Source: Amycolatopsis acidiphila (GTDB lineage: Bacteria; Actinomycetota; Actinomycetes; Mycobacteriales; Pseudonocardiaceae). From it: DNA of 64,000 nucleotides. A program made the position numbers and the translations under genes. Below are positions 1-64,000 of the stretch, piece after piece (position 1 is the stretch's first letter; every line of letters begins with the position of its first letter). The stretch is from positions 5,146,001 to 5,210,000 of the forward strand of contig NZ_CP090063.1 of the NCBI RefSeq assembly GCF_021391495.1. Direction: 5' to 3'. The notes under the pieces were generated by a model. It worked only from the letters and a program-made list of their open reading frames with translations, made no database searches and was not told the DNA's origin.

Positions 1-275
1 AGAGCACCCGCGAGTAGTGCGTAGAACCGCTCCTTCTGCGCGCGCTGACGTCGCCGGCTGACGAGGTGCACGATCACCAAACGTGCCGAGCGGGCGATAC
101 CCAGACCTGTGTCCAGGGCCGTGACCTCGTGCGCCGGATGGCTTCGGACCACCTGGTAGCGGTCGCGTTCCGGTACGTCGAACGCCCTTACGACTGCCGA
201 GTGCACCGTGTCGAGCAGGGTTTGGATCTCGCCCGGCGCACGGCCGTCGAGAATGTCGATGTATACCAAGGGCAT
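1..275 (-). CDS. Tautomerase family protein (partial, 3' end outside window)
   Basis: The minus-strand reading begins MPLVYIDILDGRAPGE and continues through a stretch ending AFDVPERDRYQVVRSHP, a pattern typical of 4-oxalocrotonate-tautomerase-like proteins (Tautomerase_2 type). In this family the initiator Met is removed and Pro2 becomes the catalytic N-terminal base. About 91 residues are visible before the window edge; the family is usually 120-135 residues. The ATG at 273-275 is supported by an AAGGAG ribosome site about 7 bases upstream. The substrate cannot be deduced. No partner gene is visible on the outer side. Confidence 0.75.
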   Translation of the reverse strand, partial: MPLVYIDILDGRAPGEIQTLLDTVHSAVVRAFDVPERDRYQVVRSHPAHEVTALDTGLGIARSARLVIVHLVSRRRQRAQKERFYALLAGA

Positions 276-393
276 CGGTGTTCTCCTTCAAGGTGTTCGC
301 GAATCAGCGACCGCCACCGGGAACGCCAAAGACACCACGGCGACGTCTCACCCGCTGGCCCAAAACACCATCCCTGCCACCGGCCCGTTCGCG

Positions 394-430
394 CTTCCCG
401 GCCAGCGGTCCACTTCCCTACTGGCTACCC
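394..430 (-). promoter_or_regulatory. Putative operator: tandem CGGGAAG-type motifs upstream of the tautomerase
   Basis: The 226-base gap 276-502 holds no gene. Read on the minus strand it has CTGGCCGGGAAG (394-405) and, 19 bases away, a related copy containing CCAGTAGGGAAG (413-424), both 120-150 bases upstream of the tautomerase start. The 12-mer at 394-405 recurs exactly at 1626-1637 in front of the next minus-strand gene, and related copies recur to 23.7 kb. This is inferred to be a transcription-factor site; an ECF-sigma -35 element is an alternative. Confidence 0.4.
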
Positions 431-502
431 GGAACGGGCGATGGCTGACGGTCGAAACCGCCCGCAGACCGGTGATCCCGTGCGCCCTGCTCGTAGCCGA
501 TC

Positions 503-1582
503 TCAGTCGGCCGACGGCTGCGGAGCGGACAGGTCCGCTACGTGCCGGTGGTGCCGGCCCGGGCTGGTGTGGATCCATACGCCATAGATCGCCCAACCGA
601 GCAGCGACAGACCGAGCCAGCTGATGGCCCGGTACACCAGCACACTTGCGGCCGCGGGGCCGGGAGCGACGCCCGCGGTGACGAGCACCCCGAGCAGACC
701 GGTCTCCGCCAGGCCGGCCCCACCCGGCAGGACCTGGAGCGCGATGCTGGCCTGCACGACCAGAAAGCCGACCGCGGCCACTGCCCACGGCACCGCAGGC
801 CCTACTGCCACGATCACGGCGGTCAGCGTCACGTAGTCCAACAGCCAGCTGACCACGGCCAGACCGAACAGACCGAGCCATCGGATGCCCGGCCGCAACA
901 GGGCCAACCGGGTGGCCAACCGTGCCGCACTCTGCTCGAGCCGCTGCGAGCGGCGGCTACGGCAGGTGGGGCAGCCGAGGGGTATCCGCCCGGCCGCCTC
1001 GAGCAGGCCGTGCAGGCCTCGTCGCAGCACCGCCGGATGCGTCAGCACGCCCCAGCCACCGCACGCGACCAGCACCACCAGCAGGGCGGCGAGCAACCCG
1101 GCCGGCAGGGGAACCCGGTGCGCCAGGCCGAGCGCGAGCGCGCCCAGCGCCACCAGCGTGATCATGTCGACCAACCCGGCGACCAGCACCGACCAGGACG
1201 CCAGTGCGGCGTCCACATTCCGGCGGCGCAACTGGTCGATCGCGTAGGCCAGCGCGCCGGCGCCACCCACGACCGGCACCGTGCTCGACACCGCGTTCTC
1301 CACGATGTTGATGCCTTGCACGGTGGGTACGGACAGGCGCGCACCGCCCACCAGGAGCAACTGCCGGTGCAGCTCCCCGTACACGCCCAGAGCCGCCACG
1401 CTGCACCCCACCGCGAGACCCAGCCATCCCCACCGCAGCTGGGCCAGCTGCGTGCCCGAGCCGGCCACCTCACCGACGAACCCCGGTATCCGCCACGCCA
1501 GGTAGCCGAGTGCGGCACCGACGATCGCCCAGTGCATCGCCTTGCGCGAGTGCCTGCGGACTGCCGTGCGCCAGGCGGTCAC
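503..1582 (-). CDS. UPF0104/YbhN-like (LPG synthase transmembrane domain) membrane protein
   Basis: The 359-residue product is a polytopic membrane protein with about eight hydrophobic segments. It carries family landmarks such as NIVENAVSSTVPVVGGAGAL near residues 90-110 and LPGGAGLAETGLLG near 270-285, found in the flippase-like integral membrane domain of lysylphosphatidylglycerol synthases (UPF0104). No soluble aminoacyl-transfer domain is attached, so it is a stand-alone membrane domain of unknown substrate, probably lipid related. The GTG start at 1580-1582 has a GGGAGGAG ribosome site 7 bases upstream. A CTGGCCGGGAAG motif lies about 45 bases before the start. Confidence 0.75.
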   Translation of the reverse strand: MTAWRTAVRRHSRKAMHWAIVGAALGYLAWRIPGFVGEVAGSGTQLAQLRWGWLGLAVGCSVAALGVYGELHRQLLLVGGARLSVPTVQGINIVENAVSSTVPVVGGAGALAYAIDQLRRRNVDAALASWSVLVAGLVDMITLVALGALALGLAHRVPLPAGLLAALLVVLVACGGWGVLTHPAVLRRGLHGLLEAAGRIPLGCPTCRSRRSQRLEQSAARLATRLALLRPGIRWLGLFGLAVVSWLLDYVTLTAVIVAVGPAVPWAVAAVGFLVVQASIALQVLPGGAGLAETGLLGVLVTAGVAPGPAAASVLVYRAISWLGLSLLGWAIYGVWIHTSPGRHHRHVADLSAPQPSAD

Positions 1583-1625
1583 CGGGATACTCCTCCCGCC
1601 ATCGCTGAACGAAGCCGCATGCGGT

Positions 1626-1637
1626 CTTCCCGGCCAG
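1626..1637 (-). promoter_or_regulatory. Putative operator CTGGCCGGGAAG upstream of the UPF0104 gene
   Basis: This is an exact repeat of the 12-mer at 394-405, in the same orientation relative to its downstream gene. It sits in the 55-base gap between the stop of the 84-residue hypothetical gene and the UPF0104 start. The position suits a promoter element; function is inferred from recurrence only. Confidence 0.4.
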
Positions 1638-1892
1638 TCACCGCGTCGCTGTCAGGGCTGTCATTTCCAGCCAGATACGACGATCGAGCAGCAGGTCGAT
1701 GTCAGCCCAGAACTTCTCCAGGACCTCGTGGCGCCACGCTGCGGTGTGTTCGATTCTTCGGTACAGCCGGGCGATGTGATGGTCCACCGTGGACGTGTCC
1801 GGGCACAGGTAAAGCGTGCCGCTGCGCCCGGTGACCGTAGTGAGCTCCCCGGGGAAGAACCGGTCGGACGCCGGCTCGTTCATCGGTGTCAT
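1638..1892 (-). CDS. Small hypothetical protein (84 aa)
   Basis: The product begins MTPMNEPASDRFFPGE and has strong actinobacterial codon bias. I do not recognise a family. The middle (LYLCPDTSTVDHHIARLY) and the acidic-aromatic C-terminal half suggest a small soluble globular protein without signal peptide or membrane segment. The open frame extends upstream to 1976, but the ATG at 1890-1892 is preferred because GAGG lies 8 bases before it. It is followed by the UPF0104 gene on the same strand after a 55-base gap carrying its own motif. Confidence 0.5.
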   Translation of the reverse strand: MTPMNEPASDRFFPGELTTVTGRSGTLYLCPDTSTVDHHIARLYRRIEHTAAWRHEVLEKFWADIDLLLDRRIWLEMTALTATR

Positions 1893-2059
1893 GGAAAGAG
1901 CCTCGCAGCAACGCTCCCTGCGCACATTGCCGCCAGCGGTCGTCACGGTCCGGTGCTGCCCGGAATACGAGGACACCAGCTAGCCGGTATGGACGGCTAC
2001 CCGAGGCAGGGCGCGCAGGTTCGCCGCTCCGGACCGAGCTCGCCGAGGCGGTCCGGGAG

Positions 2060-2065
2060 TAGACT
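2060..2065 (+). promoter_or_regulatory. Likely -10 element (TAGACT) for the MEDS-kinase operon
   Basis: TAGACT matches the actinobacterial TAnnnT -10 consensus and lies 38 bases before the ATG at 2104. No clear -35 is visible at 17-18 bases spacing. A GAAGGTGACCCC ribosome site leads into the ATG. Confidence 0.4.
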
Positions 2066-2103
2066 GCGCCAGCAGTCGTCTATCTCCAGACGAAGGTGAC
2101 CCC

Positions 2104-2754
2104 ATGGCAGGCGACAACACCTCACTGCGCATCGCGCCGGACGTGCTCGGTCGAAACCGCCACATCTGCGCGTTGTTCAACAGCATGGACGAGCACTACA
2201 GCGTGCTTCGCTCCTTCATCACCGATGGCTTCGCCCAGGGCAACCGGGCTTTCCACCTCGTTGATCCCGAGCGACGGGAGGACCATCTCGCACGGCTCGC
2301 CGACGCTGGGGTCGACGTGGCCGGCGCCGTCGGCACCGGGCAACTCGAGGTGCATCCCTGGCAGGACGGCCCGCTGCACGCGGACCGGTTCGACCAGGAC
2401 GTCTGGTTCGAGGAGTTCGAGCAGGTGCTCCGGTCCGGTCCTGCTTCGGGGTACGTCCCGACGAGGTTTCTCGCGCAGATGGAATGGGCGCTGGCCGACC
2501 TGCCGGGCATCGAGGACATGATCGAGTTCGAGACACGGGTCAACTACGTCGTGCCGAAGTACGACGACGTGGTGATCTGCGCCTACGACCTGTCGAAGTT
2601 CGGAGCACGCACGGTGGTTTACGCCTTGCGGACGCATCCCCTGGTGATCGTCGGCGGGCTGCTCCAGGAGAACCCGTTCTACGTGGAGCCCGGCGAGCTC
2701 CTGCGCGAGCTACGGGAGCGGCGGGCCCACGCCGGCACCGGAATGGCGCGCTGA
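2104..2754 (+). CDS. MEDS domain-containing sensory protein
   Basis: The 216-residue protein matches the MEDS (methanogen/methylotroph DcmR sensory) domain: an N-terminal HICALFNSMDEHYSVLRSFI segment, then AFHLVDPERREDHLARLADAGVDV, a central LEVHPWQDGPLHADRFDQDVW block, and a C-terminal YDLSKFGARTVVYALRTHP stretch. MEDS proteins are proposed ligand or redox sensors and often sit beside GAF-type histidine kinases. The gene abuts the kinase gene (TGA immediately followed by ATG), so the two are almost certainly co-translated and may act together. The ligand is unknown. Confidence 0.8.
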   Translation: MAGDNTSLRIAPDVLGRNRHICALFNSMDEHYSVLRSFITDGFAQGNRAFHLVDPERREDHLARLADAGVDVAGAVGTGQLEVHPWQDGPLHADRFDQDVWFEEFEQVLRSGPASGYVPTRFLAQMEWALADLPGIEDMIEFETRVNYVVPKYDDVVICAYDLSKFGARTVVYALRTHPLVIVGGLLQENPFYVEPGELLRELRERRAHAGTGMAR

Positions 2755-3927
2755 ATGCCCGTCGACACCCTGCACGCCGCGCTCAGGGATCTGGTCGCGC
2801 TCTCGGCGATCCCAGCCATGTGGGTCGGACAGGAACCGCCTGCCGTCGTGACGGGGCTCGCCGACGCACTGGCCGAGCTGTTGAGGCTCGACTTCGTGTT
2901 CGTGCGGCTGGGTGGTCCGGCAGGTGCCGTCGACGTCGCGCGAGGCCGCGCGTGGCAGAGCTTTCCGGAGTGGCTGAGCCGCCACGCTGCCCCGAGCACC
3001 CAGTTCCCGGCCAAGGCGCTCGTGGTCGACATCGCCGACGATCTGACGCCATGCCGCGGCGTCGTCATCCGCATCGGCGTCAACGGCGAAGGCGGCCTCG
3101 TCGCCGCCGCCAGCGAACGGGACGATTTTCCGACCGCGATCGAACAGCTGCTGCTGTCACTGGCCACGAACCAGGCCGCGACGGCCTTCGAGAACGCGCG
3201 CCTCGTCCAGGAACGTCGACGGGCCGAAGAGGGGCTCCGGCAAGCCAGGGACGAGCTCGAGGTGAAGGTCGCCGAGCGGACGGTTGAGCTCGACAGGAGC
3301 CGGATGGAGCTCGCCGCCTCCCGCGCACGCATCGTCACCGCGGCGGACGAGGCGCGCCGCCGGATCGAACGAGACCTGCACGACGGCGTGCAACAACGAC
3401 TCGTCACCGCCATCCTGGCGCTGCGCGCGATCCAGGCCGCGGTCCCGGCAGGCGGCCAGCTCGAGGACGAGCTCACGGACGCGGCGAAAGGTCTGGCGAG
3501 CGCGCTCGACGAGCTGGCGGAGATCTCCCGCGGCATCCACCCCGCGGTACTGGCGAAAGGCGGCCTCGCGGCAGCCTTGGAGACGCTCGCGCGACGATCC
3601 CCGGTTCCGGTGGACCTCGAGCTGGGCACGCATTGGCGGCTGCCCGCGCCGATCGAGGTGGCCGCCTATTACGTCGTCTGTGAAGCGCTCACCAACGTCG
3701 CGAAACACGCCGAGGCGTCCACGGCGCGGGTCACCGTCGCCGTACGTGACGAGTTCCTCGAACTCTCGATCCGTGACAACGGCCGAGGAGGGGCCGACGC
3801 CAACCACGGCTCCGGGCTCATCGGGCTGGCCGACCGAGTCGACGCCCTCGGCGGGACGATCGAGATAACCAGTCCGGTCGGCGCGGGAACGACGCTCAGG
3901 GTCATGCTTCCCGTCACAGCCGGCTGA
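2755..3927 (+). CDS. Sensor histidine kinase (GAF-like + HisKA_3 + HATPase)
   Basis: The 390-residue protein has no membrane segment. Residues about 1-150 form a GAF-like input region. A coiled coil (about 150-195, ERRRAEEGLRQARDELEVKVAERT) leads to a HisKA_3 dimerisation helix with RIERDLHDGVQQRL, phospho-acceptor His near residue 209. A HATPase domain follows with the N box (CEALTNVAKHAEAS) and G boxes (DNGRGGADANHGSGLIG, GAGTTLRV). It is NarL-system type and cytoplasmic. No response regulator lies beside it; the NarL-type regulator at 21168-21863 or the lone receiver at 18325-18690 could be its partner. It is translationally linked to the upstream MEDS gene. Confidence 0.88.
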   Translation: MPVDTLHAALRDLVALSAIPAMWVGQEPPAVVTGLADALAELLRLDFVFVRLGGPAGAVDVARGRAWQSFPEWLSRHAAPSTQFPAKALVVDIADDLTPCRGVVIRIGVNGEGGLVAAASERDDFPTAIEQLLLSLATNQAATAFENARLVQERRRAEEGLRQARDELEVKVAERTVELDRSRMELAASRARIVTAADEARRRIERDLHDGVQQRLVTAILALRAIQAAVPAGGQLEDELTDAAKGLASALDELAEISRGIHPAVLAKGGLAAALETLARRSPVPVDLELGTHWRLPAPIEVAAYYVVCEALTNVAKHAEASTARVTVAVRDEFLELSIRDNGRGGADANHGSGLIGLADRVDALGGTIEITSPVGAGTTLRVMLPVTAG

Positions 3928-3958
3928 TCATCCGCCTCGACCACCGCGGCGGTGAGCG

Positions 3959-4543
3959 CTATGTGGGCCAGTGGTACCCGAGGGCGAAATCGACGGTAAC
4001 GGCGTAGGCCAGGTACATCAGCCAGAAGCCCGTCAGGATGCGGAACAGACCCAGTGCTCGCTCGGCGAGCGCAACCCCGGTGGAGACGAAGAACTCGGTG
4101 ACGTACACGGCGAGCAGACCGGCGAACACCAGTCCGACCGGCCAGTCCCCCACCGCGAAGAACACGGTCGCGCCCATCGCCGAGATGACCAGGTAGGCCA
4201 CCGACAGCCCGGCGTTGGGACGCGGGTCGTTGCCGCGGTAGCGGTTCCAGCCGATCGCGAACCAGTGAATCCCGTACGCCGAGAATGCCAGCGCCGCCAT
4301 GTACAGCGGCGGTTCCCTGAACACCTGGAACCAGCTCAACCCGATGAACAGGATGATGCCGGCGACGAACTGGCAGAACCCCGGCATCCAGATTCCCCAC
4401 ACGCCGAGCGACCGGTCCACCGGCTCGTCGCGCCTGGGCCAGCCGAACAACTCCTGTGGCCCCCAGACCAGATAGCCGGTGCCCAGGCCGAAGAAGCCCA
4501 GCGCCAGCGGCGGAAAGGCCGACGTGGCGAAGGTCAGCTCCAT
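3959..4543 (-). CDS. GPR1/FUN34/YaaH-type acetate uptake transporter-like protein
   Basis: The 194-residue product has six hydrophobic segments. It includes FPPLALGFFGLGTGY near the N-terminus, aligning with the NPAPLGL region of the family, and AYGIHWFAIGWNRY, matching the conserved YGxxWFxxG segment. YaaH/SatP members move acetate or succinate with protons. The canonical NPAPLGL is altered, so substrate is uncertain. The ATG at 4541-4543 is chosen over the longer frame to 4621 because AGGAGGAG lies 7 bases upstream. It is convergent with the sensor kinase gene and divergent from the DUF3533 gene. Confidence 0.65.
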   Translation of the reverse strand: MELTFATSAFPPLALGFFGLGTGYLVWGPQELFGWPRRDEPVDRSLGVWGIWMPGFCQFVAGIILFIGLSWFQVFREPPLYMAALAFSAYGIHWFAIGWNRYRGNDPRPNAGLSVAYLVISAMGATVFFAVGDWPVGLVFAGLLAVYVTEFFVSTGVALAERALGLFRILTGFWLMYLAYAVTVDFALGYHWPT

Positions 4544-4564
4544 GTCATTTCTCCTCCTGTGAAG

Positions 4565-4758
4565 CGGTTCCCGTAGCGGGACCGACCTCGTGGCGCGGTT
4601 TCGGTGGCTGAACAACGCCACTCGCAGAACATCCCCTGGCCGTCAAGCGAAACCCATGGCCCCGATGATCGCGGGCCGGGGTGAACCGAGGCGAGCCCGC
4701 TGGCTGGACAACGGCATACCGGCTAGCGGGAAGCACCCGGCACTGGCTAGCGGTAAGC
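4565..4758. promoter_or_regulatory. Divergent control region with three TAGCGGGA-type motifs
   Basis: The 300-base gap 4544-4843 separates two divergent genes and holds no ORF of its own. It contains an imperfect palindrome CGGTTCCCGTAGCGGGACCG (4565-4584) and two direct repeats, GGCTAGCGGGAAGC (4721-4734) and GGCTAGCGGTAAGC (4745-4758), spaced 24 bases. An additional GCCAGCGGG core on the opposite strand lies at 4696-4704. These are the best copies of the motif recurring through the first 24 kb. A shared regulator is inferred. Confidence 0.5.
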
Positions 4759-4843
4759 CGGGCCGCCCGCTGGCGTCGATGCCGGACGGCGTCCGGTCCG
4801 GAAGTCTGTGGTAGACGGCTCGACGAACGAAGGACGAGGCTCG

Positions 4844-5815
4844 ATGAGCGCTCCGGCGCAGCACCACCGGTCAGCCACGGAACGCGCTGTTGTCATCGCC
4901 GTTCTGGCGATCGTCATGGGCTCGCTGTTCGTCGCGTCGTATTCGCTCGCGCTCGGCGACCCGGTACCGCACCACATCGACGCCGCGCTCGTCGGAGACC
5001 CGGCCGCGGATCCTTCGACGGTGGCCACCGTGCAACGCGTGGCAGGTGACGGGCTCGTGTTCCACGACTATGCCTCGGTGCCGGCCGCCCTGCACGCGGT
5101 CGACGAGCAGGATGTCTACGCGGCCCTCGACCTCACGTCGTCGACCCCGACGCTGTACGTGGCCGGTGCGGCGGGCGCATCCGTCGCACGGGTGCTGGAG
5201 CAGGTCGCCGCCGCGAATCCGGCAGTACGTGTGGTGGACACCCATCCGCTCGGGACGCATGACCCGAACGGGGTGGAGATCTTCTATCTCATGCTCGTCG
5301 CCACGATCGTCGGGTTCATCACGGTGTTCCAGGTGAGCGCGAACGCGGGCCCGTTCTCGCTGCGCAGGTGGGCGGCGTTCGTGGCAGGCCTCGCGGTGGG
5401 CGCATCGCTGGTCTTCACCCTCGTCGACGGGCTGCTACTGCACCGGCTCAGCTTGCCGGTGCCGGAGAGCTGGGGCATCCTCGCCCTGCACATCCTGGCA
5501 GTCGCTTCGTTCTGTTCGCTGATGGTCGTGCTGATCGGCCGCTGGGCGATCGTGCCCACCTGGCTGTTGTTCGTCGTGCTGGGCAACAGCTCGTCCGGCG
5601 GAGCGGTCGCGCCGCCGCTGCTTCCCGCCCCGTTCGCGTTCGTCTCGCAGTGGCTGCCCTCGGGCGCCACGGTGACCTCCCTGCGCGAGGCGGTCTACTT
5701 CCCGGCCTACCAGCACGCCGGGCCGATCGCCGTGCTCGCCGTCTGGGCGGCGGCCCTCTTCACGGCGATGGTCCTGGTCTCACACCGACTCGGCAGGAGC
5801 CCGGGAACCACATGA
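4844..5815 (+). CDS. DUF3533/ABC-2-type membrane protein (YhgE/Pip/SNG1-like)
   Basis: The 323-residue protein has one N-terminal membrane helix (about 15-38), an extracytoplasmic domain of about 140 residues, and five or six C-terminal helices. It contains the segment NSSSGGAVAPPLLPAPFAFVSQWLP, characteristic of the DUF3533/ABC-2 permease-like family. Members are thought to take part in export or cell-envelope stress. ATG 4844 is preferred over the in-frame ATG at 4808 because GAAGGACGAGG precedes it. Its stop overlaps the start of the glucose-6-phosphate dehydrogenase gene (ACATGA), so both belong to one transcript under the motif-rich region at 4565-4758. Confidence 0.7.
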   Translation: MSAPAQHHRSATERAVVIAVLAIVMGSLFVASYSLALGDPVPHHIDAALVGDPAADPSTVATVQRVAGDGLVFHDYASVPAALHAVDEQDVYAALDLTSSTPTLYVAGAAGASVARVLEQVAAANPAVRVVDTHPLGTHDPNGVEIFYLMLVATIVGFITVFQVSANAGPFSLRRWAAFVAGLAVGASLVFTLVDGLLLHRLSLPVPESWGILALHILAVASFCSLMVVLIGRWAIVPTWLLFVVLGNSSSGGAVAPPLLPAPFAFVSQWLPSGATVTSLREAVYFPAYQHAGPIAVLAVWAAALFTAMVLVSHRLGRSPGTT

Positions 5816-7311
5816 AGGATCTATCCGGTAACGCGCCAGTGACCTCGACGTCCTCCCGGCGGGGAGAGGCCGGGGCATCCCCGCGGCCGGACGACCACGT
5901 CATCGTCCTGTTCGGGGCGACCGGTGACCTTGCCGCGCGCAAGCTGTTGCCGGGACTGTTCCACCTGGCCGCGGTCGGCCTGCTGCCGGACCGATACCGG
6001 GTCATCGGCTCATCCCGGCGGGACATCAGCGACGCCGAGTTCCGCGAGCGTGCCCGCGAGGCGATCGACAGGTTCGGCACCAGCAAGCCGACGGGCGAGA
6101 CCTGGCAAGCGTTCCGGCAGACGCTCTCGTTCGCGAGCGCGAGCCCCGGCGACACCACAGCGCTGGGGGCCGCGATCAGGCGAGCGGAGCGGGATGTCGG
6201 TGGTTCCCCGCGGCGGCTGTTCCACCTCGCGGTCCCACCGGCGGCCTTCGCGCCGACCGTGACCATGCTCGGCGCCGCCGGCCTCGCACACGGGTCCCGC
6301 GTCGTCATCGAGAAGCCGTTCGGCACCGACCTGCGGTCCGCTCGCGAGCTGAACAGGACAGTCGGCGCCGTCTTCGACGAGTCGCAGGTCTTCCGGATCG
6401 ACCACTTCCTCGGCAAGGAGTCCGTCGAGAACATCCTGGCCTTCCGGTTCGCCAACGGCCTGTTCGAGCCGGTGTGGAACCACCGGCACATCAGCTACGT
6501 GCAGATCGACGTGCCGGAGACGCTGTCGATCGAAGGACGCGCCGGCTTCTACGACCAGACCGGCGCCTACCGGGACATGATCGTCACCCACCTGTTGCAG
6601 GTCCTGGGGTTTCTGGCCATGGAGCCGCCCACCGCACTGGACGCCAGGCACCTGCGTGCGGAGACGGCCAAGGTCTTCGACGCGCTGCGGCCGATCGACG
6701 TGCGGCACGTCGTGCGCGGCCAGTACTCGGGCTACCGCGACGAGCCCGGTGTCGCACCGGCATCACAGACCGAGACCATGGCCGCGGTGCGGGTCGAGAT
6801 CGACAACTGGCGCTGGGCCGGGGTTCCGTTCTTCCTGCGTTCGGGCAAGAAGCTCGGCGCGAGCCGGCAGGTGGTGACCCTCGGCTTCCACGAGCCGCCC
6901 CTGCGGATGTTCCCGATCGGCGAGACCGACACCCCGGACGGGCGGAACGAGATCGTCATCGACTTCGCGGACCCGGGCTCCATCACCGTGGATCTGCTGG
7001 CCAAGGTGCCCGGTGCGCAGATGCGGCTCGGGGGCGCCGGGATGGTCTTCCGCTACGCCGACTCGTTCTGCGCCGCCAACAGCCTCGAGGGCTACGAACG
7101 GCTCCTCCTGGAGGCAATGCTCGGCGATCAGTCCCTGTTCACCCAGGCCGCGGCGGTGGAACGCCTGTGGGAGATCTCCAGCCCGCTCCTGGAGAACCCG
7201 CCACCGATCCAGCCGTACGCGCCAGGCTCATGGGGCCCGCAGCCGTCGGTCGACCAGCTCATCATGCCGTTCCGCTGGCGCCTCCCACACGCCGGCTCGC
7301 CCCGAGATTGA
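5812..7311 (+). CDS. zwf: Glucose-6-phosphate 1-dehydrogenase
   Basis: It oxidises glucose-6-phosphate to 6-phosphogluconolactone with NADP+, the entry step of the oxidative pentose phosphate pathway. The 499-residue product has the nucleotide-binding GATGDLAARK motif near residues 34-43, the EKPFG motif, and the active-site signature RIDHFLGKE at about 195-203. Length is normal for the family. It overlaps the preceding membrane protein gene by four bases and is followed 9 bases later by a class II amidotransferase gene. Its place beside catalase, aldo/keto reductases and sensor kinases suggests an NADPH-supplying stress copy rather than the housekeeping one. Confidence 0.95.
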   Translation: MKDLSGNAPVTSTSSRRGEAGASPRPDDHVIVLFGATGDLAARKLLPGLFHLAAVGLLPDRYRVIGSSRRDISDAEFRERAREAIDRFGTSKPTGETWQAFRQTLSFASASPGDTTALGAAIRRAERDVGGSPRRLFHLAVPPAAFAPTVTMLGAAGLAHGSRVVIEKPFGTDLRSARELNRTVGAVFDESQVFRIDHFLGKESVENILAFRFANGLFEPVWNHRHISYVQIDVPETLSIEGRAGFYDQTGAYRDMIVTHLLQVLGFLAMEPPTALDARHLRAETAKVFDALRPIDVRHVVRGQYSGYRDEPGVAPASQTETMAAVRVEIDNWRWAGVPFFLRSGKKLGASRQVVTLGFHEPPLRMFPIGETDTPDGRNEIVIDFADPGSITVDLLAKVPGAQMRLGGAGMVFRYADSFCAANSLEGYERLLLEAMLGDQSLFTQAAAVERLWEISSPLLENPPPIQPYAPGSWGPQPSVDQLIMPFRWRLPHAGSPRD

Positions 7312-7320
7312 AGGTCCACC

Positions 7321-8190
7321 ATGTGTCGTTTGTTCGGACTGTCGGCCGCCCCGCGGCGTGTGCGTGCCACGTTCTGGCTACTGGACGCCACCGACAGCCT
7401 GGCTCAGCAGAGCCGCCGGGAACCGGACGGAACGGGGTTGGGCGTGTTCGCCGCGGGCGGCAAGCCGGTGGTGGACAAGCAACCGTTGCCCGCCTGTCAG
7501 GACCCGGCGTTCGTCCTCGATGCGAAGGAACGCGCGTCGACGACGTTCCTGGCGCACATTCGCTATGCCTCCACCGGCGGGCTCGACCCGCGCAACACCC
7601 ACCCGTTCGAGCAACACGGCCGGTTGTTCGCGCACAACGGCGTCCTCGGGGATCTGCCGAGGCTGGAGGCACAACTCGGCGACCACCGCGACCTGGTGGC
7701 CGGCGACACCGACTCGGAGCGGTTCTTCGCGCTCATCACGAAGCAGATCGACGCGCACGGCGGCGACGTCGGCGCCGGGATAACCGCTGCGGCCAGGTGG
7801 CTGGCCGAGAACCTGCCGGTGTACGCGATCAACCTGATCCTGACCACGCCGACCGAGCTGTGGGCGCTGCGCTATCCGGACACGCACGATCTGTTCCTCC
7901 TGCGCCGCGCCCCGGGCGGCCCCCACGGCGACAGGCGACTCGAGCACGCGAGCACCGCCGGCCATGGCCATGCCCGTTCCGACGCATTGTCCGAGCATCC
8001 GGCGGTGGTGGTCGCCAGCGAGCGGATGGACGACGACCCCGGCTGGCAGCCGCTGCGTCCCGGTGAGCTGCTGCACGTCGACGACCAGCTCGTCTGCGTG
8101 CGCCGCATCGTCATCGACCACCCGCCGCGTCACCTGCTCTCCCCGCGCGAACTCGGTGCCGGGACCGCGACGTCGCAAGCGGCAACCTGA
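7321..8190 (+). CDS. Class II glutamine amidotransferase (EgtC/YafJ-like)
   Basis: The 289-residue protein starts MCRLFGLSA, giving the Cys2 nucleophile of N-terminal-nucleophile amidohydrolases. It carries the glutaminase landmarks [28 protein letters not shown] and [12 protein letters not shown]. No synthetase domain is attached. Such stand-alone proteins include EgtC of ergothioneine synthesis and many uncharacterised relatives; no other egt gene is visible, so the substrate is open. It is probably in the operon with zwf (9-base gap) and followed after 4 bases by the NhaA fusion. Confidence 0.8.
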
Positions 8191-8194
8191 GCAG

Positions 8195-10132
8195 ATGGTC
8201 CACGAGGTTCGAGGTGTGCCGGAACGCCAGGCATCCGGCCGGACGTTCTCCGATCGGACCGCCTGGGCGCGCGGGGTGCGAACGCCGTTGCGTGAGTTCC
8301 TGCGCACCGAGACCGGCGGGGCGGTGGTCCTGCTGGCCGCGACGGTCGTCGCGCTGGTCTGGGCCAACGTGCATCCCTCGTCGTACGAGGCGGTATGGGG
8401 CACGCGGCTGTCGGTCCGCGTCGCTGAACACGGTATTTCGCAGAACCTGCGCTGGTGGGTGAACAGCGGCTTGATGACCTTCTTCTTCTTCGTCGTCGGT
8501 CTGGAGGCGCGTCGCGAGTTCGACCTGGGTGAGCTGCGTGACCGGCGCCGCCTCGCGCTGCCGCTGGTCGCCGGCATCGGTGGGATGCTGGTACCGGTCG
8601 CGATCTTCCTCGCCGTGAACGCCGGACGTCCCTCCGCCCACGGCTGGGGCGTGGTCATGTCGACGGACACGGCGTTCGCGCTCGGGATACTCGCGCTGGC
8701 CGGACAGCGTCTTCCGGCGCGGCTGCGGACGTACCTGCTCACGGTGTCCGTCGTCGACGACCTCGTCGCGCTCGTGGTCATCGCGACCGTGTACAGCGGA
8801 AAGGTGGCCGTGCCGCCGTTGCTCGTCGCATTCGGCGTCTTCGGGGTCGTCCTGCTCGTTCGCGCGCTCGGTGTCCGTCTCGGCCTGGTGTACGCGTTGT
8901 TGGGCACGGCGGCGTGGTTGGCACTGAACTCATCCGGGGTGGAGCCGATCGTGATCGGCCTGGCGATCGGGATGCTCACCTCCGCCTACCCCGCCGCGCG
9001 CAGCGACCTCGAACGCGCGAGTGAGGTCTTCCGGCTCTTCCGGGAACAACCCACTCCGGAACTCGCACGCTCGGCACAGACCGGCGTCGCCGCGGCGCTG
9101 TCCCCGAACGAGCTGCTCCAGCAGCGCTACCACCCGTGGACCAGCTACGTGATCGTGCCGCTGTTCGCACTCGCGAACGCGGGGATCACGATCAACCCCG
9201 ACTTCCTTGCCCGCGCCTACACGTCGCCGGTCACGCTGGGGATCCTGTTCGGGTACGTCAGCGGGAAGCCGATCGGGATCTTCGGCCTCTCGTGGCTCGT
9301 CACGCGGGTCAGCCGTGGCAGGCTTCGCCCGCCGGTCGGTTGGGCGGCCGTCGCCGCCGGGGCCACCGTTGCCGGCGTCGGTTTCACTGTCGCCCTGCTG
9401 GTGGCGGCACTCACCTTCACCGGCGAACAGCTGGCGGAGGCGAAGCTCGGCATCCTGTCCGCGGCGTTGGTCGCGTCGGTCGGCACCTGGGTCCTCTCCC
9501 GGGTCACCGGCCTGCTCCCAGCACATCGGCGTACCCGCGCACTGCTGGGCACGGCCCAGACCATCGTCGACCTCGCCGTACCGGTCGACCCGGACCGCGA
9601 CCACATCCGCGGCCCGGAGGACGCCCCGGTCACCGTGGTCGAGTACGGCGATTTCCAGTGCCCGTACTGCGGTCAGGCGGAAGCCGTGATCCGTGAGCTG
9701 CTCGACGGCCGGGGCGACGTGCGGTACGTGTGGCGGCATCTACCACTGTCCGATGTGCACCCATACGCCCGCTACGCCGTGGACGCAGCCGAGGCTGCCG
9801 CGAAGCAGGGGGCGTTCTGGCAGATGTACGACCTGCTCTTCGCCCACCAGGACGCGCTCCGTCCCAGCGACCTGATCCACTACGCAGGAGTACTCGGCCT
9901 CGACGTCGGCCGTTTCCGCGACGACTTCCGAGGCCATGCCGGCACCGCCAGGGTGGCGGAGGACATCGAGTCGGCCGACCTGAGCGGGGTTTCCGGCACG
10001 CCGACGTTCTTCATCAACGGGCGGCGGCACTACGGCGCCTACGACAGGGCCACGCTCTCGGCGGCCGCGCATACCGCCCACAAGCGCGCCGTCAGCGCGA
10101 ACGATGTCAGCACGGTGCCGTACAACGGGTGA
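8195..10132 (+). CDS. NhaA Na+/H+ antiporter fused to a C-terminal DsbA-like thioredoxin domain
   Basis: Residues about 25-410 are a NhaA antiporter with some eleven membrane helices, including [43 protein letters not shown] with the paired Asp of NhaA transport, and FALANAGI. Residues about 440-645 form a DsbA-type domain with a CPYC active site at 489-492 and the cis-proline loop [12 protein letters not shown]. The fusion is known in several actinobacteria, but its redox role is not settled. A start at ATG 8195 is used; a GTG at 8216 with GAGG upstream is possible. It lies four bases after the amidotransferase gene. Confidence 0.9.
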
Positions 10133-10153
10133 TGTGCTGCGAAGCGTGTTCCC

Positions 10154-10187
10154 GCTACCGGGAAATCGAGTTGGCCACTGCCCGGAA
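10154..10187 (+). promoter_or_regulatory. Putative operator upstream of aldo/keto reductase 1
   Basis: GCTACCGGGAA (10154-10164) is followed 23 bases on by CCCGGAA (10181-10187), echoing the spaced pair at 4721-4758, including an internal CACTG. It lies 85-115 bases before the aldo/keto reductase start. Assignment rests on recurrence. Confidence 0.35.
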
Positions 10188-10270
10188 TGACAGGGCCCTC
10201 ACCACCGCCGATCGTGGGGTCAGGGGCCACGCGAATGCGGCTGGTCCATTCACGAAGGGACTCTGGAGCC

Positions 10271-11131
10271 ATGACAGCGTCGAACCCCGGACACGCCGGA
10301 ACGGCAGGCACGATCGAAGTGGGCGGTGACCTGACGGTCAACCGCCTCGGCTTCGGCGCGATGCGGATCACCGGTGAGGGCATCTGGGGCCCGCCGGTCG
10401 ACCGTGAAGAGGCGAAGGCGGTGTTGCGGCGCGCGGTCGAGCTGGGTGTCACCTTCATCGACACCGCCGACTCGTACGGGCCGCACGTCAGCGAGGAGCT
10501 GATCGCCGAGGCACTGCACCCGTACCCGGACGACCTGGTGATCGCCACCAAGGGCGGGCTGGAGCGCACCGGTCCGGGACAATGGCCGGTCAACGGTCGG
10601 CCCGAGCACCTGATCGAGGCCTGCGAGGGCAGCCTGCGGCGGCTCGAGCTCGACCACATCCCGCTCTACCAGTTCCACCGGCCCGACCCCGCCGTGCCGC
10701 TGGAGGACTCGATCGGCGCCCTGGTCACCCTGAAGGAACAGGGCAAGATCCGGCACATCGGGCTGTCCAACGTCACCGAGGACCAGCTGCGGCGCGCCCA
10801 GCGGCTCACGCCCGTCGTGTCCATCCAGAACCGCTACAACCTCGGCGACCGGCGATCAGAACCGCTCATCGACCTCTGCGAGCAGGAACGGATCGTCTTC
10901 CTGCCCTGGGCACCGATCCAGGACCTCGACGGCAACCCGGCCGTGCGGCAGCTGGCACGGCAGCACGACGCCACACCACGGCAGATCGTGCTCGCCTGGC
11001 TCCTGGCCCGCTCCCCCGCGATCCTGCCGATCCCCGGCACCGGCACCGTGTCCCACCTGGAGGCCAACATCGCCGCCGCCGCGATCAAGCTGGCCCCGGC
11101 CGAGACCGACTCCCTGAACACCGCCGGCTGA
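10271..11131 (+). CDS. Aldo/keto reductase 1
   Basis: The 286-residue NADPH-dependent oxidoreductase has the AKR (beta/alpha)8 signatures: FIDTADSYGPHVSEELI with catalytic Asp and Tyr, VIATKGGLER with the catalytic Lys, LYQFHRPDPAVPLEDSI with the His, and a late IPGTGTVSHLEANI cofactor loop. It reduces aldehydes or ketones; the substrate cannot be predicted. ATG 10271 is chosen (GGAG just upstream) over the in-frame ATG at 10187, which overlaps the motif region. A second paralogue lies at 12562-13527. Confidence 0.88.
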   Translation: MTASNPGHAGTAGTIEVGGDLTVNRLGFGAMRITGEGIWGPPVDREEAKAVLRRAVELGVTFIDTADSYGPHVSEELIAEALHPYPDDLVIATKGGLERTGPGQWPVNGRPEHLIEACEGSLRRLELDHIPLYQFHRPDPAVPLEDSIGALVTLKEQGKIRHIGLSNVTEDQLRRAQRLTPVVSIQNRYNLGDRRSEPLIDLCEQERIVFLPWAPIQDLDGNPAVRQLARQHDATPRQIVLAWLLARSPAILPIPGTGTVSHLEANIAAAAIKLAPAETDSLNTAG

Positions 11132-11430
11132 CGCACGCGGCTGCCGGTGTCCGACCTTTTCCTTTGGGCGCCACACTGTTCGCGGCGGCCAAGGGCACGC
11201 CGCCCTGGCGCGGTGGCGGGGGGCTGAGCGCCGCGGCCGGTACTTGCCGGTCAAGAAGTTTTAGCCAGCGCGAAAAAGCGCAGCCCGGAGAGGTTTCGCC
11301 ACGGCAGCTGCGGTACGCCGCCGCCATCCGTCCTGAACTGATCCATTGTGGACACTTGGAGCGCCTGGGATGGGCGTGGCCCGGCATCGAGCGCGCGCCG
11401 TGTCCCGCACGGGCGGTTAACGGGAATCCC
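11132..11430. other. Non-coding stretch upstream of a broken transporter gene
   Basis: No convincing gene is present in these 299 bases. It ends where recognisable transporter sequence begins mid-protein, so it probably marks the scar left by loss of the transporter gene's 5' half. Confidence 0.3.
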
Positions 11431-12392
11431 CGAACTGCGGTCAACGGCACCTACTGGGCCGGGGCGATCATCGGCACCCTCGGCACGCTCATCCTGCTCA
11501 ACCGGATCGGCCTGTCGCTGGGCTGGCGGCTCGGCTTCCGGATCGGCCCGGTGCTGGCACTGGTGATCCTGTTCGTCCGCCGGAACCTGCCGGAGAGCCC
11601 CCGCTGGCAGGTCGCGAACGGCCATGTTGCCCAGGCCGACGCGACCGTCACCGACATCGAGCGCGCGATAGTGGCATCAGGCCGCACCCTGCCCCCGGTC
11701 GACGACCGCGCGGCCATCGAGCTGCGCCCCGCCGATGGGCTCGGCCACCTCGCATTGACCAGGGTGCTGTTCCGGCTCTACCCGCGCCGTGCGGTGCTCG
11801 GCGCCTCCCGCGATCTTCTTCACCTACACGCTGGTGGCCAACTTCTACGGTGTCTCCGCGCAGTCCGCGCCGGTGTACCTGATCGTGTTCGCGGTCGGGA
11901 ACCTGCTCGGCCCGCTGACGATCGGCCATCTGTTCGACACCGTCGGCCGTCGCCGGATGATCTCCAGCACCCATCTCATGTCCGGCGCACTGCTGGGCCT
12001 GACCGCGTTCCTGTTCTACGCGGGGGCGCTGAACGCCCTGACCCAGACCATCGCCTGGTGCGTCATCTTCTACTTCGCCTCCGCCGGTGCCAGCTCCGCC
12101 TACCTCACCGTGAGCGAGATCTTGCCCATCGAAGTGCGTGCGAAAGCGATCGCGGTGTTCTTCGCCATCGCGCAGTGCTTCGGCGCACTCGGGCCCGGTC
12201 GTCTACGGCGCGCTGATCGGCGACGGCGCGCACCCGGTGGGTCTGTTCATCGGCTACCTGTTCGGCGCATTCGTGATGGCGGTCGGCGGTCTCATCGCCC
12301 TGGTTCTCGGCGTTGCTGCCGAGGGCAGGTCACTGGAGGACATCGCCACCCCGCTGTCCGCCACCGGCCGGCCGCCACGGCGAGTCGCCTGA
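11431..12392 (+). pseudogene. Sugar-transporter-like MFS permease pseudogene
   Basis: Three reading frames in succession encode pieces of one MFS transporter. The first frame (about 11431-11800) holds AVNGTYWAGAIIGTLGTL and FVRRNLPESPRWQ. The second (about 11810-12200) holds IFFTYTLVANFYGV, VGNLLGPLTIGHLFDTVGRRRM and SEILPIEVRAKAIAVFF. The third (12200-12392) holds VVYGALIGDG and AEGRSLEDIATPLS. The N-terminal roughly 150 residues are missing. About ten residues are deleted at the first junction, and an extra G in a GGGCCC run causes the second shift. With truncation and deletion the gene cannot make a working permease. Confidence 0.85.
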
Positions 12393-12561
12393 CCGTTTGG
12401 TCGCACTCGCCGGCTCTGGCAACGGGCATGGCAGGTAACCGGTAGGCCCGAAGTGCCGGTGGCCGGGGGCGCCGATGCACGCTGGCGGTGACGACACGCG
12501 CGCCGTTCCCGGCGATGCTCGAGGTACGAACCGCCTCGATCGCTCAAGGGAGAAGTAGCAC

Positions 12562-13527
12562 ATGCGACAGGTTTGTCTCGGCTCGACCGGCCTCGAGGTC
12601 TCCGCCATCGCGTTCGGCACGTGGGCGTTCGGCGGCGACTGGGGCACGGTCGACATCGAGGAGAGCACCGCCGTCATCCACAAGGCGCTGGACCTCGGCA
12701 TCACCTTGTTCGACACCGCCCAGGGCTACGGGTTCGGCGCCGCCGAGCGGCTGCTCGGGGACGCGCTCCGGCAGCGGGTGAAGCGCGAGGACGTCGTCAT
12801 CGCCACCAAGGGCGGTCTGCGAATGGACGGCGACGCCCTGGTCCGGGACGCCGGCGCGACCTGGCTTCGCGAGGGCGTCGAGTCCAGCCTGCGCAGCCTC
12901 GGCACCGATCATATCGACCTCTTCCAGATCCACTGGCCCGACCCGAACACCCCCGCCGAGGAGACCGCGCAGGCGCTGGAGCGGCTCGTCGGCGAAGGCA
13001 AGATCCGTTACGTCGGCGTCTCGAACTACGGCGTCGAGGAGATGGAGGAGCTGCGCACGCTCGGCCGGCTGGAAACCCTGCAGCCGCCGTACCACATGTT
13101 CCACCGGGACATCGAAACCGAGATCCTGCCCTACACCGCGAAGCACGACCTCGGCGTGCTGGTGTACGGACCGCTGGCCCACGGCCTGCTCGGCGGCCGG
13201 ATGTCACCGGCCACGACGTTCGCTGCGGACGACTGGCGCGGCAAGAGCCTCGACTTCACCGGCGAGACGTTCCTGCGGAACCTGCGAGTGGTGGACCGGC
13301 TCAAGGAGTTCGCCGCGGACCGGGGCATCACCCTGCCCACTCTCGCGGCCGGCTGGACGCTGGCCCACCCGGCGATCGACGTGACGATCGTCGGCGCCCG
13401 CCGCCCGTCCCAGCTCAACTACACGGCCGCCGCCGATCTGCCCCTCTCGGAGCAGGACCTGGCGGAGATCGACCTGATCCTCGCGGACTCGGTGCCCATG
13501 TGGGGTCCGCACCCGGAAGGCATGTGA
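12562..13527 (+). CDS. Aldo/keto reductase 2
   Basis: The 321-residue product has LFDTAQGYGFGAAERLLGDAL (catalytic Asp and Tyr), VVIATKGGLR (Lys), LFQIHWPDPNTPAEETAQAL (His) and VTIVGARRPSQLN (cofactor loop). It resembles the AKR group that includes general stress protein 69/YhdN, but the physiological substrate is unknown. GGGAGAAGTAGCAC precedes the ATG. It is followed 14 bases later by a GLYR-type dehydrogenase, which is probably co-transcribed. Confidence 0.88.
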   Translation: MRQVCLGSTGLEVSAIAFGTWAFGGDWGTVDIEESTAVIHKALDLGITLFDTAQGYGFGAAERLLGDALRQRVKREDVVIATKGGLRMDGDALVRDAGATWLREGVESSLRSLGTDHIDLFQIHWPDPNTPAEETAQALERLVGEGKIRYVGVSNYGVEEMEELRTLGRLETLQPPYHMFHRDIETEILPYTAKHDLGVLVYGPLAHGLLGGRMSPATTFAADDWRGKSLDFTGETFLRNLRVVDRLKEFAADRGITLPTLAAGWTLAHPAIDVTIVGARRPSQLNYTAAADLPLSEQDLAEIDLILADSVPMWGPHPEGM

Positions 13528-13541
13528 GAAAGGAGAAACCG

Positions 13542-14393
13542 GTGGCAAAGCTCGCATTTCTGGGCCTGGGCCTGATGGGAACGCCGATGGCGACCCGGCT
13601 GCTCGAGGCCGGCCACGACGTCACCGTCTGGAACCGGACCGCCGCCAGGACCGGGCCCCTCGTCGACAGCGGAGCACGGGCAGCGGATTCCCCCGCCGAG
13701 GCGGTGGCCGGCGCCGACACCGTGTTCACGATGCTGGCCAACCCAGCGGCGCTGGACCAGGTGCTCAGCGGCGAGCTGGTCGCCACGCTGCGTCCCGGGC
13801 AGGTGCTCGTCGACATGTCCACGGTGGGCCCGGCGGAGATCCGCTCGCTCGCCCGGCGACTGCCCGGCGAGGTCACCCTCGTCGACTCCCCCGTACGCGG
13901 AAGCGTGCCCGAGGCGACCGAGGGCCGGCTCATCATCTACACCGGCGCGACCGCGGCGGCCTACGAGAAGGTCCGGCCGCTGCTCACCGTGCTCGGCACT
14001 CCGCACCACGTGGGCGGCCCAGGAGCGGGCGCCGCGACCAAAGTGGTCGTCAACCTGACTCTCGGCGTCGCCATGACGGCGCTCGGCGAAGCCCTCGCGC
14101 TCGGCGACACACTCGAGCTCGACCGCTCGACCCTGCTGGACATCCTGGCGGAGTCACCACTCGGGGCCACCGTCCGCGCCAAGCGGGCCAACCTCGAATC
14201 CGGGACATACCCGCCCAGCTTCAAGCTCAGTCTCGCTCTCAAGGACCTCCACCTGGTCACCGCGACAGCTGCCCAGCAACTCCCGATCGCGGCGGCGACC
14301 CTCGGCTGGCTGGAGCGGGCGACCCACGAGTCGGCGACCGACCCCGACTTCTCGGCGGTCGTGGAGACCATCCGCGCAGCCCGTCTCCGCTGA
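13542..14393 (+). CDS. NAD(P)-dependent beta-hydroxyacid dehydrogenase-like (GLYR/HIBADH family)
   Basis: The 283-residue protein begins VAKLAFLGLGLMGTPMATRL, a Rossmann GxGxxG motif, continues with LVDMSTVGP and VDSPVRGSVPEATEGRL, and has the catalytic-lysine region GAGAATKVVVNL. Relatives reduce succinic semialdehyde, glyoxylate or tartronate semialdehyde, or are imine reductases; which applies cannot be read from sequence. The GTG at 13542 has AAAGGAG 7 bases upstream. It sits in a probable operon with aldo/keto reductase 2 and the DUF1275 gene. Confidence 0.85.
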   Translation: MAKLAFLGLGLMGTPMATRLLEAGHDVTVWNRTAARTGPLVDSGARAADSPAEAVAGADTVFTMLANPAALDQVLSGELVATLRPGQVLVDMSTVGPAEIRSLARRLPGEVTLVDSPVRGSVPEATEGRLIIYTGATAAAYEKVRPLLTVLGTPHHVGGPGAGAATKVVVNLTLGVAMTALGEALALGDTLELDRSTLLDILAESPLGATVRAKRANLESGTYPPSFKLSLALKDLHLVTATAAQQLPIAAATLGWLERATHESATDPDFSAVVETIRAARLR

Positions 14394-14414
14394 CCGACGG
14401 AGGTTGTGCCGACC

Positions 14415-15097
14415 ATGGACCTGCCGATCGAGCGGCCACAGGCTGGTGGGCGCCATGCTGGTCCTGACCGCGGTCACCGGCCTGATCGACGCGGTGAGCT
14501 ATCTGCGGATGGGTCACGTGTTCGTCGCCAACATGACCGGAAACGTCGTCTTCCTCGGCTTCAGCCTGAAACCGGGCTCCGGGCTCTCACTGCCCGCCTC
14601 CGCGGTCGCCATCGGCGCGTTCCTCGCCGGTGCGCTGGCAGGCGGCCGGCTCGCCGTCCGCCTCACCGACCGGCCCCGAACCTGGCTGCGCGCCGCCTTC
14701 ACCAGCCAGGCCGTCATCCTCGCGGTGGTCGCCCTGCTCGGCGGACTCGGCGTGCTGAGCTACACCGGGCATCGGGCCGCTGATCACCACCGCCGTGCTC
14801 GCGGTCAGCTTCGGCCTGCAGAACGCCACCGTCCGCCGCATCGCCGCGGCGGACCTGACGACCACGGTGCTCACGATGACCCTCACCGGCCTGGCCGCCG
14901 ACAGCCGCCTCGCGGGCGGCTCGGGCGCGCGCCCGCACCGGCGACTCGGTTCCGTGCTGGCCATGTTCGCCGGCGCCGCCGCCGGCGCGCTCCTGCTGTG
15001 GGGCACCAACCCCACGGTGGTCATCACCCTCGCCACGGCCCTGGTCGTCATCGTCACCACGCTGCTGACCACACCTCGCGGCGTCGCGCACCGGTAG
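14415..15097 (+). pseudogene. DUF1275 (YoaK-like) membrane protein gene with two +1 frameshifts
   Basis: Together three frames give a full DUF1275 protein: MDLPIERPQ, then LVGAMLVLTAVTGLIDAVSY through VFVANMTGNVVFLGFSL to LGVLSYTG, then IGPLITTAVLAVSFGLQNAT to the end. The shifts lie near 14443 (CAGG before CTGG) and near 14771 (GGG where GG is expected); each is one extra G. Nothing else is missing, so either the gene is recently inactivated or the bases are sequencing errors. The ATG at 14415 follows GGAGG by 11 bases. The family is an uncharacterised six-helix membrane protein. Confidence 0.7.
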
Positions 15098-15153
15098 CCA
15101 CTCGCCCGGAAGCCCGCAGGACACCGGCCCTGCCGCCACCCGGCGGGCTGTGC

Positions 15154-15177
15154 AAGGAAAAAGGTGCCCCGCAGGGC
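15154..15177 (-). terminator. Possible terminator after the HD gene
   Basis: Downstream of the HD gene stop, the minus strand reads GCCCTGCGGGGC followed by ACCTTTTTCC: a short GC stem with a U-rich tail. The stem is only about four pairs, so it is weak. Confidence 0.35.
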
Positions 15178-15191
15178 GATGCGACAAGCGT

Positions 15192-15839
15192 CTACTCGGG
15201 CCAGGCCGAGTTCTCGATGAGGTCCACGAAGTTGACGCGGCGATAGCCGGGGACGAACCGTTCCAGGACATCCGCCTTGACATTGCCGAACGTGGTGGCC
15301 GGTTTGGGCGCGATGCCTTCGGTGAACGCCTGGAGAATGCCGCGCTTGAACTCCGGCCGCGGGTGCAGGCCGGTGATCTCGGCGCGGTCGGCGTCGCTGA
15401 TGTCGCGGTACCCGATGCCGAGCACGTCGTATTCCACCCCGGCGGTGACCAGGGCGACCTCGGGTTCCATGAACTCCGGAATGCCGGGTGTCGTGTGCAG
15501 GGCAATGGCGGTCCACACCCGGCGGATGCTGTCCTCGGGCACCCCGTGGCCCTGGAGGAAGCGGCGGGCTTCGTCGGCACTGTCCACTTCGAACCGCCGG
15601 CCGCTGCCGTGGAACCGTCCGCTCAGGCCCAGGTCGTGGAACATCGCCCCGAGGTAGAGCAGTTCCGGGTCGAAGCTGAGCCCTCGGTTGCGCCCCTGCA
15701 GGCTGCCGAACCAGAAGACCCGGCAGGAATGGTGGTAGATGAGCTCGGTGGTGGACTCGCGGACCAGTTCGGTGGCTTCGCGGGTCAGCTTGGTGTCGGG
15801 GATCGTCGCCCCGGCCGTGATCTGTTGACCAGTGAACAT
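15192..15839 (-). CDS. HD domain-containing protein (cyanamide hydratase-like group)
   Basis: The 215-residue protein has TELIYHHSCRVFWFGSLQGR, YLGAMFHDLGLSGRF (the metal-binding HD pair) and a downstream AIALHTTPGIPE segment with another likely metal-binding His. This layout matches HD-family phosphohydrolase-like proteins annotated near cyanamide hydratase; nitrile or isonitrile hydration and phosphohydrolysis are both possible. AGGAG precedes the ATG. It lies downstream of catalase on the same strand but behind a strong hairpin at 15860-15889, so it may be transcribed separately. Confidence 0.75.
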   Translation of the reverse strand: MFTGQQITAGATIPDTKLTREATELVRESTTELIYHHSCRVFWFGSLQGRNRGLSFDPELLYLGAMFHDLGLSGRFHGSGRRFEVDSADEARRFLQGHGVPEDSIRRVWTAIALHTTPGIPEFMEPEVALVTAGVEYDVLGIGYRDISDADRAEITGLHPRPEFKRGILQAFTEGIAPKPATTFGNVKADVLERFVPGYRRVNFVDLIENSAWPE

Positions 15840-15859
15840 CTCTGCGTCTCCTGTCGAAT

Positions 15860-15889
15860 GAGGGCCCGGCGCCTCGGCGCCGGGCCCTC
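15860..15889 (-). terminator. Strong hairpin terminator after catalase
   Basis: GAGGGCCCGGCGCC (15860-15873) and GGCGCCGGGCCCTC (15876-15889) form a perfect 14-bp inverted repeat with a 2-base spacer, 20 bases after the catalase stop. No U tract follows, as is common for actinobacterial terminators. Confidence 0.7.
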
Positions 15890-15908
15890 CGTCATTTGGT
15901 CCGGTCGA

Positions 15909-17369
15909 TCAGGACTCTCCGGCCCGGACCCCCTTCTCCACCCGCCGGCCCAGGTCCTCGTCGACGTTGCGCCAGTACTCGAACGCCCGTTCCAGGACCG
16001 GCTCGGACACCCCGTCGAGCAGGTGGCCGACGATGTTGCCCACCAGCCGGTCCCGTGCCGCGTCGTCCATCACCTCGCGGACCAGCGTGCCGGCCTGGCC
16101 CCAGTCGTCATCCTCGGCGTGCAGGGTCTGCGCCGCGTGGACCATCTCCCCGTCGGCGTACCAGCCGGCAGGTTCGCCGTAGCGCTCGGTGTCCGCGCGC
16201 GGACCGCCCTTGGAGTTGGGCGCGTACACGGGATCGGACACCTTCGCGTAGCGCATGGGTCCGTCCTTGCTGTAGCTGTTCACCGGTGCGACAGGTGCGT
16301 TCACGGGCAACTGGTTGTAGTTCGCGCCGATCCGGGCCCGGTGGGCATCGGGATAGGAGAACATCCGGCCCAGCAGCATCTTGTCCGGGCTCGGCCCGAT
16401 CCCGGGCACGAGGTTGCTCGGCTCGACGGCCAGCTGCTCGATCTCGGAGTGGTAGTCGGTCGGGTTGCGGTCCAGCGTCATCCGGCCGACCTCGACCAGG
16501 GGATAGTCCGCGTGCGGCCACACCTTCGTCATGTCGAACGGGTTGAACCGGTAGGTCGCCGCGTCCCCGAACGGCATGATCTGCATCTTGAGTGTCCACG
16601 ATGGATACTCGCCTCGCCCGATCGCCGCGAACAGGTCCCGCGTGTGGTAGTCGCCGTCCGCCGAAGCCAGCGCGTCCGCTTCGGCCTGGGTGAGGCATTC
16701 GATGCCCTGGTCACTGATGAAGTGGTACTTCACCCAGAAACGTTCACCGCCCGCGTTGACCCACATGTACGTGTGCGAGCTGTACCCGTTCATCTGCCGC
16801 CAGGTCCGCGGGATGCCGCGGTCCCCCATCAGCCAGGTGACCTGGTGCGCCGACTCCGGCGACAGCGTCCAGAAGTCCCACTGCATGTCGTGGTCGCGCA
16901 GGTTGTTGTCGGCGCGCCGCTTCTGCGACCGGATGAAGTGCTGGAACTTCATCGGATCGCGCAGGAAGAACACCGGCGTGTTGTTGCCGACCATGTCGTA
17001 GTTGCCCTCGGTCGTGTAGAACTTCAGCGCGAACCCGCGTGGGTCGCGCCAGGTGTCGGGGCTGCCCCGCTCCCCCGCGACCGTGGAGAACCGGGCCACC
17101 ATGCGGGTTTTCGCGCCCGGCTGGAACACCGCGGCCTTGGTGTAGGCGCTGACGTCGGCGGTCACGTCGAACTGCCCGAACGCGCCACTGCCCTTCGCGT
17201 GCGGTTGCCGCTCGGGCACCCGCTCTCGGTTGAACTGGGCCATCTGCTCGATGGCGTAGTGATCCTGCAGCAGGATCGGTCCGTCCGGGCCGACCGTGAG
17301 CGAGTGCTCATCGCTTTCGACCGGGATGCCCGCGTCGGTGGTCGTCGGCTTCGGTTGAGTGCTGGTCAT
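15909..17369 (-). CDS. katA: Monofunctional haem catalase (clade 3-like, small subunit)
   Basis: It converts hydrogen peroxide to water and oxygen. The 486-residue protein has the distal His region [17 protein letters not shown], the Asn region [23 protein letters not shown], and the proximal haem-ligand motif [14 protein letters not shown] with the tyrosine. Length suits small-subunit catalases. The ATG is preceded by AGGAGGCACGGAT. It follows the aquaporin gene by 11 bases, so the pair forms an operon; the aquaporin may pass peroxide or glycerol. Confidence 0.97.
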
Positions 17370-17380
17370 ATCCGTGCCTC

Positions 17381-18076
17381 CTATTTGTCGTCGGGGTTGA
17401 GTGCCAAGAAGGTGAGGCCTGCGGCGACGCCCGCGACGGCCTGCACCACGAGGTAGACCCACAAGGTGGACCAGGCGAACAGGCCACCGGTGGCGGCACC
17501 CAGCGCGACCGCGGGGTTGAAGGCGCCGCCCGAGATCCCACCGACCGCGAAAGCGCCCGCCGCCACGGTGAACCCGATCGCCAGGCCGAAGAAGGAGTTG
17601 CCCTGCTGGCTCTTGCTGGTGGCGACGTTGAGTACCACGTAGCACAGGCCGAAGGTGAACAACAGCTCCGCGACGGCCGTGGCCGCGAGGGCGTGCCCGG
17701 ACAGGTGCAGGGTCGTCACCGTCGCCGGGTTGGCGACCGCCCGTGCCACCACCGCCGCGACGGCCCCGGCGGCGAACTGGGCGACCCAGTAGCCGGCGGC
17801 GTCGGCAGCCCCGATCCGGCCCCGGCACAGCGCCGCCATGGTCACGGCGGGGTTGTAGTGACCACCGGAGATGTGCCCGCCGGCGTAGATCATCACCATC
17901 AGGATCGCGCCTGCGGCCAGCGGGGTGAACGTGCTGTGGCTGAATCCGCTGACCGTCACCGTGAACACGAGGAAGAATGTCCCAATTACCTCGACAGCGT
18001 ATTTCCTGGTCGTCGTCCCCCATTGAGGGACGGCGGCCACGACCGATTCCGGTTCGCTCGTGACGACGTGCGTCAT
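17381..18076 (-). CDS. MIP-family aquaporin
   Basis: The 231-residue channel protein has six membrane helices and both NPA boxes: [16 protein letters not shown] and [18 protein letters not shown] short hydrophilic N-terminus precedes helix 1. Pore selectivity (water, glycerol or peroxide) cannot be fixed, but operon linkage with catalase favours water or peroxide. ATG 18074-18076 is selected over the frame extending to 18172 because AAGGAGGAAAC precedes it. Confidence 0.93.
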
Positions 18077-18180
18077 GTTTCCTCCTTGCCGTGGAAGCCC
18101 CGGCCCGGGTTTCCTTTGCCGCTTATCACGATTCCGCGCAGGAGCCCCGGTGTCATGGTTGCCAGCGACCACCCGGGCCC

Positions 18181-18295
18181 CCAGCCAGTGGAACCGGCCG
18201 GATTCCTGCTAGCGGTACCGCGACGGAATTCGCGCGGATCATTACGGGCAGAGCAGGTGGGTTTCGTCGTCCGCTCGAATAGCGGGAAATGGGAG
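18181..18295. promoter_or_regulatory. Palindromic motif region upstream of the aquaporin-catalase operon
   Basis: An imperfect inverted repeat runs 18181-18213: the left half contains CCAGTGGAACCGG and the right half CCGGATTCCTGCTAGC, meeting at 18197/18198. Another copy, AATAGCGGGAAATGGGAG, lies at 18278-18295. Both are variants of the TAGCGGGAA motif and sit 105-220 bases before the aquaporin start. The palindrome suggests a dimeric regulator. Confidence 0.45.
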
Positions 18296-18324
18296 CTTTC
18301 GCGCTTTTCGTGCCGGGCCGGAAA

Positions 18325-18690
18325 CTACGAGCGGCCGAGAATCCGGCCGATGCCGTTCGCCGAGAGCTCCGACTTCGTCAGGAACCCGGCGGCCGGCCCT
18401 GCGGCGATCAGCTCCGCGTAATCCGTTCCGGCGCTCGCCGATATCATGATCACTTCGGCGTTTTCGCCCGCGCCGTCCCGAGCCAGCAGCGTCGCGAGGT
18501 CGAAGCCACTCTCGTCCCCGAGCCCGATGTCGACGAGGACGACGTCCGGCCGTAGCGCGCGAGCCTGCCGGAGTGCGTCGTCGGTGTTGGAGGCCGTACC
18601 CACGACTGCCACGCCTTCCCGCCGCAGGAGAAGGCTCGCCTCCCGGAGGAAGGCGGCGTTGTCGTCGACGAGCAGGCACCGCAGCGGCAT
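18325..18690 (-). CDS. Single-domain response regulator (receiver only)
   Basis: The 121-residue product is a CheY-like receiver: MPLRCLLVDDNAAFL (acidic pocket), a phospho-acceptor Asp in RPDVVLVDIGLGDESGFDL near residue 52, a Ser/Thr switch in VIMISASAGTDY, and the Lys in GFLTKSEL. It has no DNA-binding domain. It is divergent from the triple-GAF kinase and could serve as phosphate sink or relay. No good ribosome site precedes the ATG at 18688-18690. Confidence 0.85.
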   Translation of the reverse strand: MPLRCLLVDDNAAFLREASLLLRREGVAVVGTASNTDDALRQARALRPDVVLVDIGLGDESGFDLATLLARDGAGENAEVIMISASAGTDYAELIAAGPAAGFLTKSELSANGIGRILGRS

Positions 18691-18729
18691 TCGATCATGG
18701 TCGCACGGATCGGCCGGGAACGCCTTGCA

Positions 18730-18742
18730 GCTAGCGGGAATG
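18730..18742 (+). promoter_or_regulatory. GCTAGCGGGAATG motif between divergent receiver and GAF-kinase genes
   Basis: A near-perfect copy of the recurring motif sits 40 bases before the receiver start and 57 bases upstream of the kinase -35 element. The position suits control of both divergent genes. Confidence 0.45.
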
Positions 18743-18798
18743 TGCTCGCCGATGCAGGAGCCGTGTTCACCGGAACGGCTGCCGGCGCCGGCGTGGCC

Positions 18799-18828
18799 TT
18801 GTCGGTCCCTCGAGCTTCGCGCTACCGT
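18799..18828 (+). promoter_or_regulatory. Leaderless promoter of the triple-GAF histidine kinase
   Basis: TTGTCG (18799-18804), an 18-base spacer and TACCGT (18823-18828) lie directly upstream; the -10 ends seven bases before the ATG at 18836. There is no Shine-Dalgarno sequence, so the transcript is probably leaderless. Confidence 0.6.
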
Positions 18829-18835
18829 CACCGTC

Positions 18836-21118
18836 ATGGACGCGCCAGATACCGGCGCCGCCGTGGTCGATGCCCCCGATCTGGGCGCGGACCACGATTC
18901 ACCAGAGAAGGCGAGGCTGGGCGACCTTGCCGACGAGCAGGCTGCGCTGCGGCGCGTGGCCACGCTGGTGGCCGGGGGCGCGACGCCGGACGAGGTGTTC
19001 ACAGCCGTCGCCGACGAACTGAGCCACCTCGTCGGCGCCGAGGCGACGTTCGTCTCCCGCGTCGATCCCCCGCCGGGCGAGGGCGAGGAACCCGAGGGGC
19101 ACCTCACGGTCGTGGGGTCCTATGGCCGGGTGAGCGACCGCATCCCGGTCGGCTTCCGGCTCCAGCTGCTCCCCGGGATGATCCAGGCCACCGCGCTGCG
19201 CACCGGGCGCCCGGCCAGGACCCAGGGTGAACGGCTGGCCAACGGCCCGCACGCTGCCTGGGTCGCCACGCTGGGCATGCGAGCCGGCGTTGCCACGCCG
19301 ATCGTGGTCGGTGGGCTTCGCTGGGGCGTCACGGTTGCCGCCACCTCACGCGAGGACTTCCCGGCCGGCACCGAGGACCGCATGGCGGGGTTCGTGGAGC
19401 TCGCCGCCATGGCGCTCGCCAACGCGAAGGCGCAGCAGGAGCTGCGTGAGCTCGCGGACACCCAGGCCGCGCTGCGCCGCCTGGCCATGCTGGTCGCGCG
19501 GGGCGCATCACCCGAGGCGGTGTTCGCGGCCGTGGCCAGGGAGGCACTCCGGCATTTCGGTAGCGGCACCGCCAGGATGATCCGGTATGAGCCCGACGGG
19601 AGGGCGACGCTCGTCGCCAACGAAGGCACCACGGGCCCCCACGTGCGGGTCGGGGAAAGCTGGGAGGGTTATCCGCCGGGCGGGCTGACCGCGACGGTCC
19701 TGCGGACCGGCCGGACGGCGCGGGTCGGCGACTACCGCGATCTGCCGGGCGGGGAGGCGTATCTCGGCGAGGGGCTGCGGTCCGCGGTCGGGATGCCGCT
19801 CCACGTCAACGGCCAGCTGTGGGGAATGATCGCCGTCGGCTCCGGGCAGCCGTCACTGCCCCCTGACACCGAACAGCGGATGGCGGGGTTCACCGATCTG
19901 ATCGCGACCGCGGTCGCCAACGCGCAGAACTGGGCCTCGCTGGAGGCCGGCCGCGACGAGCTCGCCCGCCTCCTGGAGGAACAGGCCGCGCTCCGCCGGG
20001 TGGCCACGCTCGTCGCCCGCGGCATCCGCCCGGACGAGATCTTCCTGGCGGTCGCCGACGAAATTCGGCGGCTGCTCGGCACGGACAGCGCGGGCATCGC
20101 CCGCTTCGAGCACGACGGGGCCTCGGTCGTGGTCCTCGGCGGCGTCGGGCAGATCCCGGTCGACCTGCCGATCGGGACGCACGTGCGGCTGCGCGACTAC
20201 ACCGCCCCGGCGGTGGTCTGGCGAACCGGCCGTTCCGCCCAGGTCGACGAGGACGCGTGGCGCGGCGTGTCGGACCCGCTCGCCGACGGCCTGCGCGAGC
20301 TGGGAATCCGGGCGATGGTGGCCAGCCCGATCGTCGTCGAAGGCCGCTTGTGGGGCGTGGTGAACGCGTTGTCGAAGCAGGGGCCGTTTCCCTCCGACGC
20401 CGCCGACCGCATGGCGGACTTCACCGAACTCGTCGCGACGGCCATCGGAAACGCCGAGAGCCGCGCCGAGCTCGCCGCCTCGCGGAAGCGGATCGTCTCA
20501 GCCGCGGACGAGGCCCGCCGGCTGATCGAGCGGGACCTGCACGACGGTGGGCAGCAGCGCCTCCTCGCGCTGGCACTCAAGCTGCGTTCGGCGGCGGCGT
20601 CACCCCACGGGCGGGACGATCTCCGTACCGAGATCACGGACGTTGCCACCGGGCTCATGGGTGTGGTCGACGAACTGCGGGAGATCTCCCGCGGCATCCA
20701 TCCGGCGATCCTGTCCAAGGCAGGGCTACGACTGGCGCTGCGCGCGCTGGGGCGGCGCTCCACCGTCCCGGTGGAAATGGACGTGCGGATCGACGGCCGA
20801 CTTCCCGAGCCGGTCGAGGTGGGCGCCTACTACGTCGTCTCGGAGATGCTCACCAACGCGGCGAAGCACGCGGGTGCCTCGGTCGTCGAGGTGGACGCGG
20901 ATGCCTCCGACGCCACGCTGCGCCTGTGCGTGCGTGACGACGGTGTCGGTGGCGCCGACCCGTTGCGGGGGTCGGGGCTGGTCGGGCTGAAGGACCGGAT
21001 GGAGGCGCTGGGCGGCACTTTCTCCCTGCACAGCCCGGCAGGCGGCGGCACGACCGTGTCCTGCGAGCTTCCGTTGCCGACCGATAATGACCAGCCGCAT
21101 GCGGGCCGCACCGGGTAG
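18836..21118 (+). CDS. Triple-GAF sensor histidine kinase (DevS/DosS-like architecture)
   Basis: The 760-residue cytoplasmic protein holds three tandem GAF repeats (about 20-190, 200-365, 375-545). Each opens with a near-identical coiled-coil linker such as DEQAALRRVATLVAGGATPDE. A HisKA_3 helix with RLIERDLHDGGQQRL (His near 569) and a HATPase domain (EMLTNAAKHAGAS, DDGVGGADPLRGSGLVG, GGGTTVSCEL) follow. GAF kinases of this kind sense oxygen, NO or redox through haem, but I cannot confirm a haem ligand. The NarL-type regulator at 21168 lies 49 bases downstream and is the likely partner. Confidence 0.92.
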   Translation: MDAPDTGAAVVDAPDLGADHDSPEKARLGDLADEQAALRRVATLVAGGATPDEVFTAVADELSHLVGAEATFVSRVDPPPGEGEEPEGHLTVVGSYGRVSDRIPVGFRLQLLPGMIQATALRTGRPARTQGERLANGPHAAWVATLGMRAGVATPIVVGGLRWGVTVAATSREDFPAGTEDRMAGFVELAAMALANAKAQQELRELADTQAALRRLAMLVARGASPEAVFAAVAREALRHFGSGTARMIRYEPDGRATLVANEGTTGPHVRVGESWEGYPPGGLTATVLRTGRTARVGDYRDLPGGEAYLGEGLRSAVGMPLHVNGQLWGMIAVGSGQPSLPPDTEQRMAGFTDLIATAVANAQNWASLEAGRDELARLLEEQAALRRVATLVARGIRPDEIFLAVADEIRRLLGTDSAGIARFEHDGASVVVLGGVGQIPVDLPIGTHVRLRDYTAPAVVWRTGRSAQVDEDAWRGVSDPLADGLRELGIRAMVASPIVVEGRLWGVVNALSKQGPFPSDAADRMADFTELVATAIGNAESRAELAASRKRIVSAADEARRLIERDLHDGGQQRLLALALKLRSAAASPHGRDDLRTEITDVATGLMGVVDELREISRGIHPAILSKAGLRLALRALGRRSTVPVEMDVRIDGRLPEPVEVGAYYVVSEMLTNAAKHAGASVVEVDADASDATLRLCVRDDGVGGADPLRGSGLVGLKDRMEALGGTFSLHSPAGGGTTVSCELPLPTDNDQPHAGRTG

Positions 21119-21131
21119 CGACGGTCGGTGC

Positions 21132-21161
21132 TGGTCACAGGCGCTGTACCGCGGCCATAAT
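21132..21161 (+). promoter_or_regulatory. Leaderless promoter of the NarL-type response regulator
   Basis: TGGTCA (21132-21137), an 18-base spacer and CATAAT (21156-21161) end six bases before the ATG at 21168, with no ribosome site. The regulator can therefore be made independently of the kinase. Confidence 0.5.
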
Positions 21162-21167
21162 CGTGGG

Positions 21168-21863
21168 ATGCCCACACAGCCCGGGACGGCCGGTGTTGCT
21201 CCGCTCAGCCGGCGTGGCGCGCACGTCGTGCTCGCCGACGACGACGTCCTGATGCGCGAAGGCCTCGCCAGCCTGCTCGACCGGTCGGGGTTCGAGGTCG
21301 TCGGCCAGGCGGGAAACAGCGTCGAACTGCTCGCGCTGGCCCGTTCGGCCAGGCCGGAGCTGGCGATCATCGACATCCGGATGCCACCTGGGCACTCCGT
21401 CGAGGGTCTCGAGGCGGCGCGGGTGATCCGTGAGGAACTCCCCGGCACGGCCATCCTCGTGCTGTCGGCGCACGCCGAGGTGAACGAGGCCATGGATCTG
21501 CTGGCGGGCGGTGAGCGCCTCGGCTACCTGCTCAAGAGCCGGGTGACCGACATGGCGGAGTTCATCCGGACGGTCGAGCGGATCATCGCGGGAGGTTCGG
21601 TGGTGGACACCTCCCTGGTGCAGGAGCTCGTGAAGGCCCGCCGCCGGCGTGATCCGCTCGACGTGCTCTCGCCGCGTGAACGCGAGGTACTGGCCCTGAT
21701 GGCCGAGGGTGCCTCCAACGCGGGTATCGCCGAACGGATCTTCGTGACCGAGGGCACGGTCGAGAAGCACGTCCGCAGCATTCTCACCAAGCTCGACCTA
21801 CCGGAGAGCGGCACCGATCACCGGCGGGTGCTGGCCGTGCTGAGGTTCCTCGAAGCGCGCTGA
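21168..21863 (+). CDS. NarL/FixJ-family response regulator (REC + LuxR HTH)
   Basis: The 231-residue protein has an N-terminal receiver with VVLADDDVLMREGLASLL, phospho-acceptor Asp in PELAIIDIRMPPGHSVEG, and the switch residues in AILVLSAHAE and LLKSRV. The C-terminal LuxR-type helix-turn-helix reads LSPREREVLALMAEGASNAGI and FVTEGTVEKHVRSILTKL. It is the only DNA-binding response regulator in the first 24 kb, so it is the prime candidate for recognising the GGCYAGCGGGAAR motifs. It is convergent with the LspA-like gene 8 bases away. Confidence 0.92.
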   Translation: MPTQPGTAGVAPLSRRGAHVVLADDDVLMREGLASLLDRSGFEVVGQAGNSVELLALARSARPELAIIDIRMPPGHSVEGLEAARVIREELPGTAILVLSAHAEVNEAMDLLAGGERLGYLLKSRVTDMAEFIRTVERIIAGGSVVDTSLVQELVKARRRRDPLDVLSPREREVLALMAEGASNAGIAERIFVTEGTVEKHVRSILTKLDLPESGTDHRRVLAVLRFLEAR

Positions 21864-21871
21864 GGCTTCAC

Positions 21872-22546
21872 TCACTGATCCGTGGCCGGGCTGACCGATG
21901 CGAGCGGGGCGGTCAGGCCGCCGTAGTGCGCGGCGCCGATCCCGACGACCACGACCACGCCGATCGCACCGGCGAACGCCGGCAGCCGCTGCCGAAGGCG
22001 CTTGTGCGCGGTCACAGCCGGCCTGTTCGCCGCCTTCCAGCGCAGGTAGCCAAGGGCCAGCAGGAACAGCGGCGTCGCGCCGATGATGAAGAAGTCCGCG
22101 ATGTTGTAGTAGCTCTGACCGACCTGAATGAAATCGACCGCTCCACGCACGCTGCCTGGCGCGGTCCAGTAGTGCATTCCCAGACGGTCGAGCAGATTGC
22201 TGCTCCATCCGCCGAGCATCAGGGCTGCCGGTACGACGACCTTCATCGGAGGGCGACGGCGTACCAGGACGGATACGGCGATGCTCAGCAACCCGAAGTC
22301 GGCCAGGTCGAGCAGGGCGCCTGTGACCGGATCGGCGTACCACCCGCCAACCATCGTCCCGACAAGGGCATCGCCGCCGTCGTTGATGATCGCTGTGGAG
22401 ACGTGCCGCCAGGCCCACCACTTCATCGCCTGATCCAGAACGATGACGAGTGCCAGCAGGGCCGGCACGATCCATCGCTGACCGGATCTGCCCGTCTGTT
22501 CCACCCGGACCGACGAGGCAGCCAGAATCGTTGTGCCGCGGTTCAT
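21872..22546 (-). CDS. Signal peptidase II (LspA)-like protein
   Basis: The 224-residue membrane protein has four hydrophobic segments and LspA landmarks: LDQAMKWWA (DQxxK-type) at about 37-45, SNLLDRLG with a catalytic-type Asp near 120, and YNIADFFI with the second Asp near 151. LspA removes signal peptides from diacylated prolipoproteins. The extended, charged C-terminus and the stress-island setting suggest an accessory copy rather than the housekeeping lspA. ATG 22544-22546 is chosen (GGGAG upstream) over the frame reaching 22630. It lies 86 bases downstream of the Ser/Thr kinase gene on the same strand. Confidence 0.8.
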   Translation of the reverse strand: MNRGTTILAASSVRVEQTGRSGQRWIVPALLALVIVLDQAMKWWAWRHVSTAIINDGGDALVGTMVGGWYADPVTGALLDLADFGLLSIAVSVLVRRRPPMKVVVPAALMLGGWSSNLLDRLGMHYWTAPGSVRGAVDFIQVGQSYYNIADFFIIGATPLFLLALGYLRWKAANRPAVTAHKRLRQRLPAFAGAIGVVVVVGIGAAHYGGLTAPLASVSPATDQ

Positions 22547-22632
22547 GGTCGTCTCCCTGCGCTCGGTACCCAGCCGCACTTGCCGCGGCGTCTCTACCAG
22601 GTTGGCGCCCGAGCGTCGTGAGGTCTTCACGG

Positions 22633-23655
22633 TCAGCGGTCATCCCGGCTGGCGGCTGGCTGGAATCCTGGGCTGGGTGCTACCGGCCCATTGCGCGCAC
22701 CCCAGCGCGAATACTCGCCGTCGCGCTGGATCCCACGGAGGGCAGTGCGGGCCTCGTCGGCATTGAACCGCTGTTCGGGCTCCTTGGCGAGCAGGCCTTC
22801 GATGACCGGGCGCAGCGGACCGGCGCGCCGGAACGGCGCGGGCGGGTCTTCGACCACGGCGGTGAGGGTGGCGAACACGTCGCCCTTGACGAAGGGCGCT
22901 CTGCTCTCGACCGCTGCGAACAGCGTCGCGCCGAGCGAGAACAGGTCGGAGGCCGGCCCGGCTGCGCCGCCGCGGAGCTGCTCCGGTGCCATGTAGGCGG
23001 GGCTGCCGACGAGCTCGCCACCCGGTACGGGTGCGGGGTCGTCCAGGGCTCGCGCGACACCGAAGTCGGTGAGGACCACGCGCCCGTCCTCGCAGAGGTG
23101 CACGTTGGCCGGCTTGACATCCCGGTGGACGATGCCCGCTCGGTGTGCCGTCTGTAGCACGTCGAGCAGGGCCAGGCCCACCGCCGCCGCCTGATCGACC
23201 GGCAGCGGTCCGTCGGCGTCGACCGCCTCCGCCAGGGTCCGTCCCGACAGCAGTTCCATGACGATCCACGGGCAGCCGTAGTCCTTGACGACGTCGTGGA
23301 TCCTGACGGCACCGAGGTGATCGACCCGGGCCGCCGCGCGGGCTTCCTCGAGCGCCCGCCACCGAGCGGCCTTGCGCGTCGTGCCGGACGCCTGAGCGCT
23401 CAGGACGAGTTGTTTGAGGGCGACCAGCCGGTCCAGCACCTCGTCCTCGGCGAGCCAGACCCGGCCCATGGCGCCGCGCCCGAGCAGGGAACGGAGCCGA
23501 TAACGGCCGGCCACCAGCCGACCGCCCGGCCCCGGCGACTGCCCTTCGGCCAGATCCAGATCCGGCGCGACGGTCGCGATTCCCGCTTCCGGGCCGGCAC
23601 GCCGACACCTCGCGTCGTGGAGACGTCCACCTGGCAGGTCCGAGGCAACCTTCAT
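22633..23655 (-). CDS. Soluble Ser/Thr protein kinase (Hanks type)
   Basis: The 340-residue protein contains one kinase domain (about 50-315): the glycine loop LLGRGAMGRV, catalytic Lys near 81, HRDVKPANV (177-185), DFGVAR (197-202) and the APE-type MAPEQL. There is no transmembrane helix and no PASTA or other sensor domain, so it is cytoplasmic with an unknown input. A nearly 50-residue N-terminal extension precedes the domain. The start at 23653-23655 lacks a clear ribosome site. A GATAGGT box and a GTTTCCCGCTGGCC motif lie upstream. Confidence 0.9.
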   Translation of the reverse strand: MKVASDLPGGRLHDARCRRAGPEAGIATVAPDLDLAEGQSPGPGGRLVAGRYRLRSLLGRGAMGRVWLAEDEVLDRLVALKQLVLSAQASGTTRKAARWRALEEARAAARVDHLGAVRIHDVVKDYGCPWIVMELLSGRTLAEAVDADGPLPVDQAAAVGLALLDVLQTAHRAGIVHRDVKPANVHLCEDGRVVLTDFGVARALDDPAPVPGGELVGSPAYMAPEQLRGGAAGPASDLFSLGATLFAAVESRAPFVKGDVFATLTAVVEDPPAPFRRAGPLRPVIEGLLAKEPEQRFNADEARTALRGIQRDGEYSRWGARNGPVAPSPGFQPAASRDDR

Positions 23656-23718
23656 AGTGGCCAAGGATGTGCTCGGCCCGGTCACCTGTCTCCGTGGCAG
23701 GCACCTATCTTCGGTACC

Positions 23719-23732
23719 GGCCAGCGGGAAAC
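23719..23732 (-). promoter_or_regulatory. CCAGCGGGAAA motif upstream of the Ser/Thr kinase gene
   Basis: GGCCAGCGGGAAAC on the plus strand lies 64-77 bases before the kinase start. It is the last clear intergenic copy of the recurring motif that I found in the window. Confidence 0.4.
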
Positions 23733-23781
23733 GCGCCCTGGCAGCCAGCTGCAAGGCCACGCTCGCGACAGCCGGGCGCAG

Positions 23782-24166
23782 TCACTCCCGTGCGTTCCGG
23801 GTCATGAAGGTCCGCGCGTTCCCCGCCGCCGGGGCGACGAAGACGATGTCGTCCGGACGGCGTCGGGGGACGTCGATCGCCAGGACGACCAGGGGGTGCT
23901 CGCTGATGGCCGGGAAGCCGTGCACCTTCCGCTTCTCGAAGCACAGGAACATGCCCCGGGCGCGCCTCGTACTCCCGGCCGTCCAGGTGGAACGTGCCGC
24001 GATCGCTGAGCACGTAGAGGTTCTCGTCGCACTCGGTGTGGTAGTGCAGCGGAACCTCCCGGTATATCCGGAAAATCCGGGTGCTCTCGGTGGGTTTGTC
24101 GATGAAGTACTGCCGCCGAGATGAGAAGCCGCTGAAGTCTTGCTGAGCGGGGACGATGAATCAGCA
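23782..24166 (-). pseudogene. Cupin-domain protein gene with frameshift and no start codon
   Basis: Two minus-strand frames join into one cupin: QDFSGFSSRRQYFIDKP, VPLHYHTECDENLYVLSDRG, LDGREYEARPG in the first, then MFLCFEKRKVHGF, EHPLVVLAIDVPRRRPDD and FMTRNARE in the second. HYHTECDEN is the cupin metal-binding motif 1. The shift near 23955 is one extra G in a CCCGGGGC run. Upstream, the first frame meets a stop near 24166 with no ATG or GTG, so the 5' end is damaged or also misread. Function is unknown. Confidence 0.7.
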
Positions 24167-24243
24167 CGCACTCCGGCGGAGCAGACACAGCCCCGGCACA
24201 GGACGCGCACAAGGACCGCACATGGTCGGCCGACACTCTTAGG

Positions 24244-24264
24244 TTGATCACCTACTTGGTAGGC
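24244..24264 (+). promoter_or_regulatory. Operator-like palindrome CCTACttgGTAGG before the DUF5666-like gene
   Basis: CCTACTTGGTAGG (24251-24263) is a perfect 5-bp inverted repeat with a 3-base spacer, just after a TTGATC -35-like hexamer (24244-24249). The core CCTACTTGGTA recurs at 26024-26034 before the GntR gene. A GntR/FadR-type repressor site overlapping the promoter is inferred. Confidence 0.6.
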
Positions 24265-24298
24265 ATAGAGATAATCTACTAGAAAGAAGAGCTCCCTC

Positions 24299-25081
24299 AT
24301 GAACGAGTACGGACCGACAAGTCACTCGCCGGCCGGGTCATCCCTGGCGCCCGTGGCCGACCGAGAACGCGGGCCGCGTGCGCGGCGGTCGCTGAAGCGG
24401 AAGGGCGCGTTGGCCATGACGGCAGGCCTGGCCGTCGCGGTGGCCGGGCTCCTGGGTGCCGGAACGGCTTCCGCTGCGGATCTCTCGTCGTCCGCGCCAT
24501 CTCTGTCGGCCGCGGTCACCCCTCCCGGTGGCGGCGGGGCCCGGTCCGGGCCGGAAGACGGGGGCGCGACCGGCATCGTCGACTCCACGTCGACGTCGAG
24601 CTTCACCTTCACGACGGCAACCGGCGTGGCAGTGACCGTCGACGAGGATTCCTCGACCAAGTACGACGTGGGCGTCCTCCCCGTCCCGGCGAGCGTCGTG
24701 CACAAGGGCGAAAGCGTCCTCGTCCTGGGACTGGTCGACACCTCGACCATCACCGCGACCCAGGTCACCGTCCAGCCCTTCGGCGACGGGGGAGCTGCGG
24801 CCGCCCGGGCGGCCGGGGTGATCGCCTTCCAGCAGGGAGTCCCCTCGCCGGCGCAGTCGGTCGGTCAGGTCCCGTCGGACTACACCGAAGGAGACGGCAC
24901 GATCATGAGCGGGACCGTCGCGGACAAGGCCACCGCCGCCGCGCAAGCCGTCGTTCCCGGCGGCGTCGTCGACCGTGTCGTGCGGCTGAGCGACGGCGAG
25001 TACGAGGTCCACAACATCAGCATCAACTGGCCGCATCATGTCTTCGTCAGCGCGGGCTTCAAGGTCCTCGGCTACGAATAG
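24299..25081 (+). CDS. Secreted or membrane-anchored DUF5666-like protein
   Basis: The 260-residue protein has a basic N-terminus (RARRSLKRKGAL), a hydrophobic segment (AMTAGLAVAVAGLLGAGTASAA, residues about 39-60) ending in a signal-peptidase-like ASA, and an exported part. The region TGIVDSTSTSSFTFTTATG through STKYDVG resembles DUF5666, small beta-rich extracytoplasmic domains of unknown function. A second part (DYTEGDGTIMSGTVADK to the C-terminal WPHHVFVSAGFKVLGYE) is not recognised. It is preceded by AAGAAGAG and an AT-rich promoter with the GntR-type palindrome. Confidence 0.65.
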   Translation: MNEYGPTSHSPAGSSLAPVADRERGPRARRSLKRKGALAMTAGLAVAVAGLLGAGTASAADLSSSAPSLSAAVTPPGGGGARSGPEDGGATGIVDSTSTSSFTFTTATGVAVTVDEDSSTKYDVGVLPVPASVVHKGESVLVLGLVDTSTITATQVTVQPFGDGGAAAARAAGVIAFQQGVPSPAQSVGQVPSDYTEGDGTIMSGTVADKATAAAQAVVPGGVVDRVVRLSDGEYEVHNISINWPHHVFVSAGFKVLGYE

Positions 25082-25115
25082 CCGCCGCGATGGAGCGTCG
25101 GCGCCCGTAGCCGGC

Positions 25116-25151
25116 CGGGTTGCCCTGGTGGTGTGCCGCCGGGGCAACCCG
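25116..25151. terminator. Bidirectional terminator between DUF5666-like and GntR genes
   Basis: CGGGTTGCCC (25116-25125) and GGGCAACCCG (25142-25151) form a perfect 10-bp stem with a 16-base loop, between two convergent genes. Confidence 0.6.
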
Positions 25152-25171
25152 CATTCGCGCTCGACGAGGAA

Positions 25172-25990
25172 TCAGGGCTGGTTTCGCCGGTCGGGACCGT
25201 TACTCAGCCCGACGTTGGCGCCCAGCCAGGAAGACAGCAGGCCGGCGAGTCCTGGGTCGGTCTCCCGGATGCGCTTGGCGCCGGGTGAGGACTGGACCCG
25301 TTTGACCGCCTTGGCGTGGTACTCGCGGATGAGCTGGACGGCGGCGGGACCGTCCCTGCGGGCGACGGCCTCCACGATGTCCATCCGCGCCTTGGTCAGC
25401 GACCGGGGGACCCGGCCCCATTCCTCGCCGGTTTCGCCGGCCAGTTCGAGGGCGAGACCGAGCTGGATCTGGGTGATGAATCGGCACAGTGCGGCCAGCA
25501 ACGGGTTGTGCGAGATGGCGGAAAGCGTCACGAAGAAGTGCAGCAGTGCCGCGGCGGAGGATTCCGCGTCGCCTACCTCCGCTGCTCGCTCGGCGGCGGC
25601 GCGCAGATCGGCGATGTCCTCGTCCGACGCCCGTTCGACTGCTTGCTCGACGGCGTAGGCGTTGAGTGCGCCCAGCAGACCGAACACGTCGGCCGCGGTG
25701 ACCTTCTCGAACTGGACGACGGATGCGATGGAGATCGCGAGCAGCGTGTCGCCGCTCGCGGTGACGGTGGTCCGGCTGCCGTTGCGGGTGCTGAGCAGGC
25801 CCATCGCGGTCAGTACCCGTACTGCTTCCCGGATGGTCGGCGCGCTGACGTCGTACTGGGCGGCCAGTTCCCGCTCCGAGGGCAGCCGCGCACCGTCGGG
25901 TACCGCACCACTGAGAATCTGGCCGCGCAGGTCGTCCACGATCTGGTCGGCGACCCGGCCTCGGTATAGCCGCGCTGACGGCTGTGACAT
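25172..25990 (-). CDS. GntR-family regulator, FadR subfamily
   Basis: The 272-residue protein has the GntR winged helix (VADQIVDDLRGQILSG, LPSERELAAQYDVSAPTIREAVRVL) and a C-terminal FCD ligand domain (about 95-230) with Asp/His metal-site candidates. GAGGAGAGCAC precedes the ATG. Its promoter contains the palindrome at 26021-26039, which shares its core with the one before the DUF5666-like gene, so autoregulation and control of that gene are likely. An efflux-pump remnant lies divergently upstream and may have been its original target. Confidence 0.9.
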   Translation of the reverse strand: MSQPSARLYRGRVADQIVDDLRGQILSGAVPDGARLPSERELAAQYDVSAPTIREAVRVLTAMGLLSTRNGSRTTVTASGDTLLAISIASVVQFEKVTAADVFGLLGALNAYAVEQAVERASDEDIADLRAAAERAAEVGDAESSAAALLHFFVTLSAISHNPLLAALCRFITQIQLGLALELAGETGEEWGRVPRSLTKARMDIVEAVARRDGPAAVQLIREYHAKAVKRVQSSPGAKRIRETDPGLAGLLSSWLGANVGLSNGPDRRNQP

Positions 25991-26020
25991 GTGCTCTCCT
26001 CGGCAGCTCCTAGCGCGACA

Positions 26021-26039
26021 TTACCTACTTGGTACGTAA
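26021..26039 (-). promoter_or_regulatory. Operator-like palindrome TTACCTACttgGTACGTAA before the GntR gene
   Basis: Left arm TTACCTAC (26021-26028) and right arm GTACGTAA (26032-26039) match at seven of eight positions around a 3-base centre. The core equals that at 24251-24261. It lies 31 bases from the GntR start. Confidence 0.6.
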
Positions 26040-26111
26040 TGCGCGGACGGGTGGTGCCTGCCGGTCCACCGGTTGTTTCTCAGCGCCTTCTCAACTGTCG
26101 CACCTTGTCTG

Positions 26112-26369
26112 GCGGCCGGAGTTGCCGCCGGCGTGTACGAGACCGGGGTGCGCATCGGCACGGCGCTGGGCACGGCGATCGCCAGTGCGCTGTTCTTCGG
26201 CACGCTGGCCGGCACACACGGTGACTGCCACGCCGCGGTCGCGGTCGGTCTGATCAGCCCTGCCGTACTGGTCGGCCTCGCCTTCCTGATCGGGCTGACG
26301 GACGTCATCCGGCCGGTACACGCCACGGCGACGTCCCGGGAAGTAGGGGAAGTCGAGATTGCCGGATAG
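26112..26369 (+). pseudogene. C-terminal remnant of an EmrB/QacA-type (DHA2) MFS transporter
   Basis: The frame encodes AAGVAAGVYETGVRIGTALG and a final hydrophobic helix (VGLISPAVLVGLAFLIGL), which corresponds to the last one or two helices of a drug-efflux MFS protein. The rest, about 400 residues, is missing. It is divergent from the GntR gene, the usual layout for a repressor and its efflux pump. Confidence 0.65.
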
Positions 26370-26525
26370 GCGCCTCCCATTACCGGGGTGGGTCAGTGGG
26401 GCAGCAAGAAGAACGACTCGTCATGGGTCAGGCCGTAGGCGCCGCCGCAGAGGTTGAGGTGGGACCCGCGTGACGGTTTGGTCACGACGTGAAACAGCCG
26501 ACCCGCCGTCGGAGATCAACTACCC

Positions 26526-27053
26526 GTGTCCCGTTTACCTCTGGTAGCGCTTCTCGCACTGTTGCTCACCGCGTGCACGGCCACGCCCAGCCCCATGCCT
26601 TCCCACCAGATGGTTCCCGCGCCGTCATCGGCCACACCGCCATTGACCGCAGAACAGGCGCTGGGTGAGCTGACGAACCTCGACTACTGCAGCCTGCTCG
26701 ATCTGGACAAGGCCGCCAAGGCCGGCGCCGACGGCATCGGCCCACGCATCGAGGCTCTGGGCTACTGCGGCGCGCACGCGACCCTGGACGGGCACGGGGT
26801 CGACCTCATCGTCGGCTCCCTCGCCGGCGCCAGCGCCGATCCCGGCCGCGTCACCGATCCCGCGAAGACCCTGGACCAGGGCCTGCGCGTGGAAAACACC
26901 GGCGCCGCCTCCGACTACTCATGCATCCGCTACCTGACCTTCGCCGACGGCACCCATCTGATGGCCGATACCGACTTCGCACCACAGATCACCGCCACCG
27001 CGAACCAGCTCGCCCGGTTGTGCGCGGTGGACACGGCGGTACTGGACGGGTAG
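26526..27053 (+). CDS. Secreted lipoprotein (DUF3558-like)
   Basis: The 175-residue product starts MSRLPLVALLALLLTACTAT, a signal peptide with lipobox LTAC, lipidated Cys near residue 17. A Pro/Ser-rich linker follows, then a domain with paired cysteines (LDYCSLLDL, LGYCGAH, DYSCIRYL, ARLCAVD) as in DUF3558-type actinobacterial lipoproteins of unknown role. The GTG start at 26526 has only a weak ribosome site. Confidence 0.65.
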   Translation: MSRLPLVALLALLLTACTATPSPMPSHQMVPAPSSATPPLTAEQALGELTNLDYCSLLDLDKAAKAGADGIGPRIEALGYCGAHATLDGHGVDLIVGSLAGASADPGRVTDPAKTLDQGLRVENTGAASDYSCIRYLTFADGTHLMADTDFAPQITATANQLARLCAVDTAVLDG

Positions 27054-27278
27054 CTGACGTGGGTGGCCTTGTTGTTCTCGACGGCGTTGATCAGGCCGTC
27101 CCTCACCGCCCAGCCGAACACCGCGTCCTGCGTGATCAGGACGGACCTCGGTCCGGCACCGATCGCGGGCGAGGACGAACTGGTGAGCCTGACGACATAC
27201 CTGCCCACCAGTTCGGACGCCTGCACCACCGCGACCACCCTGGCCACCGACGCCTGGCCCAAACTGCCCGCACACTGA
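27054..27278 (+). pseudogene. Possible second-domain remnant after an in-frame stop
   Basis: The same frame stays open after the lipoprotein stop for 75 codons and includes NTASCVIRTDLG and SSDACTTATTLATDAWPKLP, which echo the cysteine pattern of the preceding domain. This may be the end of a second DUF3558-like domain cut off by the TAG at 27051-27053. It lacks its own start and is uncertain. Confidence 0.3.
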
Positions 27279-27465
27279 CAGCCCCCGCCGCCAAGCCCCG
27301 ACACTCCCCCGCGGGACGATACGACCCGTTCGCAGATGCCTGAGCCCTGGACACATCATGCGCTGTCCGACAAACGCTGAGCGCGGCCGACCAGGCAGCC
27401 GCCGAGTCGAAGTGCGCCCCGCGGCGGGCCCAGTTCAGGTCCGGAAAACCCGGAAAGACGCTGGT

Positions 27466-28608
27466 TCAGCCCTTGAGTAGTGCTCTTGCCATGACCATCC
27501 GCTGGATCTGGTTGGTGCCTTCGTAGATCTGGGTGATCTTCGCGTCGCGCATCATGCGTTCCACCGGGAAGTCGCGGGTGTAGCCGGCACCACCGAACAA
27601 CTGCACCGCGTCGGTGGTCACCGACATCGCCACATCGCTCGCGTAGGCCTTCGCCGCCGACGCCATGAAACCCGCCCGCGAGTCACCGCGCTCGGTCGCC
27701 GCCGCGGAGGCGTACACCAGGTGCCGTGCCGCCTCGATCTTCATACCCATATCGGCCAGCATGAACTGCACGCCCTGAAACTCCGCGACGGCCGTGCCGA
27801 ACTGCCTGCGGTCCTTCACATACGCCACCGCCGCCTCCAGCGCACCCTGGGCGATGCCCAGTGCCTGCGCCCCGATCGTCGGGCGCGTGTGGTCCAGCGT
27901 GCGCAACGCCGTCTTCAGACCGGTGCCGGGCTCACCGATGATCCGGTCCACCGGGATCGTGCAGTCCTCGAAGTAGATCTCCCGCGTCGGCGAACCCTTG
28001 ATACCGAGCTTGCGCTCCTTCGGCCCCACCGAAAAGCCCGGATCATCCTTGTGCACCGCGAACGCCGAGATACCCTTCGACTTCTTCGCCGCGTCCGGAT
28101 CGGTCACCGCCATCACGGTGTACCAGGTGGACTCCCCCGCGTTGGTGATCCACGCCTTGGTGCCGTTGAGAACCCACACATCACCCTCGAGCCGGGCCCG
28201 GGTACGCATCGACGCGGTGTCCGAACCCGCCTCGCGCTCCGAGAGCCCGTACGAGGCCGACGCCCCGGCCGCGATATCCGGCAACACCAGCTTCTTCACC
28301 GCATCCGACGCCGAGAGGATGATCGGCTGCGTACCCAGCTTGTTCACCGCCGGAATCAACGACGCCGACGCGTCCACCCGCGCGACCTCCTCGATCACGA
28401 TGCACGCCGCGACCGCGTCCGCACCCTGACCCTCGTACTCCTCCGGAACGTGCACCGCGTGGAAACCGGCCTTGACCAGCGCGTCCCGCGCCTCGGACGG
28501 GTAACGCTCCCGCTCGTCCACATCAGCCGCGTGCGGAGCGATCTCCTTCTCCGCCAGCGCACGCACCGCGGCACGCAACTCCTGGTGCTCCTCGGGAAGG
28601 GAGTACAT
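27466..28608 (-). CDS. Acyl-CoA dehydrogenase
   Basis: The 380-residue FAD enzyme introduces the alpha-beta double bond in acyl-CoA. It has ACAD signatures: YGLSEREAGSDTASMRTRA and WVLNGTKAWITNAG (FAD/substrate contacts), RRQFGTAVAEFQGVQFMLADM, and the C-terminal QLFGGAGYTRDFPVERMMRDAKITQIYEGTNQIQR-type block with the catalytic glutamate in YEGTNQ. A short-chain (butyryl-CoA) specificity is plausible from the 3-hydroxybutyryl-CoA-type dehydrogenase that overlaps its start by one base of ATGA. Confidence 0.93.
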   Translation of the reverse strand: MYSLPEEHQELRAAVRALAEKEIAPHAADVDERERYPSEARDALVKAGFHAVHVPEEYEGQGADAVAACIVIEEVARVDASASLIPAVNKLGTQPIILSASDAVKKLVLPDIAAGASASYGLSEREAGSDTASMRTRARLEGDVWVLNGTKAWITNAGESTWYTVMAVTDPDAAKKSKGISAFAVHKDDPGFSVGPKERKLGIKGSPTREIYFEDCTIPVDRIIGEPGTGLKTALRTLDHTRPTIGAQALGIAQGALEAAVAYVKDRRQFGTAVAEFQGVQFMLADMGMKIEAARHLVYASAAATERGDSRAGFMASAAKAYASDVAMSVTTDAVQLFGGAGYTRDFPVERMMRDAKITQIYEGTNQIQRMVMARALLKG

Positions 28609-29477
28609 CAGGCGTCCTTTCCGTAGTCGTAAAACCCGCGGCCCGACTTCTTGCCGTACAGCCCGGCGTCGACCATCCGCAGCAGCAGCGGCGGGGGCGC
28701 GTAGAGCGGCTCCTTGAACTCGGCGTACATCGAGTCGGCGATCGCCCTGGTCGTGTCCAGGCCGATGAGGTCGGCCAGGCGCAGTGGCCCCATCGGGTGG
28801 GCACACCCGTGCACCATCCCGGCGTCGATGTCCTCGGCCGCGGCGAACCCGGACTCCAGCATCCGGATCGCCGACAGCAGGTACGGGACCAGCAGCGCAT
28901 TTACGACGAAACCGGCTCGATCCCGCGCGTGCACCACCGTCTTGCCCAGCGTCCCGGTCGCGAAGTCCGCCGCCCGCTCCGTGGTCTCGTTCGACGTGAG
29001 CAGCGAGGGGACCAACTCGACCAGCGGCAGCACCGGCACCGGGTTGAAGAAGTGGATGCCCACCACCTGCCCGGCGCGCCCGGTCGCCATCGCCAGCTTC
29101 ATGATCGGGATCGAGGAGGTGTTCGAGGCCAGGATCGCGTCCGGGCGTGCGACGACCTTGTCCAGCCGGGCGAACACGTCGGTCTTGACCGCCTCGTCCT
29201 CCGCCACGGCCTCGATCACCAGATCGCGATCCGCGCAGTCGCCGATATCGGCCGTGTAGCTCAACCGCGTTTCCGCGTCCGCCCCTTCTTCGGCGGTGAG
29301 CTTCGCCTTCGCCACCGCGCGCTCGAGCGAACCGCTGATGCGTGCCCTGGCCCGGTCCAGGGCATCCGTGCCCACCTCCGCAACGAGGACGTCCAACCCG
29401 GCCCGCGCGCACACCTCCGCGATCCCGGCCCCCATCAGCCCGCCACCGACCACGGCGACCTTTTCGATGTCTGTCAA
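28608..29477 (-). CDS. 3-hydroxyacyl-CoA (3-hydroxybutyryl-CoA) dehydrogenase
   Basis: The 289-residue protein has VAVVGGGLMGAGIAEVCARAG (NAD site), DLVIEAVAEDEAVK, SNTSSIPI, VGIHFFNPVPVLPLVELV (catalytic His) and FVVNALLVPYL with the substrate-binding Asn. It is the FadB2/PaaH/Hbd type that oxidises (S)-3-hydroxyacyl-CoA. A TTG start at 29477 is chosen over an ATG 30 bases upstream because GGAGG lies 8 bases before it. It overlaps the acyl-CoA dehydrogenase gene, forming a two-gene beta-oxidation operon. Confidence 0.92.
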   Translation of the reverse strand: MTDIEKVAVVGGGLMGAGIAEVCARAGLDVLVAEVGTDALDRARARISGSLERAVAKAKLTAEEGADAETRLSYTADIGDCADRDLVIEAVAEDEAVKTDVFARLDKVVARPDAILASNTSSIPIMKLAMATGRAGQVVGIHFFNPVPVLPLVELVPSLLTSNETTERAADFATGTLGKTVVHARDRAGFVVNALLVPYLLSAIRMLESGFAAAEDIDAGMVHGCAHPMGPLRLADLIGLDTTRAIADSMYAEFKEPLYAPPPLLLRMVDAGLYGKKSGRGFYDYGKDA

Positions 29478-29520
29478 GGATCCAACCTCCGTCGGATGGG
29501 ACAACAACGGGAATGTTAGG

Positions 29521-29531
29521 TGGTCCGACTA
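29521..29531 (-). promoter_or_regulatory. Possible GntR/FadR-type half-palindrome before the beta-oxidation operon
   Basis: TGGTCCGACTA has inverted arms TGGTC and GACTA (four of five) around one base, similar to the TGGTnnnACCA style of FadR-type sites, 44 bases before the TTG start. It is short and could be chance. Confidence 0.25.
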
Positions 29532-29599
29532 TTGGATGTCCTCGCTACTGCGACCCATGTCTCACTTCGGCCGGGCAACTGCCTCGCCTGTCTCGTGCT

Positions 29600-30571
29600 T
29601 CAGCCGCGCTTCACCAACGGCAACTCGGGGCGCCGGGTGGACACGCCCGCCTTGTCCGCCAGCTCGCCGGACACGGTTCCGTAGGCGAAGAACTCGGCGA
29701 ACACGGGGTTGAACAGGTCCGGCCGGTCGGTCTGGCCCTGGTGCCCGCAGTCGTCGGGGTAGAAGAACTGGACGCCGGGCAGGTGGTCCTCCTGCACGTG
29801 ACCCCAGTCGACGGGGGTCAGGACGTCCTGGCGGCCGTAGAGGTAGATCCCGGGGATGTCGAGCCGGTCCAGACGGCCCTTCGTCGACAGCCTCGCGGCG
29901 CGGTTCTGGTCGGTCCACGGGGTGATGTGCCGGTACTGCAGCAACGTCGGCCAGAACCTGCGGTGGGCCTCCATTCGCGCGCAGGCCGAGAGGTACCGCA
30001 TCTCCACCAGGTCGTCGCTCACGGCCTCGGTGCGATGGACGATCGCCTCCATCATGGAGCGCATGCCCTCGCGGGTGCCGTCATAGGCGGTCAGGTGGAA
30101 CTGGCCCTTCGGCGGCTGGACGTCTTCGGGCACGAGGTCGCCGATGTCGCCGGCGACGAGCGCGAAGCTGAGCACCCGGTCGGGGTGCGCGACGGTGTAG
30201 TTGACCGTGTTCATGCACCCCATCGAGTTGCCCGCGAGGTGGAAACGATCCAGGCAGAGCGCGTCGGCGAAGGCGTGGATGAAGTCGACGAAGTCCTCCA
30301 TCCCGCGGGGCCAGTATTCGGGGCGGGTGTCGGACAGGCCGAACGCCGGCATATCGGGGCAGTAGACGCGAAAGCCCCGCGCGCCGAGGTAGGGCGCCAT
30401 GAACCGCCAGCCGGCCAGGCCCGAGGAGCCGGGCAAGCCCCCGTGCAGGAGGATCACCGCGGGCCCGGTGTCGCCGGACGTCATGTAGTGCGCGCGGGCG
30501 CCGTTGGCCAGCCGCACCCAGCGGCTCGCCATGCCCGGCACCTCGACGAGGTGCTCACTGGTCAGGGTCAT
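29600..30571 (-). CDS. Alpha/beta hydrolase, meta-cleavage product (C-C) hydrolase type
   Basis: The 323-residue protein has the oxyanion region LLHGGLPGSSG, the nucleophile elbow GNSMGC with the catalytic serine, an Asp in YLYGRQDVLTPVD, and the His in DDCGHQGQTDRP. The nearest familiar enzymes are MhpC/BphD/CmtE hydrolases that split vinylogous 1,5-diketones made by extradiol ring cleavage. In this cluster the natural substrate would be the decarboxylated ring-cleavage product, giving a carboxylic acid (isobutyrate if the substrate is cumate) and 2-hydroxypenta-2,4-dienoate. Its start overlaps the end of the amidohydrolase gene by 17 bases. Confidence 0.85.
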   Translation of the reverse strand: MTLTSEHLVEVPGMASRWVRLANGARAHYMTSGDTGPAVILLHGGLPGSSGLAGWRFMAPYLGARGFRVYCPDMPAFGLSDTRPEYWPRGMEDFVDFIHAFADALCLDRFHLAGNSMGCMNTVNYTVAHPDRVLSFALVAGDIGDLVPEDVQPPKGQFHLTAYDGTREGMRSMMEAIVHRTEAVSDDLVEMRYLSACARMEAHRRFWPTLLQYRHITPWTDQNRAARLSTKGRLDRLDIPGIYLYGRQDVLTPVDWGHVQEDHLPGVQFFYPDDCGHQGQTDRPDLFNPVFAEFFAYGTVSGELADKAGVSTRRPELPLVKRG

Positions 30572-31550
30572 GGATGTGCTCTCCTTCGTTCACGATCACG
30601 TCCGCCAGGCCCAGGAAGTCCAGGGCGTTGCGGGCCAGGAGGCCGGGTTCGGGCAGAGCCTCGGCCGACCTCATCGATCTGGTCATCTGGCCGGGGAAGA
30701 ACGGGGCGTCGCTGCCCAGCAGCAGCCGCTGCGCTCCGAACCGGTGGACGAGCAGCCGCAGGTGCTCGTCGTCGAACACCAGGGTGTCGGCGTAGAGGCG
30801 GCGCACGTGCCGGTCCGAGTCGGCGGGGTCGCGGTCACTCGTGAGACCGGCGGCGAGCCGCAGCCGCGGATAGGCCCACGGGAACGAGCCGCAACCGTGT
30901 GCCAACCCCACCCGGAGGCGCTCATACCGGTCCAGCACCCCCCCGAACACCAGCGCCGCCGCGGCGATCGCGGTGTCGGTCAGCATGCCGAGCCCGAGGT
31001 CGTACGGCGCGCCGGCCCGGCGCAGCACACCACGGCCGCCCTCGACGGGGTGCACGAACACCGCCGACCCGGTGGCGTCGCACGCCGCCCAGAAGTCGTT
31101 CAGCGCGGGCGCGTCGAGGTCCAGGTCGCTGACCCGCGTGCCGATCTCGACGCCGCGCAGCCCGATCCGCCGGCACCTCGCGAGCTCGGCGACCGCCGCG
31201 TCGACGTCATGCAGCGGCAGGCAACCGAGTCCGAGCAGCCGGCCGCCGGAGGACGCGCACGCCGCGGCGATCGAATCGTTCATCACCCGGGCGTAGGCCG
31301 AATCGGTCCCCGGCGCGCAAGCGTGCTCCATCGTGACCGGCACCGGTGACACGACCTGGTGTGAGATCCCGGCGCGGTCCATCTCCGCGAGGCGGAGCGG
31401 CACGTCCCACAGCATCGGCTGGACGCGCCGGAACACCTCGTCGCCGCGCAGGATCCGTCCGTGCTCGGCGTCGAGGCGGGGTGCGCCGGGGAAGTTCGCG
31501 TCGGTGCCGAGGTAGTGCGCGTGCACGTCGACCGCCGTGACTGGGGGCAT
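30555..31550 (-). CDS. Amidohydrolase-2 family protein, ACMSD-type decarboxylase candidate
   Basis: The 331-residue metal-dependent TIM-barrel protein has the HxH motif in VDVHAHYLG, a His in AVFVHPVEGGRG, another in VGLAHGCGSFPW, and the late Asp in LLLGSDAPFF. This is the amidohydrolase-2 subgroup containing aminocarboxymuconate-semialdehyde decarboxylase. By context it may remove CO2 from a carboxylated ring-cleavage product, the job of CmtD in p-cumate breakdown, which in Pseudomonas is done by a different protein family. ATG 31550 is used; GTG 31568 is the alternative, and neither has a clear ribosome site. Confidence 0.8.
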   Translation of the reverse strand: MPPVTAVDVHAHYLGTDANFPGAPRLDAEHGRILRGDEVFRRVQPMLWDVPLRLAEMDRAGISHQVVSPVPVTMEHACAPGTDSAYARVMNDSIAAACASSGGRLLGLGCLPLHDVDAAVAELARCRRIGLRGVEIGTRVSDLDLDAPALNDFWAACDATGSAVFVHPVEGGRGVLRRAGAPYDLGLGMLTDTAIAAAALVFGGVLDRYERLRVGLAHGCGSFPWAYPRLRLAAGLTSDRDPADSDRHVRRLYADTLVFDDEHLRLLVHRFGAQRLLLGSDAPFFPGQMTRSMRSAEALPEPGLLARNALDFLGLADVIVNEGEHIHDPDQ

Positions 31551-31591
31551 GGGCCGGACGTTAAACACCCGCGACGGACGGCGTGGCGGGA

Positions 31592-31610
31592 GTTTCAGTG
31601 GCCGGAACCG
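31592..31610. promoter_or_regulatory. IclR operator-like site 1 (GTTTCAGTGGCCGGAACCG)
   Basis: This 19-mer lies in the 155-base gap between the divergent amidohydrolase and IclR genes, 42-60 bases before the former. It matches the site at 33852-33870 at 16 of 19 positions, including GTTYCAG, GGCCGGAAC. Shared control by the adjacent IclR protein is inferred. Confidence 0.6.
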
Positions 31611-31635
31611 TGCACCTCCCGCGGTGGTGCCGAAT

Positions 31636-31670
31636 TAGACTCGGAGCGGTTCCAGCCAGGAGAACGGCTC
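31636..31670 (+). promoter_or_regulatory. IclR promoter -10 (TAGACT) and operator-like site 2
   Basis: TAGACT (31636-31641) is a good -10. Immediately downstream an inverted repeat GAGCGGTTC (31644-31652) and GAACGGCTC (31662-31670), eight of nine matched, covers the likely transcription start. Its half-site resembles those of sites 1 and 3. The position would allow autorepression, the usual habit of IclR proteins. Confidence 0.55.
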
Positions 31671-31705
31671 GTGCTCGCTGCCGAGCACGCACGAGGAGGT
31701 GCGCC

Positions 31706-32506
31706 GTGACCACGATGGAGCAGCAGGAGCCGTCCTCGCCCGGGTCGATTCTGTCCAAGGCGTTCGACGTACTCGGGGCGTTCGGCCCCGAGCTCCGGGT
31801 GCTGACGCTGACCGAGATCGCGCACAGCAGCGGGCTTCCGAAGTCCACCGTCCACCGGCTGCTCGGCAGGCTGACCGCGCTGGGTGTGCTCGAGCCGCAC
31901 GGCGCGGGGTTCAAGGTCGGGCTGCCGATGCGCCGCCTCGCCTCGGCGATGCCGATCGAAAGCCTGCGGCAGTCGGCGCTGCCCCACCTCGGGGCACTGC
32001 ACCACTGGTCACACCGCCACGTGCACCTCGGGGCACTGCGCGGCGCCCGGGTGGTGTTCGTGGAGCGGTTGATGGTGCCTGGTCACGATCTTCCTTCGGC
32101 CGCTCCCGGCACCGATCTGCCGGCGCACGCGACCGCGCTGGGCAAGGTGTTGCTGGCACACGTGCCTGAGGAAGAGGTCGAGGCCGCACTGGCCGAACCG
32201 ATGGCCGCGCTGGCGCCGAACACGATCATCGACCCAGCCGACTTCGCCGCCGAGCTGAGCCGGGTGCGCCGCAGCCAGGTCGCCACCGCGCGCGGCGAGT
32301 CACATCGGGACGTCACGTGCGTGGCCGCGCCGATCCTGATCCGCGGTCGCGCGGTGGGCGCGGTGTCGGTGTCCACCGCCGCCCGGGACGCGACGGTGGA
32401 CCGGGCGCTGCGGGACGCCGTGCGGGTCACGGCAGACCGGATCGCGCGCGACAACCGGAAAGTGCTCGCGCAGGGGCATGAGCACTGGTTCCCCGGAACG
32501 GTCTGA
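31706..32506 (+). CDS. IclR-family transcriptional regulator 1
   Basis: The 266-residue protein has an N-terminal winged helix (SILSKAFDVLGAF, LTLTEIAHSSGLPKSTVHRLLGRL) and a C-terminal IclR effector domain with LPAHATALGKVLLAHVPEEEVE and a late AVGAVSVST. The GTG at 31706 is preceded by GAGGAGG. It sits between the hydrolase/decarboxylase operon and the ring-cleavage gene; its stop touches that of the convergent LigB-type gene without a spacer. Operator-like palindromes in its own promoter and before the dioxygenase genes mark it as the pathway regulator, with an aromatic acid as plausible effector. Confidence 0.92.
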   Translation: MTTMEQQEPSSPGSILSKAFDVLGAFGPELRVLTLTEIAHSSGLPKSTVHRLLGRLTALGVLEPHGAGFKVGLPMRRLASAMPIESLRQSALPHLGALHHWSHRHVHLGALRGARVVFVERLMVPGHDLPSAAPGTDLPAHATALGKVLLAHVPEEEVEAALAEPMAALAPNTIIDPADFAAELSRVRRSQVATARGESHRDVTCVAAPILIRGRAVGAVSVSTAARDATVDRALRDAVRVTADRIARDNRKVLAQGHEHWFPGTV

Positions 32507-33568
32507 TCAGCGGTAGACCGCGAAAGGTTTGTTGGAGTTGAAGACGTCGGTGGCCACCAGCGTGGACCACCGGAGTTCCAGGCCGACTTCGCGCACCGCA
32601 CCGAAGAGGCAGAACCAGTTCAGGATTTCGTGCTGCCCGGCCTCGACGACCTGCCGGCCGGTGACCGCGGCCAGCTCGTCGTAGCGTTCCCCCGTCATCA
32701 GCCGGTAGAGCCGCTCGTCGGCATCGGTGTCCGGGCGGATGTGCCACAGTGCGTCGGTGAGGAAGGCGTGTGACCAGCTGGACGAGGCCACGAACGCGAC
32801 TCGCTGGTCGCGGTGGGCGAAGTGCCGGGCGATGGCCGCGCCCACCTCCATGCAGCGGGCCGGGCTGGGCCCGGAGGGGTCGGGCTTCTCGTCGGCGATG
32901 TCGGCGAACCGGGCGAGACCGCCCTTGCGGGCGATCGCGTGCTGCCCGTAGCAGTTCACGGTGACCGGCAGCAGCGGGTACGGGAACCGCGCCCCGGCGT
33001 GGTCGTAGTCCAGGAAGAGCTGCGTGTTGAGGATGGCGTGCGGGAAGTGCGCGCCCTCTCGTTTGCGGTAGGAGTAGGCCATGTCGACGCCGTCGTGGAC
33101 CAGACCGTCGGTCAGTTCCCGCGCCGTCGCCGCGTCGCCGCGGAGGGTGATGCGGAAGTCCTCCGGTAGCCCCCAGGCGTTGGGGCTGCCGCGCTCGTTC
33201 ATCACCTCGAAGGCCGGTACCTCGAGGTCGTCGTAGGCGAGCACGCAGAACGGCGGAACGACCTCCTCGCGGAAGTTCTCGTACTGGTCGTCGCCCCACA
33301 CGACGACGACGTCGGGAGCGAACTCGTCGAGTGCCTCGCGGCAGCGGGCGAGCCCGGCCAGCAGCTTCGCCCGGTGCCCGGCAGCAGCGGAACGGCCCTG
33401 GTCGTCCCCCCATTCCTCGCGCATGGTCGCGGGCCAGTGTGCGGGGTCCTTCTCGCGGTCGGGGATTCCGGGGTCGGCCAGGGTCCACCGCAGCAGGCCC
33501 GCCATGTGCTCGTCGGTGCCGGCGAGCAGCGGGTAGTGCGTCATCCCGATGCCGAGGAACTGGCTCAT
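32507..33568 (-). CDS. Class III (LigB-type) extradiol ring-cleavage dioxygenase
   Basis: The 353-residue protein begins MSQFLGIGMTHYPLLAG with an early His, continues with VVVWGDDQYENFREEVVPPF, and has a C-terminal FVASSSWSHAFLTDALWHI and EILNWFCLFGA. These fit the LigB/MhpB superfamily of non-haem Fe(II) enzymes that open catechols next to the hydroxyls. By context the substrate is a 2,3-dihydroxy aromatic acid. Known p-cumate pathways of Pseudomonas use an unrelated glyoxalase-fold enzyme here, so this would be a different solution. Its start overlaps the 81-residue gene by ATGA. Confidence 0.8.
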   Translation of the reverse strand: MSQFLGIGMTHYPLLAGTDEHMAGLLRWTLADPGIPDREKDPAHWPATMREEWGDDQGRSAAAGHRAKLLAGLARCREALDEFAPDVVVVWGDDQYENFREEVVPPFCVLAYDDLEVPAFEVMNERGSPNAWGLPEDFRITLRGDAATARELTDGLVHDGVDMAYSYRKREGAHFPHAILNTQLFLDYDHAGARFPYPLLPVTVNCYGQHAIARKGGLARFADIADEKPDPSGPSPARCMEVGAAIARHFAHRDQRVAFVASSSWSHAFLTDALWHIRPDTDADERLYRLMTGERYDELAAVTGRQVVEAGQHEILNWFCLFGAVREVGLELRWSTLVATDVFNSNKPFAVYR

Positions 33569-33810
33569 CGTCGTGCCTCTCCGTCGAGGGTGGTGGCGTG
33601 CGGGACGGGCATGACCACGACGCTGGCGGTACCGAGGTGGAGCCAGTTCACGCCGTCGTCGTCGGGTTCGTGCGGCAGGACCTCGACGGTCGTGAACGGA
33701 ACCCCGTGGGGGTCGTGGGTGCCCACGATGATGTTCACGTCGCACCCGACGGCGCGGACGTGCAGGATCTTGTCCGGGCCGTCGGTGCCCTGGTGGTCGA
33801 CGATTCGCAT
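33565..33810 (-). CDS. Small conserved-looking hypothetical protein (81 aa) in the aromatic cluster
   Basis: The product starts MRIVDHQGTDGPDKILHVRA and contains VNIIVGTHDPHGVPFTTVEV. It has no signal or membrane segment and no cysteines beyond one. I do not recognise a family. Its stop overlaps the start of the extradiol dioxygenase gene, so the two are translated together; a role as accessory subunit or stability partner is possible. It is transcribed divergently from the ring-hydroxylating dioxygenase under the shared palindrome at 33846-33874. Confidence 0.6.
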   Translation of the reverse strand: MRIVDHQGTDGPDKILHVRAVGCDVNIIVGTHDPHGVPFTTVEVLPHEPDDDGVNWLHLGTASVVVMPVPHATTLDGEARR

Positions 33811-33845
33811 CGCCGGACGGTAACCGCGCCGGAAAGCCCGCCGCG

Positions 33846-33874
33846 GCAGCGGTTCCAGCGGCCGGAACGGCTGC
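33846..33874. promoter_or_regulatory. IclR operator-like site 3 upstream of the ring-hydroxylating dioxygenase
   Basis: GCAGCGGTTCC (33846-33856) and GGAACGGCTGC (33864-33874) form an 11-bp inverted repeat with one mismatch and a 7-base centre. It lies just above the expected -35 of the dioxygenase promoter (-10 at 33897) and 36 bases from the divergent 81-residue gene. An activator position is suggested. Confidence 0.65.
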
Positions 33875-33896
33875 CCACGGCGCCGGAACCGCTTCC

Positions 33897-33902
33897 TAGC
33901 CT
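33897..33902 (+). promoter_or_regulatory. -10 element (TAGCCT) of the dioxygenase operon, leaderless
   Basis: TAGCCT ends eight bases before the ATG at 33911, with no Shine-Dalgarno sequence, as in leaderless actinobacterial transcripts. The -35 is poor, in keeping with activator dependence. Confidence 0.5.
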
Positions 33903-33910
33903 CGTCACTC

Positions 33911-35227
33911 ATGCCTGAGCCCTTCGTCATCGACAACCGGGAAGACTCGCTCTTCCAGGTCCACCGCGAGGTGTTCACCTCGCCCGAGATCTTCGAGCGG
34001 GAGCGCGAGCTGATCTTCGGTCCGGCCTGGCTGTATGCCGGGCACGAGTCGGAACTGCCCCGCCGCAACGACTTCCGCACGCGAGACGTCGGCGGCCGTC
34101 CGGTCATCTTCACGCGTGACCGGCACGGAGAGGTGCGCGTGCTGCTCAACACCTGCCTGCACCGCGGCGCGTCGCTGTGCCGCCACCCGGCGGGCAACGC
34201 CAAGATCTTCACCTGCTTCTACCACGGGTGGGCTTACCGCAACTCGGGTGAACTCGTGAACGTGCCCTCGGTCGAGGACTACGCCGGCGCCCCGACCGAC
34301 GTCTACCGCACCCTGCCCGCGCCGCGGGTGGAGTCGTACCGCGGCTTCTACTTCGTCAACTTCTCCGGCGACGCACCGGATCTGCGGACGTGGCTGGGGA
34401 CTTCGGCCTACCTGCTGGACCTGGCCGTGGACCAGTCCGAGGACGGCATCGAGATCCTGCCCGGTACGCACAGCTACACGCTGCAGGCCAACTGGAAGCT
34501 GCTGGTCGAGAACAGCGTGGACGGCTACCACGCGAAGTCTGTGCACCACACCTACTTCGAGATGATGATGGAGCTGGGCCAGACGCCGCCGATGCTGGGC
34601 GACTCGGACACCAACGGGGTGCCGCCGGCGGGCCTGGGCACGGAGTTCGGCAACGGTCACGCGACGCTGATGTACCCGGGCAACGGGCTGCCACTGGCGA
34701 ACGAAGCAGTCACCCACAACCTGGCGGCCCTACGCTCGCGCGCGGTGGAGCGGTTCGGCGAGTCCTACGCGACCGCCGTGTTCGATTTGGCCCGCAACAC
34801 CATCTTCTTCCCGAACTTCGTGCTCATCGACCTGAACTTCGGGATGATCCTGCGCACGATCACGCCGCTGGGCCCGGACCGCACCCAGGTGTCGAGCTGG
34901 CAGCTCACGCCACGCGGTCTGGACGAGGAGTCGTTGCGGTACCGGATCGACAACGCGCTGACCTTCTGGGGCCCGGCCGGCCTGGCGACCCCGGACGACG
35001 TCGAAGCGCTGGAGCAGGCACAGCGTGGGTTCGGCGCGCGGCGGGAGATGCCGTGGTCGGACATCTCCAAGGGCATGGGCAAGGCCCGGCCCGCGGCCAA
35101 CGACGAGTTGCAGATGCGCGCGTGGTGGCGGCAGTGGAATGCCGTGATGACCGGTGAACCGCTGCCGCGCGAGGTCGAGGAGTTCATCCCCTTCGACGTG
35201 CCCGTCCAGCAACCCCAGGGAGCCTGA
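33911..35227 (+). CDS. Ring-hydroxylating dioxygenase, large (alpha) subunit
   Basis: The 438-residue catalytic subunit has a Rieske [2Fe-2S] centre (CLH at 82-84, CFYH at 102-105) and the mononuclear iron site (NSVDGYHAKSVHH, Asp204, His207, His212). Length and layout suit aromatic-acid dioxygenases of the cumate/benzoate/biphenyl superfamily. With the beta subunit, ferredoxin and reductase that follow, it would insert O2 into an aromatic ring to give a cis-dihydrodiol. Substrate assignment to p-cumate is from context. It starts the five-gene operon 33911-38035. Confidence 0.93.
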   Translation: MPEPFVIDNREDSLFQVHREVFTSPEIFERERELIFGPAWLYAGHESELPRRNDFRTRDVGGRPVIFTRDRHGEVRVLLNTCLHRGASLCRHPAGNAKIFTCFYHGWAYRNSGELVNVPSVEDYAGAPTDVYRTLPAPRVESYRGFYFVNFSGDAPDLRTWLGTSAYLLDLAVDQSEDGIEILPGTHSYTLQANWKLLVENSVDGYHAKSVHHTYFEMMMELGQTPPMLGDSDTNGVPPAGLGTEFGNGHATLMYPGNGLPLANEAVTHNLAALRSRAVERFGESYATAVFDLARNTIFFPNFVLIDLNFGMILRTITPLGPDRTQVSSWQLTPRGLDEESLRYRIDNALTFWGPAGLATPDDVEALEQAQRGFGARREMPWSDISKGMGKARPAANDELQMRAWWRQWNAVMTGEPLPREVEEFIPFDVPVQQPQGA

Positions 35228-35228
35228 C

Positions 35229-35702
35229 ATGACCACGTCCACCCGCACCGAGATCGAGGACTTCCTCTACCTGGAGGCATCTCTGCTCGACGAGTGGCGC
35301 CTGGAGGAATGGGTGGAGCTGTTCACCCTCGACTGCACCTACGAGGTGCCGGCCACCGACGCACCGGAGGCCGATCCGGCCCTGAGCTGGTCACTGATCC
35401 ACGACCGGCGCACGATGCTGGAACAGCGCGTCATCCGGCTGAAGAAACCCGAGGCGCACGCCGAGTTCCCGCACTCGCGGACCAGCCGCATCATCGGCAA
35501 CGTCCGGATCCTGGAGCAGCGCGAGGACTCGCTGGAGGTGTCGGCGAGTTTCCTGGTGTCCCGCATGAAGGCAGGCAAGTTCGACCAGTACGCGGGCCAC
35601 TACTTCTACGAACTGGTGCCCGGGCTGAAGATCCGGCGGAAGAAGGCCGTGCTCGCGCACGACTGCCTGGACCCGCAGGGGAAGATCTCGTTCGTCCTGT
35701 GA
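35229..35702 (+). CDS. Ring-hydroxylating dioxygenase, small (beta) subunit
   Basis: The 157-residue SnoaL-fold protein has EIEDFLYLEASLLDEWRLEEWVELFTLDCTYEV at the start and SRTSRIIGNVRIL in the middle, both typical of beta subunits that build the alpha3beta3 hexamer. It carries no metal centre. It begins one base after the alpha stop, so translation is coupled. Confidence 0.93.
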   Translation: MTTSTRTEIEDFLYLEASLLDEWRLEEWVELFTLDCTYEVPATDAPEADPALSWSLIHDRRTMLEQRVIRLKKPEAHAEFPHSRTSRIIGNVRILEQREDSLEVSASFLVSRMKAGKFDQYAGHYFYELVPGLKIRRKKAVLAHDCLDPQGKISFVL

Positions 35703-35713
35703 AAGGGAACGCC

Positions 35714-36043
35714 ATGAACCATGTACCGCAACGGATTCCGGCCTGCGCGGTCGAGGACCTCGACGACGGGGACACGATGACGGTCGACGGGAACGGCGAG
35801 GCGATCGCGGTCCACCGCGTGGACGGCGAGTTCTACGCGACCTCCGACACGTGCACGCACGAGAGGTGGTCGCTGGGCGAAGAAGGTGACCTCGACGGGT
35901 TCGAGATCACCTGCACGCTCCACAACGCCCGCTTCGACGTACGCGACGGGAAGGCGCTGTGCTTCCCCGCGGTGGTCAACCTGCGCAGCTACGCCACGGT
36001 CGTCGAGGACGGCAAGGTCTACGTGCTGACCGGGGAGGCGTGA
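35714..36043 (+). CDS. Rieske-type [2Fe-2S] ferredoxin of the dioxygenase
   Basis: The 109-residue protein has the Rieske ligands in DTCTHERWSLGEEGDLDGFEITCTLHNARF-type spacing (CTH, then CTLH). It carries electrons from the reductase to the alpha subunit. AAGGGAAC precedes the ATG, 11 bases after the beta subunit. Confidence 0.94.
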   Translation: MNHVPQRIPACAVEDLDDGDTMTVDGNGEAIAVHRVDGEFYATSDTCTHERWSLGEEGDLDGFEITCTLHNARFDVRDGKALCFPAVVNLRSYATVVEDGKVYVLTGEA

Positions 36044-36798
36044 TGACCGCCCGGTTCGCGGGCCGCGTCGCGGTGGTCACCGGTGGCGCCGGCCCGATCG
36101 GTTTCGGCATCGCGCAACGCCTGGCCGAGGAGGGCGCGACGCTGGTGCTGGGTGACGTCGACGAAGGCCGGCTGTCCGCGGCCGCGGGCAAGCTCGGCGC
36201 GAAGTACGTGGCGGGTGATCTGAGCCGCCGCGCGGACGCCGAGGCACTGATCGGGGCGGCGGACCGTCTCGACGTGCTGGTGAACTGCGCGGGTGGCGGG
36301 GTCATTCTGCCCACGCCCGAGCACACCGAGGAGACGCTGCACGCCACCATCGACCGCAATCTCTGGACCACGCTGCACTGCACGCTGGCCGCGTTGCCGG
36401 TGATGACCGCGGCCGGGTACGGGCGGATCGTGAACATCGGCGCCGAGTCGGTGCGCAACGGGCTGTACCGGCACGCGGTCTACAACGCCGCGAAAGGCGG
36501 GGTGCACGGGCTCACCACCGGGCTCGCGCGGGAGTACGCCGCACACGGCATCACGGTCAACACCGTGGCCCCGGCGTGGATCGCCACACCCGAGGCGGAC
36601 GCCCGGGTCGCGGCCGCCCCGGAAGCCGAGCGCCGCGACCTGACGGGGTTCTTCGACCAGATCCGGGCCACCATCCCGATGGGCCGCCCGGGAACCGTGG
36701 CCGAGGTCGCCGCCGCGGTCGCGTTCGTCGCGTCCGCGGAGGCTGCCTACATCACCGGCCAGACCATCAGCGTCAACGGGGGGAGCTCAATGCTGTGA
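36043..36798 (+). CDS. Short-chain dehydrogenase, probable cis-dihydrodiol dehydrogenase
   Basis: The 251-residue SDR has AVVTGGAGPIGFGIA (NAD site), LVNCAGGG, the catalytic Ser in NIGAESVRNG, YNAAKGG with catalytic Tyr and Lys, and ITGQTISVNGGS at the end. Placed between ferredoxin and reductase genes, it most likely rearomatises the dihydrodiol to the catechol. GGAGG precedes the ATG, which overlaps the ferredoxin stop (TGATG). Confidence 0.88.
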   Translation: MTARFAGRVAVVTGGAGPIGFGIAQRLAEEGATLVLGDVDEGRLSAAAGKLGAKYVAGDLSRRADAEALIGAADRLDVLVNCAGGGVILPTPEHTEETLHATIDRNLWTTLHCTLAALPVMTAAGYGRIVNIGAESVRNGLYRHAVYNAAKGGVHGLTTGLAREYAAHGITVNTVAPAWIATPEADARVAAAPEAERRDLTGFFDQIRATIPMGRPGTVAEVAAAVAFVASAEAAYITGQTISVNGGSSML

Positions 36799-36817
36799 CC
36801 CGGGAACGGAGAACACC

Positions 36818-38035
36818 ATGACCGCCGGACATCCGGTGCGTTCGGTCACCGTGGCCGGGGGCGGCCTCGCCGGCTTCACCGTCGCGCGGGAACTGCGGGC
36901 GAACGGCTTCGAGGGAACCGTCCGGATCGTCGATCCGGAGGGCGTTCCCTACGACCGGCCGCCGCTGAGCAAGGGCTACCTCGCCGGTGCCGTCACCGCC
37001 GAGGCCATCCGGCTCGCGCCGGAGCAGTGGTATGCCGACAACGCCGTGGAAGTGATCGAGGACAGCGTCGCGAAGTTGTCCCCCGGCTCCGGAACTGTGC
37101 TGCTGGCCCACGGCGGCGAGATCGCTTCCGACGCGGTGGTCCTCGCGACGGGCGGCACAGCCCGGCGGTTGCCGGGCGCCTGCTCCGTCCCGGTGCTGCG
37201 CGACCGGGCCGACGCCGACAGTCTGCGGGCCCACCTCCGGCCCGGAGCACGGCTCGTGATCGTGGGGGCCGGGCTGATCGGCGCCGAGGTCGCTTCGACC
37301 GCGTCGGCGGCCGGGGTGGCGGTCACGCTGGTGGACCCCGTGCCGGTTCCCCTGGTCCCCGCACTGGGACCCGAGATCGCCGAGGTGCTGCACCGCATGC
37401 ACGAGGAGCGAGGTGTCCGCGTCGTGCGCGGGAAACCGGTGCGCAGCACCATCCGCTCGGTGGAGGTCGAACGGGCACACGGGACGTTCCTGACGCTGGA
37501 GGCCGACGTCGTGCTGGCCGCGATCGGCCTCGATGTGGACACCACACTCGCCGCCTCCGCCGGATTGCCGGTCGCCGGCGGTGTGGTGGTCGGACCGGAC
37601 GGCAGGACGAGCAATCCGGCCGTCTACGCGGCCGGCGACCTCGCGCGCACCCGCCTGCCCGACGGCACCCTGGTGCGACGAGGCGAGCATTGGGAGTCCG
37701 CGCTGCACGACGGCACCGCGGTCGCGCGATCCCTGCTCGGGCTCCCGCTGCCGGAGCGGCCGCCGGCGTGGTTCTGGTCGGACCGCTACGGGGTGCACGT
37801 CGAGGCCACGGGCTCCATGGCCGCTCCCGGTTCGACCGTCCTGCGCGGGGAACACCTGGCCTTCCGCCTCGACGAGGACAGCCGCCTGGTGGGATGCGCC
37901 GCGATCGACGAGGGCAAGGCGCTGCGTGCCGCCCGGAGACTCATCGCCGGTGGCGCGATCGTGAGCGCTCGTGACCTGGCGGACCCCGCTGTCGACCTGA
38001 GAAGGCTCGCGATCCGCTCGCTGCCACCCCCATGA
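36818..38035 (+). CDS. FAD-dependent ferredoxin reductase of the dioxygenase
   Basis: The 405-residue protein has two Rossmann motifs (VAGGGLAGFTVARELR near 14; VIVGAGLIGAEVAS near 148), the Rhodococcus/BphA4-type PYDRPPLSKGYLAG, and VYAAGDLAR before a FWSDRYGVHVEATG C-terminal domain. It passes electrons from NADH to the Rieske ferredoxin. It closes the dioxygenase operon; a strong inverted repeat follows. Confidence 0.93.
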   Translation: MTAGHPVRSVTVAGGGLAGFTVARELRANGFEGTVRIVDPEGVPYDRPPLSKGYLAGAVTAEAIRLAPEQWYADNAVEVIEDSVAKLSPGSGTVLLAHGGEIASDAVVLATGGTARRLPGACSVPVLRDRADADSLRAHLRPGARLVIVGAGLIGAEVASTASAAGVAVTLVDPVPVPLVPALGPEIAEVLHRMHEERGVRVVRGKPVRSTIRSVEVERAHGTFLTLEADVVLAAIGLDVDTTLAASAGLPVAGGVVVGPDGRTSNPAVYAAGDLARTRLPDGTLVRRGEHWESALHDGTAVARSLLGLPLPERPPAWFWSDRYGVHVEATGSMAAPGSTVLRGEHLAFRLDEDSRLVGCAAIDEGKALRAARRLIAGGAIVSARDLADPAVDLRRLAIRSLPPP

Positions 38036-38037
38036 GT

Positions 38038-38070
38038 GGTATTCCTCTCTCCCTTTGGAGAGGAATATCC
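38038..38070. promoter_or_regulatory. Long inverted repeat before the GAF-LuxR gene
   Basis: TATTCCTCTC (38040-38049) and GAGAGGAATA (38058-38067) pair perfectly (10 bp) around an 8-base centre, three bases after the reductase stop. It may end the dioxygenase transcript or act as an operator for the LuxR gene 91 bases downstream. A related GGAGAGAAATCTC sequence lies before the P450 gene. Confidence 0.5.
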
Positions 38071-38160
38071 CGGCCTTGGTGTCGTCGGCGCGCACACAGG
38101 GGTGACAATCGGCCGAACAGAGCAGTGCGCCGCCCTGGAGAGACGAGCGAGGAGACCGCT

Positions 38161-39306
38161 GTGAACACTGGTGTTCCGTCCGGTCCCGTCCGCGTGACCC
38201 TCGAACCGGCCGACGAGCTGGTGCGCCGGATACGGGAGATCCTGCGCGCGGTGGCGGCGCTGACCGGCGAACCGGACCTCGCCACGCACGCGGCGACCCG
38301 CGACCTGGTGTCCGCCGAGGCGGCCCTGCGCGCCGCCGAACACGTGGTCGTCCGGGAGCTGGCGGCCGGCAGCAGCAAGGACGCGGCCCGGCTCGCCGCG
38401 CTGCTGGCGCAGGTCGGTGGTGCGCTGGCGGCGGTCCGGGACAGCAGGCTCGCCGTGCGCACCGCCGCCATGGCCGACCTGCACCACTGCCTGGCCCGGC
38501 TGCGGGCCGCGAACACCCTGCAGGAGCTCGCCCAGCAGGTGCCGGCCGAGCTGCACCGCCTCGGGTACCGGCGCGCGTTGTTCTCCCGCCTGTCGGGCCC
38601 GACGTGGAGCCCACGCTCGGCTTACGCCTACGCCGACCCACAGCTCGCCGAGGACCTGGTGCGCATCGGGACGGCCGTGCCCGGCCAGATCGGCCGCGAG
38701 CTGCCGGAGACCGAGGTGGTACGCACCCGGGCCCCGGTGCTGGTCGAGGACGCCCAGCACAATCCGCGCGTGCACCACCGGCTGATCAACCTGGCCCGCA
38801 CGCTGGACTACGTGGTCGCCCCGCTCGTCGGCCGCGGCGAGGTGGTCGGCCTCGTGCACGCCGACCAGCACGTCGAGCACGACCACGTCGACGAGTTCGA
38901 CCTGCGGCTGCTCGGGCTGTTCGCCGAGGGGCTGGGCTGCGTGTTCGAGCGGGTCGTGTTCTCCGAGCAGCTGGGACTGATGCGGGAACGCATGCGGGAG
39001 CAGGCACGCGTGGTCGACGACCTGCTCGACGGATATCCCCCCGCGCCCACGCGTCAGCCGGAGCCACCCCGGCAGGCCGACCCCCTCGGCCGCTACGAAG
39101 GCCCCTTCGCCGAACTCACCCGCCGCGAGCTGGACGTCTTGCGGCACCTGGTGCTCGGCGAGAGCAACAGCCAGATCGCCGCCGCGCTGTTCGTCGCGCC
39201 CGGCACCGTGAAGACGCACGTCAAGAACGTGCTGCGCAAGCTCGGCGTCGCCAACCGCGCTGAGGCGACGGCGCGCTACCACGAGCTGATGCAGCGGCAC
39301 CGGTAG
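38161..39306 (+). CDS. GAF-LuxR transcriptional regulator
   Basis: The 381-residue protein has a helical N-terminus (to about 115), a GAF-like sensor domain (about 118-265, with LDYVVAPLVGRGEVVGLVHAD), a proline-rich linker, and a C-terminal LuxR helix-turn-helix (LTRRELDVLRHLVLGESNSQIAAAL, VAPGTVKTHVKNVLRKLGV). There is no receiver domain, so it probably responds to a small ligand directly. GAGGAG precedes the GTG at 38161. It sits between the dioxygenase and P450 operons and is the natural candidate to control the latter. Confidence 0.88.
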   Translation: MNTGVPSGPVRVTLEPADELVRRIREILRAVAALTGEPDLATHAATRDLVSAEAALRAAEHVVVRELAAGSSKDAARLAALLAQVGGALAAVRDSRLAVRTAAMADLHHCLARLRAANTLQELAQQVPAELHRLGYRRALFSRLSGPTWSPRSAYAYADPQLAEDLVRIGTAVPGQIGRELPETEVVRTRAPVLVEDAQHNPRVHHRLINLARTLDYVVAPLVGRGEVVGLVHADQHVEHDHVDEFDLRLLGLFAEGLGCVFERVVFSEQLGLMRERMREQARVVDDLLDGYPPAPTRQPEPPRQADPLGRYEGPFAELTRRELDVLRHLVLGESNSQIAAALFVAPGTVKTHVKNVLRKLGVANRAEATARYHELMQRHR

Positions 39307-39335
39307 ACCACACCCGGCGGCGGCCGGGAGAGATC

Positions 39336-39401
39336 CGGGGAGAGAAATCTCTTCCTCCGGGGTGATGCACGACACGTCGTGTTGGCCCAAAGATTGGACC
39401 A
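39336..39401 (+). promoter_or_regulatory. Control region of the P450 operon
   Basis: The 132-base gap before the P450 gene holds AGAGAaaTCTCT (39341-39352), the inverted repeat CACGACACGTCGTG (39368-39381) and two direct repeats TTGGCCCA (39382-39389) and TTGGACCA (39394-39401) spaced 12 bases. The first resembles the repeat before the GAF-LuxR gene. Which of these is functional is unknown. Confidence 0.4.
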
Positions 39402-39438
39402 GAACGCGCAATGACGCCGTCATCCCGGAGGGAACTTC

Positions 39439-40764
39439 ATGACCACCACGCCCGAGCTGTCCACCCGCCCGATCCCGGACGAGATCGCCCGCCAGGTCGT
39501 GCTGCCGGAGGGCCACCGCCACGACGGGCCGCTGTTCGACGCCTACCGGTGGCTGCGGGAGAACAACCCCCTCGGCAAGGCCGAGGTCGAGGGCTACGAC
39601 CCGGTCTGGCTGGTGACCAAGCACGCCGACATCATGGAGATCGAGCGCCAGCCGCACGTGTTCACCAGCGGCGGTGGCGACAGGCCCGGCTCGCACAACC
39701 CGATCCTGCAGAACCAGGCCGGCGACGCCTTCACCAAGCAGCTCACCGGCGGCAGTCTGCGGATCCTGGACACGCTGACCTACCTGGACCCGCCCGAGCA
39801 CACCGAGATCAAGGACATCGCCAACGACTGGTTCCGTCCCGCGAACCTCAAGAAGTGGGAGGACACGATCCGGGCGCTGGCGAAGGAGGCGATCGCCAAG
39901 TACCTGCGTAGCGGGACCAACGACATCGACTTCGTCCAGCAGTTCGCGCTCTACTACCCGCTGCACGTGATCATGAGCCTGTTCGGCGTCCCGGAGTCCG
40001 ACGAGCCCCGCATGATGACGTTGACGCAGGAGTTCTTCGGCACCGCAGACCCGGACGCCCAGCGCGCGGACGTCGAGCCACTGACCCCGGAGGCCGCGGC
40101 ACAGCAGTGGTCGGCCGCGATCCAGGACTTCTACGCCTACTTCGACAAGCTGGTCGAGGACCGGCGCGCGAACCCGCGCGACGACCTGGCGACGATCATC
40201 GCGCAGGCCAAGGACTCGAATGGCGAGTACTACCGCAAGGAGTTCGCCTACGGCTGGTTCATCGCGATCGCGACCGCGGGCCACGACACCACCTCCAGCA
40301 CGATGGCAGGCACCATCGAGGCACTGGCCCAGTTCCCCGACCAGCTCGCGAAGGTGCGGGAGAACCCCGCGCTGATCCCGGACCTGGTCAACGAGGGCCT
40401 GCGGTGGGTCTCGCCGGTCAAGCAGTTCACCCGCCAGGCCACGCAGGACTACGTGCTGCGCGGGCAGCAGATCCGCACGGGCGACCGGTTCATGCTGCTG
40501 TACCAGTCGGCCAACCGGGACACCGACGTGTTCGACGAGCCGGACACCTTCCGGCTGGACCGCAAGCCCAACAAGCACATCGCGTTCGGCTACGGGCCGC
40601 ACATGTGCATCGGCCAGCACCTGGCCAAGCTCGAACTGCGGATCATGTTCGAGGAGCTGCTGCCGCTGATCGAGAGCGTCCAGGTGACCGGCGAGCGCAA
40701 GTCGGTGATGACCAACTTCGTCGGCGGGCTCAGGAAGCTGCCCGTGCGCCTGGAGCTGAAGTGA
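39439..40764 (+). CDS. Cytochrome P450, CYP108-like (P450terp/p-cymene hydroxylase type)
   Basis: The 441-residue soluble P450 has the I-helix AGHDTTSS (about 280-288), the E-x-x-R in NEGLRWVSP, and the haem loop [10 protein letters not shown] with Cys near 390. Several stretches recall CYP108A1 (P450terp) as I remember it: [40 protein letters not shown] and the C-terminal TNFVGG. CYP108 enzymes hydroxylate terpenoid or alkyl-aromatic methyl groups. GGAGGGAACTTC precedes the ATG. It overlaps its reductase gene (GTGA), starting a P450-reductase-ferredoxin-ADH-ALDH operon like the terp operon. Confidence 0.9.
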
Positions 40765-41969
40765 CCCGCGTGCTGGTCGTCGGCGCCGGTCACGCCGGCG
40801 CCACCCTGGCCGGCCTGCTGCGGCAGGCCGGCCACCGGGGCCCGGTCGAGCTCTTCGGCGACGAGGTGGACCTGCCCTACCACCGGCCGCCGCTGTCGAA
40901 GAAGTTCGCCGAAGGCGATCTGGAGCAGTGGCTGCGGCCGGCGGAGTTCTACCGCGAGCAGGACATCACGGTCCGGCTGGGCGAGCACGTCGTGGGGATC
41001 GACCGGGACGGCCGCCGCGTGCGCACCGGCTCTGGCGACTTCCACAGCTACGACCACCTCGTCCTGGCGACCGGAGCCGAACCCCGGGCGCTGCCGGTGC
41101 CCGGGGCGGAGCTCTCGGGTGTCGTGTCGCTGCGGACCCTGTCTGACGCCCGGATCCTGCGCAAGTGCGTCGAAGAACGGCGCGCTCTGGTCATCGTCGG
41201 CGGCGGCTACATCGGACTCGAGGTCGCCGCCGTCGCGCGGTCCTGCGGTGTCGCCGTCACCGTCGTCGAACGCGAGGAGCGCGTGCTCGGCCGCGTCGCG
41301 AGCGCCCGGCTGTCGGAGATACTGGCCGCCCACCACCGGGAGCAAGGCACGCACATCCTCAACGGGGCCGAGGTCACCCGGATCGACGGCGCCGACGGGC
41401 GGGTGCGGGCAGTGGTGCTCGAGGACGGGACGCAGATCCCGTGCGAGGCGGTACTGATCGGCGTCGGAGCCGTGCCCCGCGACCGGCTCGCCGTGGACGC
41501 GGGACTGGTGTGCGCGCAGGGTATCGTCGTCGACGAGCACGCCCGCACCAGTGACCCGCGCATCCTCGCGATCGGCGACGTCACCCGGCGGCCGCTGGGC
41601 ACCGGCGCGCTGGTGCGCCTGGAAAGCATCCCGAGCGCGACCGAGCAGGCCAAGCAGGCCGTCGCCACCATCACCGGAGCGGCACCGGTCGCGGCCGAGG
41701 TGCCCTGGTTCTGGTCCGACCAGTTCGACCTCAAGCTCAAGATCGCCGGCCTGGTCCCGCCCACGCCGCACACGGTCGTGCGCGGAGACCCCGCGGCCGG
41801 CCGGTTCGCCCTGTTCCACCACCACGGCGGCACGATCACCGCCGTCGAATCGGCAAACTCCCCCGCCGAGTTCATGGCGGGCAAGAAGTTCATCGCGTCA
41901 CGCACACGGATCGACCCGGCCCGCCTCGCCGACAGCTCGGTCCCGCTGCGCGACGCCGTCGTCCACTAG
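40761..41969 (+). CDS. FAD-dependent ferredoxin reductase of the P450 system
   Basis: The 402-residue protein has [46 protein letters not shown] and [10 protein letters not shown] followed by [14 protein letters not shown]. It resembles putidaredoxin/terpredoxin reductase and would feed electrons from NADH to the [2Fe-2S] ferredoxin next door. The GTG start overlaps the P450 stop. It is distinct in sequence from the dioxygenase reductase at 36818. Confidence 0.93.
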
Positions 41970-41979
41970 GAGCACCACC

Positions 41980-42297
41980 ATGCCCAAGGTCACCTACGAG
42001 CTGCCCGACGGGGCCTCCCACGCCCTCGACGTCCCCAGTGGACAGAGCGTCATGGACGGTTCGGTCCGCAACAACCTGCCCGGCATCGTCGCCGAATGCG
42101 GGGGCAGCTGCTCGTGCGCCACCTGCCATGTGTTCGTCGAGGAGGGTGCGTCGTGCTTCGACGAGCCAACCGATGAGGAGCGCGATCTCCTTGAATACGC
42201 CGAGGGCGTGCGGCCGAACTCGCGCCTGTCCTGCCAGTTGATCCTCACCGAGGACTGCCAGGGCGTGCGCGTCACGGTCCCCGACACCAACGGTTGA
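41980..42297 (+). CDS. [2Fe-2S] ferredoxin (terpredoxin/adrenodoxin type)
   Basis: The 105-residue ferredoxin has the cluster ligands in AECGGSCSCATCHVF (C-x5-C-x2-C pattern) with a fourth Cys in SRLSCQLI. It belongs to the putidaredoxin/terpredoxin/cymredoxin group serving class I bacterial P450s. TAGGAGCACCACC leads into the ATG, 10 bases after the reductase. Confidence 0.94.
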   Translation: MPKVTYELPDGASHALDVPSGQSVMDGSVRNNLPGIVAECGGSCSCATCHVFVEEGASCFDEPTDEERDLLEYAEGVRPNSRLSCQLILTEDCQGVRVTVPDTNG

Positions 42298-42326
42298 CCC
42301 CTCTCCCACTGGACAAAGGAGTCCGC

Positions 42327-43439
42327 ATGGACATCACCGCCGCGGTCGCCACCGAAATCGGTGGCACCTTCGAGCTGCACCAGCTCACCCTGGCCGATCC
42401 CGCACCCGACGAAGTCGTGGTCGAGATCGCCGGGGTCGGCCTGTGCCACACCGACCTCGCCGCCAAGGACGGCCACCTGCCCTTCCCGCTGCCCGGTGTC
42501 TTCGGGCACGAGGGCAGCGGCGTCGTCACCGCGGTGGGCAGCGCCGTCACCAAGGTCGCAGTGGGCGACAAGGTCGTGCTCAGCTTCGACAGCTGTGGCC
42601 GCTGCCGCGAATGCCGCAACAACGAGCCCGCCTACTGCCACGACTTCATGGCCTACAACTTCGGCGGCGCCCGCCAGGACGGCACCAGCCCACTGACCCG
42701 CGACGGCGAACCAGTCGGCTCGGCGTTCTTCGGCCAGTCCTCCTTCGCCACCCACGCGCTGGCGCGGGAACGCAACGTGGTGAAGGTGCCCGACGACGCG
42801 CCGCTGGCCGTGCTGGGCCCGCTCGGCTGCGGGGTGCAGACGGGCGCCGGCGCGGTGCTGAACTCGCTGGACTGCCAACCGGGGTCGTCGTTGCTCGTGC
42901 TGGGCGGCGGTTCGGTCGGGCTGTCGGCGGTCCTGGCCGGTGTGGTGCGGGAACTGAGCCGGATCATCGTCGTCGAGCCGCACCCCGCGCGGCGGGACCT
43001 CGCCCTGTCACTGGGTGCCACCGACGTGGTCGATCCGGCGGCCGGGCCGCTGCCCGAGCAGGTGCGCTCCATCGTTCCCGACGGCGCGGACCACGCGATC
43101 GACACGACCGGGATCGCCGCCGTCCTGCAGGACGCCATGTCCGCACTCGCCCACCGCGCCAAGGTGGGCATCATCGGTGTCCCGTCCGATCCCGAGGCCG
43201 CGCTGGTCCTGAACCTCATTCAGGCGCAGGTGCTGGGTGTGCGGGTGATGGGCATCGTCGAGGGCGACAGCGACCCCGACGTGTTCGTGCCCGAACTGCT
43301 GGAACTGCACCGCACCGGACGGTTCCCGTTCGACAAGCTCGTCACCACCATGCCGTTCTCCCAGATCAACGAAGCCGTCGCCGCCCAGCACCGGGGCGAC
43401 GCGGTCAAGATCGTGCTCGTGCCCGAGGAGTCCCGATGA
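42327..43439 (+). CDS. Zinc-dependent (aryl) alcohol dehydrogenase
   Basis: The 370-residue medium-chain dehydrogenase has catalytic zinc ligands (GLCHTDLAA with Cys near 40, GHEGSG), the four-cysteine structural zinc loop CGRCRECRNNEPAYC, and the cofactor motif VLGGGSVGLSAV. It resembles benzyl/aryl alcohol dehydrogenases. In the operon it would oxidise the alcohol made by the P450 (for example cumic alcohol) to the aldehyde. ATG 42327 is used because AAAGGAG precedes it. Confidence 0.92.
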   Translation: MDITAAVATEIGGTFELHQLTLADPAPDEVVVEIAGVGLCHTDLAAKDGHLPFPLPGVFGHEGSGVVTAVGSAVTKVAVGDKVVLSFDSCGRCRECRNNEPAYCHDFMAYNFGGARQDGTSPLTRDGEPVGSAFFGQSSFATHALARERNVVKVPDDAPLAVLGPLGCGVQTGAGAVLNSLDCQPGSSLLVLGGGSVGLSAVLAGVVRELSRIIVVEPHPARRDLALSLGATDVVDPAAGPLPEQVRSIVPDGADHAIDTTGIAAVLQDAMSALAHRAKVGIIGVPSDPEAALVLNLIQAQVLGVRVMGIVEGDSDPDVFVPELLELHRTGRFPFDKLVTTMPFSQINEAVAAQHRGDAVKIVLVPEESR

Positions 43440-44890
43440 CCATCGACTACGACCGGCTCTACCTGGCCGGGCAGTGGACCGAACCCGCCACCGAACACCG
43501 CATCGACGTGCATTCGGCGAGCACCGAGGAGTTGCTCGGCGCCGTCCCCGAGGCCGCCGAGGCGGACGTCGACGACGCGGTCGCCGCCGCACGCCGAGCC
43601 TTCGACGACCCGGCCGGCTGGTCCCGCTGGGAGCCGCACCAGCGCGCCGACGTCCTCGAACGGTTCGCCGTGGCACTGGAAAAGCGCGCCCAGGAAACCG
43701 CGCGGCGGGTCACCGTCCAGAACGGGATGCCGATCTCGCTGGCACAGCAGTTCGAGGGCGGCTTCCCGCCGGTGCTGTTGCGGTACTTCAGCGAGCTGGT
43801 CACCTGCTCGCCGCAGGAGGAGACCAGGCCGGGCATGCTCGGGGGCAGCTCGCGGGTGATCCGCGAACCGGTCGGCGTGGTCGCCGCGGTCGTGCCGTGG
43901 AACGTTCCCCAGGCGATCACCTTCCTCAAACTGGCCCCGGCGCTGGCCGCGGGGTGCACGGTGGTGCTCAAACCCGCCCCGGAGACGGTCCTCGACGCGA
44001 TGCTGATGGCGGAGGCCGCCGCCGAAGCCGAACTGCCCGCGGGCGTGCTCAGCGTCGTCCCGGGTGGCCGCGAACTGGGCGCCTACCTCATCGCGCATCC
44101 CGGAGTGGACAAGGTGTCGTTCACCGGCTCCACGGCGGCGGGACGGGCCATCGCGGAGACCTGCGGCCGACTGCTGCGGCCGGTGACGCTGGAGCTGGGC
44201 GGGAAGTCGGCCGCGATCGTCCTCGATGACGCGAACCTGTCGGAGACCATCGAGAGCTTCTTCGCCGCCACGCTGCTGAACAACGGCCAGATCTGCTGGC
44301 TGGGCACCCGGGTGCTGGCTCCGCGGTCCCGTTACGGCGAGGTCGTGGACGCCGTCACCGACCTGGCCCGCTCGCTCGCCATCGGTGACCCGCTCGCCGA
44401 GACCACCCAGGTCGGCCCGCTGGTGTCGGCGCGCCAACGCGACCGGGTGGAGTCCTACATCGCCAAGGGACGCGGTGAGGGCGCGCGAGTCACGACCGGC
44501 GGCGGCCGGCCGGCCGGACTCGACCGCGGCTGGTTCGTCGAACCCACGGTGTTCGCCGACGTCGACAACCAGCACACGATCGCGCAGGAGGAGATCTTCG
44601 GTCCGGTGCTGTCGGTGATCCCCTACGGCGACGAGGACGAGGCGGTCGCGATCGCCAACGCCAGCGAGTACGGGCTCGGTGGCAGCGTGTGGACGGCTGA
44701 CCCCGACCGCGGCGAGTCCGTGGCGCGCCGGGTGGAATCGGGAACGATCGGTGTCAACGCCTACGCCAACGACCCCACCGCGCCGTTCGGCGGCATCAAG
44801 TCCAGCGGCATCGGCCGCGAGCTGGGACCCGAGGGCCTGCACTCCTACCAGGTGTTCAAGACCATCTACCTGGACCCCAGCAAGGGGTAG
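43436..44890 (+). CDS. NAD(P)+-dependent aldehyde dehydrogenase
   Basis: The 484-residue ALDH has PWNVPQAITFLKLAPALAAG, FTGSTAAGRAI (cofactor), VTLELGGKSA with the general-base Glu, and GQICWLGTR with the catalytic Cys near 287, then EEIFGPVLSVIPY. It would convert the ADH product to the carboxylic acid. The ATG overlaps the ADH stop (ATGA). It ends the operon, followed by a perfect hairpin at 44966-45000. Confidence 0.94.
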   Translation: MTIDYDRLYLAGQWTEPATEHRIDVHSASTEELLGAVPEAAEADVDDAVAAARRAFDDPAGWSRWEPHQRADVLERFAVALEKRAQETARRVTVQNGMPISLAQQFEGGFPPVLLRYFSELVTCSPQEETRPGMLGGSSRVIREPVGVVAAVVPWNVPQAITFLKLAPALAAGCTVVLKPAPETVLDAMLMAEAAAEAELPAGVLSVVPGGRELGAYLIAHPGVDKVSFTGSTAAGRAIAETCGRLLRPVTLELGGKSAAIVLDDANLSETIESFFAATLLNNGQICWLGTRVLAPRSRYGEVVDAVTDLARSLAIGDPLAETTQVGPLVSARQRDRVESYIAKGRGEGARVTTGGGRPAGLDRGWFVEPTVFADVDNQHTIAQEEIFGPVLSVIPYGDEDEAVAIANASEYGLGGSVWTADPDRGESVARRVESGTIGVNAYANDPTAPFGGIKSSGIGRELGPEGLHSYQVFKTIYLDPSKG

Positions 44891-44965
44891 CCGGCCTCCC
44901 TCCCAAGGGCGCCCGCGCCCGGCGAAGTTACGGGGAAGACAAGGGTTCGTCGTGGGACAGCGGCC

Positions 44966-45000
44966 GTAGCCCGGGTGGAGAGTTTCTCCACCCGGGCTAC
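44966..45000 (+). terminator. Perfect 16-bp hairpin after the P450 operon
   Basis: Left arm GTAGCCCGGGTGGAGA (44966-44981) and right arm TCTCCACCCGGGCTAC (44985-45000) pair fully around a 3-base loop, 76 bases after the aldehyde dehydrogenase stop. No U tract follows, as often in actinobacteria. Confidence 0.8.
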
Positions 45001-45093
45001 ACCACCAGTCCCACGATGGCGACCCGGCGCAGGTCCTAGCATCGAGAAGTGGCTTCTTCGTCCTTTGCGGAGTGTGTGAACCGGAGGAACACC

Positions 45094-45523
45094 ATGCCAG
45101 TCCTGCCCATCGACGATCACGGTGTCGAGCAGGCTGTGGAGGCGCTGCGGTCCGGGCTGCCGATCATCGTGTCGACGCCCTCACCGCTGGCCTACACCGT
45201 GGTCGGCAGACACGGCGCCGCGGTCAACATCGCGAAGAAACGCCCGGGCAACCAGCCGGTCGGCGTCAGTGAGTCCGATTTGGACATACCTCCGCACCGT
45301 GGGTACCGGAGCTCGGCGGAATCATCGCCACGTTCGAGCATCTCTACATGAGCAGCGCGAACGTCACCGGCACCCAGAGCGCCACCACCGCCGCCGAAGC
45401 GGCGAGCTGACGGTCGTGCGTCCCGGTATCAACAACCTCGCCTACGGCAGCGATCTGGCGACCTACGGGGACGACCTCCGCCGCCGCTGGCAGACGACGA
45501 ACAGCTCCAACCGCCGCGCGTGA
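45094..45523 (+). pseudogene. SUA5/YrdC/YciO-domain gene, internally deleted
   Basis: The start is intact (GGAGGAAC before ATG) and reads MPVLPIDDHGVEQAVEALRS to NIAKKRPGNQPVGVS. The sequence then jumps to another frame, VPELGGIIATFEHLYMSSAN with VTGTQSATTAAEA, and again to LTVVRPGINNLAYGSDL and DDLRRRW. These are separated blocks of one SUA5-like carbamoyl-transfer protein of about 230 residues; roughly half is missing at two out-of-frame deletions. TAGCAT at 45037-45042 may be its old -10. Confidence 0.75.
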
Positions 45524-45658
45524 ACGCCTTCGGCAGGGAAGGAAACCCGCAGCCGAGGGTGCCGATCACGCGCGCAGCACGACCACCTCGAACCCGTCAC
45601 CGACACCGTCCACAATGGTCTCGATGGTGACCTCGCCGGTCATTGTGCCGGGTCATGA

Positions 45659-46633
45659 TTACTCCTGCTCGGCGTCGGTGAGTTCGAAGCGCAACAGGGC
45701 GGCGTGGCGGACGGCACCGTCGGGTGGGGCGGTGGTCCCGCCGTCGGTGGTCACGTAGATGACCCGGCCGGTGTCCTCGGGGCCGCGGCCCCAGGCGGCG
45801 CTGGAGGGCCCGACCATGACGGGGGCGAGCGGGTCGCCGATGAGGTGGCGCACCTCGCTGCCGTACCGGGGAACCAGCGGGACCCGGTCGAGGGTGTTGG
45901 CGCGATGCCTTGTCACGTAGGCGACACCGGCTTCGTCGTCGACGCAGAAGTCGTCACCGTCAGACAGGGCGGTGACGAACTCCGGCGGGCCGGCCGGGTC
46001 GAGGGTGGCCGGGTCGACCGGGACGCGCATGAAGACCTGTTGGGCGGTGGAGGTGTAGTAGAGGTAGCCGGTGCGGGGGCTGTAGCGCACGCCGTTGACG
46101 CCGGGCTGGGGCGGTGGGTCGACCTCGCTGTCCGGGTCGTCGCCCATCGTGTCGTGCGCCAGCCAGATTCGGCCGGTGCGCTGGGTGAGGTCGACGCGCC
46201 AGATCAGGCCGGCGAAGCAGTCGGCGACGGTGAGCACGCCGGGGCCGAGCAGGCAGGAGCCGTTGAGCGCGCGGACCCGGTCGTCGAAGGTGAGGAGGAC
46301 CTCCGGTGTGAGTGGGTTGCCGGGCTGCCAGCCGGTGAGGTCGAGGCGTACCAGGTGGGACTCGTGGGTGGTGTAGCCCTCGGTCAGGCACAGGACGAAC
46401 ACCTCGGGTTCGACCTCGGCGATCCCGGTGACCAGGTGGTCGAAGGTGTGCAGCAGCAGCGGTTCGACCGGCTCCGCGGCCGGGTTCGCGGGTACGTACC
46501 ACAGTTCCTTCTGCAGTACCGCGGTGATCAGCACCGAACCGTCGGCGCGGACGGCGAGGTTCTCCAGGAAGTGGCCCTTCGGGAAGTAGGCGACCGGGGT
46601 CACGGTGACGCCGGGAAGCGGGGTCATGGCCAT
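45659..46633 (-). CDS. SMP-30/gluconolactonase-like beta-propeller protein
   Basis: The 324-residue protein is a six-bladed-propeller candidate: FLENLAVRADGSVLITAV, NGSCLLGPGVLTVADCFAGLIWRVD, PGVNGVRYSPRTGYLYYTSTAQQ and DGDDFCVDDEAGVAYVTRH carry the Glu, Asn and Asp positions that bind the metal in SMP-30 lactonases. A lactonase role is possible but unproven. It lacks a signal peptide. AGGAGAGAGACC precedes the ATG. It follows the shortened CMD-like gene on the same strand after 13 bases. Confidence 0.75.
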   Translation of the reverse strand: MAMTPLPGVTVTPVAYFPKGHFLENLAVRADGSVLITAVLQKELWYVPANPAAEPVEPLLLHTFDHLVTGIAEVEPEVFVLCLTEGYTTHESHLVRLDLTGWQPGNPLTPEVLLTFDDRVRALNGSCLLGPGVLTVADCFAGLIWRVDLTQRTGRIWLAHDTMGDDPDSEVDPPPQPGVNGVRYSPRTGYLYYTSTAQQVFMRVPVDPATLDPAGPPEFVTALSDGDDFCVDDEAGVAYVTRHRANTLDRVPLVPRYGSEVRHLIGDPLAPVMVGPSSAAWGRGPEDTGRVIYVTTDGGTTAPPDGAVRHAALLRFELTDAEQE

Positions 46634-46646
46634 GGTCTCTCTCCTG

Positions 46647-46937
46647 TCACTGGTCCAGGCCGACGGCGTCCGACGGGACCTCGAAGGCCACGAGGGTGAG
46701 CGAAACGGCGGTGAACCAGCCCATCAGGACGGTGACGTCGACGATGCCGGCCTCGCCGAGCAGGTCCCGCGCGCGGCGGAACATGTCCTGCGTGGTCTGC
46801 GACAGCGCGGGGTTCGCCAGCCAGATCTGGTGCGGCCCGGGCACCAGCCCCCGCAACGCCATGGTGAAGTCGTAGGCTGGTATGCCCCGGGTTTCGGTGA
46901 ACCGGCCGAAAGTGCCGAAGTCGGGGTGCTCAGTCAT
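46647..46937 (-). pseudogene. Carboxymuconolactone-decarboxylase-like gene with large internal deletion
   Basis: The frame is open for 96 codons and keeps both ends of a CMD-family protein: MTEHPDFGTFGRFTET, FTMALRGLVPGPHQIWLANP at the front and ARDLLGEAGIVDVTVLMGWF with VPSDAVGLDQ at the back. The middle, including the expected CxxxH-type redox region, is absent (about 80 residues). It could still be translated but should lack peroxidase or decarboxylase activity. Confidence 0.65.
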
Positions 46938-46943
46938 GGTTCC

Positions 46944-47124
46944 TCACTCGGCGGGCACGGGGACCTCGTAGGCGTTGAGCAGCCTGGTACTGCGTGGTGA
47001 GCAGCACCAGGGCGTCGAGCGCGGCCTGGCCGAGGGTCTCGGCCACGGCGCGGCAGGTGGTCTGCGGCAGCGGGCCGCCACGCAGCAGGGCGCCGGTCAC
47101 GTCGGCGGCGAGGTTCTCCTCCAC
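46944..47124 (-). pseudogene. C-terminal fragment of a second CMD-like gene
   Basis: The minus strand encodes ENLAADVTGALLRGGPLPQ, ETLGQAALDALVLLTTQYQ, then after one extra G (near 46984) LLNAYEVPVPAE and stop. This matches the C-terminal helix pair of CMD proteins. Its 5' end stops at 47124, where the plus-strand N-terminal fragment begins. Confidence 0.6.
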
Positions 47125-47125
47125 G

Positions 47126-47299
47126 GTGACGTCGGCCGGGCGGCCTCCGGCACTTGCCCCGGCGGACCTGACAACCGAGCAGGAGTCGCTCTATCGGCTC
47201 TTCGAGAAGATGGTGGCCACCGACGAGTTCACCGGCATGACCGTGCGGCAGGCGGACGGGGCGTTCCTCGGCCCGTTCGCGGTGATGCTGCACTTTCCG
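47126..47299 (+). pseudogene. Inverted N-terminal fragment of a CMD-like gene
   Basis: The plus strand reads VTSAGRPPALAPADLTTEQE, SLYRLFEKMVATDEFTGMTV, then GAFLGPFAVMLHFP, the usual start of a CMD-family protein. Similarity stops near 47299, just before the TetR gene. Its start codon touches the 5' edge of the opposite-strand C-terminal fragment, as if this piece had been flipped in place. Confidence 0.6.
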
Positions 47300-47313
47300 G
47301 TAGTGACAGTCGC

Positions 47314-47895
47314 ATGGGCCCCTCCTTCGTTAAAGAGAACGGACGTCCGCTCCTGGAGGCGGCGCGCCGCTGCTTCGTCCGCAACGGCTTCCACCGCACG
47401 TCCATGCAGGACGTGTTCGCCGAGTCCGGCCGCTCGGCGGGCGCGGTCTACCGGTACTTCCCCAAGAAGGAGGACATGATCCTCGCCGTCGCGGCGCAGA
47501 ACCTGGACGACGTCGCCGAGACACTGCGCGCCGCGCTGGCCGAGGGCGGTGGCGAGCGCAGGCTCGGCGAGGTGCTGGCCGAACTGCTGCAGGCGGTCGC
47601 CGAGCGGCACGCGGACCGCGATCTGGCGGCCGTCGCGCTGATGGTGTGGTCGGAGGCGCTGCGCAACCCCGCGCTGGCCGAACGGTTGCGGGCGGCCATC
47701 ACCACCATGAGCGAGGACATGGCCGAGCTGGTCCGGCACCGCGGGCTCGGCGGCGAGCCGGCCGGCACCTCCGCCGAGGCGCTCGCCCAGGCGATCCTGG
47801 CCGTCCTGCCCGGTTTCCTGCTCGAACTGGCCGTGCTCGGCCCTGACGGCGTCGCCGGCTTTACGGACGCCGTCCGGGTCTTATGGCCGGATTGA
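47314..47895 (+). CDS. TetR-family transcriptional regulator
   Basis: The 193-residue protein has the TetR helix-turn-helix (RPLLEAARRCFVRNGFHRTSMQDVFAESGRSAGAVYRYFPKKEDMI at about 10-55 in pieces) and a helical ligand domain. There is no ribosome site; TAGTGA lies shortly upstream, so the transcript may be leaderless. The neighbouring CMD/SMP-30 genes are plausible former targets. Confidence 0.9.
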   Translation: MGPSFVKENGRPLLEAARRCFVRNGFHRTSMQDVFAESGRSAGAVYRYFPKKEDMILAVAAQNLDDVAETLRAALAEGGGERRLGEVLAELLQAVAERHADRDLAAVALMVWSEALRNPALAERLRAAITTMSEDMAELVRHRGLGGEPAGTSAEALAQAILAVLPGFLLELAVLGPDGVAGFTDAVRVLWPD

Positions 47896-48144
47896 CCGGT
47901 CCCGAACACCGGCAGCAGGAGTGACGTCAGGAAACCCTCGGCGATCCTCGCGATCGGCGCGCTGTCGCTTCTGGTACTTGGCGGCTTGCCTTCGTCACGA
48001 GGGACGTGTGAAGCCGCGCCGGGTTGCGTCAGTGAGGTCCATACCACGTGGAGGCATCGCCGGCGGTGGTTCGGGCATCTCTTGGTATGAGTGCGATCCA
48101 CTGATCACTCGACTGCGCCGCACCTGTCCCACACCGAAGGGAAA

Positions 48145-48678
48145 ATGATGATGATGAAGACTATCCAGCGCGCCGCCACCGCGACCATCGCCGGCGGGAT
48201 CGCCGCCGGAAGCCTGCTGCTGGCTGGGGGCACGGCCAGCGCGATGCCCTCGGACGAGCCCTGTGGGGTTTCCGACGTGCACATCACCGTCACACCCGAA
48301 GCCGCGCACGCCGCGGGCCAGGAGGCGTACCTGATCACCTACACCGCCGCCGCTCCCACCACGAACTGCCGGCTCGACGGCGTGCCCACCGGCCTGAGCT
48401 TCGTGTCCGGCGGGCAGAACAACGCCAGTGACACCACCGTCACGCCCGACGCTCCGGGCGCCGTCCCGGTGCCGGTGAACCTGACCGCCGGTCATCCGGC
48501 CGAATCGCGCATCCTGCAGGACGCCGCCGCGCCGGTGACCTTCCTGCCCGACGCGCTGAACCTGAACCTGCCCACCGGGCCCGACGGCTCCTCCACCACC
48601 GTCGCCTGGCCCGCCGGGGCGCCCCTGAAAGGCACGACCGCTCGGGTCACCGCGGTCGCCCCCGCCGACGCGAGCTGA
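48145..48678 (+). CDS. Secreted DUF4232-like protein
   Basis: The 177-residue product has a signal peptide (MMMMKTIQRAATATIAGGIA, then LLLAGGTASA with a cleavage-like ASA), and a mature part with two cysteines (DEPCGVSDVHITVTPEAAH, TTNCRLDG). The layout fits DUF4232, exported beta-sandwich proteins of unknown function. GAAGGGAAA precedes a run of four ATG codons. Confidence 0.7.
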   Translation: MMMMKTIQRAATATIAGGIAAGSLLLAGGTASAMPSDEPCGVSDVHITVTPEAAHAAGQEAYLITYTAAAPTTNCRLDGVPTGLSFVSGGQNNASDTTVTPDAPGAVPVPVNLTAGHPAESRILQDAAAPVTFLPDALNLNLPTGPDGSSTTVAWPAGAPLKGTTARVTAVAPADAS

Positions 48679-48898
48679 TCCCGCCGGCGCCGCCCGTGTC
48701 GCCCCGGCAAGATCGTGGTGGACACGGGCGGTGCGCCGCGCCGGGAAGCCGAGGGCAGCGATGTCCGGGCATGCCACGACCGGACGCGATTCCCGGTCAG
48801 GAAACGGCTTTCGCTTCGGGCCACGCTTCAAGGCCGCCCGAGCCAGTGAGCGACGTCGCCGGGAGAGTGGAAGTAGCGCGACGTCCGAGAATGAGAGG

Positions 48899-49267
48899 TC
48901 AGCCCAGGAAGCGGCCGACCGCGGCGAAGGCGGCGAGCAGCAGCAGGAGCACGTTGGCGGGCAACGGTTGGCGCTCGTCGCGGACCAGGTGCACCCGAAG
49001 CGCGCCGATCTGCACCACGACCAGGCCGACCGCGGCGATCGGAGTGAGGATCGGGGCGATCCCGGTCAGCCAGGGCAGGATCACGCCCAGCGCGCCGAGG
49101 ATCTCCACCAGACCGACCGCCTTCACGCCAGTGTCCGACGAGTCCTTCATCCAGTCGAAGTTGCCCGACGCGGCCAGCTGCTCACGCGGCCGCACGACCT
49201 TGAGCCCGCCCGCGGCGAGGTAGACCAATGCGAGCAGACCCTGGGCGATCCACAGTGCGATGTTCAC
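48899..49267 (-). CDS. DoxX family membrane protein
   Basis: The 122-residue protein has four membrane helices and DoxX landmarks: LLALVYLAAGGLKVVRP, GLVEILGALGVILPWLTG and APILTPIAAVGLVVVQIGAL. A GTG start at 49267 (GGGGA upstream) is chosen over a TTG 12 bases earlier. It is divergent from the HxlR regulator, which very likely controls it; such pairs often respond to electrophiles or quinones. Confidence 0.82.
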   Translation of the reverse strand: MNIALWIAQGLLALVYLAAGGLKVVRPREQLAASGNFDWMKDSSDTGVKAVGLVEILGALGVILPWLTGIAPILTPIAAVGLVVVQIGALRVHLVRDERQPLPANVLLLLLAAFAAVGRFLG

Positions 49268-49336
49268 CGTATTCCCCAATCCTTACGACTTGTGCGTAGC
49301 CTGATGGTCTGTGCGCAAGGGGTCGGCCACAAAAGG

Positions 49337-49352
49337 CACATCGATGTATGTG
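49337..49352. promoter_or_regulatory. Possible HxlR operator (CACATcgatgtATGTG)
   Basis: A 5-bp inverted repeat with 6-base spacer lies 21 bases before the HxlR start in the 105-base divergent region. A second imperfect repeat (CTTGTGCG and TGCGCAAG) spans about 49288-49319. Both are typical in size for HxlR sites. Confidence 0.35.
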
Positions 49353-49372
49353 TCCAGGAAGGAGGCTCGGGT

Positions 49373-49750
49373 ATGGCGAAGGTCATACGCAAGACGGACC
49401 GCCCGCCGCGCATCCGGGACGGTGGCGCGGTCCGCGAGGTGCTGGACCGGATCGGTGACAAGTGGAGTCTGCTGGTGATCGGCACCCTGCGTTCCGGCCC
49501 GCTGCGGTTCGGTGAGCTGGAGCAGGCCGCTGCCGGTATCTCGCAGCGAATGTTGACGCTGACGCTCAAACACCTGGTCGAGGACGGTCTGGTCGTGCGC
49601 ACCGCCTATGCCGAGGTGCCGCCTCGGGTCGAGTACGAGGTGACCGAGTTGGGCCGGAGCCTGGTGCCGCTGGTGATGGCGCTCGCCGAGTGGGCGATGG
49701 CCAACCACGAGCAGATCAACGCCAACCGTAGGTCCTACCGTAGGTCTTGA
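49373..49750 (+). CDS. HxlR-family transcriptional regulator
   Basis: The 125-residue winged-helix protein has VREVLDRIGDKWSLLVIGTL, GPLRFGELEQAAAGISQRMLTLTLKHLVEDGLV and YEVTELGRSLVPLV, all HxlR hallmarks. GGAAGGAGGCTC leads into the ATG. Its divergent partner is the DoxX gene. Confidence 0.92.
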   Translation: MAKVIRKTDRPPRIRDGGAVREVLDRIGDKWSLLVIGTLRSGPLRFGELEQAAAGISQRMLTLTLKHLVEDGLVVRTAYAEVPPRVEYEVTELGRSLVPLVMALAEWAMANHEQINANRRSYRRS

Positions 49751-49946
49751 TCCGATCTCGAAATGACATGCGCCGCAATGCTTTCGTGGTGGCAATGACG
49801 ACTTCGGACAGTGGGTGCGGCAGCTCACGACCAGTTTCATCGCGCCGGAGACCGACGCGCGTCGCCCCTGCCTTCTCGCCTACCGGCGTTTGATCTCGCG
49901 GAGCTGAAGCTACCGTCGTCGGATCGTTCGCCGCCGGAACGGAAGG

Positions 49947-50693
49947 TCAGCCGCCGAGGCCGTGGCTGATCCGCTCGGCCGCGGCCAGGGTCTCGGGGAG
50001 GATGCGGTCCATTTCGGCGTCGCTCATGCGCGCGCTGGGACCGGAGACGGACAGCGCGGCGACAGCCCGCGCAGAGGCGTCGTGCACCGGGACCGCGATC
50101 GCGCTGACGCCGCTTATCGTCTCGTCGAAGGCGCGGTCGTGGCCGGTGCTGCGGATTTCGGCCAGCCTCGCAGCGAACTCGTCGCGGCCACGCAGCCGGA
50201 TTGCTTGCCAGGGCGCGTCCCCTGCCTTGTTCAGCGCGGCGTCGATCTCTGCGGGCAGCAGGTGCGCCAGCAGCACCCTGCCCGGAGCTCCGGCCCACAG
50301 CGGATAGGGGTGGCCCAGTTCGGAGTGGGTGCGCAGCTCCGATTGGCTCTGCACCTCTTCGATGAACATCCGCTGCGCGCCCATCGCGACCGAGAGCCCG
50401 ATGGTCTCGTCGGTCGCGTCCCGCAGCGCGCGCATGTGCGGCAGCGCCGCGTTGCGCAGGTCGAGCCGCTCCCGGTAAGCCATGCCCAGTGCCAGCGTGT
50501 GCGGGCCCAGCCGGTACTTGCGGCTCACCGGGTCCTGCATCGCCATCCGCGACTCTTCCAGAGTCTGCAGCAGTCGCTGGGCCGTGCTCTTGGGAATGTC
50601 GAGCCGGACGGCCAGATCCCGGGCACTCAGATCATCTGGTGCGTCCCGCAGGGCGTCGAGGATCGAGATCGCCTTGCGCAACGCCTCACTCAC
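49947..50693 (-). CDS. IclR-family transcriptional regulator 2
   Basis: The 248-residue protein has the winged helix (ALRKAISILDALRD, LSARDLAVRLDIPKSTAQRLLQTL) and the effector domain with GAPGRVLLAHLLPAEID and ISGVSAIAVPV. A GTG start follows GGGAGGAACCG. It is divergent from the MHS transporter operon, whose promoter holds two direct repeats, and is its likely regulator. Confidence 0.92.
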   Translation of the reverse strand: MSEALRKAISILDALRDAPDDLSARDLAVRLDIPKSTAQRLLQTLEESRMAMQDPVSRKYRLGPHTLALGMAYRERLDLRNAALPHMRALRDATDETIGLSVAMGAQRMFIEEVQSQSELRTHSELGHPYPLWAGAPGRVLLAHLLPAEIDAALNKAGDAPWQAIRLRGRDEFAARLAEIRSTGHDRAFDETISGVSAIAVPVHDASARAVAALSVSGPSARMSDAEMDRILPETLAAAERISHGLGG

Positions 50694-50762
50694 CGGTTCC
50701 TCCCAAGCTGAACGACGCGAACTGCGGGGGCTTGACGATCACCCCGCCCATGAGAGACAGTA

Positions 50763-50792
50763 CCACCGTCCCGCCTGTTGGTCCACTGTCCC
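50763..50792. promoter_or_regulatory. Direct repeats CCACCGTCCC / CCACTGTCCC in the divergent IclR-MHS promoter
   Basis: CCACCGTCCC (50763-50772) and CCACTGTCCC (50783-50792) are spaced exactly 20 bases, two helical turns, in the 144-base divergent region. This fits two IclR dimers binding one face of DNA; inferred. Confidence 0.45.
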
Positions 50793-50837
50793 ATTTCTAG
50801 ACAACCGACCGGCTGCCGAGCCGCAGAAGGGCGTCCA

Positions 50838-52172
50838 ATGAGGCACTCCCGTTCCCCGGACAAACCCGCGTCGATCAACCAGGTCACCCTGGCGAGCGTG
50901 ATCGGCACGGTCATCGAGTGGTACGACTTCTTCCTCTACGCCACGATGGCCGCGCTGGTGTTCAACACCGAGTTCTTCCCCAAGTTCGACGCGCTCACCG
51001 GCACGCTGGTCGCTTTCGGCACCTTCGCGGCGGGATTCGTCACCCGGCCGATCGGCGGGCTGATCTTCGGCCACTTCGGCGACCGGCTCGGCCGCAAGAA
51101 GATGCTCGTCACCACGATGATGATCATGGGTGGCTCGACGTTCGCGATGGGCCTGCTGCCCGGCTACGCCACGATCGGCGTCTGGGCCCCGATTCTGCTG
51201 CTGGTCCTGCGGATGCTGCAGGGTATCGGCCTCGGTGGCGAGTGGGGCGGGGCGGCGATCCTCACGTTCGAGCACGCGCCGAAGGACCGCCGCGGCCTGT
51301 TCAGCAGCTGGCCGCAAACCGGGGTTCCGATCGGCCTGCTGCTGTCCACGCTCGCCGTCAACGGTGCCGGTGCCTTCGGCGAGGACGCGCTCGTGTCGTG
51401 GGCCTGGCGCCTGCCGTTCCTGTGCAGCATCGTGCTGGTGCTGGTCGGCATGTTCGTGCGGCTGAAGGTTTCCGAACCGCCGGTCTTCGAGCGGATCGTG
51501 GAATCCCGCGCCCAGGCGAAAGTGCCCGTCGTCGAGGTGTTCCGCCGGTACCCGAAGCTCACCGTGCTCGCGATGGGCACCCGATTCTGCGAAAGCCTGA
51601 CGTTCAACGTCTACAACGCTTTCATCCTCACCTACACCACCATCGTGCTCGGCCTCCCGAAAGGTGTGGCGCTCAACGGACTGCTCATCGCCGCGGTGAT
51701 CGGCTTCGCGGTCATCCCGGTCACGGGCAGGCTGTCCGACCGGATCGGCCGCCGGCCCGTGCTCATGATCGGCGCGGCCATCTCCGGCGCGTCGGCGTTC
51801 CCGGTGTTCGCGATGATCGACACCAAGGCCACCCCGCTGATCTGGATCGGGATCATCATCGGCTGGGCCTTCGGGGCCTGCACGCTGTTCGGACCCGAAG
51901 CAGCCTTCTTCGCCGAGCTGTACCCGGCCCGGGTGCGCTACACCGGCATGTCGATCGTCTACCAGCTCGGCGTGCTGCCCTCCGGGGCGATCGCGCCTGC
52001 CGTGTCGACCGCGCTGGTCGGCAACTCCGGCGGGAAGTCCTGGCCGGTCGCGCTGTACATACTGATCTTCGCCGTCATCGCGCTCGTCGCGCTCGCCTTC
52101 ACCCCGGAGACCTCGCGGCTCAACCGGGACAACAGCTGCGCGCCCAGCACCGCCGCCACCGCCGGCCGGTGA
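50838..52172 (+). CDS. MHS-family (metabolite:H+ symporter) MFS transporter
   Basis: The 444-residue permease has 12 helices and MHS signatures: VIGTVIEWYDFFLYATMAAL, FVTRPIGGLIFGHFGDRLGRKK, LRMLQGIGLGGEWGGA and GRLSDRIGRRPVL. Relatives carry shikimate, proline/betaine, citrate or other small organic acids and zwitterions. It overlaps, or nearly overlaps, the sulfatase-type gene, so its cargo is probably that enzyme's substrate. AAGG lies 8 bases before the ATG. Confidence 0.9.
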   Translation: MRHSRSPDKPASINQVTLASVIGTVIEWYDFFLYATMAALVFNTEFFPKFDALTGTLVAFGTFAAGFVTRPIGGLIFGHFGDRLGRKKMLVTTMMIMGGSTFAMGLLPGYATIGVWAPILLLVLRMLQGIGLGGEWGGAAILTFEHAPKDRRGLFSSWPQTGVPIGLLLSTLAVNGAGAFGEDALVSWAWRLPFLCSIVLVLVGMFVRLKVSEPPVFERIVESRAQAKVPVVEVFRRYPKLTVLAMGTRFCESLTFNVYNAFILTYTTIVLGLPKGVALNGLLIAAVIGFAVIPVTGRLSDRIGRRPVLMIGAAISGASAFPVFAMIDTKATPLIWIGIIIGWAFGACTLFGPEAAFFAELYPARVRYTGMSIVYQLGVLPSGAIAPAVSTALVGNSGGKSWPVALYILIFAVIALVALAFTPETSRLNRDNSCAPSTAATAGR

Positions 52173-52198
52173 CCGTCCACTTCGACCGGGAGACAATC

Positions 52199-53803
52199 GT
52201 GCCCAGCAAACCTGACATCGTGCTCGTCCTCGCCGACGACATGGGATTCTCCGACATCGGCTGCTACGGCGGTGAGGTGTCGACGCCCAACCTCGACCGG
52301 CTGGCCGCCTACGGCGCGCGGCTGACGCAGTTCTACAACACCGCCCGCTGCAGCCCGTCGCGCGCTTCGCTGCTCACCGGGCTGCATCCGCACCAGACCG
52401 GGATCGGAATCCTCAACTACGACGACTCCCCCGACGGCTACCCCGGCACGCTCAACGACTCGTGCGTCACCATCGCCGAGGCGCTGCGGCCCGCCGGCTA
52501 CGGAACCTACCTGTCCGGCAAGTGGCACCTGTCCAGCGAGTTGCGTGAACCCTGCGACGCCTGGCCGACCCGGCGCGGCTTCGACCGATTCTACGGCACG
52601 CTCGCGGGCGCCGGAAGCTACTTCCAGCCGGCAACCCTCACCCGCGACGAACAGAACATCGAGCACGAAGCCACCGCGGAGGACTACTACTTCACCGACG
52701 CGATCTCCGACAACGCCGTGTCGTTCGTCCGCGACCACGATGCCACTCGCCCGGACGACCCGATGTTCCTCTACGTCGCCTACACCGCGCCGCACTGGCC
52801 ACTGCACGCGCTCGAAGAGGACATCGCCAAGTACGCCGGACGGTTCTCGGCCGGCTGGGACTCGCTGCGGCAAGAGCGCCTGCGGCGGCTGGTCGCCGAC
52901 GACATCATCGACGAGGACTGGGCGCTGACCGACCGCGACCCGTCCGTGCCGGCGTGGGAGGACGCCGAGCACAAGGAATGGGAAGCACTGCGCATGGCGG
53001 TCTACGCCGCGCAGATCGACCGCATGGACCAGGGCATCGGCCGCATCATCGACGAGCTGGACGCAGCGGGCAGGCTCGACAACACCCTGTTCGTCTTCCT
53101 GTCCGACAACGGCGGCTGCGCCGAGGAAATGCCACCGGACACCGCACTGGACTTCGTCACCGCGTTCGTCGACTTCGCGCCCACCACGCGCGAAGGAGAC
53201 CCGGTGATCCCCGGGAACGGCCCCGATGTGGTCCCTGGCCCCGAATCCACCTACGCGACCTATGGCACCGCATGGGCGAACCTGTCCAACACGCCCTTCC
53301 GCGAGTACAAGCACTGGATCCACGAGGGCGGCATCGCCACCCCGTTCGTCGTGCACTGGCCCGAAGGCCTGGGCAGCACCGCGACCGTGCGCACGAACGC
53401 CCACCAGCTGCCCGACGTCATGGCCACCGTCCTGGAAGCGGCCGGCGCCGACTACCCCGAGCGCTTCGACGGGCGTGCGGTTCTGCCGCTGGAGGGACAC
53501 AGCATGCTGCCGACGCTGCGCGGCGAACCCGGCGATCCCGGCCGGACCCTGTTCTGGGAGCACGAAGGCAACGCGGGCGCACGCCGCGGAAAGTGGAAGC
53601 TGGTGCGCAAATACGGCCTGGCCTGGGAGCTCTACGACATGGAGCGCGACCGGACCGAACTGCACGACGTCGCCGCCGAGCACCCCGGCCTGGTGCGTGA
53701 GCTCGCGGACGCGTACGAAACCTGGGCGGGCCGGTGCGGTGTGCTGCCCCGCGAACAGGTCCTCAAGATCTACGCCGAGCGCGGGAACGGGCTGCCGACG
53801 TGA
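52199..53803 (+). CDS. Arylsulfatase-type (formylglycine) hydrolase
   Basis: The 534-residue alkaline-phosphatase-superfamily enzyme has PDIVLVLADDMGFSDIGCYG (metal Asp pair), the sulfatase motif CSPSRASLLTG with Cys51 expected to become formylglycine, SGKWHL, and LSDNGGCAEE late. It hydrolyses sulfate or related esters. GTG 52199 is chosen because GGGAG lies 6 bases upstream; GTG 52169 overlapping the transporter stop is possible. No signal peptide is seen, so it should act in the cytoplasm on an imported substrate. No maturase gene is in the window. It is translationally coupled to GlpD (GTGA). Confidence 0.88.
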   Translation: MPSKPDIVLVLADDMGFSDIGCYGGEVSTPNLDRLAAYGARLTQFYNTARCSPSRASLLTGLHPHQTGIGILNYDDSPDGYPGTLNDSCVTIAEALRPAGYGTYLSGKWHLSSELREPCDAWPTRRGFDRFYGTLAGAGSYFQPATLTRDEQNIEHEATAEDYYFTDAISDNAVSFVRDHDATRPDDPMFLYVAYTAPHWPLHALEEDIAKYAGRFSAGWDSLRQERLRRLVADDIIDEDWALTDRDPSVPAWEDAEHKEWEALRMAVYAAQIDRMDQGIGRIIDELDAAGRLDNTLFVFLSDNGGCAEEMPPDTALDFVTAFVDFAPTTREGDPVIPGNGPDVVPGPESTYATYGTAWANLSNTPFREYKHWIHEGGIATPFVVHWPEGLGSTATVRTNAHQLPDVMATVLEAAGADYPERFDGRAVLPLEGHSMLPTLRGEPGDPGRTLFWEHEGNAGARRGKWKLVRKYGLAWELYDMERDRTELHDVAAEHPGLVRELADAYETWAGRCGVLPREQVLKIYAERGNGLPT

Positions 53804-55491
53804 GCGCACTGAATCCCCGGCAGCGCAACGATTCCTGGGCGCAGCTGGGCACCGGGACCTTCGACGTGCTCATCGTCGGTGGCGGCGTGACCGGGACCGG
53901 CGCCGCCCTCGACGCGACCACCCGCGGCCTGCGCACCGCGGTCGTCGAGCAGCGCGACTGGGCGGCGGGCACGTCGTCCCGGTCGAGCAAGCTGTTCCAC
54001 GGTGGCCTGCGCTACCTCGAACAGCTCAACTTCTCGCTGGTGCGTGAGGCGCTGCGGGAGCGGGAGCTGATGCTCAGCACGCTCGCGCCGCACCTCGTGC
54101 GCCCGGTGTCGTTCCTCTACCCGCTGCGGCATCGCGGCTGGGAGCGGCCCTATATCGGCGCGGGAATGCTGCTCTACGACCACCTCGGCGGCGCCCGCTC
54201 GGTGCCCGGGCACCGTCACTACACCCGCCGGGGCGCGCTGACGCTCGCGCCCGGGCTCGACCCGGCGGCGCTGACCGGCGCCCTGCGTTATCACGACGCT
54301 CAGGTCGACGACGCCCGGCACACCCTCACGCTGGTCCGCACTGCCGCCGCGCACGGCGCGGTGGCGCGATCCTCGACAGAAGTCGTTGCGCTGCACCGGG
54401 ATGGCAAGCGGGTGACCGGCGCCCGCGTCCGGGACGTCGAGACCGGTGCGGTCACCGACGTGCGCGCCCGCGTGGTGGTCAACTGCGCCGGGGTGTGGTC
54501 CGACCGCGTGCACGAACTCGCCGGCGGGGACAGCCCGTTCACGGTGCGGGCGTCCAAAGGCGTGCACATCACCGTGCCGCGGGAGGTGTTCCGCAGCGAG
54601 TCCGGGCTCATCCTGCGCGCGGGCAAGTCGGTGCTGTTCTTCATCCCGTGGGGTGCCCGGTGGGTGATCGGCACGACGGACACACCGTGGGACCTCGACG
54701 CCGCGCACCCCGCCGCCACGAGTGCCGACATCGCGCACATCCTGCACCACGCCAACTCCGTGCTGACCCGGCCGCTGACCACCGACGACATCCTCGGGGT
54801 GTACGCGGGGCTGCGCCCGCTGCTGGCCCAACGGTCCGGCGGCGACACGACAGCGCTTTCCCGTGAGCACGCCGTCGCGCGGTCGCAGCCTGGGCTGGTT
54901 TCCGTCGCGGGCGGCAAATACACGACCTACCGCGTCATGGCGGCCGACGCCATCGACACGGCGGCGCCGGACCTGCCGGGCCTGCGCCCGTCGGTGACAG
55001 CCATGATCCCGATCCTCGGCGCCGACGGCTACCACGCGCTCGTCAACCGGGCAGGCAGGCTGGCCACCGACTACGGCCTCGAGGAACGGCTGGTGCGCGC
55101 ACTGCTGGACCGCTACGGGAGCCTCACCGGCGAGGTGCTCGCTCCGGCCGCCGGCAAACCCGGCCTGCTGGCACCCGTACCCGGCGCCGAAAAGCATCTC
55201 AAGGCCGAAATCCGTTACGCCGCAACACATGAAGGCGCCTTGCACATCGACGACGTGCTCGCCCGGCGGACCCGGGTGTCGATCGAGTGCGGCGACCGCG
55301 GCACGGAGGCAGCCGAGGCCGTCGCCGGTCTCATGGGTGACGTCCTGGGCTGGGACGCCCGCACCCGCGACGCGGAGGTCGAGGCGTACTCCGAGCGCGT
55401 CTCCGCCGAGCGTGCGGCACACCAGTTGCCCGACGACGTCGCCGCCGCCACGGCACGGCTGCGCGCCCGGGACTCCCGTTCCGTTTCCTAG
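53800..55491 (+). CDS. glpD: Glycerol-3-phosphate dehydrogenase (FAD, GlpD type)
   Basis: The 563-residue flavoenzyme has [65 protein letters not shown] and [13 protein letters not shown], all conserved in GlpD. It oxidises glycerol-3-phosphate to dihydroxyacetone phosphate with electrons to quinone at the membrane. The GTG start overlaps the sulfatase stop. Together with GlpK it forms a glycerol route inside the sulfatase operon. Confidence 0.95.
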
Positions 55492-55507
55492 GAAAGGCAA
55501 GTGCGCC

Positions 55508-57004
55508 ATGACCTATGTCGCCGCGATCGACCAGGGCACCACGAGTACCCGGTGCATCTTGTTCGACCACGACGGTTCTCCCGTGGCGAGCGCGCAGCGC
55601 GAGCACACCCAGGTGCTGCCGGGGCCGGGCTGGGTCGAGCACGACCCGCGCGAGATCTGGGCCAATACCCGCGATGTCGTGAGCCAGGCGCTCACGCGGG
55701 CCGGTGTGTCCGCGTCCGCGATCGCGGCGGTCGGCATCGCCAACCAGCGCGAAACCACGGTGGTGTGGGACCGCCGCACCGGGGAGCCCGTCTACAACGC
55801 CATCGTCTGGCAGGACACCCGCACGGCGCGGATCGTGCGCGAGCTCGGCGAGCCGGACCGCTACCGCGAGGTCACCGGACTGCCGCTGGCGACCTATTTC
55901 GCCGCCCCCAAAGCGAAATGGATCCTGGACAATGTGGACGGTGCGCGGGCGCGTGCCGAACGCGGGGAGCTGTTGCTGGGCACCATCGACTCGTGGCTGC
56001 TGTGGAACATGACCGGCGGGCCGGACGGCGGCGTGCACCGCACCGACGTCACCAACGCCTCGCGCACACTGCTGATGGACCTGGGCACGTTGTCGTGGGA
56101 CGCGGCGATCGCCGGGGAGCTGGGCATCCCGCTGTCCATGCTGCCGGAGATCAGGCCGAGCGCGGAGGTCTACGGGAGGGCGCGGGGCAGCCGGGTCCTC
56201 GACGGCGTCCCGATCGCCGCGGCGCTCGGCGACCAGCACGCGGCGACGTTCGGCCAGGTGTGCTTCGAACCGGGGATGGCCAAGAACACCTACGGCACCG
56301 GCAACTTCGTCCTGCTCAACACCGGGGAGAGGGCCGCGCCCTCCACCAACGGCCTGCTCACCACCGTCGCCTACCAGATCGCCGGCCGCCCGCCGGCCTA
56401 CGCACTGGAGGGTTCGATCGCCGTCACCGGGTCACTCGTGCAGTGGCTGCGCGACAACCTCGGACTCATCGACAGCGCCGCCGACGTCGAAACGCTGGCG
56501 CGCACCGTGGACGACAACGGCGGCGCTTACTTCGTCCCCGCCTTCTCCGGCCTGTTCGCCCCGCACTGGCGCGCCGACGCCCGCGGCGCGCTCGTCGGCC
56601 TGACCCGCTACGTCAACCGCGGCCACCTCGCGCGGGCCGTCCTGGAGGCGACCGCGTTCCAGGTCCGCGAAGTCGTCGACGCGATGAACGCCGACGCCGG
56701 GCTCGAACTCACCGAACTGCGCGCCGACGGCGGCATGGTCGGCAACGAGCTGCTGATGCAGTTCCAGGCCGACCTCCTCGGCGTGCCGGTGGTGCGGCCA
56801 CGGATCACCGAAACCACGGCACTCGGCGCCGCCTACGCCGCCGGACTGGCGGTCGGGTACTGGTCCGGACAGGACGAGCTGAGCGCGCTGTGGTCCGAGG
56901 ACAAGCGGTGGAACCCAGCGATGACGCCGGAAGCTCGTGGCCGGACCCTGCGCCAGTGGCACAAAGCTGTCCAGCGCAGCCTGGACTGGGCAGACGGCGA
57001 CTGA
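55508..57004 (+). CDS. glpK: Glycerol kinase
   Basis: The 498-residue FGGY-family kinase has [36 protein letters not shown], the phosphate-binding KNTYGTGNF and [14 protein letters not shown]. It phosphorylates glycerol with ATP. It follows GlpD by 16 bases; ATG 55508 has AGGAAAGGC about 10 bases upstream. No glpF-type facilitator lies in this operon. Confidence 0.96.
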
Positions 57005-57296
57005 GGCGTCGATCGTGCGATCGTGGATTTCACCACCCGTGCCGCGATCGACCACGGTCCTGGACTGCGAACATGCCGGCGTCACTAAGATGGTGGCCGC
57101 CCTGGGCAGGATGAACCCGGACGCGCTGGCGTCGGCCTCGACCGGCAAAGGCGTCGACGGGGTCGTGGCGTGGCGTCGGTCGTGGTTCACTTTTCGCGCC
57201 ACCATGTCCGGCGCGGTAGCGCCCCCCTCGTGGGCGTCGAAAGCTGTTCACGGAGAGCGCCGGTGGTACCACCATCTCCGGTGAACCCGGGCGGTA
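57005..57296. other. Gene-free gap between convergent operons
   Basis: These 292 bases hold short open frames but nothing with recognisable protein content. CGATCG-containing repeats around 57006-57050 (CGATCGTGCGATCGTGG and later GCGATCGACCACGG) could pair as a stem and serve as the GlpK terminator. Confidence 0.35.
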
Positions 57297-58247
57297 TCAC
57301 CGGAGGACGGCTCCCTGGTTCGTAGTCAGCAGATCCAGTTCGGCTCTGCTCGGGAATCCTTCCCAGTCACCGGGAACCGAGACGGCGAACGCCCCGCAAG
57401 CCGCGGCGGTGCGCAAGCGCTCCTCGGGCGGCTTACCCAGCATGCGCTCGGCGAGGTACCCGGCGACGAACGCGTCGCCCGCCCCGACGGCGTCGACGGC
57501 CTCGACCGGAACCGGCGCCACGGTGTGCGACACACCCCCGACGCAGGCCACCGCACCGCGTGCGCCGAGCTTCACGACGGCCTCCGCCGGACCTAGGCCG
57601 GCCAGGCCTCGAGCCTGCTCATGCGGCTCACCGCTCACTCCCAGCAACTCGGCCTCGTCACCGCCGGCGAAAACGACGTCGCAGCGCCGGACCAGGTCCC
57701 GCAGGACCGGTGCTGCTTCCTCCGCGGACCACAGCGCGGCCCGGTAGTTCACGTCCATCGACACCGCCACACCGGAATCCTGGGCCAGGCCGATGCTCGC
57801 CCGGACAGTCTCCAACGCGCTCCGACTCAACGCCGGCGTGATCCCGCTGACGTGCAGGACCTGCGCCTGCCTTACCAGGGATTCGTCCACATCGGACGGG
57901 CGAAGCAGGCTGCCGGGGCCGCCCCTGCGGTAGTACGAGACCCGGACGACGCCGGGCAACGGCCGCTCCTTGATCATCAGGCTGGTGGCCACGCCAGGAT
58001 CCCGGAGCGCCGCGCTGACATCCACGCACTCGGCACGGATCCGGGCCAGCACCAGCTCCCCGAGCTCGTCGGCGCCGACGCGGCCGATCCACGCCGCGGG
58101 CAGGCCGAGCCGGGCGACACCGATCGCCACGTTGGACTCGGCCCCGCCGATGCCCATCGTCAGATTGCTCATGTGCCGCAACTTCCCGACGCCGGGCTGG
58201 TTGAACAGCGCCATGGTCTCGCCGATCGTCACGAGCCCGCCGGTCAT
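57297..58247 (-). CDS. kdgK: 2-keto-3-deoxygluconate kinase (PfkB family)
   Basis: The 316-residue PfkB kinase has LVTIGETMALFNQPG, GGAESNVAIGVARLG, SMDVNYRAALWS and the catalytic DAVGAGDAFVAGYLAE with the base Asp. It phosphorylates a 2-keto-3-deoxy sugar acid to the 6-phosphate for the aldolase encoded just upstream; its ATG overlaps the aldolase stop. KDG versus KDGal specificity cannot be read from sequence. Confidence 0.85.
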   Translation of the reverse strand: MTGGLVTIGETMALFNQPGVGKLRHMSNLTMGIGGAESNVAIGVARLGLPAAWIGRVGADELGELVLARIRAECVDVSAALRDPGVATSLMIKERPLPGVVRVSYYRRGGPGSLLRPSDVDESLVRQAQVLHVSGITPALSRSALETVRASIGLAQDSGVAVSMDVNYRAALWSAEEAAPVLRDLVRRCDVVFAGGDEAELLGVSGEPHEQARGLAGLGPAEAVVKLGARGAVACVGGVSHTVAPVPVEAVDAVGAGDAFVAGYLAERMLGKPPEERLRTAAACGAFAVSVPGDWEGFPSRAELDLLTTNQGAVLR

Positions 58248-58876
58248 ACCGGAACCGCGTCCCGTGCTGCGAGCGCCACCCGCACCCGGTCGGCAAGGGC
58301 GCCCAGACCCCCGTCCTGCAACGCGTCGCCCAGCAGCGGGCTGCCGAGCCCCACCGCGGCCGCGCCCGCCGCGAAGTACTCGCCCACGTCGCTGATTTCG
58401 ACCCCACCCGTCGGCACGAGGGGTGGGGCGGGCAGCGGGGCCCGGATCGCACGCAGGAAACCGGGGCCGCCCAGTTGCGCAGCCGGAAACACTTTGACCG
58501 CGGAGGCACCCGCCGCGTACGCGTCGTAGATCTCCGTGGGCGTGGCGGCGCCGGCCACGATCGGCACGCCGCGGTCACCGGCGACCTCGATGACGTTGGG
58601 CCGGCAGGTCGGGGTGAACAGGCATCCCGCACCGGCGGCGACGGACACCTCGACGTCGGCTTCGGTGAGCACGGTGCCCATCCCCAGCACGACGTCGCCC
58701 GGCAGGCGCGCACGCAGATCCGCGAGCGCGTCCACCGCGCCCGGTGTCGTCAGCGTGAGCTCGATGACGCGGACACCGGTCTCGTAGAGCAACTCCGCGA
58801 CCTCACGGAACCGGTCCGCCGAGGCGGCCCGCAGGATCGCGATGACCTCGGGCCGCGGGAACAACGCGTTACTCAT
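58244..58876 (-). CDS. eda: 2-dehydro-3-deoxy-phosphogluconate (KDPG/KDPGal) aldolase
   Basis: The 210-residue class I aldolase has VIAILRAASADRF, GVRVIELTLTTPGA (active-site Glu), GMGTVLTEADVEVSVAAGAG, FTPTCRPNV and the Schiff-base Lys in ASAVKVFPAAQLGG. It splits the 6-phospho-keto-deoxy acid to pyruvate and glyceraldehyde-3-phosphate. Its ATG overlaps the dehydratase stop. Confidence 0.9.
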   Translation of the reverse strand: MSNALFPRPEVIAILRAASADRFREVAELLYETGVRVIELTLTTPGAVDALADLRARLPGDVVLGMGTVLTEADVEVSVAAGAGCLFTPTCRPNVIEVAGDRGVPIVAGAATPTEIYDAYAAGASAVKVFPAAQLGGPGFLRAIRAPLPAPPLVPTGGVEISDVGEYFAAGAAAVGLGSPLLGDALQDGGLGALADRVRVALAARDAVPV

Positions 58877-60000
58877 GCCGGGGACACCGCGAAGCGCTCG
58901 TAGGCGTCCGGACTGAGTTCGACACCGATGCCGGGCGCGTCCAGCGCGGTCACGTACCCGTCCCGCACCTCGAGCGGGTTCTTCAGCAGGCCGTCCCAGC
59001 CTGGGCCGCCGTAGGCATCGACCTCGATGAGCGGCGCGTTCTCGCACGCGAGGATCAGGTGCAGCCCGGCGGCCAGCGCGACGCCGGTGCCCGACGAACA
59101 CGCGATGTGCGGCACGCACGTCAGGTTCCACGTGCTGGCCAGATCCGCCACGCGCTTGGCCTCGGAGATCCCGCCGACGCTGGTGCAGTCGGGCTGCACC
59201 ACATCGAACGTGCGGCGGGTGAGCAGGTCGATGTACTCGAAGCGGGTGAGCAGCGACTCGCCGCCCGCCAGCCGCAGCGAGACGCGATCGGCCAGCCAGG
59301 AATGGTCGTCCACGTACTGAGTGAGGCTGCGCGACAGGATCGGCTCTTCGAGCCAGGCCACGCCCAGGGCCTCGAGCTCGCGGGCGAGCTGCAGCGCACC
59401 GCGGCGGTCGTAGGACATGTTGGCGTCCACCATGAGATCGACATCGGGGCCCACGGCGTCCCGCACGGACCCGACGAGCTCGACCGCCTGGGCGAGGTCC
59501 TTGGTGGCCCGCAGCTTGATCGCGCTGAACCCGTCCGCCACGGCGGTCCGGCACTCCTCGACGATCTCGGCGGTGGGCTTGAGCGACGGTGCGAAGTACG
59601 CACGCACACTGGACTTCGACGCGCCCAGCAGCCGGTAGACGGGCTGGTCGGCGATCTTGCCGAGCAGGTCCCACAGCGCGATGTCCACGCCGCTGATCGC
59701 GTAGGTCTCGATGCCCCGGCGGCCCCACATGTGCGTCGCGTCGAGCATCTGCTGCCACAGCGCTCCGATGTCACGAGGATCCTTGCCGATGAGCATCGGC
59801 GCGAGCTGGGAGTTGATGATCGGCCCCACGGTGGGGAAGTACTCCGCGGAGAAACCGGCCTCGCCGATCCCTTCGAGCCCCTCGTCCGTGGTGACCCGGA
59901 CGACGACCCCGCCCTTGACGCGGACGGCCATGGCCCCCCAGCGCAGCTCTCCGTCGAGCGGAGAACCGAGCGGCGTCGCGGAGACACCGGTGATTCGCAT
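58873..60000 (-). CDS. Sugar-acid dehydratase, mandelate racemase/enolase superfamily
   Basis: The 375-residue protein has the barrel motifs SAIKLRATKDL (Lys on strand 2), DLMVDANMSYD, WLEEPIL and AGGESLLTRFEY (metal Asp/Glu/Glu), and CVPHIACSSGTG with the catalytic His. It probably removes water from an aldonate to give a 2-keto-3-deoxy acid feeding the kinase and aldolase. DgoD, gluconate and other hexonate dehydratases are possible equivalents. Confidence 0.85.
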   Translation of the reverse strand: MRITGVSATPLGSPLDGELRWGAMAVRVKGGVVVRVTTDEGLEGIGEAGFSAEYFPTVGPIINSQLAPMLIGKDPRDIGALWQQMLDATHMWGRRGIETYAISGVDIALWDLLGKIADQPVYRLLGASKSSVRAYFAPSLKPTAEIVEECRTAVADGFSAIKLRATKDLAQAVELVGSVRDAVGPDVDLMVDANMSYDRRGALQLARELEALGVAWLEEPILSRSLTQYVDDHSWLADRVSLRLAGGESLLTRFEYIDLLTRRTFDVVQPDCTSVGGISEAKRVADLASTWNLTCVPHIACSSGTGVALAAGLHLILACENAPLIEVDAYGGPGWDGLLKNPLEVRDGYVTALDAPGIGVELSPDAYERFAVSPA

Positions 60001-60031
60001 GTGTCGAGCTCCTTGTTTCGCGTGACTGAGA

Positions 60032-60073
60032 ACGCCGGATGGCGCGCTTTCTCCGGAAGGCGCGCTATCCGGC
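60032..60073 (-). promoter_or_regulatory. Large intercistronic inverted repeat before the dehydratase gene
   Basis: CGCCGGATGGCGCGC (60032-60046) and GCGCGCTATCCGGCG (60059-60073) match at 14 of 15 positions around a 12-base loop, in the 87-base gap between subunit 3 and dehydratase genes. It could attenuate or process the operon transcript, or end one transcript before another begins. Confidence 0.55.
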
Positions 60074-60087
60074 GAGTGCGGCGGGGT

Positions 60088-60792
60088 CTAGTCGCCGACC
60101 TGCTCGCGCAGGTACGGGACGAGCTCGTGCCAGTCGTATTCCTGCACGAAGTACTCGGTCGTGCTGTACGTGCCGTCCATGGTGTCCTTGAGCGACTTCG
60201 GACCGGGGAAACCGATCACCTTCCAGCCGATCTGGTCCTTGTTGCCGCCGTAGACCGGATCGCAGTAGAAACCCTGCCGGACATGCAGGCACAGGGCGTC
60301 GAAGAACGGCAGACCCTCGTCGAAGACACCCTGCAGAAACGTCCCGACCGCCTCGCTCGTGCCGAGCGTGACCGGAGCCGGTTTCGGCGCCCCGGACAGG
60401 ATTTCCAGGACATGGTCCTGTTCGGACTCACCGAGTTCCTTGAACTGCTTGCCGAACTCGCTGCCGGCGATCTCGTCGAGCCGCTTGATGCCGTCGCGGT
60501 AGGTCTGCTGCATGTCGGCCATGCGTGCCCGCCAGGCGTCGGCGAACTTTCCGGTCAGTTTCAGGAACCCGCTGCCGTCCGCGGCGGCGAAGATGTAGTC
60601 GCTACCGGACAGGTACCGGTCGAGGAACACGATGACGCGGGCTTCGCGCGCACCGGGGTCGCGGTCGGTGGGGATGATGCGGGCCGCGGCCGCCTCGATG
60701 GTCTCCCAGCCGTGTTCGGTGAAGAAGAGCCGCTCGTCGGAATCGGGATCCACCGGCGCACCGACGATCTCCCAGTCGGCCTTGAGGGTCAC
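60088..60792 (-). CDS. Gluconate 2-dehydrogenase subunit 3-like protein
   Basis: The 234-residue protein contains FFTEHGWETIEAAAARIIPTD, DPGAREARVIVFLDRYLSGSD and a C-terminal GFYCDPVYGGNKDQIGWKVIGFPG, all typical of the small subunit of GMC-type membrane dehydrogenases. Unlike classic members it has no Tat signal, so it may act inside the cell or depend on a partner for export. GTG 60790-60792 follows AAAGGAG. It lies between a GMC gene and the dehydratase gene. Confidence 0.85.
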   Translation of the reverse strand: MTLKADWEIVGAPVDPDSDERLFFTEHGWETIEAAAARIIPTDRDPGAREARVIVFLDRYLSGSDYIFAAADGSGFLKLTGKFADAWRARMADMQQTYRDGIKRLDEIAGSEFGKQFKELGESEQDHVLEILSGAPKPAPVTLGTSEAVGTFLQGVFDEGLPFFDALCLHVRQGFYCDPVYGGNKDQIGWKVIGFPGPKSLKDTMDGTYSTTEYFVQEYDWHELVPYLREQVGD

Positions 60793-60837
60793 GACGTCAC
60801 TCCTTTCGTCTCGGGCACCTGTTTCTGGTGCGCGGAA

Positions 60838-62505
60838 TCAGCCGACCTTGAGGTGCTCTTCGCGGCCCTTGGCGTAGACCTCGGCGATGTACTCGCTGCA
60901 CCGCCAGGCATTGGCCATCATGGCGAGTGTCGGGTTGACGCCGGTAGAGGTGGGGAAGCACGCGCCGTCCACGACGAAGAGGTTGTCCACGTCGTGGCTC
61001 TGGCACCACTCGTTGAGCACCGTCTTCGCCGGGTCGGTGCCCATGCGCGCCGTGCCGTGCTGGTGGCACGTGTTGCCGGTCATCCGCTGCAGGTACACCG
61101 GGATGGTCTTGCGCGCACCTGCCGCCTGCAGGATCTCGGCGTTCTTGTCGACCTGCCACTTGCCCATCGCGACGTCGTTCGGGTGCGGTTTGTGCGTGAT
61201 GCGGGCGACCGGCAGCCCCCACGCGTCCTTGACGGTCGGGTCCAGGTCCACCCGGTTCGACTCCACCGGCATGTCGTGCAGGATCAGGCCGATCTTCATG
61301 GCGAAGCTGAAGTAGTTGCGGTCGGCGTCCTTCATCCCCTCGCCCCACGTCGGGCGGCCGGGGAAGACCATGTTGATCGGGTGGCAGGTCTGCGAGGCCG
61401 AGATCAGCGAGCCACCGATGTGCCCCCTGCTCTCGTCGGTCTCGTAGAACTCGAACGAGCCGCCGCTGATGTAGTTACCGGTCCAGCCGTACAACGGATC
61501 GTCGATCTCCTGGTCGAACAGGCCCACCGCGAACAGGTACTCGTGGAAGGTCGCGTTCTTGCCGACCTGGCCGCTGGAGTTGCCCAGCCCGTCCGGGAAC
61601 TGCGGCGATTTCGACATGAGCATGAGCCGCGCGGACTCGATCGCGCCGAGGCTGAGGATGACGACCTCGGCGTCCTGCTGCACCTCGTTGCCGTCCGGGT
61701 CGATGTACACGACGCCGGTCGCGCGCCCGTCCTTGCCGACCTTGATCTCCCGGACGAAGGACTCCGGGCGCAGTTCGAAGTTGCCGGTCGCGACCGCCTC
61801 CGGGATGAAGGTGGTCAGGGTGTTCGACCGCGCTGTGCTCGGGTCACCGTACTGATTCCAGAAACTGGTGGTGTTGAAGGGATCCCGGCCCTTGTGCCGG
61901 TTGGTGACCATGGCGTGCGGGATCGGGAAGCCGTTGATGCCCAGCTTGTTGCAGGCGTCGTAGAACCGCTTGCCGAAACGGGTCGGGCGCAGCGGTTGAC
62001 TCGGGTAACCCTTGCTGCGGAAGGGCTCGTACTTGTCGGCACCGGCAATGCCGGACACGCCGAACTCCCACTCCACCTTCGTCAGGTAGGGCTCGAGGTG
62101 CTCGTAGCGGATCGGCCAGTCCGCGAGGTTCGCGCCGTCGAGGTCGCCGTGCAGGGAGCGCTGGATGAAGTCCGACTCCCGCGGCCGCGGAACCCAGCCC
62201 GCCCAGTGGTTGGTCCCCCCGCCCACCAGCTGGGGGGTCGGGGAGAACGGGAACACCTCGGCCACCGAGTCCTCGTCGTGGCGCAGGGTGCGCGGAAACA
62301 GCTTCGGGTCGGGCCACAGGTAGTTGCGGTTGATGAACTTGAGCTCGTCCCCGGAGTAGTGGTCCTGCGCGCGCAGCCACGGGCCGCGGTCGAAACCGAC
62401 CACCTTCATCCCGGCCTCGGACAACACCTTGGCGGCGGTGCCGCCGGTCGCCCCGAGGCCGACGACGATCGCGTCGACCGGGTCCGGCTTTCTCGTGTAC
62501 GGCAC
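60838..62505 (-). CDS. GMC oxidoreductase 1
   Basis: The 555-residue flavoprotein has VDAIVVGLGATGGTAAKVL (FAD site), LVGGGTNHWAGWVPR, and the C-terminal catalytic region TCHQHGTARMG with GVNPTLAMMANA (His/Asn pair). It probably oxidises a sugar or polyol; with subunit 3 it resembles gluconate or glucoside dehydrogenase complexes. A GTG start follows GAGGAGAACAACT. No signal peptide is seen. Confidence 0.9.
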   Translation of the reverse strand: MPYTRKPDPVDAIVVGLGATGGTAAKVLSEAGMKVVGFDRGPWLRAQDHYSGDELKFINRNYLWPDPKLFPRTLRHDEDSVAEVFPFSPTPQLVGGGTNHWAGWVPRPRESDFIQRSLHGDLDGANLADWPIRYEHLEPYLTKVEWEFGVSGIAGADKYEPFRSKGYPSQPLRPTRFGKRFYDACNKLGINGFPIPHAMVTNRHKGRDPFNTTSFWNQYGDPSTARSNTLTTFIPEAVATGNFELRPESFVREIKVGKDGRATGVVYIDPDGNEVQQDAEVVILSLGAIESARLMLMSKSPQFPDGLGNSSGQVGKNATFHEYLFAVGLFDQEIDDPLYGWTGNYISGGSFEFYETDESRGHIGGSLISASQTCHPINMVFPGRPTWGEGMKDADRNYFSFAMKIGLILHDMPVESNRVDLDPTVKDAWGLPVARITHKPHPNDVAMGKWQVDKNAEILQAAGARKTIPVYLQRMTGNTCHQHGTARMGTDPAKTVLNEWCQSHDVDNLFVVDGACFPTSTGVNPTLAMMANAWRCSEYIAEVYAKGREEHLKVG

Positions 62506-62555
62506 AGTTGTTCTCCTCTGTGCGGTGCGGTGGGGTGGGCACAGCGCTCGACAGG

Positions 62556-64000
62556 TCAGAAGCCCGGAGCATCCGCGTTACCAGGTGTCCTGGTCTGCGT
62601 GCGGATGTCGCCGTGGCGGCGCTTGATGTACTCGGCACATCGCACGGCGACGGCCTGCAGCGTGCTCGTGGGGTTCACGGCGGCCCCGGTGGTCAGCGAG
62701 CTCGCGTCGGTGATGAACAGGTTGGGCACGTCCCAGGTCTGGTTCCATTTGTTCGTCACGGAATCCTCGGGCGTGTTACCCATCCGGCAGGTGCCCATGA
62801 TGTGCCAACCAGGCGGCGGCCCGTCGATCCCGCCGATGCCCGTGCTCGCTGTGTCGATCACACCGCCGGCCGCGTCGGCGGCCTCGCGCGCGCGCCGCCG
62901 GCCCCATTCGATCAGCTGGCGGTCGTTCTCGTGCAGGTCGTAGTGCACGTGCGGGGCGGGAAGTCCGCTGGAGTCGGTGACCTCCGGGTCGAGCGTGACG
63001 CGGTTGGTCCGGACCGGGAGGTCCTCACCCTGCACGTAGATCAGGGCGTGCCGGCCGAAGTGGGAGTTGAAGAACTCCCGGTGCCTGGCACCCCACGGGG
63101 TGATGTTGCCGGTGTTGGTGCCCAGCGCGCTGTTCGCCGCGCCCAGCGCCGTACCGACCTGCAGCGAGAACCCGTTCACGAAGCCGCGCGAGGTGTCGGT
63201 GTCGTAGAACTGCTGGCTGTAGAGCACCGCGGGTTCCGGGCCCTTGAACCCTTCGAGGGGCTCGTCGAACCAGAAGTCCTCGAACGACCAGCTGTGGAAC
63301 ATCAGGTGCGTGCCGACGAGCCCGTTCGAGTTGGCGAGGCCGTCGGGGTGCCCTTCCTGCGCCGACATCAGCAGCAGTCGCGGCGTGCCGATCGAGTTCG
63401 CGGCCACCACCACGATGTCCGCGCGCACCTCGTGCCGCGCGCCGGTGATCCGGTCGATGTAGGTGGCGCCGGTCGCGCGGCCGTGCTTCGCGTTGATCCG
63501 CTCGACGCGGGCGTTGGTGCGCAGGTCGACCCCGTTGCGCAGCGCCCTGGGCCAGTAGGTGACGTCGGTCGAGGCGATGGCGTGCCGGGGACAGCCACCC
63601 AGGCAGAACCCGCAGTCGTTGCAGGGCAGGCGCGCGTCCTTGGGCTTGGTGAGGATCGCGTTGTCGGCCGGCCACCAGTGCCAGCCGAGCTTGTCGAACC
63701 CGCGACCCATCTTGTGGCCGACCTTGCCACCGCGGTTGGCCGGACCCCAGCCTTCGGGGCGCGGCGGGTTGCCGGGATCACCGGTCCGCCGCGCGACCCC
63801 GATCTCCGCGTCGTTGATGGCGTAGAACGGTTCGAGCTCTTCGTAGCTGATCGGCCAGTCGATCGTGCCCTCGACACCGTGCTCGGTGCCCTTGCGGAAA
63901 TCGACCGGCTTGAACCGCGGCCACGCACCGGCGTAGTGCAGGGTCGAGCCGCCGACGCCGTTCATCATCATCGGCTCGGTGTTGCCGGTGGTCGGGTAGT
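62556..64000 (-). CDS. GMC oxidoreductase 2 with cysteine cluster (partial, 5' end outside window)
   Basis: At least 481 residues are visible, and the frame stays open to the window edge (TTGNTEPMMMNGVGGSTLHY), so the N-terminal FAD motif lies outside. It has GGSTLHYAG, a cysteine cluster CNDCGFCLGGCPRHA, GTPRLLLMSAQEG, and the catalytic-end WHIMGTCRMG with AVNPTSTLQAVA. The four cysteines suggest an Fe-S centre, as in FAD glucose and gluconate dehydrogenases. It lies 50 bases upstream of GMC 1 in the same orientation and heads the visible operon. Confidence 0.9.
   Translation of the reverse strand, partial: YPTTGNTEPMMMNGVGGSTLHYAGAWPRFKPVDFRKGTEHGVEGTIDWPISYEELEPFYAINDAEIGVARRTGDPGNPPRPEGWGPANRGGKVGHKMGRGFDKLGWHWWPADNAILTKPKDARLPCNDCGFCLGGCPRHAIASTDVTYWPRALRNGVDLRTNARVERINAKHGRATGATYIDRITGARHEVRADIVVVAANSIGTPRLLLMSAQEGHPDGLANSNGLVGTHLMFHSWSFEDFWFDEPLEGFKGPEPAVLYSQQFYDTDTSRGFVNGFSLQVGTALGAANSALGTNTGNITPWGARHREFFNSHFGRHALIYVQGEDLPVRTNRVTLDPEVTDSSGLPAPHVHYDLHENDRQLIEWGRRRAREAADAAGGVIDTASTGIGGIDGPPPGWHIMGTCRMGNTPEDSVTNKWNQTWDVPNLFITDASSLTTGAAVNPTSTLQAVAVRCAEYIKRRHGDIRTQTRTPGNADAPGF

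What the first reader, a model, noticed from the sequence alone, without database searches (positions are those of the whole stretch)
29600..44890. Candidate p-cymene to p-cumate degradation cluster in an actinobacterium, built on a CYP108-like P450
The sequence shows a P450-reductase-ferredoxin-ADH-ALDH operon (39439-44890) in the gene set of the Pseudomonas alpha-terpineol (terp) operon, beside a complete ring-hydroxylating dioxygenase operon, an extradiol dioxygenase, a decarboxylase-type amidohydrolase and a C-C hydrolase. From memory, CYP108 enzymes include P450terp and a Rhodococcus p-cymene hydroxylase with its own ferredoxin. The combined chemistry (methyl to carboxyl, ring dihydroxylation, meta-cleavage, decarboxylation, hydrolysis) matches p-cymene/p-cumate breakdown step by step, replacing the non-haem CymA monooxygenase with a P450. 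The lower pathway for 2-hydroxypenta-2,4-dienoate is not in the window.
Basis: partly seen in the sequence, partly recalled or inferred. Interest (0 to 1): 0.78.

Follow-up and report, generated by a model that had tools for sequence, protein, structure and literature searches.

The report
Actinobacterial p-cymene and p-cumate cluster
A soil-type actinobacterium carries neighbouring genes that very likely turn the plant oil p-cymene into p-cumate with a P450 enzyme and then break the ring open, using different enzyme families from the well-known Pseudomonas pathway for several of the same steps.

Summary
The best-supported reading is two adjacent units. (1) A ring module (four-component dioxygenase, dihydrodiol dehydrogenase, LigB-type extradiol dioxygenase, ACMSD-like decarboxylase, C-C hydrolase) whose chemistry fits p-cumate or a near p-alkylbenzoate; it appears to be an IclR regulon with a dyad operator, GTTCC-N7-GGAAC. 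(2) A LuxR-P450-reductase-ferredoxin-ADH-ALDH operon; its P450 is CYP108-like, 69% identical to P450tol and 47% to P450terp.

The P450 occurs in 34 of 50 genomes holding this extradiol gene, against 6 of 348 in an order-level sample, and on the same contig in at least 20 of the 34. But the operon also stands without the ring module in three genomes, so it is portable, with its own promoter.

P450-initiated p-cymene oxidation (CYP108N12) and p-cumate breakdown in Rhodococcus T104 are published. Less expected are non-orthologous replacements at three steps, the operator, and an unnamed 81-aa protein that tracks this dioxygenase clade. The alkyl group is inferred, not shown.

The parts
29600..30571 (-). 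alpha/beta hydrolase, proposed C-C (HOMODA-type) hydrolase
   Evidence: PF00561; best PDB match 2-hydroxy-6-oxo-7-methylocta-2,4-dienoate hydrolase 2d0d, E 3.3e-24
30555..31568 (-). ACMSD-like amidohydrolase, proposed decarboxylase of the ring-cleavage product
   Evidence: PF04909; human ACMSD 2wm1, E 2.8e-44; the aligned His, His, Asp and an Arg are kept; their roles are recalled, or by analogy with NbaD as described
31592..31608 (.). operator-like dyad, 1 mismatch, in the divergent amidohydrolase/IclR promoter
31649..31665 (.). operator-like dyad, 1 mismatch (GTTCCAGCCAGGAGAAC), same promoter
31706..32506 (+). IclR-family regulator (PcaR/PobR-like)
   Evidence: PF01614 + PF09339; TIGR02431 119 bits, under its cut-off of 284.75
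32507..33568 (-). LigB-superfamily extradiol dioxygenase, proposed 2,3-dihydroxy-p-cumate 3,4-dioxygenase
33565..33810 (-). 81-aa conserved protein of unknown family, 4-bp overlap with the extradiol gene
   Evidence: 33 relatives besides itself, none with a Pfam domain or a functional name; in 9 of 9 loci with the close alpha clade, 0 of the 79 other profiled loci; start chosen by alignment
33852..33868 (.). exact operator dyad GTTCCAGCGGCCGGAAC in the divergent oxygenase/extradiol promoter
33911..35227 (+). ring-hydroxylating oxygenase alpha subunit
   Evidence: PF00355 + PF00848; four relatives at 69-85% named p-cumate dioxygenase
35229..35702 (+). oxygenase beta subunit
   Evidence: PF00866
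35714..36043 (+). Rieske ferredoxin of the oxygenase
   Evidence: PF00355
36043..36798 (+). SDR, proposed cis-dihydrodiol dehydrogenase
   Evidence: best NCBIfam NF009463, BenD-type, 168 bits, under its cut-off of 322
36818..38035 (+). ferredoxin reductase of the oxygenase
   Evidence: HcaD-like, 260 bits, under its cut-off of 450
38161..39306 (+). GAF-LuxR regulator that travels with the P450 operon
   Evidence: PF00196 + GAF; 44-85% identical genes directly before the P450 in G138, G282, G087, G314
39439..40764 (+). CYP108-like cytochrome P450
   Evidence: 69% to P450tol, 47% to P450terp; 9 of 11 P450tol pocket residues kept
40761..41969 (+). FAD ferredoxin reductase of the P450
   Evidence: PF07992 + PF14759
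41980..42297 (+). [2Fe-2S] ferredoxin, putidaredoxin/terpredoxin type
   Evidence: 3hui E 2.8e-25, terpredoxin 1b9r E 6.4e-19
42327..43439 (+). zinc-type alcohol dehydrogenase
   Evidence: PF08240 + PF00107
43436..44890 (+). aldehyde dehydrogenase
   Evidence: PF00171

Best explanation
Two neighbouring regulatory units make one pathway from p-cymene (or a close 4-alkyltoluene) to central metabolites. Unit 1: the P450, fed by its reductase and ferredoxin, hydroxylates the ring methyl group; ADH and ALDH take the alcohol to p-cumate. Unit 2: the four-component dioxygenase adds O2 at C2-C3, the SDR restores the ring, the LigB-type enzyme cuts between C3 and C4, the ACMSD-like enzyme removes the carboxylate of the cleavage product, and the alpha/beta hydrolase splits it into a short branched acid (isobutyrate) and 2-hydroxypenta-2,4-dienoate. 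The latter would be finished by hydratase, aldehyde dehydrogenase and aldolase genes elsewhere in the genome. An IclR protein controls unit 2 through GTTCC-N7-GGAAC; a GAF-LuxR protein controls unit 1. Shown here: gene content, family and fold, conservation, linkage, operator pattern. Inferred: substrate, order of steps, pairing of regulators with sites.
For: P450tol, the closest P450 of known activity found, hydroxylates the methyl of toluenes (passages) and 9 of 11 pocket residues are the same. Linkage: P450 in 34 of 50 extradiol-holding genomes versus 6 of 348 in an order-level sample; at least 20 of the 34 on one contig, 19 of those within 50 kb. Rhodococcus pseudokoreensis carries the same kind of ring module with a membrane monooxygenase and reductase and no P450 match in the 41-kb stretch, as expected if methyl oxidation is the shared need. 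An OpaD-type metal hydrolase has been shown to decarboxylate the unsubstituted analogue (passages). A hydrolase without a hydroxymuconic-semialdehyde dehydrogenase is the layout noted for the EB200 p-cumate operon (passages). Sister clusters of the FCD type carry an acyl-CoA synthetase closest to MbcS, under its cut-off. Operator: exact sites in 29 of 32 loci of the IclR kind versus 4 of 56 others.
Against: The P450 operon occurs without the ring module in G138, G282 and G087 at 83-95% P450 identity, and a fourth genome, G230 (64%), has the P450 and partner genes rearranged and no extradiol gene, so its substrate may be a non-aromatic terpene. In the order-level sample only 2 of 6 extradiol-holders have the P450, one being the window's genome. 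No operator-like site lies before the P450 operon. 16 of the 50 extradiol-holding genomes lack the P450 at the threshold used. One extradiol relative (P0191, 68%) bears another source name, 2,3-dihydroxyphenylpropionate 1,2-dioxygenase. No characterised actinobacterial CmtAb or CmtC sequence was available to compare. A second, partly overlapping module exists in the same genome.
Confidence: 0.68

Rival explanations
1. The P450 operon is an independent terpene C7-oxidation unit (alpha-terpineol, limonene or similar, as in the terp operon) that only sits beside a p-cumate module; its acid product goes to CoA-dependent breakdown.
For: LuxR-P450-reductase-ferredoxin-ADH-ALDH stands in three genomes without the extradiol gene, near acyl-CoA dehydrogenase-like genes. 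It has its own regulator and its own conserved promoter element. CYP108N12 and CYP108N14 also hydroxylate limonene, and N14 terpineol (passages).
Against: Co-occurrence and linkage with the ring module, with three kinds of module.
Confidence: 0.2
2. The pathway serves p-xylene/p-toluate, 4-ethyltoluene or mixed 4-alkyltoluenes; isopropyl is not the main group. (Overlaps with the best explanation except for the alkyl group.)
For: P450tol was described with toluenes; CYP108N12 also takes p-xylene; the p-cumate pathway of Pseudomonas EB200 is needed for other p-alkylated benzoates too.
Against: MbcS-like ligase in FCD-type clusters points to a branched acid, weakly; R. opacus C1 uses p-cymene.
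Confidence: 0.2
3. The ring module degrades 2,3-dihydroxybenzoate or o-phthalate, as in opa/dhb clusters.
For: The same step order with an ACMSD-like decarboxylase is known for opa (passages).
Against: No second aldehyde dehydrogenase matched the window besides the one in the P450 operon (tautomerase and oxalocrotonate decarboxylase were not sought there). The Streptomyces locus of the class II aldolase kind has an aldehyde dehydrogenase, a tautomerase and 4-oxalocrotonate decarboxylase, and the Sphingobium one a hydroxymuconic-semialdehyde dehydrogenase.
Confidence: 0.05

Closest known systems
cym/cmt pathway of Pseudomonas putida F1 and Burkholderia xenovorans LB400
   Same: Same proposed reaction order; four-component oxygenase, SDR, hydrolase.
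   Different: Methyl oxidation by P450 instead of CymAaAb; LigB-type instead of type I (VOC) ring cleavage (type I stated in PMC4250580, passage); amidohydrolase of 337 aa instead of CmtD of 244 aa (length; class II aldolase is stated for DhbB, and for CmtD recalled); IclR instead of TetR-type CymR.
p-cumate operons of Rhodococcus sp. T104 (Bae et al. 2007, not held; known from passages of PMC5224996)
   Same: Actinobacterial p-cumate use, IclR-type regulators.
   Different: T104 is reported not to use p-cymene. Its enzyme families could not be compared here and may be the same.
CYP108N12 of Rhodococcus globerulus with cymredoxin (Giang et al. 2022, 2023, not held; passages of PMC11889516 and PMC11279926)
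   Same: CYP108-family P450 starting p-cymene breakdown.
   Different: No sequence at hand; whether it is linked to a ring module is unknown to me.
P450tol of Rhodococcus coprophilus TC-2 (7V40)
   Same: 69% identity, 9 of 11 pocket residues.
   Different: Residues A112 and P114 are both Thr here.
opa cluster of Pseudomonas PTH10 (PMC6362003, passages)
   Same: ACMSD-like decarboxylase after a 3,4-extradiol cut.
   Different: Type I extradiol enzyme; unsubstituted substrate.

Membership tests
CYP108 | at least about 40% identity to P450terp, CYP108A1 (rule and name recalled) | tested here: met
   197 of 420 aligned residues = 47%
CYP108 | oxidises a terpene or arene methyl group | not testable with these tools
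   needs an enzyme assay
terp-type operon | P450, reductase, [2Fe-2S] ferredoxin, ADH, ALDH together (gene set recalled) | tested here: met
proteobacterial cym/cmt pathway | CymA-type non-haem methyl monooxygenase | tested here: not met
   a P450 stands in its place
proteobacterial cym/cmt pathway | four-component ring-hydroxylating oxygenase and SDR | tested here: met
proteobacterial cym/cmt pathway | type I (VOC) extradiol dioxygenase | tested here: not met
   PF02900 and LigB fold
proteobacterial cym/cmt pathway | class II aldolase-type decarboxylase (DhbB stated, CmtD recalled) | tested here: not met
   PF04909 amidohydrolase instead; no class II aldolase reference matched the window
proteobacterial cym/cmt pathway | HOMODA-type hydrolase | tested here: met
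   by family and best match only; substrate not tested
LigB superfamily | LigB fold and conserved metal-site His/His/Glu plus catalytic His (positions recalled) | tested here: met
ACMSD-like decarboxylases | amidohydrolase family with the metal-site residues | tested here: met
   the N-terminal HxH is read from the sequence, outside the aligned stretch
benzoate 1,2-dioxygenase (TIGR03229) | score over the equivalog cut-off | tested here: not met
   268.6 against 780.95 bits
p-cumate 2,3-dioxygenase alpha | groups with a characterised CmtAb | tested here: inconclusive
   no characterised sequence at hand; only source names, 44 of the 120 listed matches

The most novel reading that the evidence does not exclude
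Actinobacteria hold a whole p-cymene/p-cumate route assembled largely independently of the Pseudomonas one, with different enzyme families at methyl hydroxylation, ring cleavage and decarboxylation, a distinct IclR operator, and an unrecognised 81-aa protein that is a working component of the dioxygenase or ring-cleavage step.
Probability: 0.35. Interest if true: 0.6.

Novelty: new variant of a known kind. Interest (0 to 1): 0.45.

Why it matters
It gives a testable map from sequence to p-cymene use in many actinobacteria (loci in Frankia, Nocardia, Mycobacterium, Pseudonocardia and others), a candidate operator for a p-cumate-responsive IclR regulator (a possible expression tool for high-GC hosts), a likely home pathway for the biocatalyst P450tol, and one unexplained conserved protein.

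Tried and rejected
A first P450 tree had rows read on the wrong strand and was discarded; one search replaces it. The idea that the P450 operon belongs to the IclR regulon was tested and not supported.

Limits of the counts. The order-level survey is a sample of 348 genomes in which only the best 4-5 candidates per genome were scored; the extradiol gene (E 1e-110) is in 6, the P450 (E 1e-160) in 6, both in 2, one of these the window's genome. The co-occurrence test used 50 of the 79 extradiol loci because of a cap; many of the 29 left out were lower-ranked or on short contigs, so 34 of 50 may be too high. The two samples differ in taxonomy and some of the 50 genomes are near-duplicates (L038/L039, L040/L041), so the Fisher p is not to be read literally. 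Of the 34, 20 share a contig (18 by equal contig length, 1 because the P450 lies inside the locus, 1 because its partner genes do), 3 more fit by coordinates only, 8 lie on other contigs and 3 are undecided. Within the +-10 kb held, only 5 of the 79 genome loci show the P450 at 55% or more. Of 88 profiled loci, 55 hold all six core genes and 28 the three lower-pathway genes; 17 lack an amidohydrolase match, in part through contig ends.

Not in print, as far as searched: searches listed no paper whose title or shown abstract describes this combination; I read passages of nine papers only, and subscription papers are not held.
Full report
OBSERVATION. The window lies at 5.146-5.210 Mb of a single 8.18-Mb contig. 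G314, told to be of the same family as the window's genome, has a contig of the same length, 38,657 bp, as the one named Saccharopolyspora sp. HNM0986, with an 84% extradiol match in both, so the host is probably a pseudonocardial actinobacterium (inference).

TWO UNITS. Unit 2 (ring module) has three gene groups: amidohydrolase-hydrolase (-), small gene-extradiol gene (-, 4-bp overlap) and alpha-beta-Rieske ferredoxin-SDR-reductase (+), with an IclR gene (+) between the first two. Unit 1 is LuxR, P450, reductase, ferredoxin, ADH, ALDH (+). The boundary is visible in evolution: unit 1 stands in G138, G282 and G087 with 83-95% P450 identity, genomes in which the extradiol gene was not found at E 1e-110. 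A fourth such genome, G230 (64%), has the parts rearranged.

THE P450. It is 69% identical to P450tol (304 of 438) and 47% to P450terp (197 of 420); 9 of the 11 residues named as lining the toluene pocket of P450tol (PMC11219674, passages) are the same, A112 and P114 being Thr. In the corrected tree of 38 rows the window groups with G138 and rows from Amycolatopsis and Streptomyces genomes, and P450tol is sister to a Nocardia alni P450 whose gene lies 6.5 kb from the extradiol gene. So P450tol may itself come from such a pathway (inference). The genome has two further CYP108-like P450s at 57% and 53%, one in another P450 operon at 5.41 Mb and one near a second ring module at 1.77-1.79 Mb.

THE RING MODULE ELSEWHERE. 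A scan with the extradiol family gave 79 loci (505 candidates encoded a relative, the best 80 were kept). With the window and 8 plasmid loci 88 were profiled by tblastn. Of these, 55 hold extradiol, amidohydrolase, alpha, beta, SDR and hydrolase genes together, and 28 also show hydratase, acetaldehyde dehydrogenase and aldolase (count over all 88). Some misses are contig ends or flank limits. Four of 88 (L014 Streptomyces, L015 Sphingobium, L026, L087) match a class II aldolase; the first two were the references. The published record, as passages, assigns 2,3-dihydroxy-p-cumate cleavage to type I enzymes (PMC4250580), a class II aldolase to the decarboxylation in Pseudomonas reinekei MT1, and an ACMSD-like hydrolase to the same step in PTH10 (PMC6362003). 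The window thus joins the LigB type with the ACMSD type.

LINKAGE OF THE UNITS. P450 at E 1e-160 or better: 34 of 50 genomes holding the extradiol gene, 6 of 348 in an order sample, 4 of the 342 there without the extradiol gene and 2 of the 6 with it, one being the window's own. Fisher p for 34/50 against 4/342 is 3e-32, with the sampling caveats under Tried and rejected. At least 20 of the 34 lie on one contig, 6.5-61 kb apart, median 19 kb. The link is seen with all three kinds of module: close alpha clade with IclR (L018, L020, L023), FCD regulator (L022, L027, L040), and IclR with FAD monooxygenase (L071). Rhodococcus pseudokoreensis has instead an FA_desaturase-family membrane protein of 377 aa, annotated alkane 1-monooxygenase, with a Fer2/NAD reductase, the kind expected of CymA/XylM/AlkB (recalled).

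REGULATION. Comparing the divergent promoters of six close loci gave the dyad GTTCC-N7-GGAAC in 6 of 6. In the window it is exact at 33852 and one mismatch off at 31592 and 31649, all in the two divergent promoters of the ring module. Up to one mismatch there are 6 sites in 64 kb, 2.26 expected, and 3 of 100 shuffles reach 6, so the count alone is weak; the position is what tells: 3 in those 237 bp has Poisson p about 1e-7 (chosen after the motif was seen). Exact sites occur in 29 of 32 loci of the IclR kind (31 with a matched IclR gene, plus L017, whose contig ends before it) and in 4 of 56 others. Loci are related, so that p-value is not to be read literally. In the whole genome there are 23 exact sites (reversed control pattern: 1), five of them within 16.5 kb at 7.762-7.778 Mb, around another IclR gene and a hydratase-acetaldehyde dehydrogenase-aldolase operon: the best candidate for the missing lower pathway. 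The dehydrogenase and aldolase pass their NCBIfam cut-offs; the hydratase does not (269.7 against 408.8). A further dehydrogenase-aldolase pair lies at 3.055-3.057 Mb. No such site lies at the P450 operon, whose own promoter has AGRAATCTC in 5 of 5 genomes compared (window, G138, G282, G087, G314) and GGGGTGATGCA in 4 of 5, not G087.

THE SMALL PROTEIN. 33565-33810 codes for 81 residues. 33 relatives besides itself were found in a database of 5.8 billion proteins, none with a Pfam domain or a functional name; no Pfam match at E 1 for three members. An HMM finds it in 10 of 102 sources: the nine loci with the close alpha clade and L123, which is the G314 copy of the L018 contig. In the three Rhodococcus loci (L023, L024, L064) it sits with the oxygenase genes rather than the extradiol gene. 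The model (pLDDT 79) is a small beta sheet without a convincing match. One relative, P0257, is named as a Rhodococcus opacus plasmid gene on a contig of 1,727,788 bp; R. opacus C1, which grows on p-cymene, has a plasmid of that length (PMC11881993, passages). I did not see that plasmid's other genes.

WHAT REMAINS OPEN. The alkyl group, the true order of events, and whether the P450 operon is induced with the ring module. Papers seen: PMC5224996, PMC11219674, PMC11889516, PMC11279926, PMC6362003, PMC4097962, PMC4250580, PMC11881993 and PMC12442788, all as passages found by term; Bae 2007, Eaton 1996 and Giang 2022 were not held and are known only through those passages.

Noticed in passing
window's own genome, G000:C1:1771235-1788181 (loci L113, L114): A second ring module with another oxygenase type, an AMP-ligase, an IclR gene (72%) and a P450 (52%). 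No amidohydrolase reference matched in 1.758-1.797 Mb, and the aldolase matches lie in three frames.
   Followed up: partly
G000:C1:7783966-7785353 (L117): Partial extradiol and alpha-subunit matches beside a hydrolase match, near the lower-pathway genes; look like remnants of a further module. The stretch fetched ends at 7785900.
   Followed up: no
L014:16097-17494: Streptomyces NBC_01454: TetR regulator domain fused to a class II aldolase next to the extradiol gene.
   Followed up: no
L012:16884-26311: Rhodococcus pseudokoreensis ring module with a membrane monooxygenase and reductase where others have the P450.
   Followed up: partly
L010, L060-L080, L085: 18 of 88 loci have an IclR gene and a match to an FAD monooxygenase, in many Nocardioides, Nocardia and Gordonia loci beside the amidohydrolase, perhaps a different entry to the same ring cleavage.
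   Followed up: no
window 27466-29507: Acyl-CoA dehydrogenase and 3-hydroxybutyryl-CoA dehydrogenase genes next to the hydrolase on the same strand; they could handle the released acid, unproven.
   Followed up: no
window 49947-52172: A second IclR regulator divergent from an MFS transporter; no operator-like dyad was found there.
   Followed up: partly
window 50918-57004: Sulfatase, FAD-dependent glycerophosphate-oxidase-like and FGGY-kinase matches in a row.
   Followed up: no
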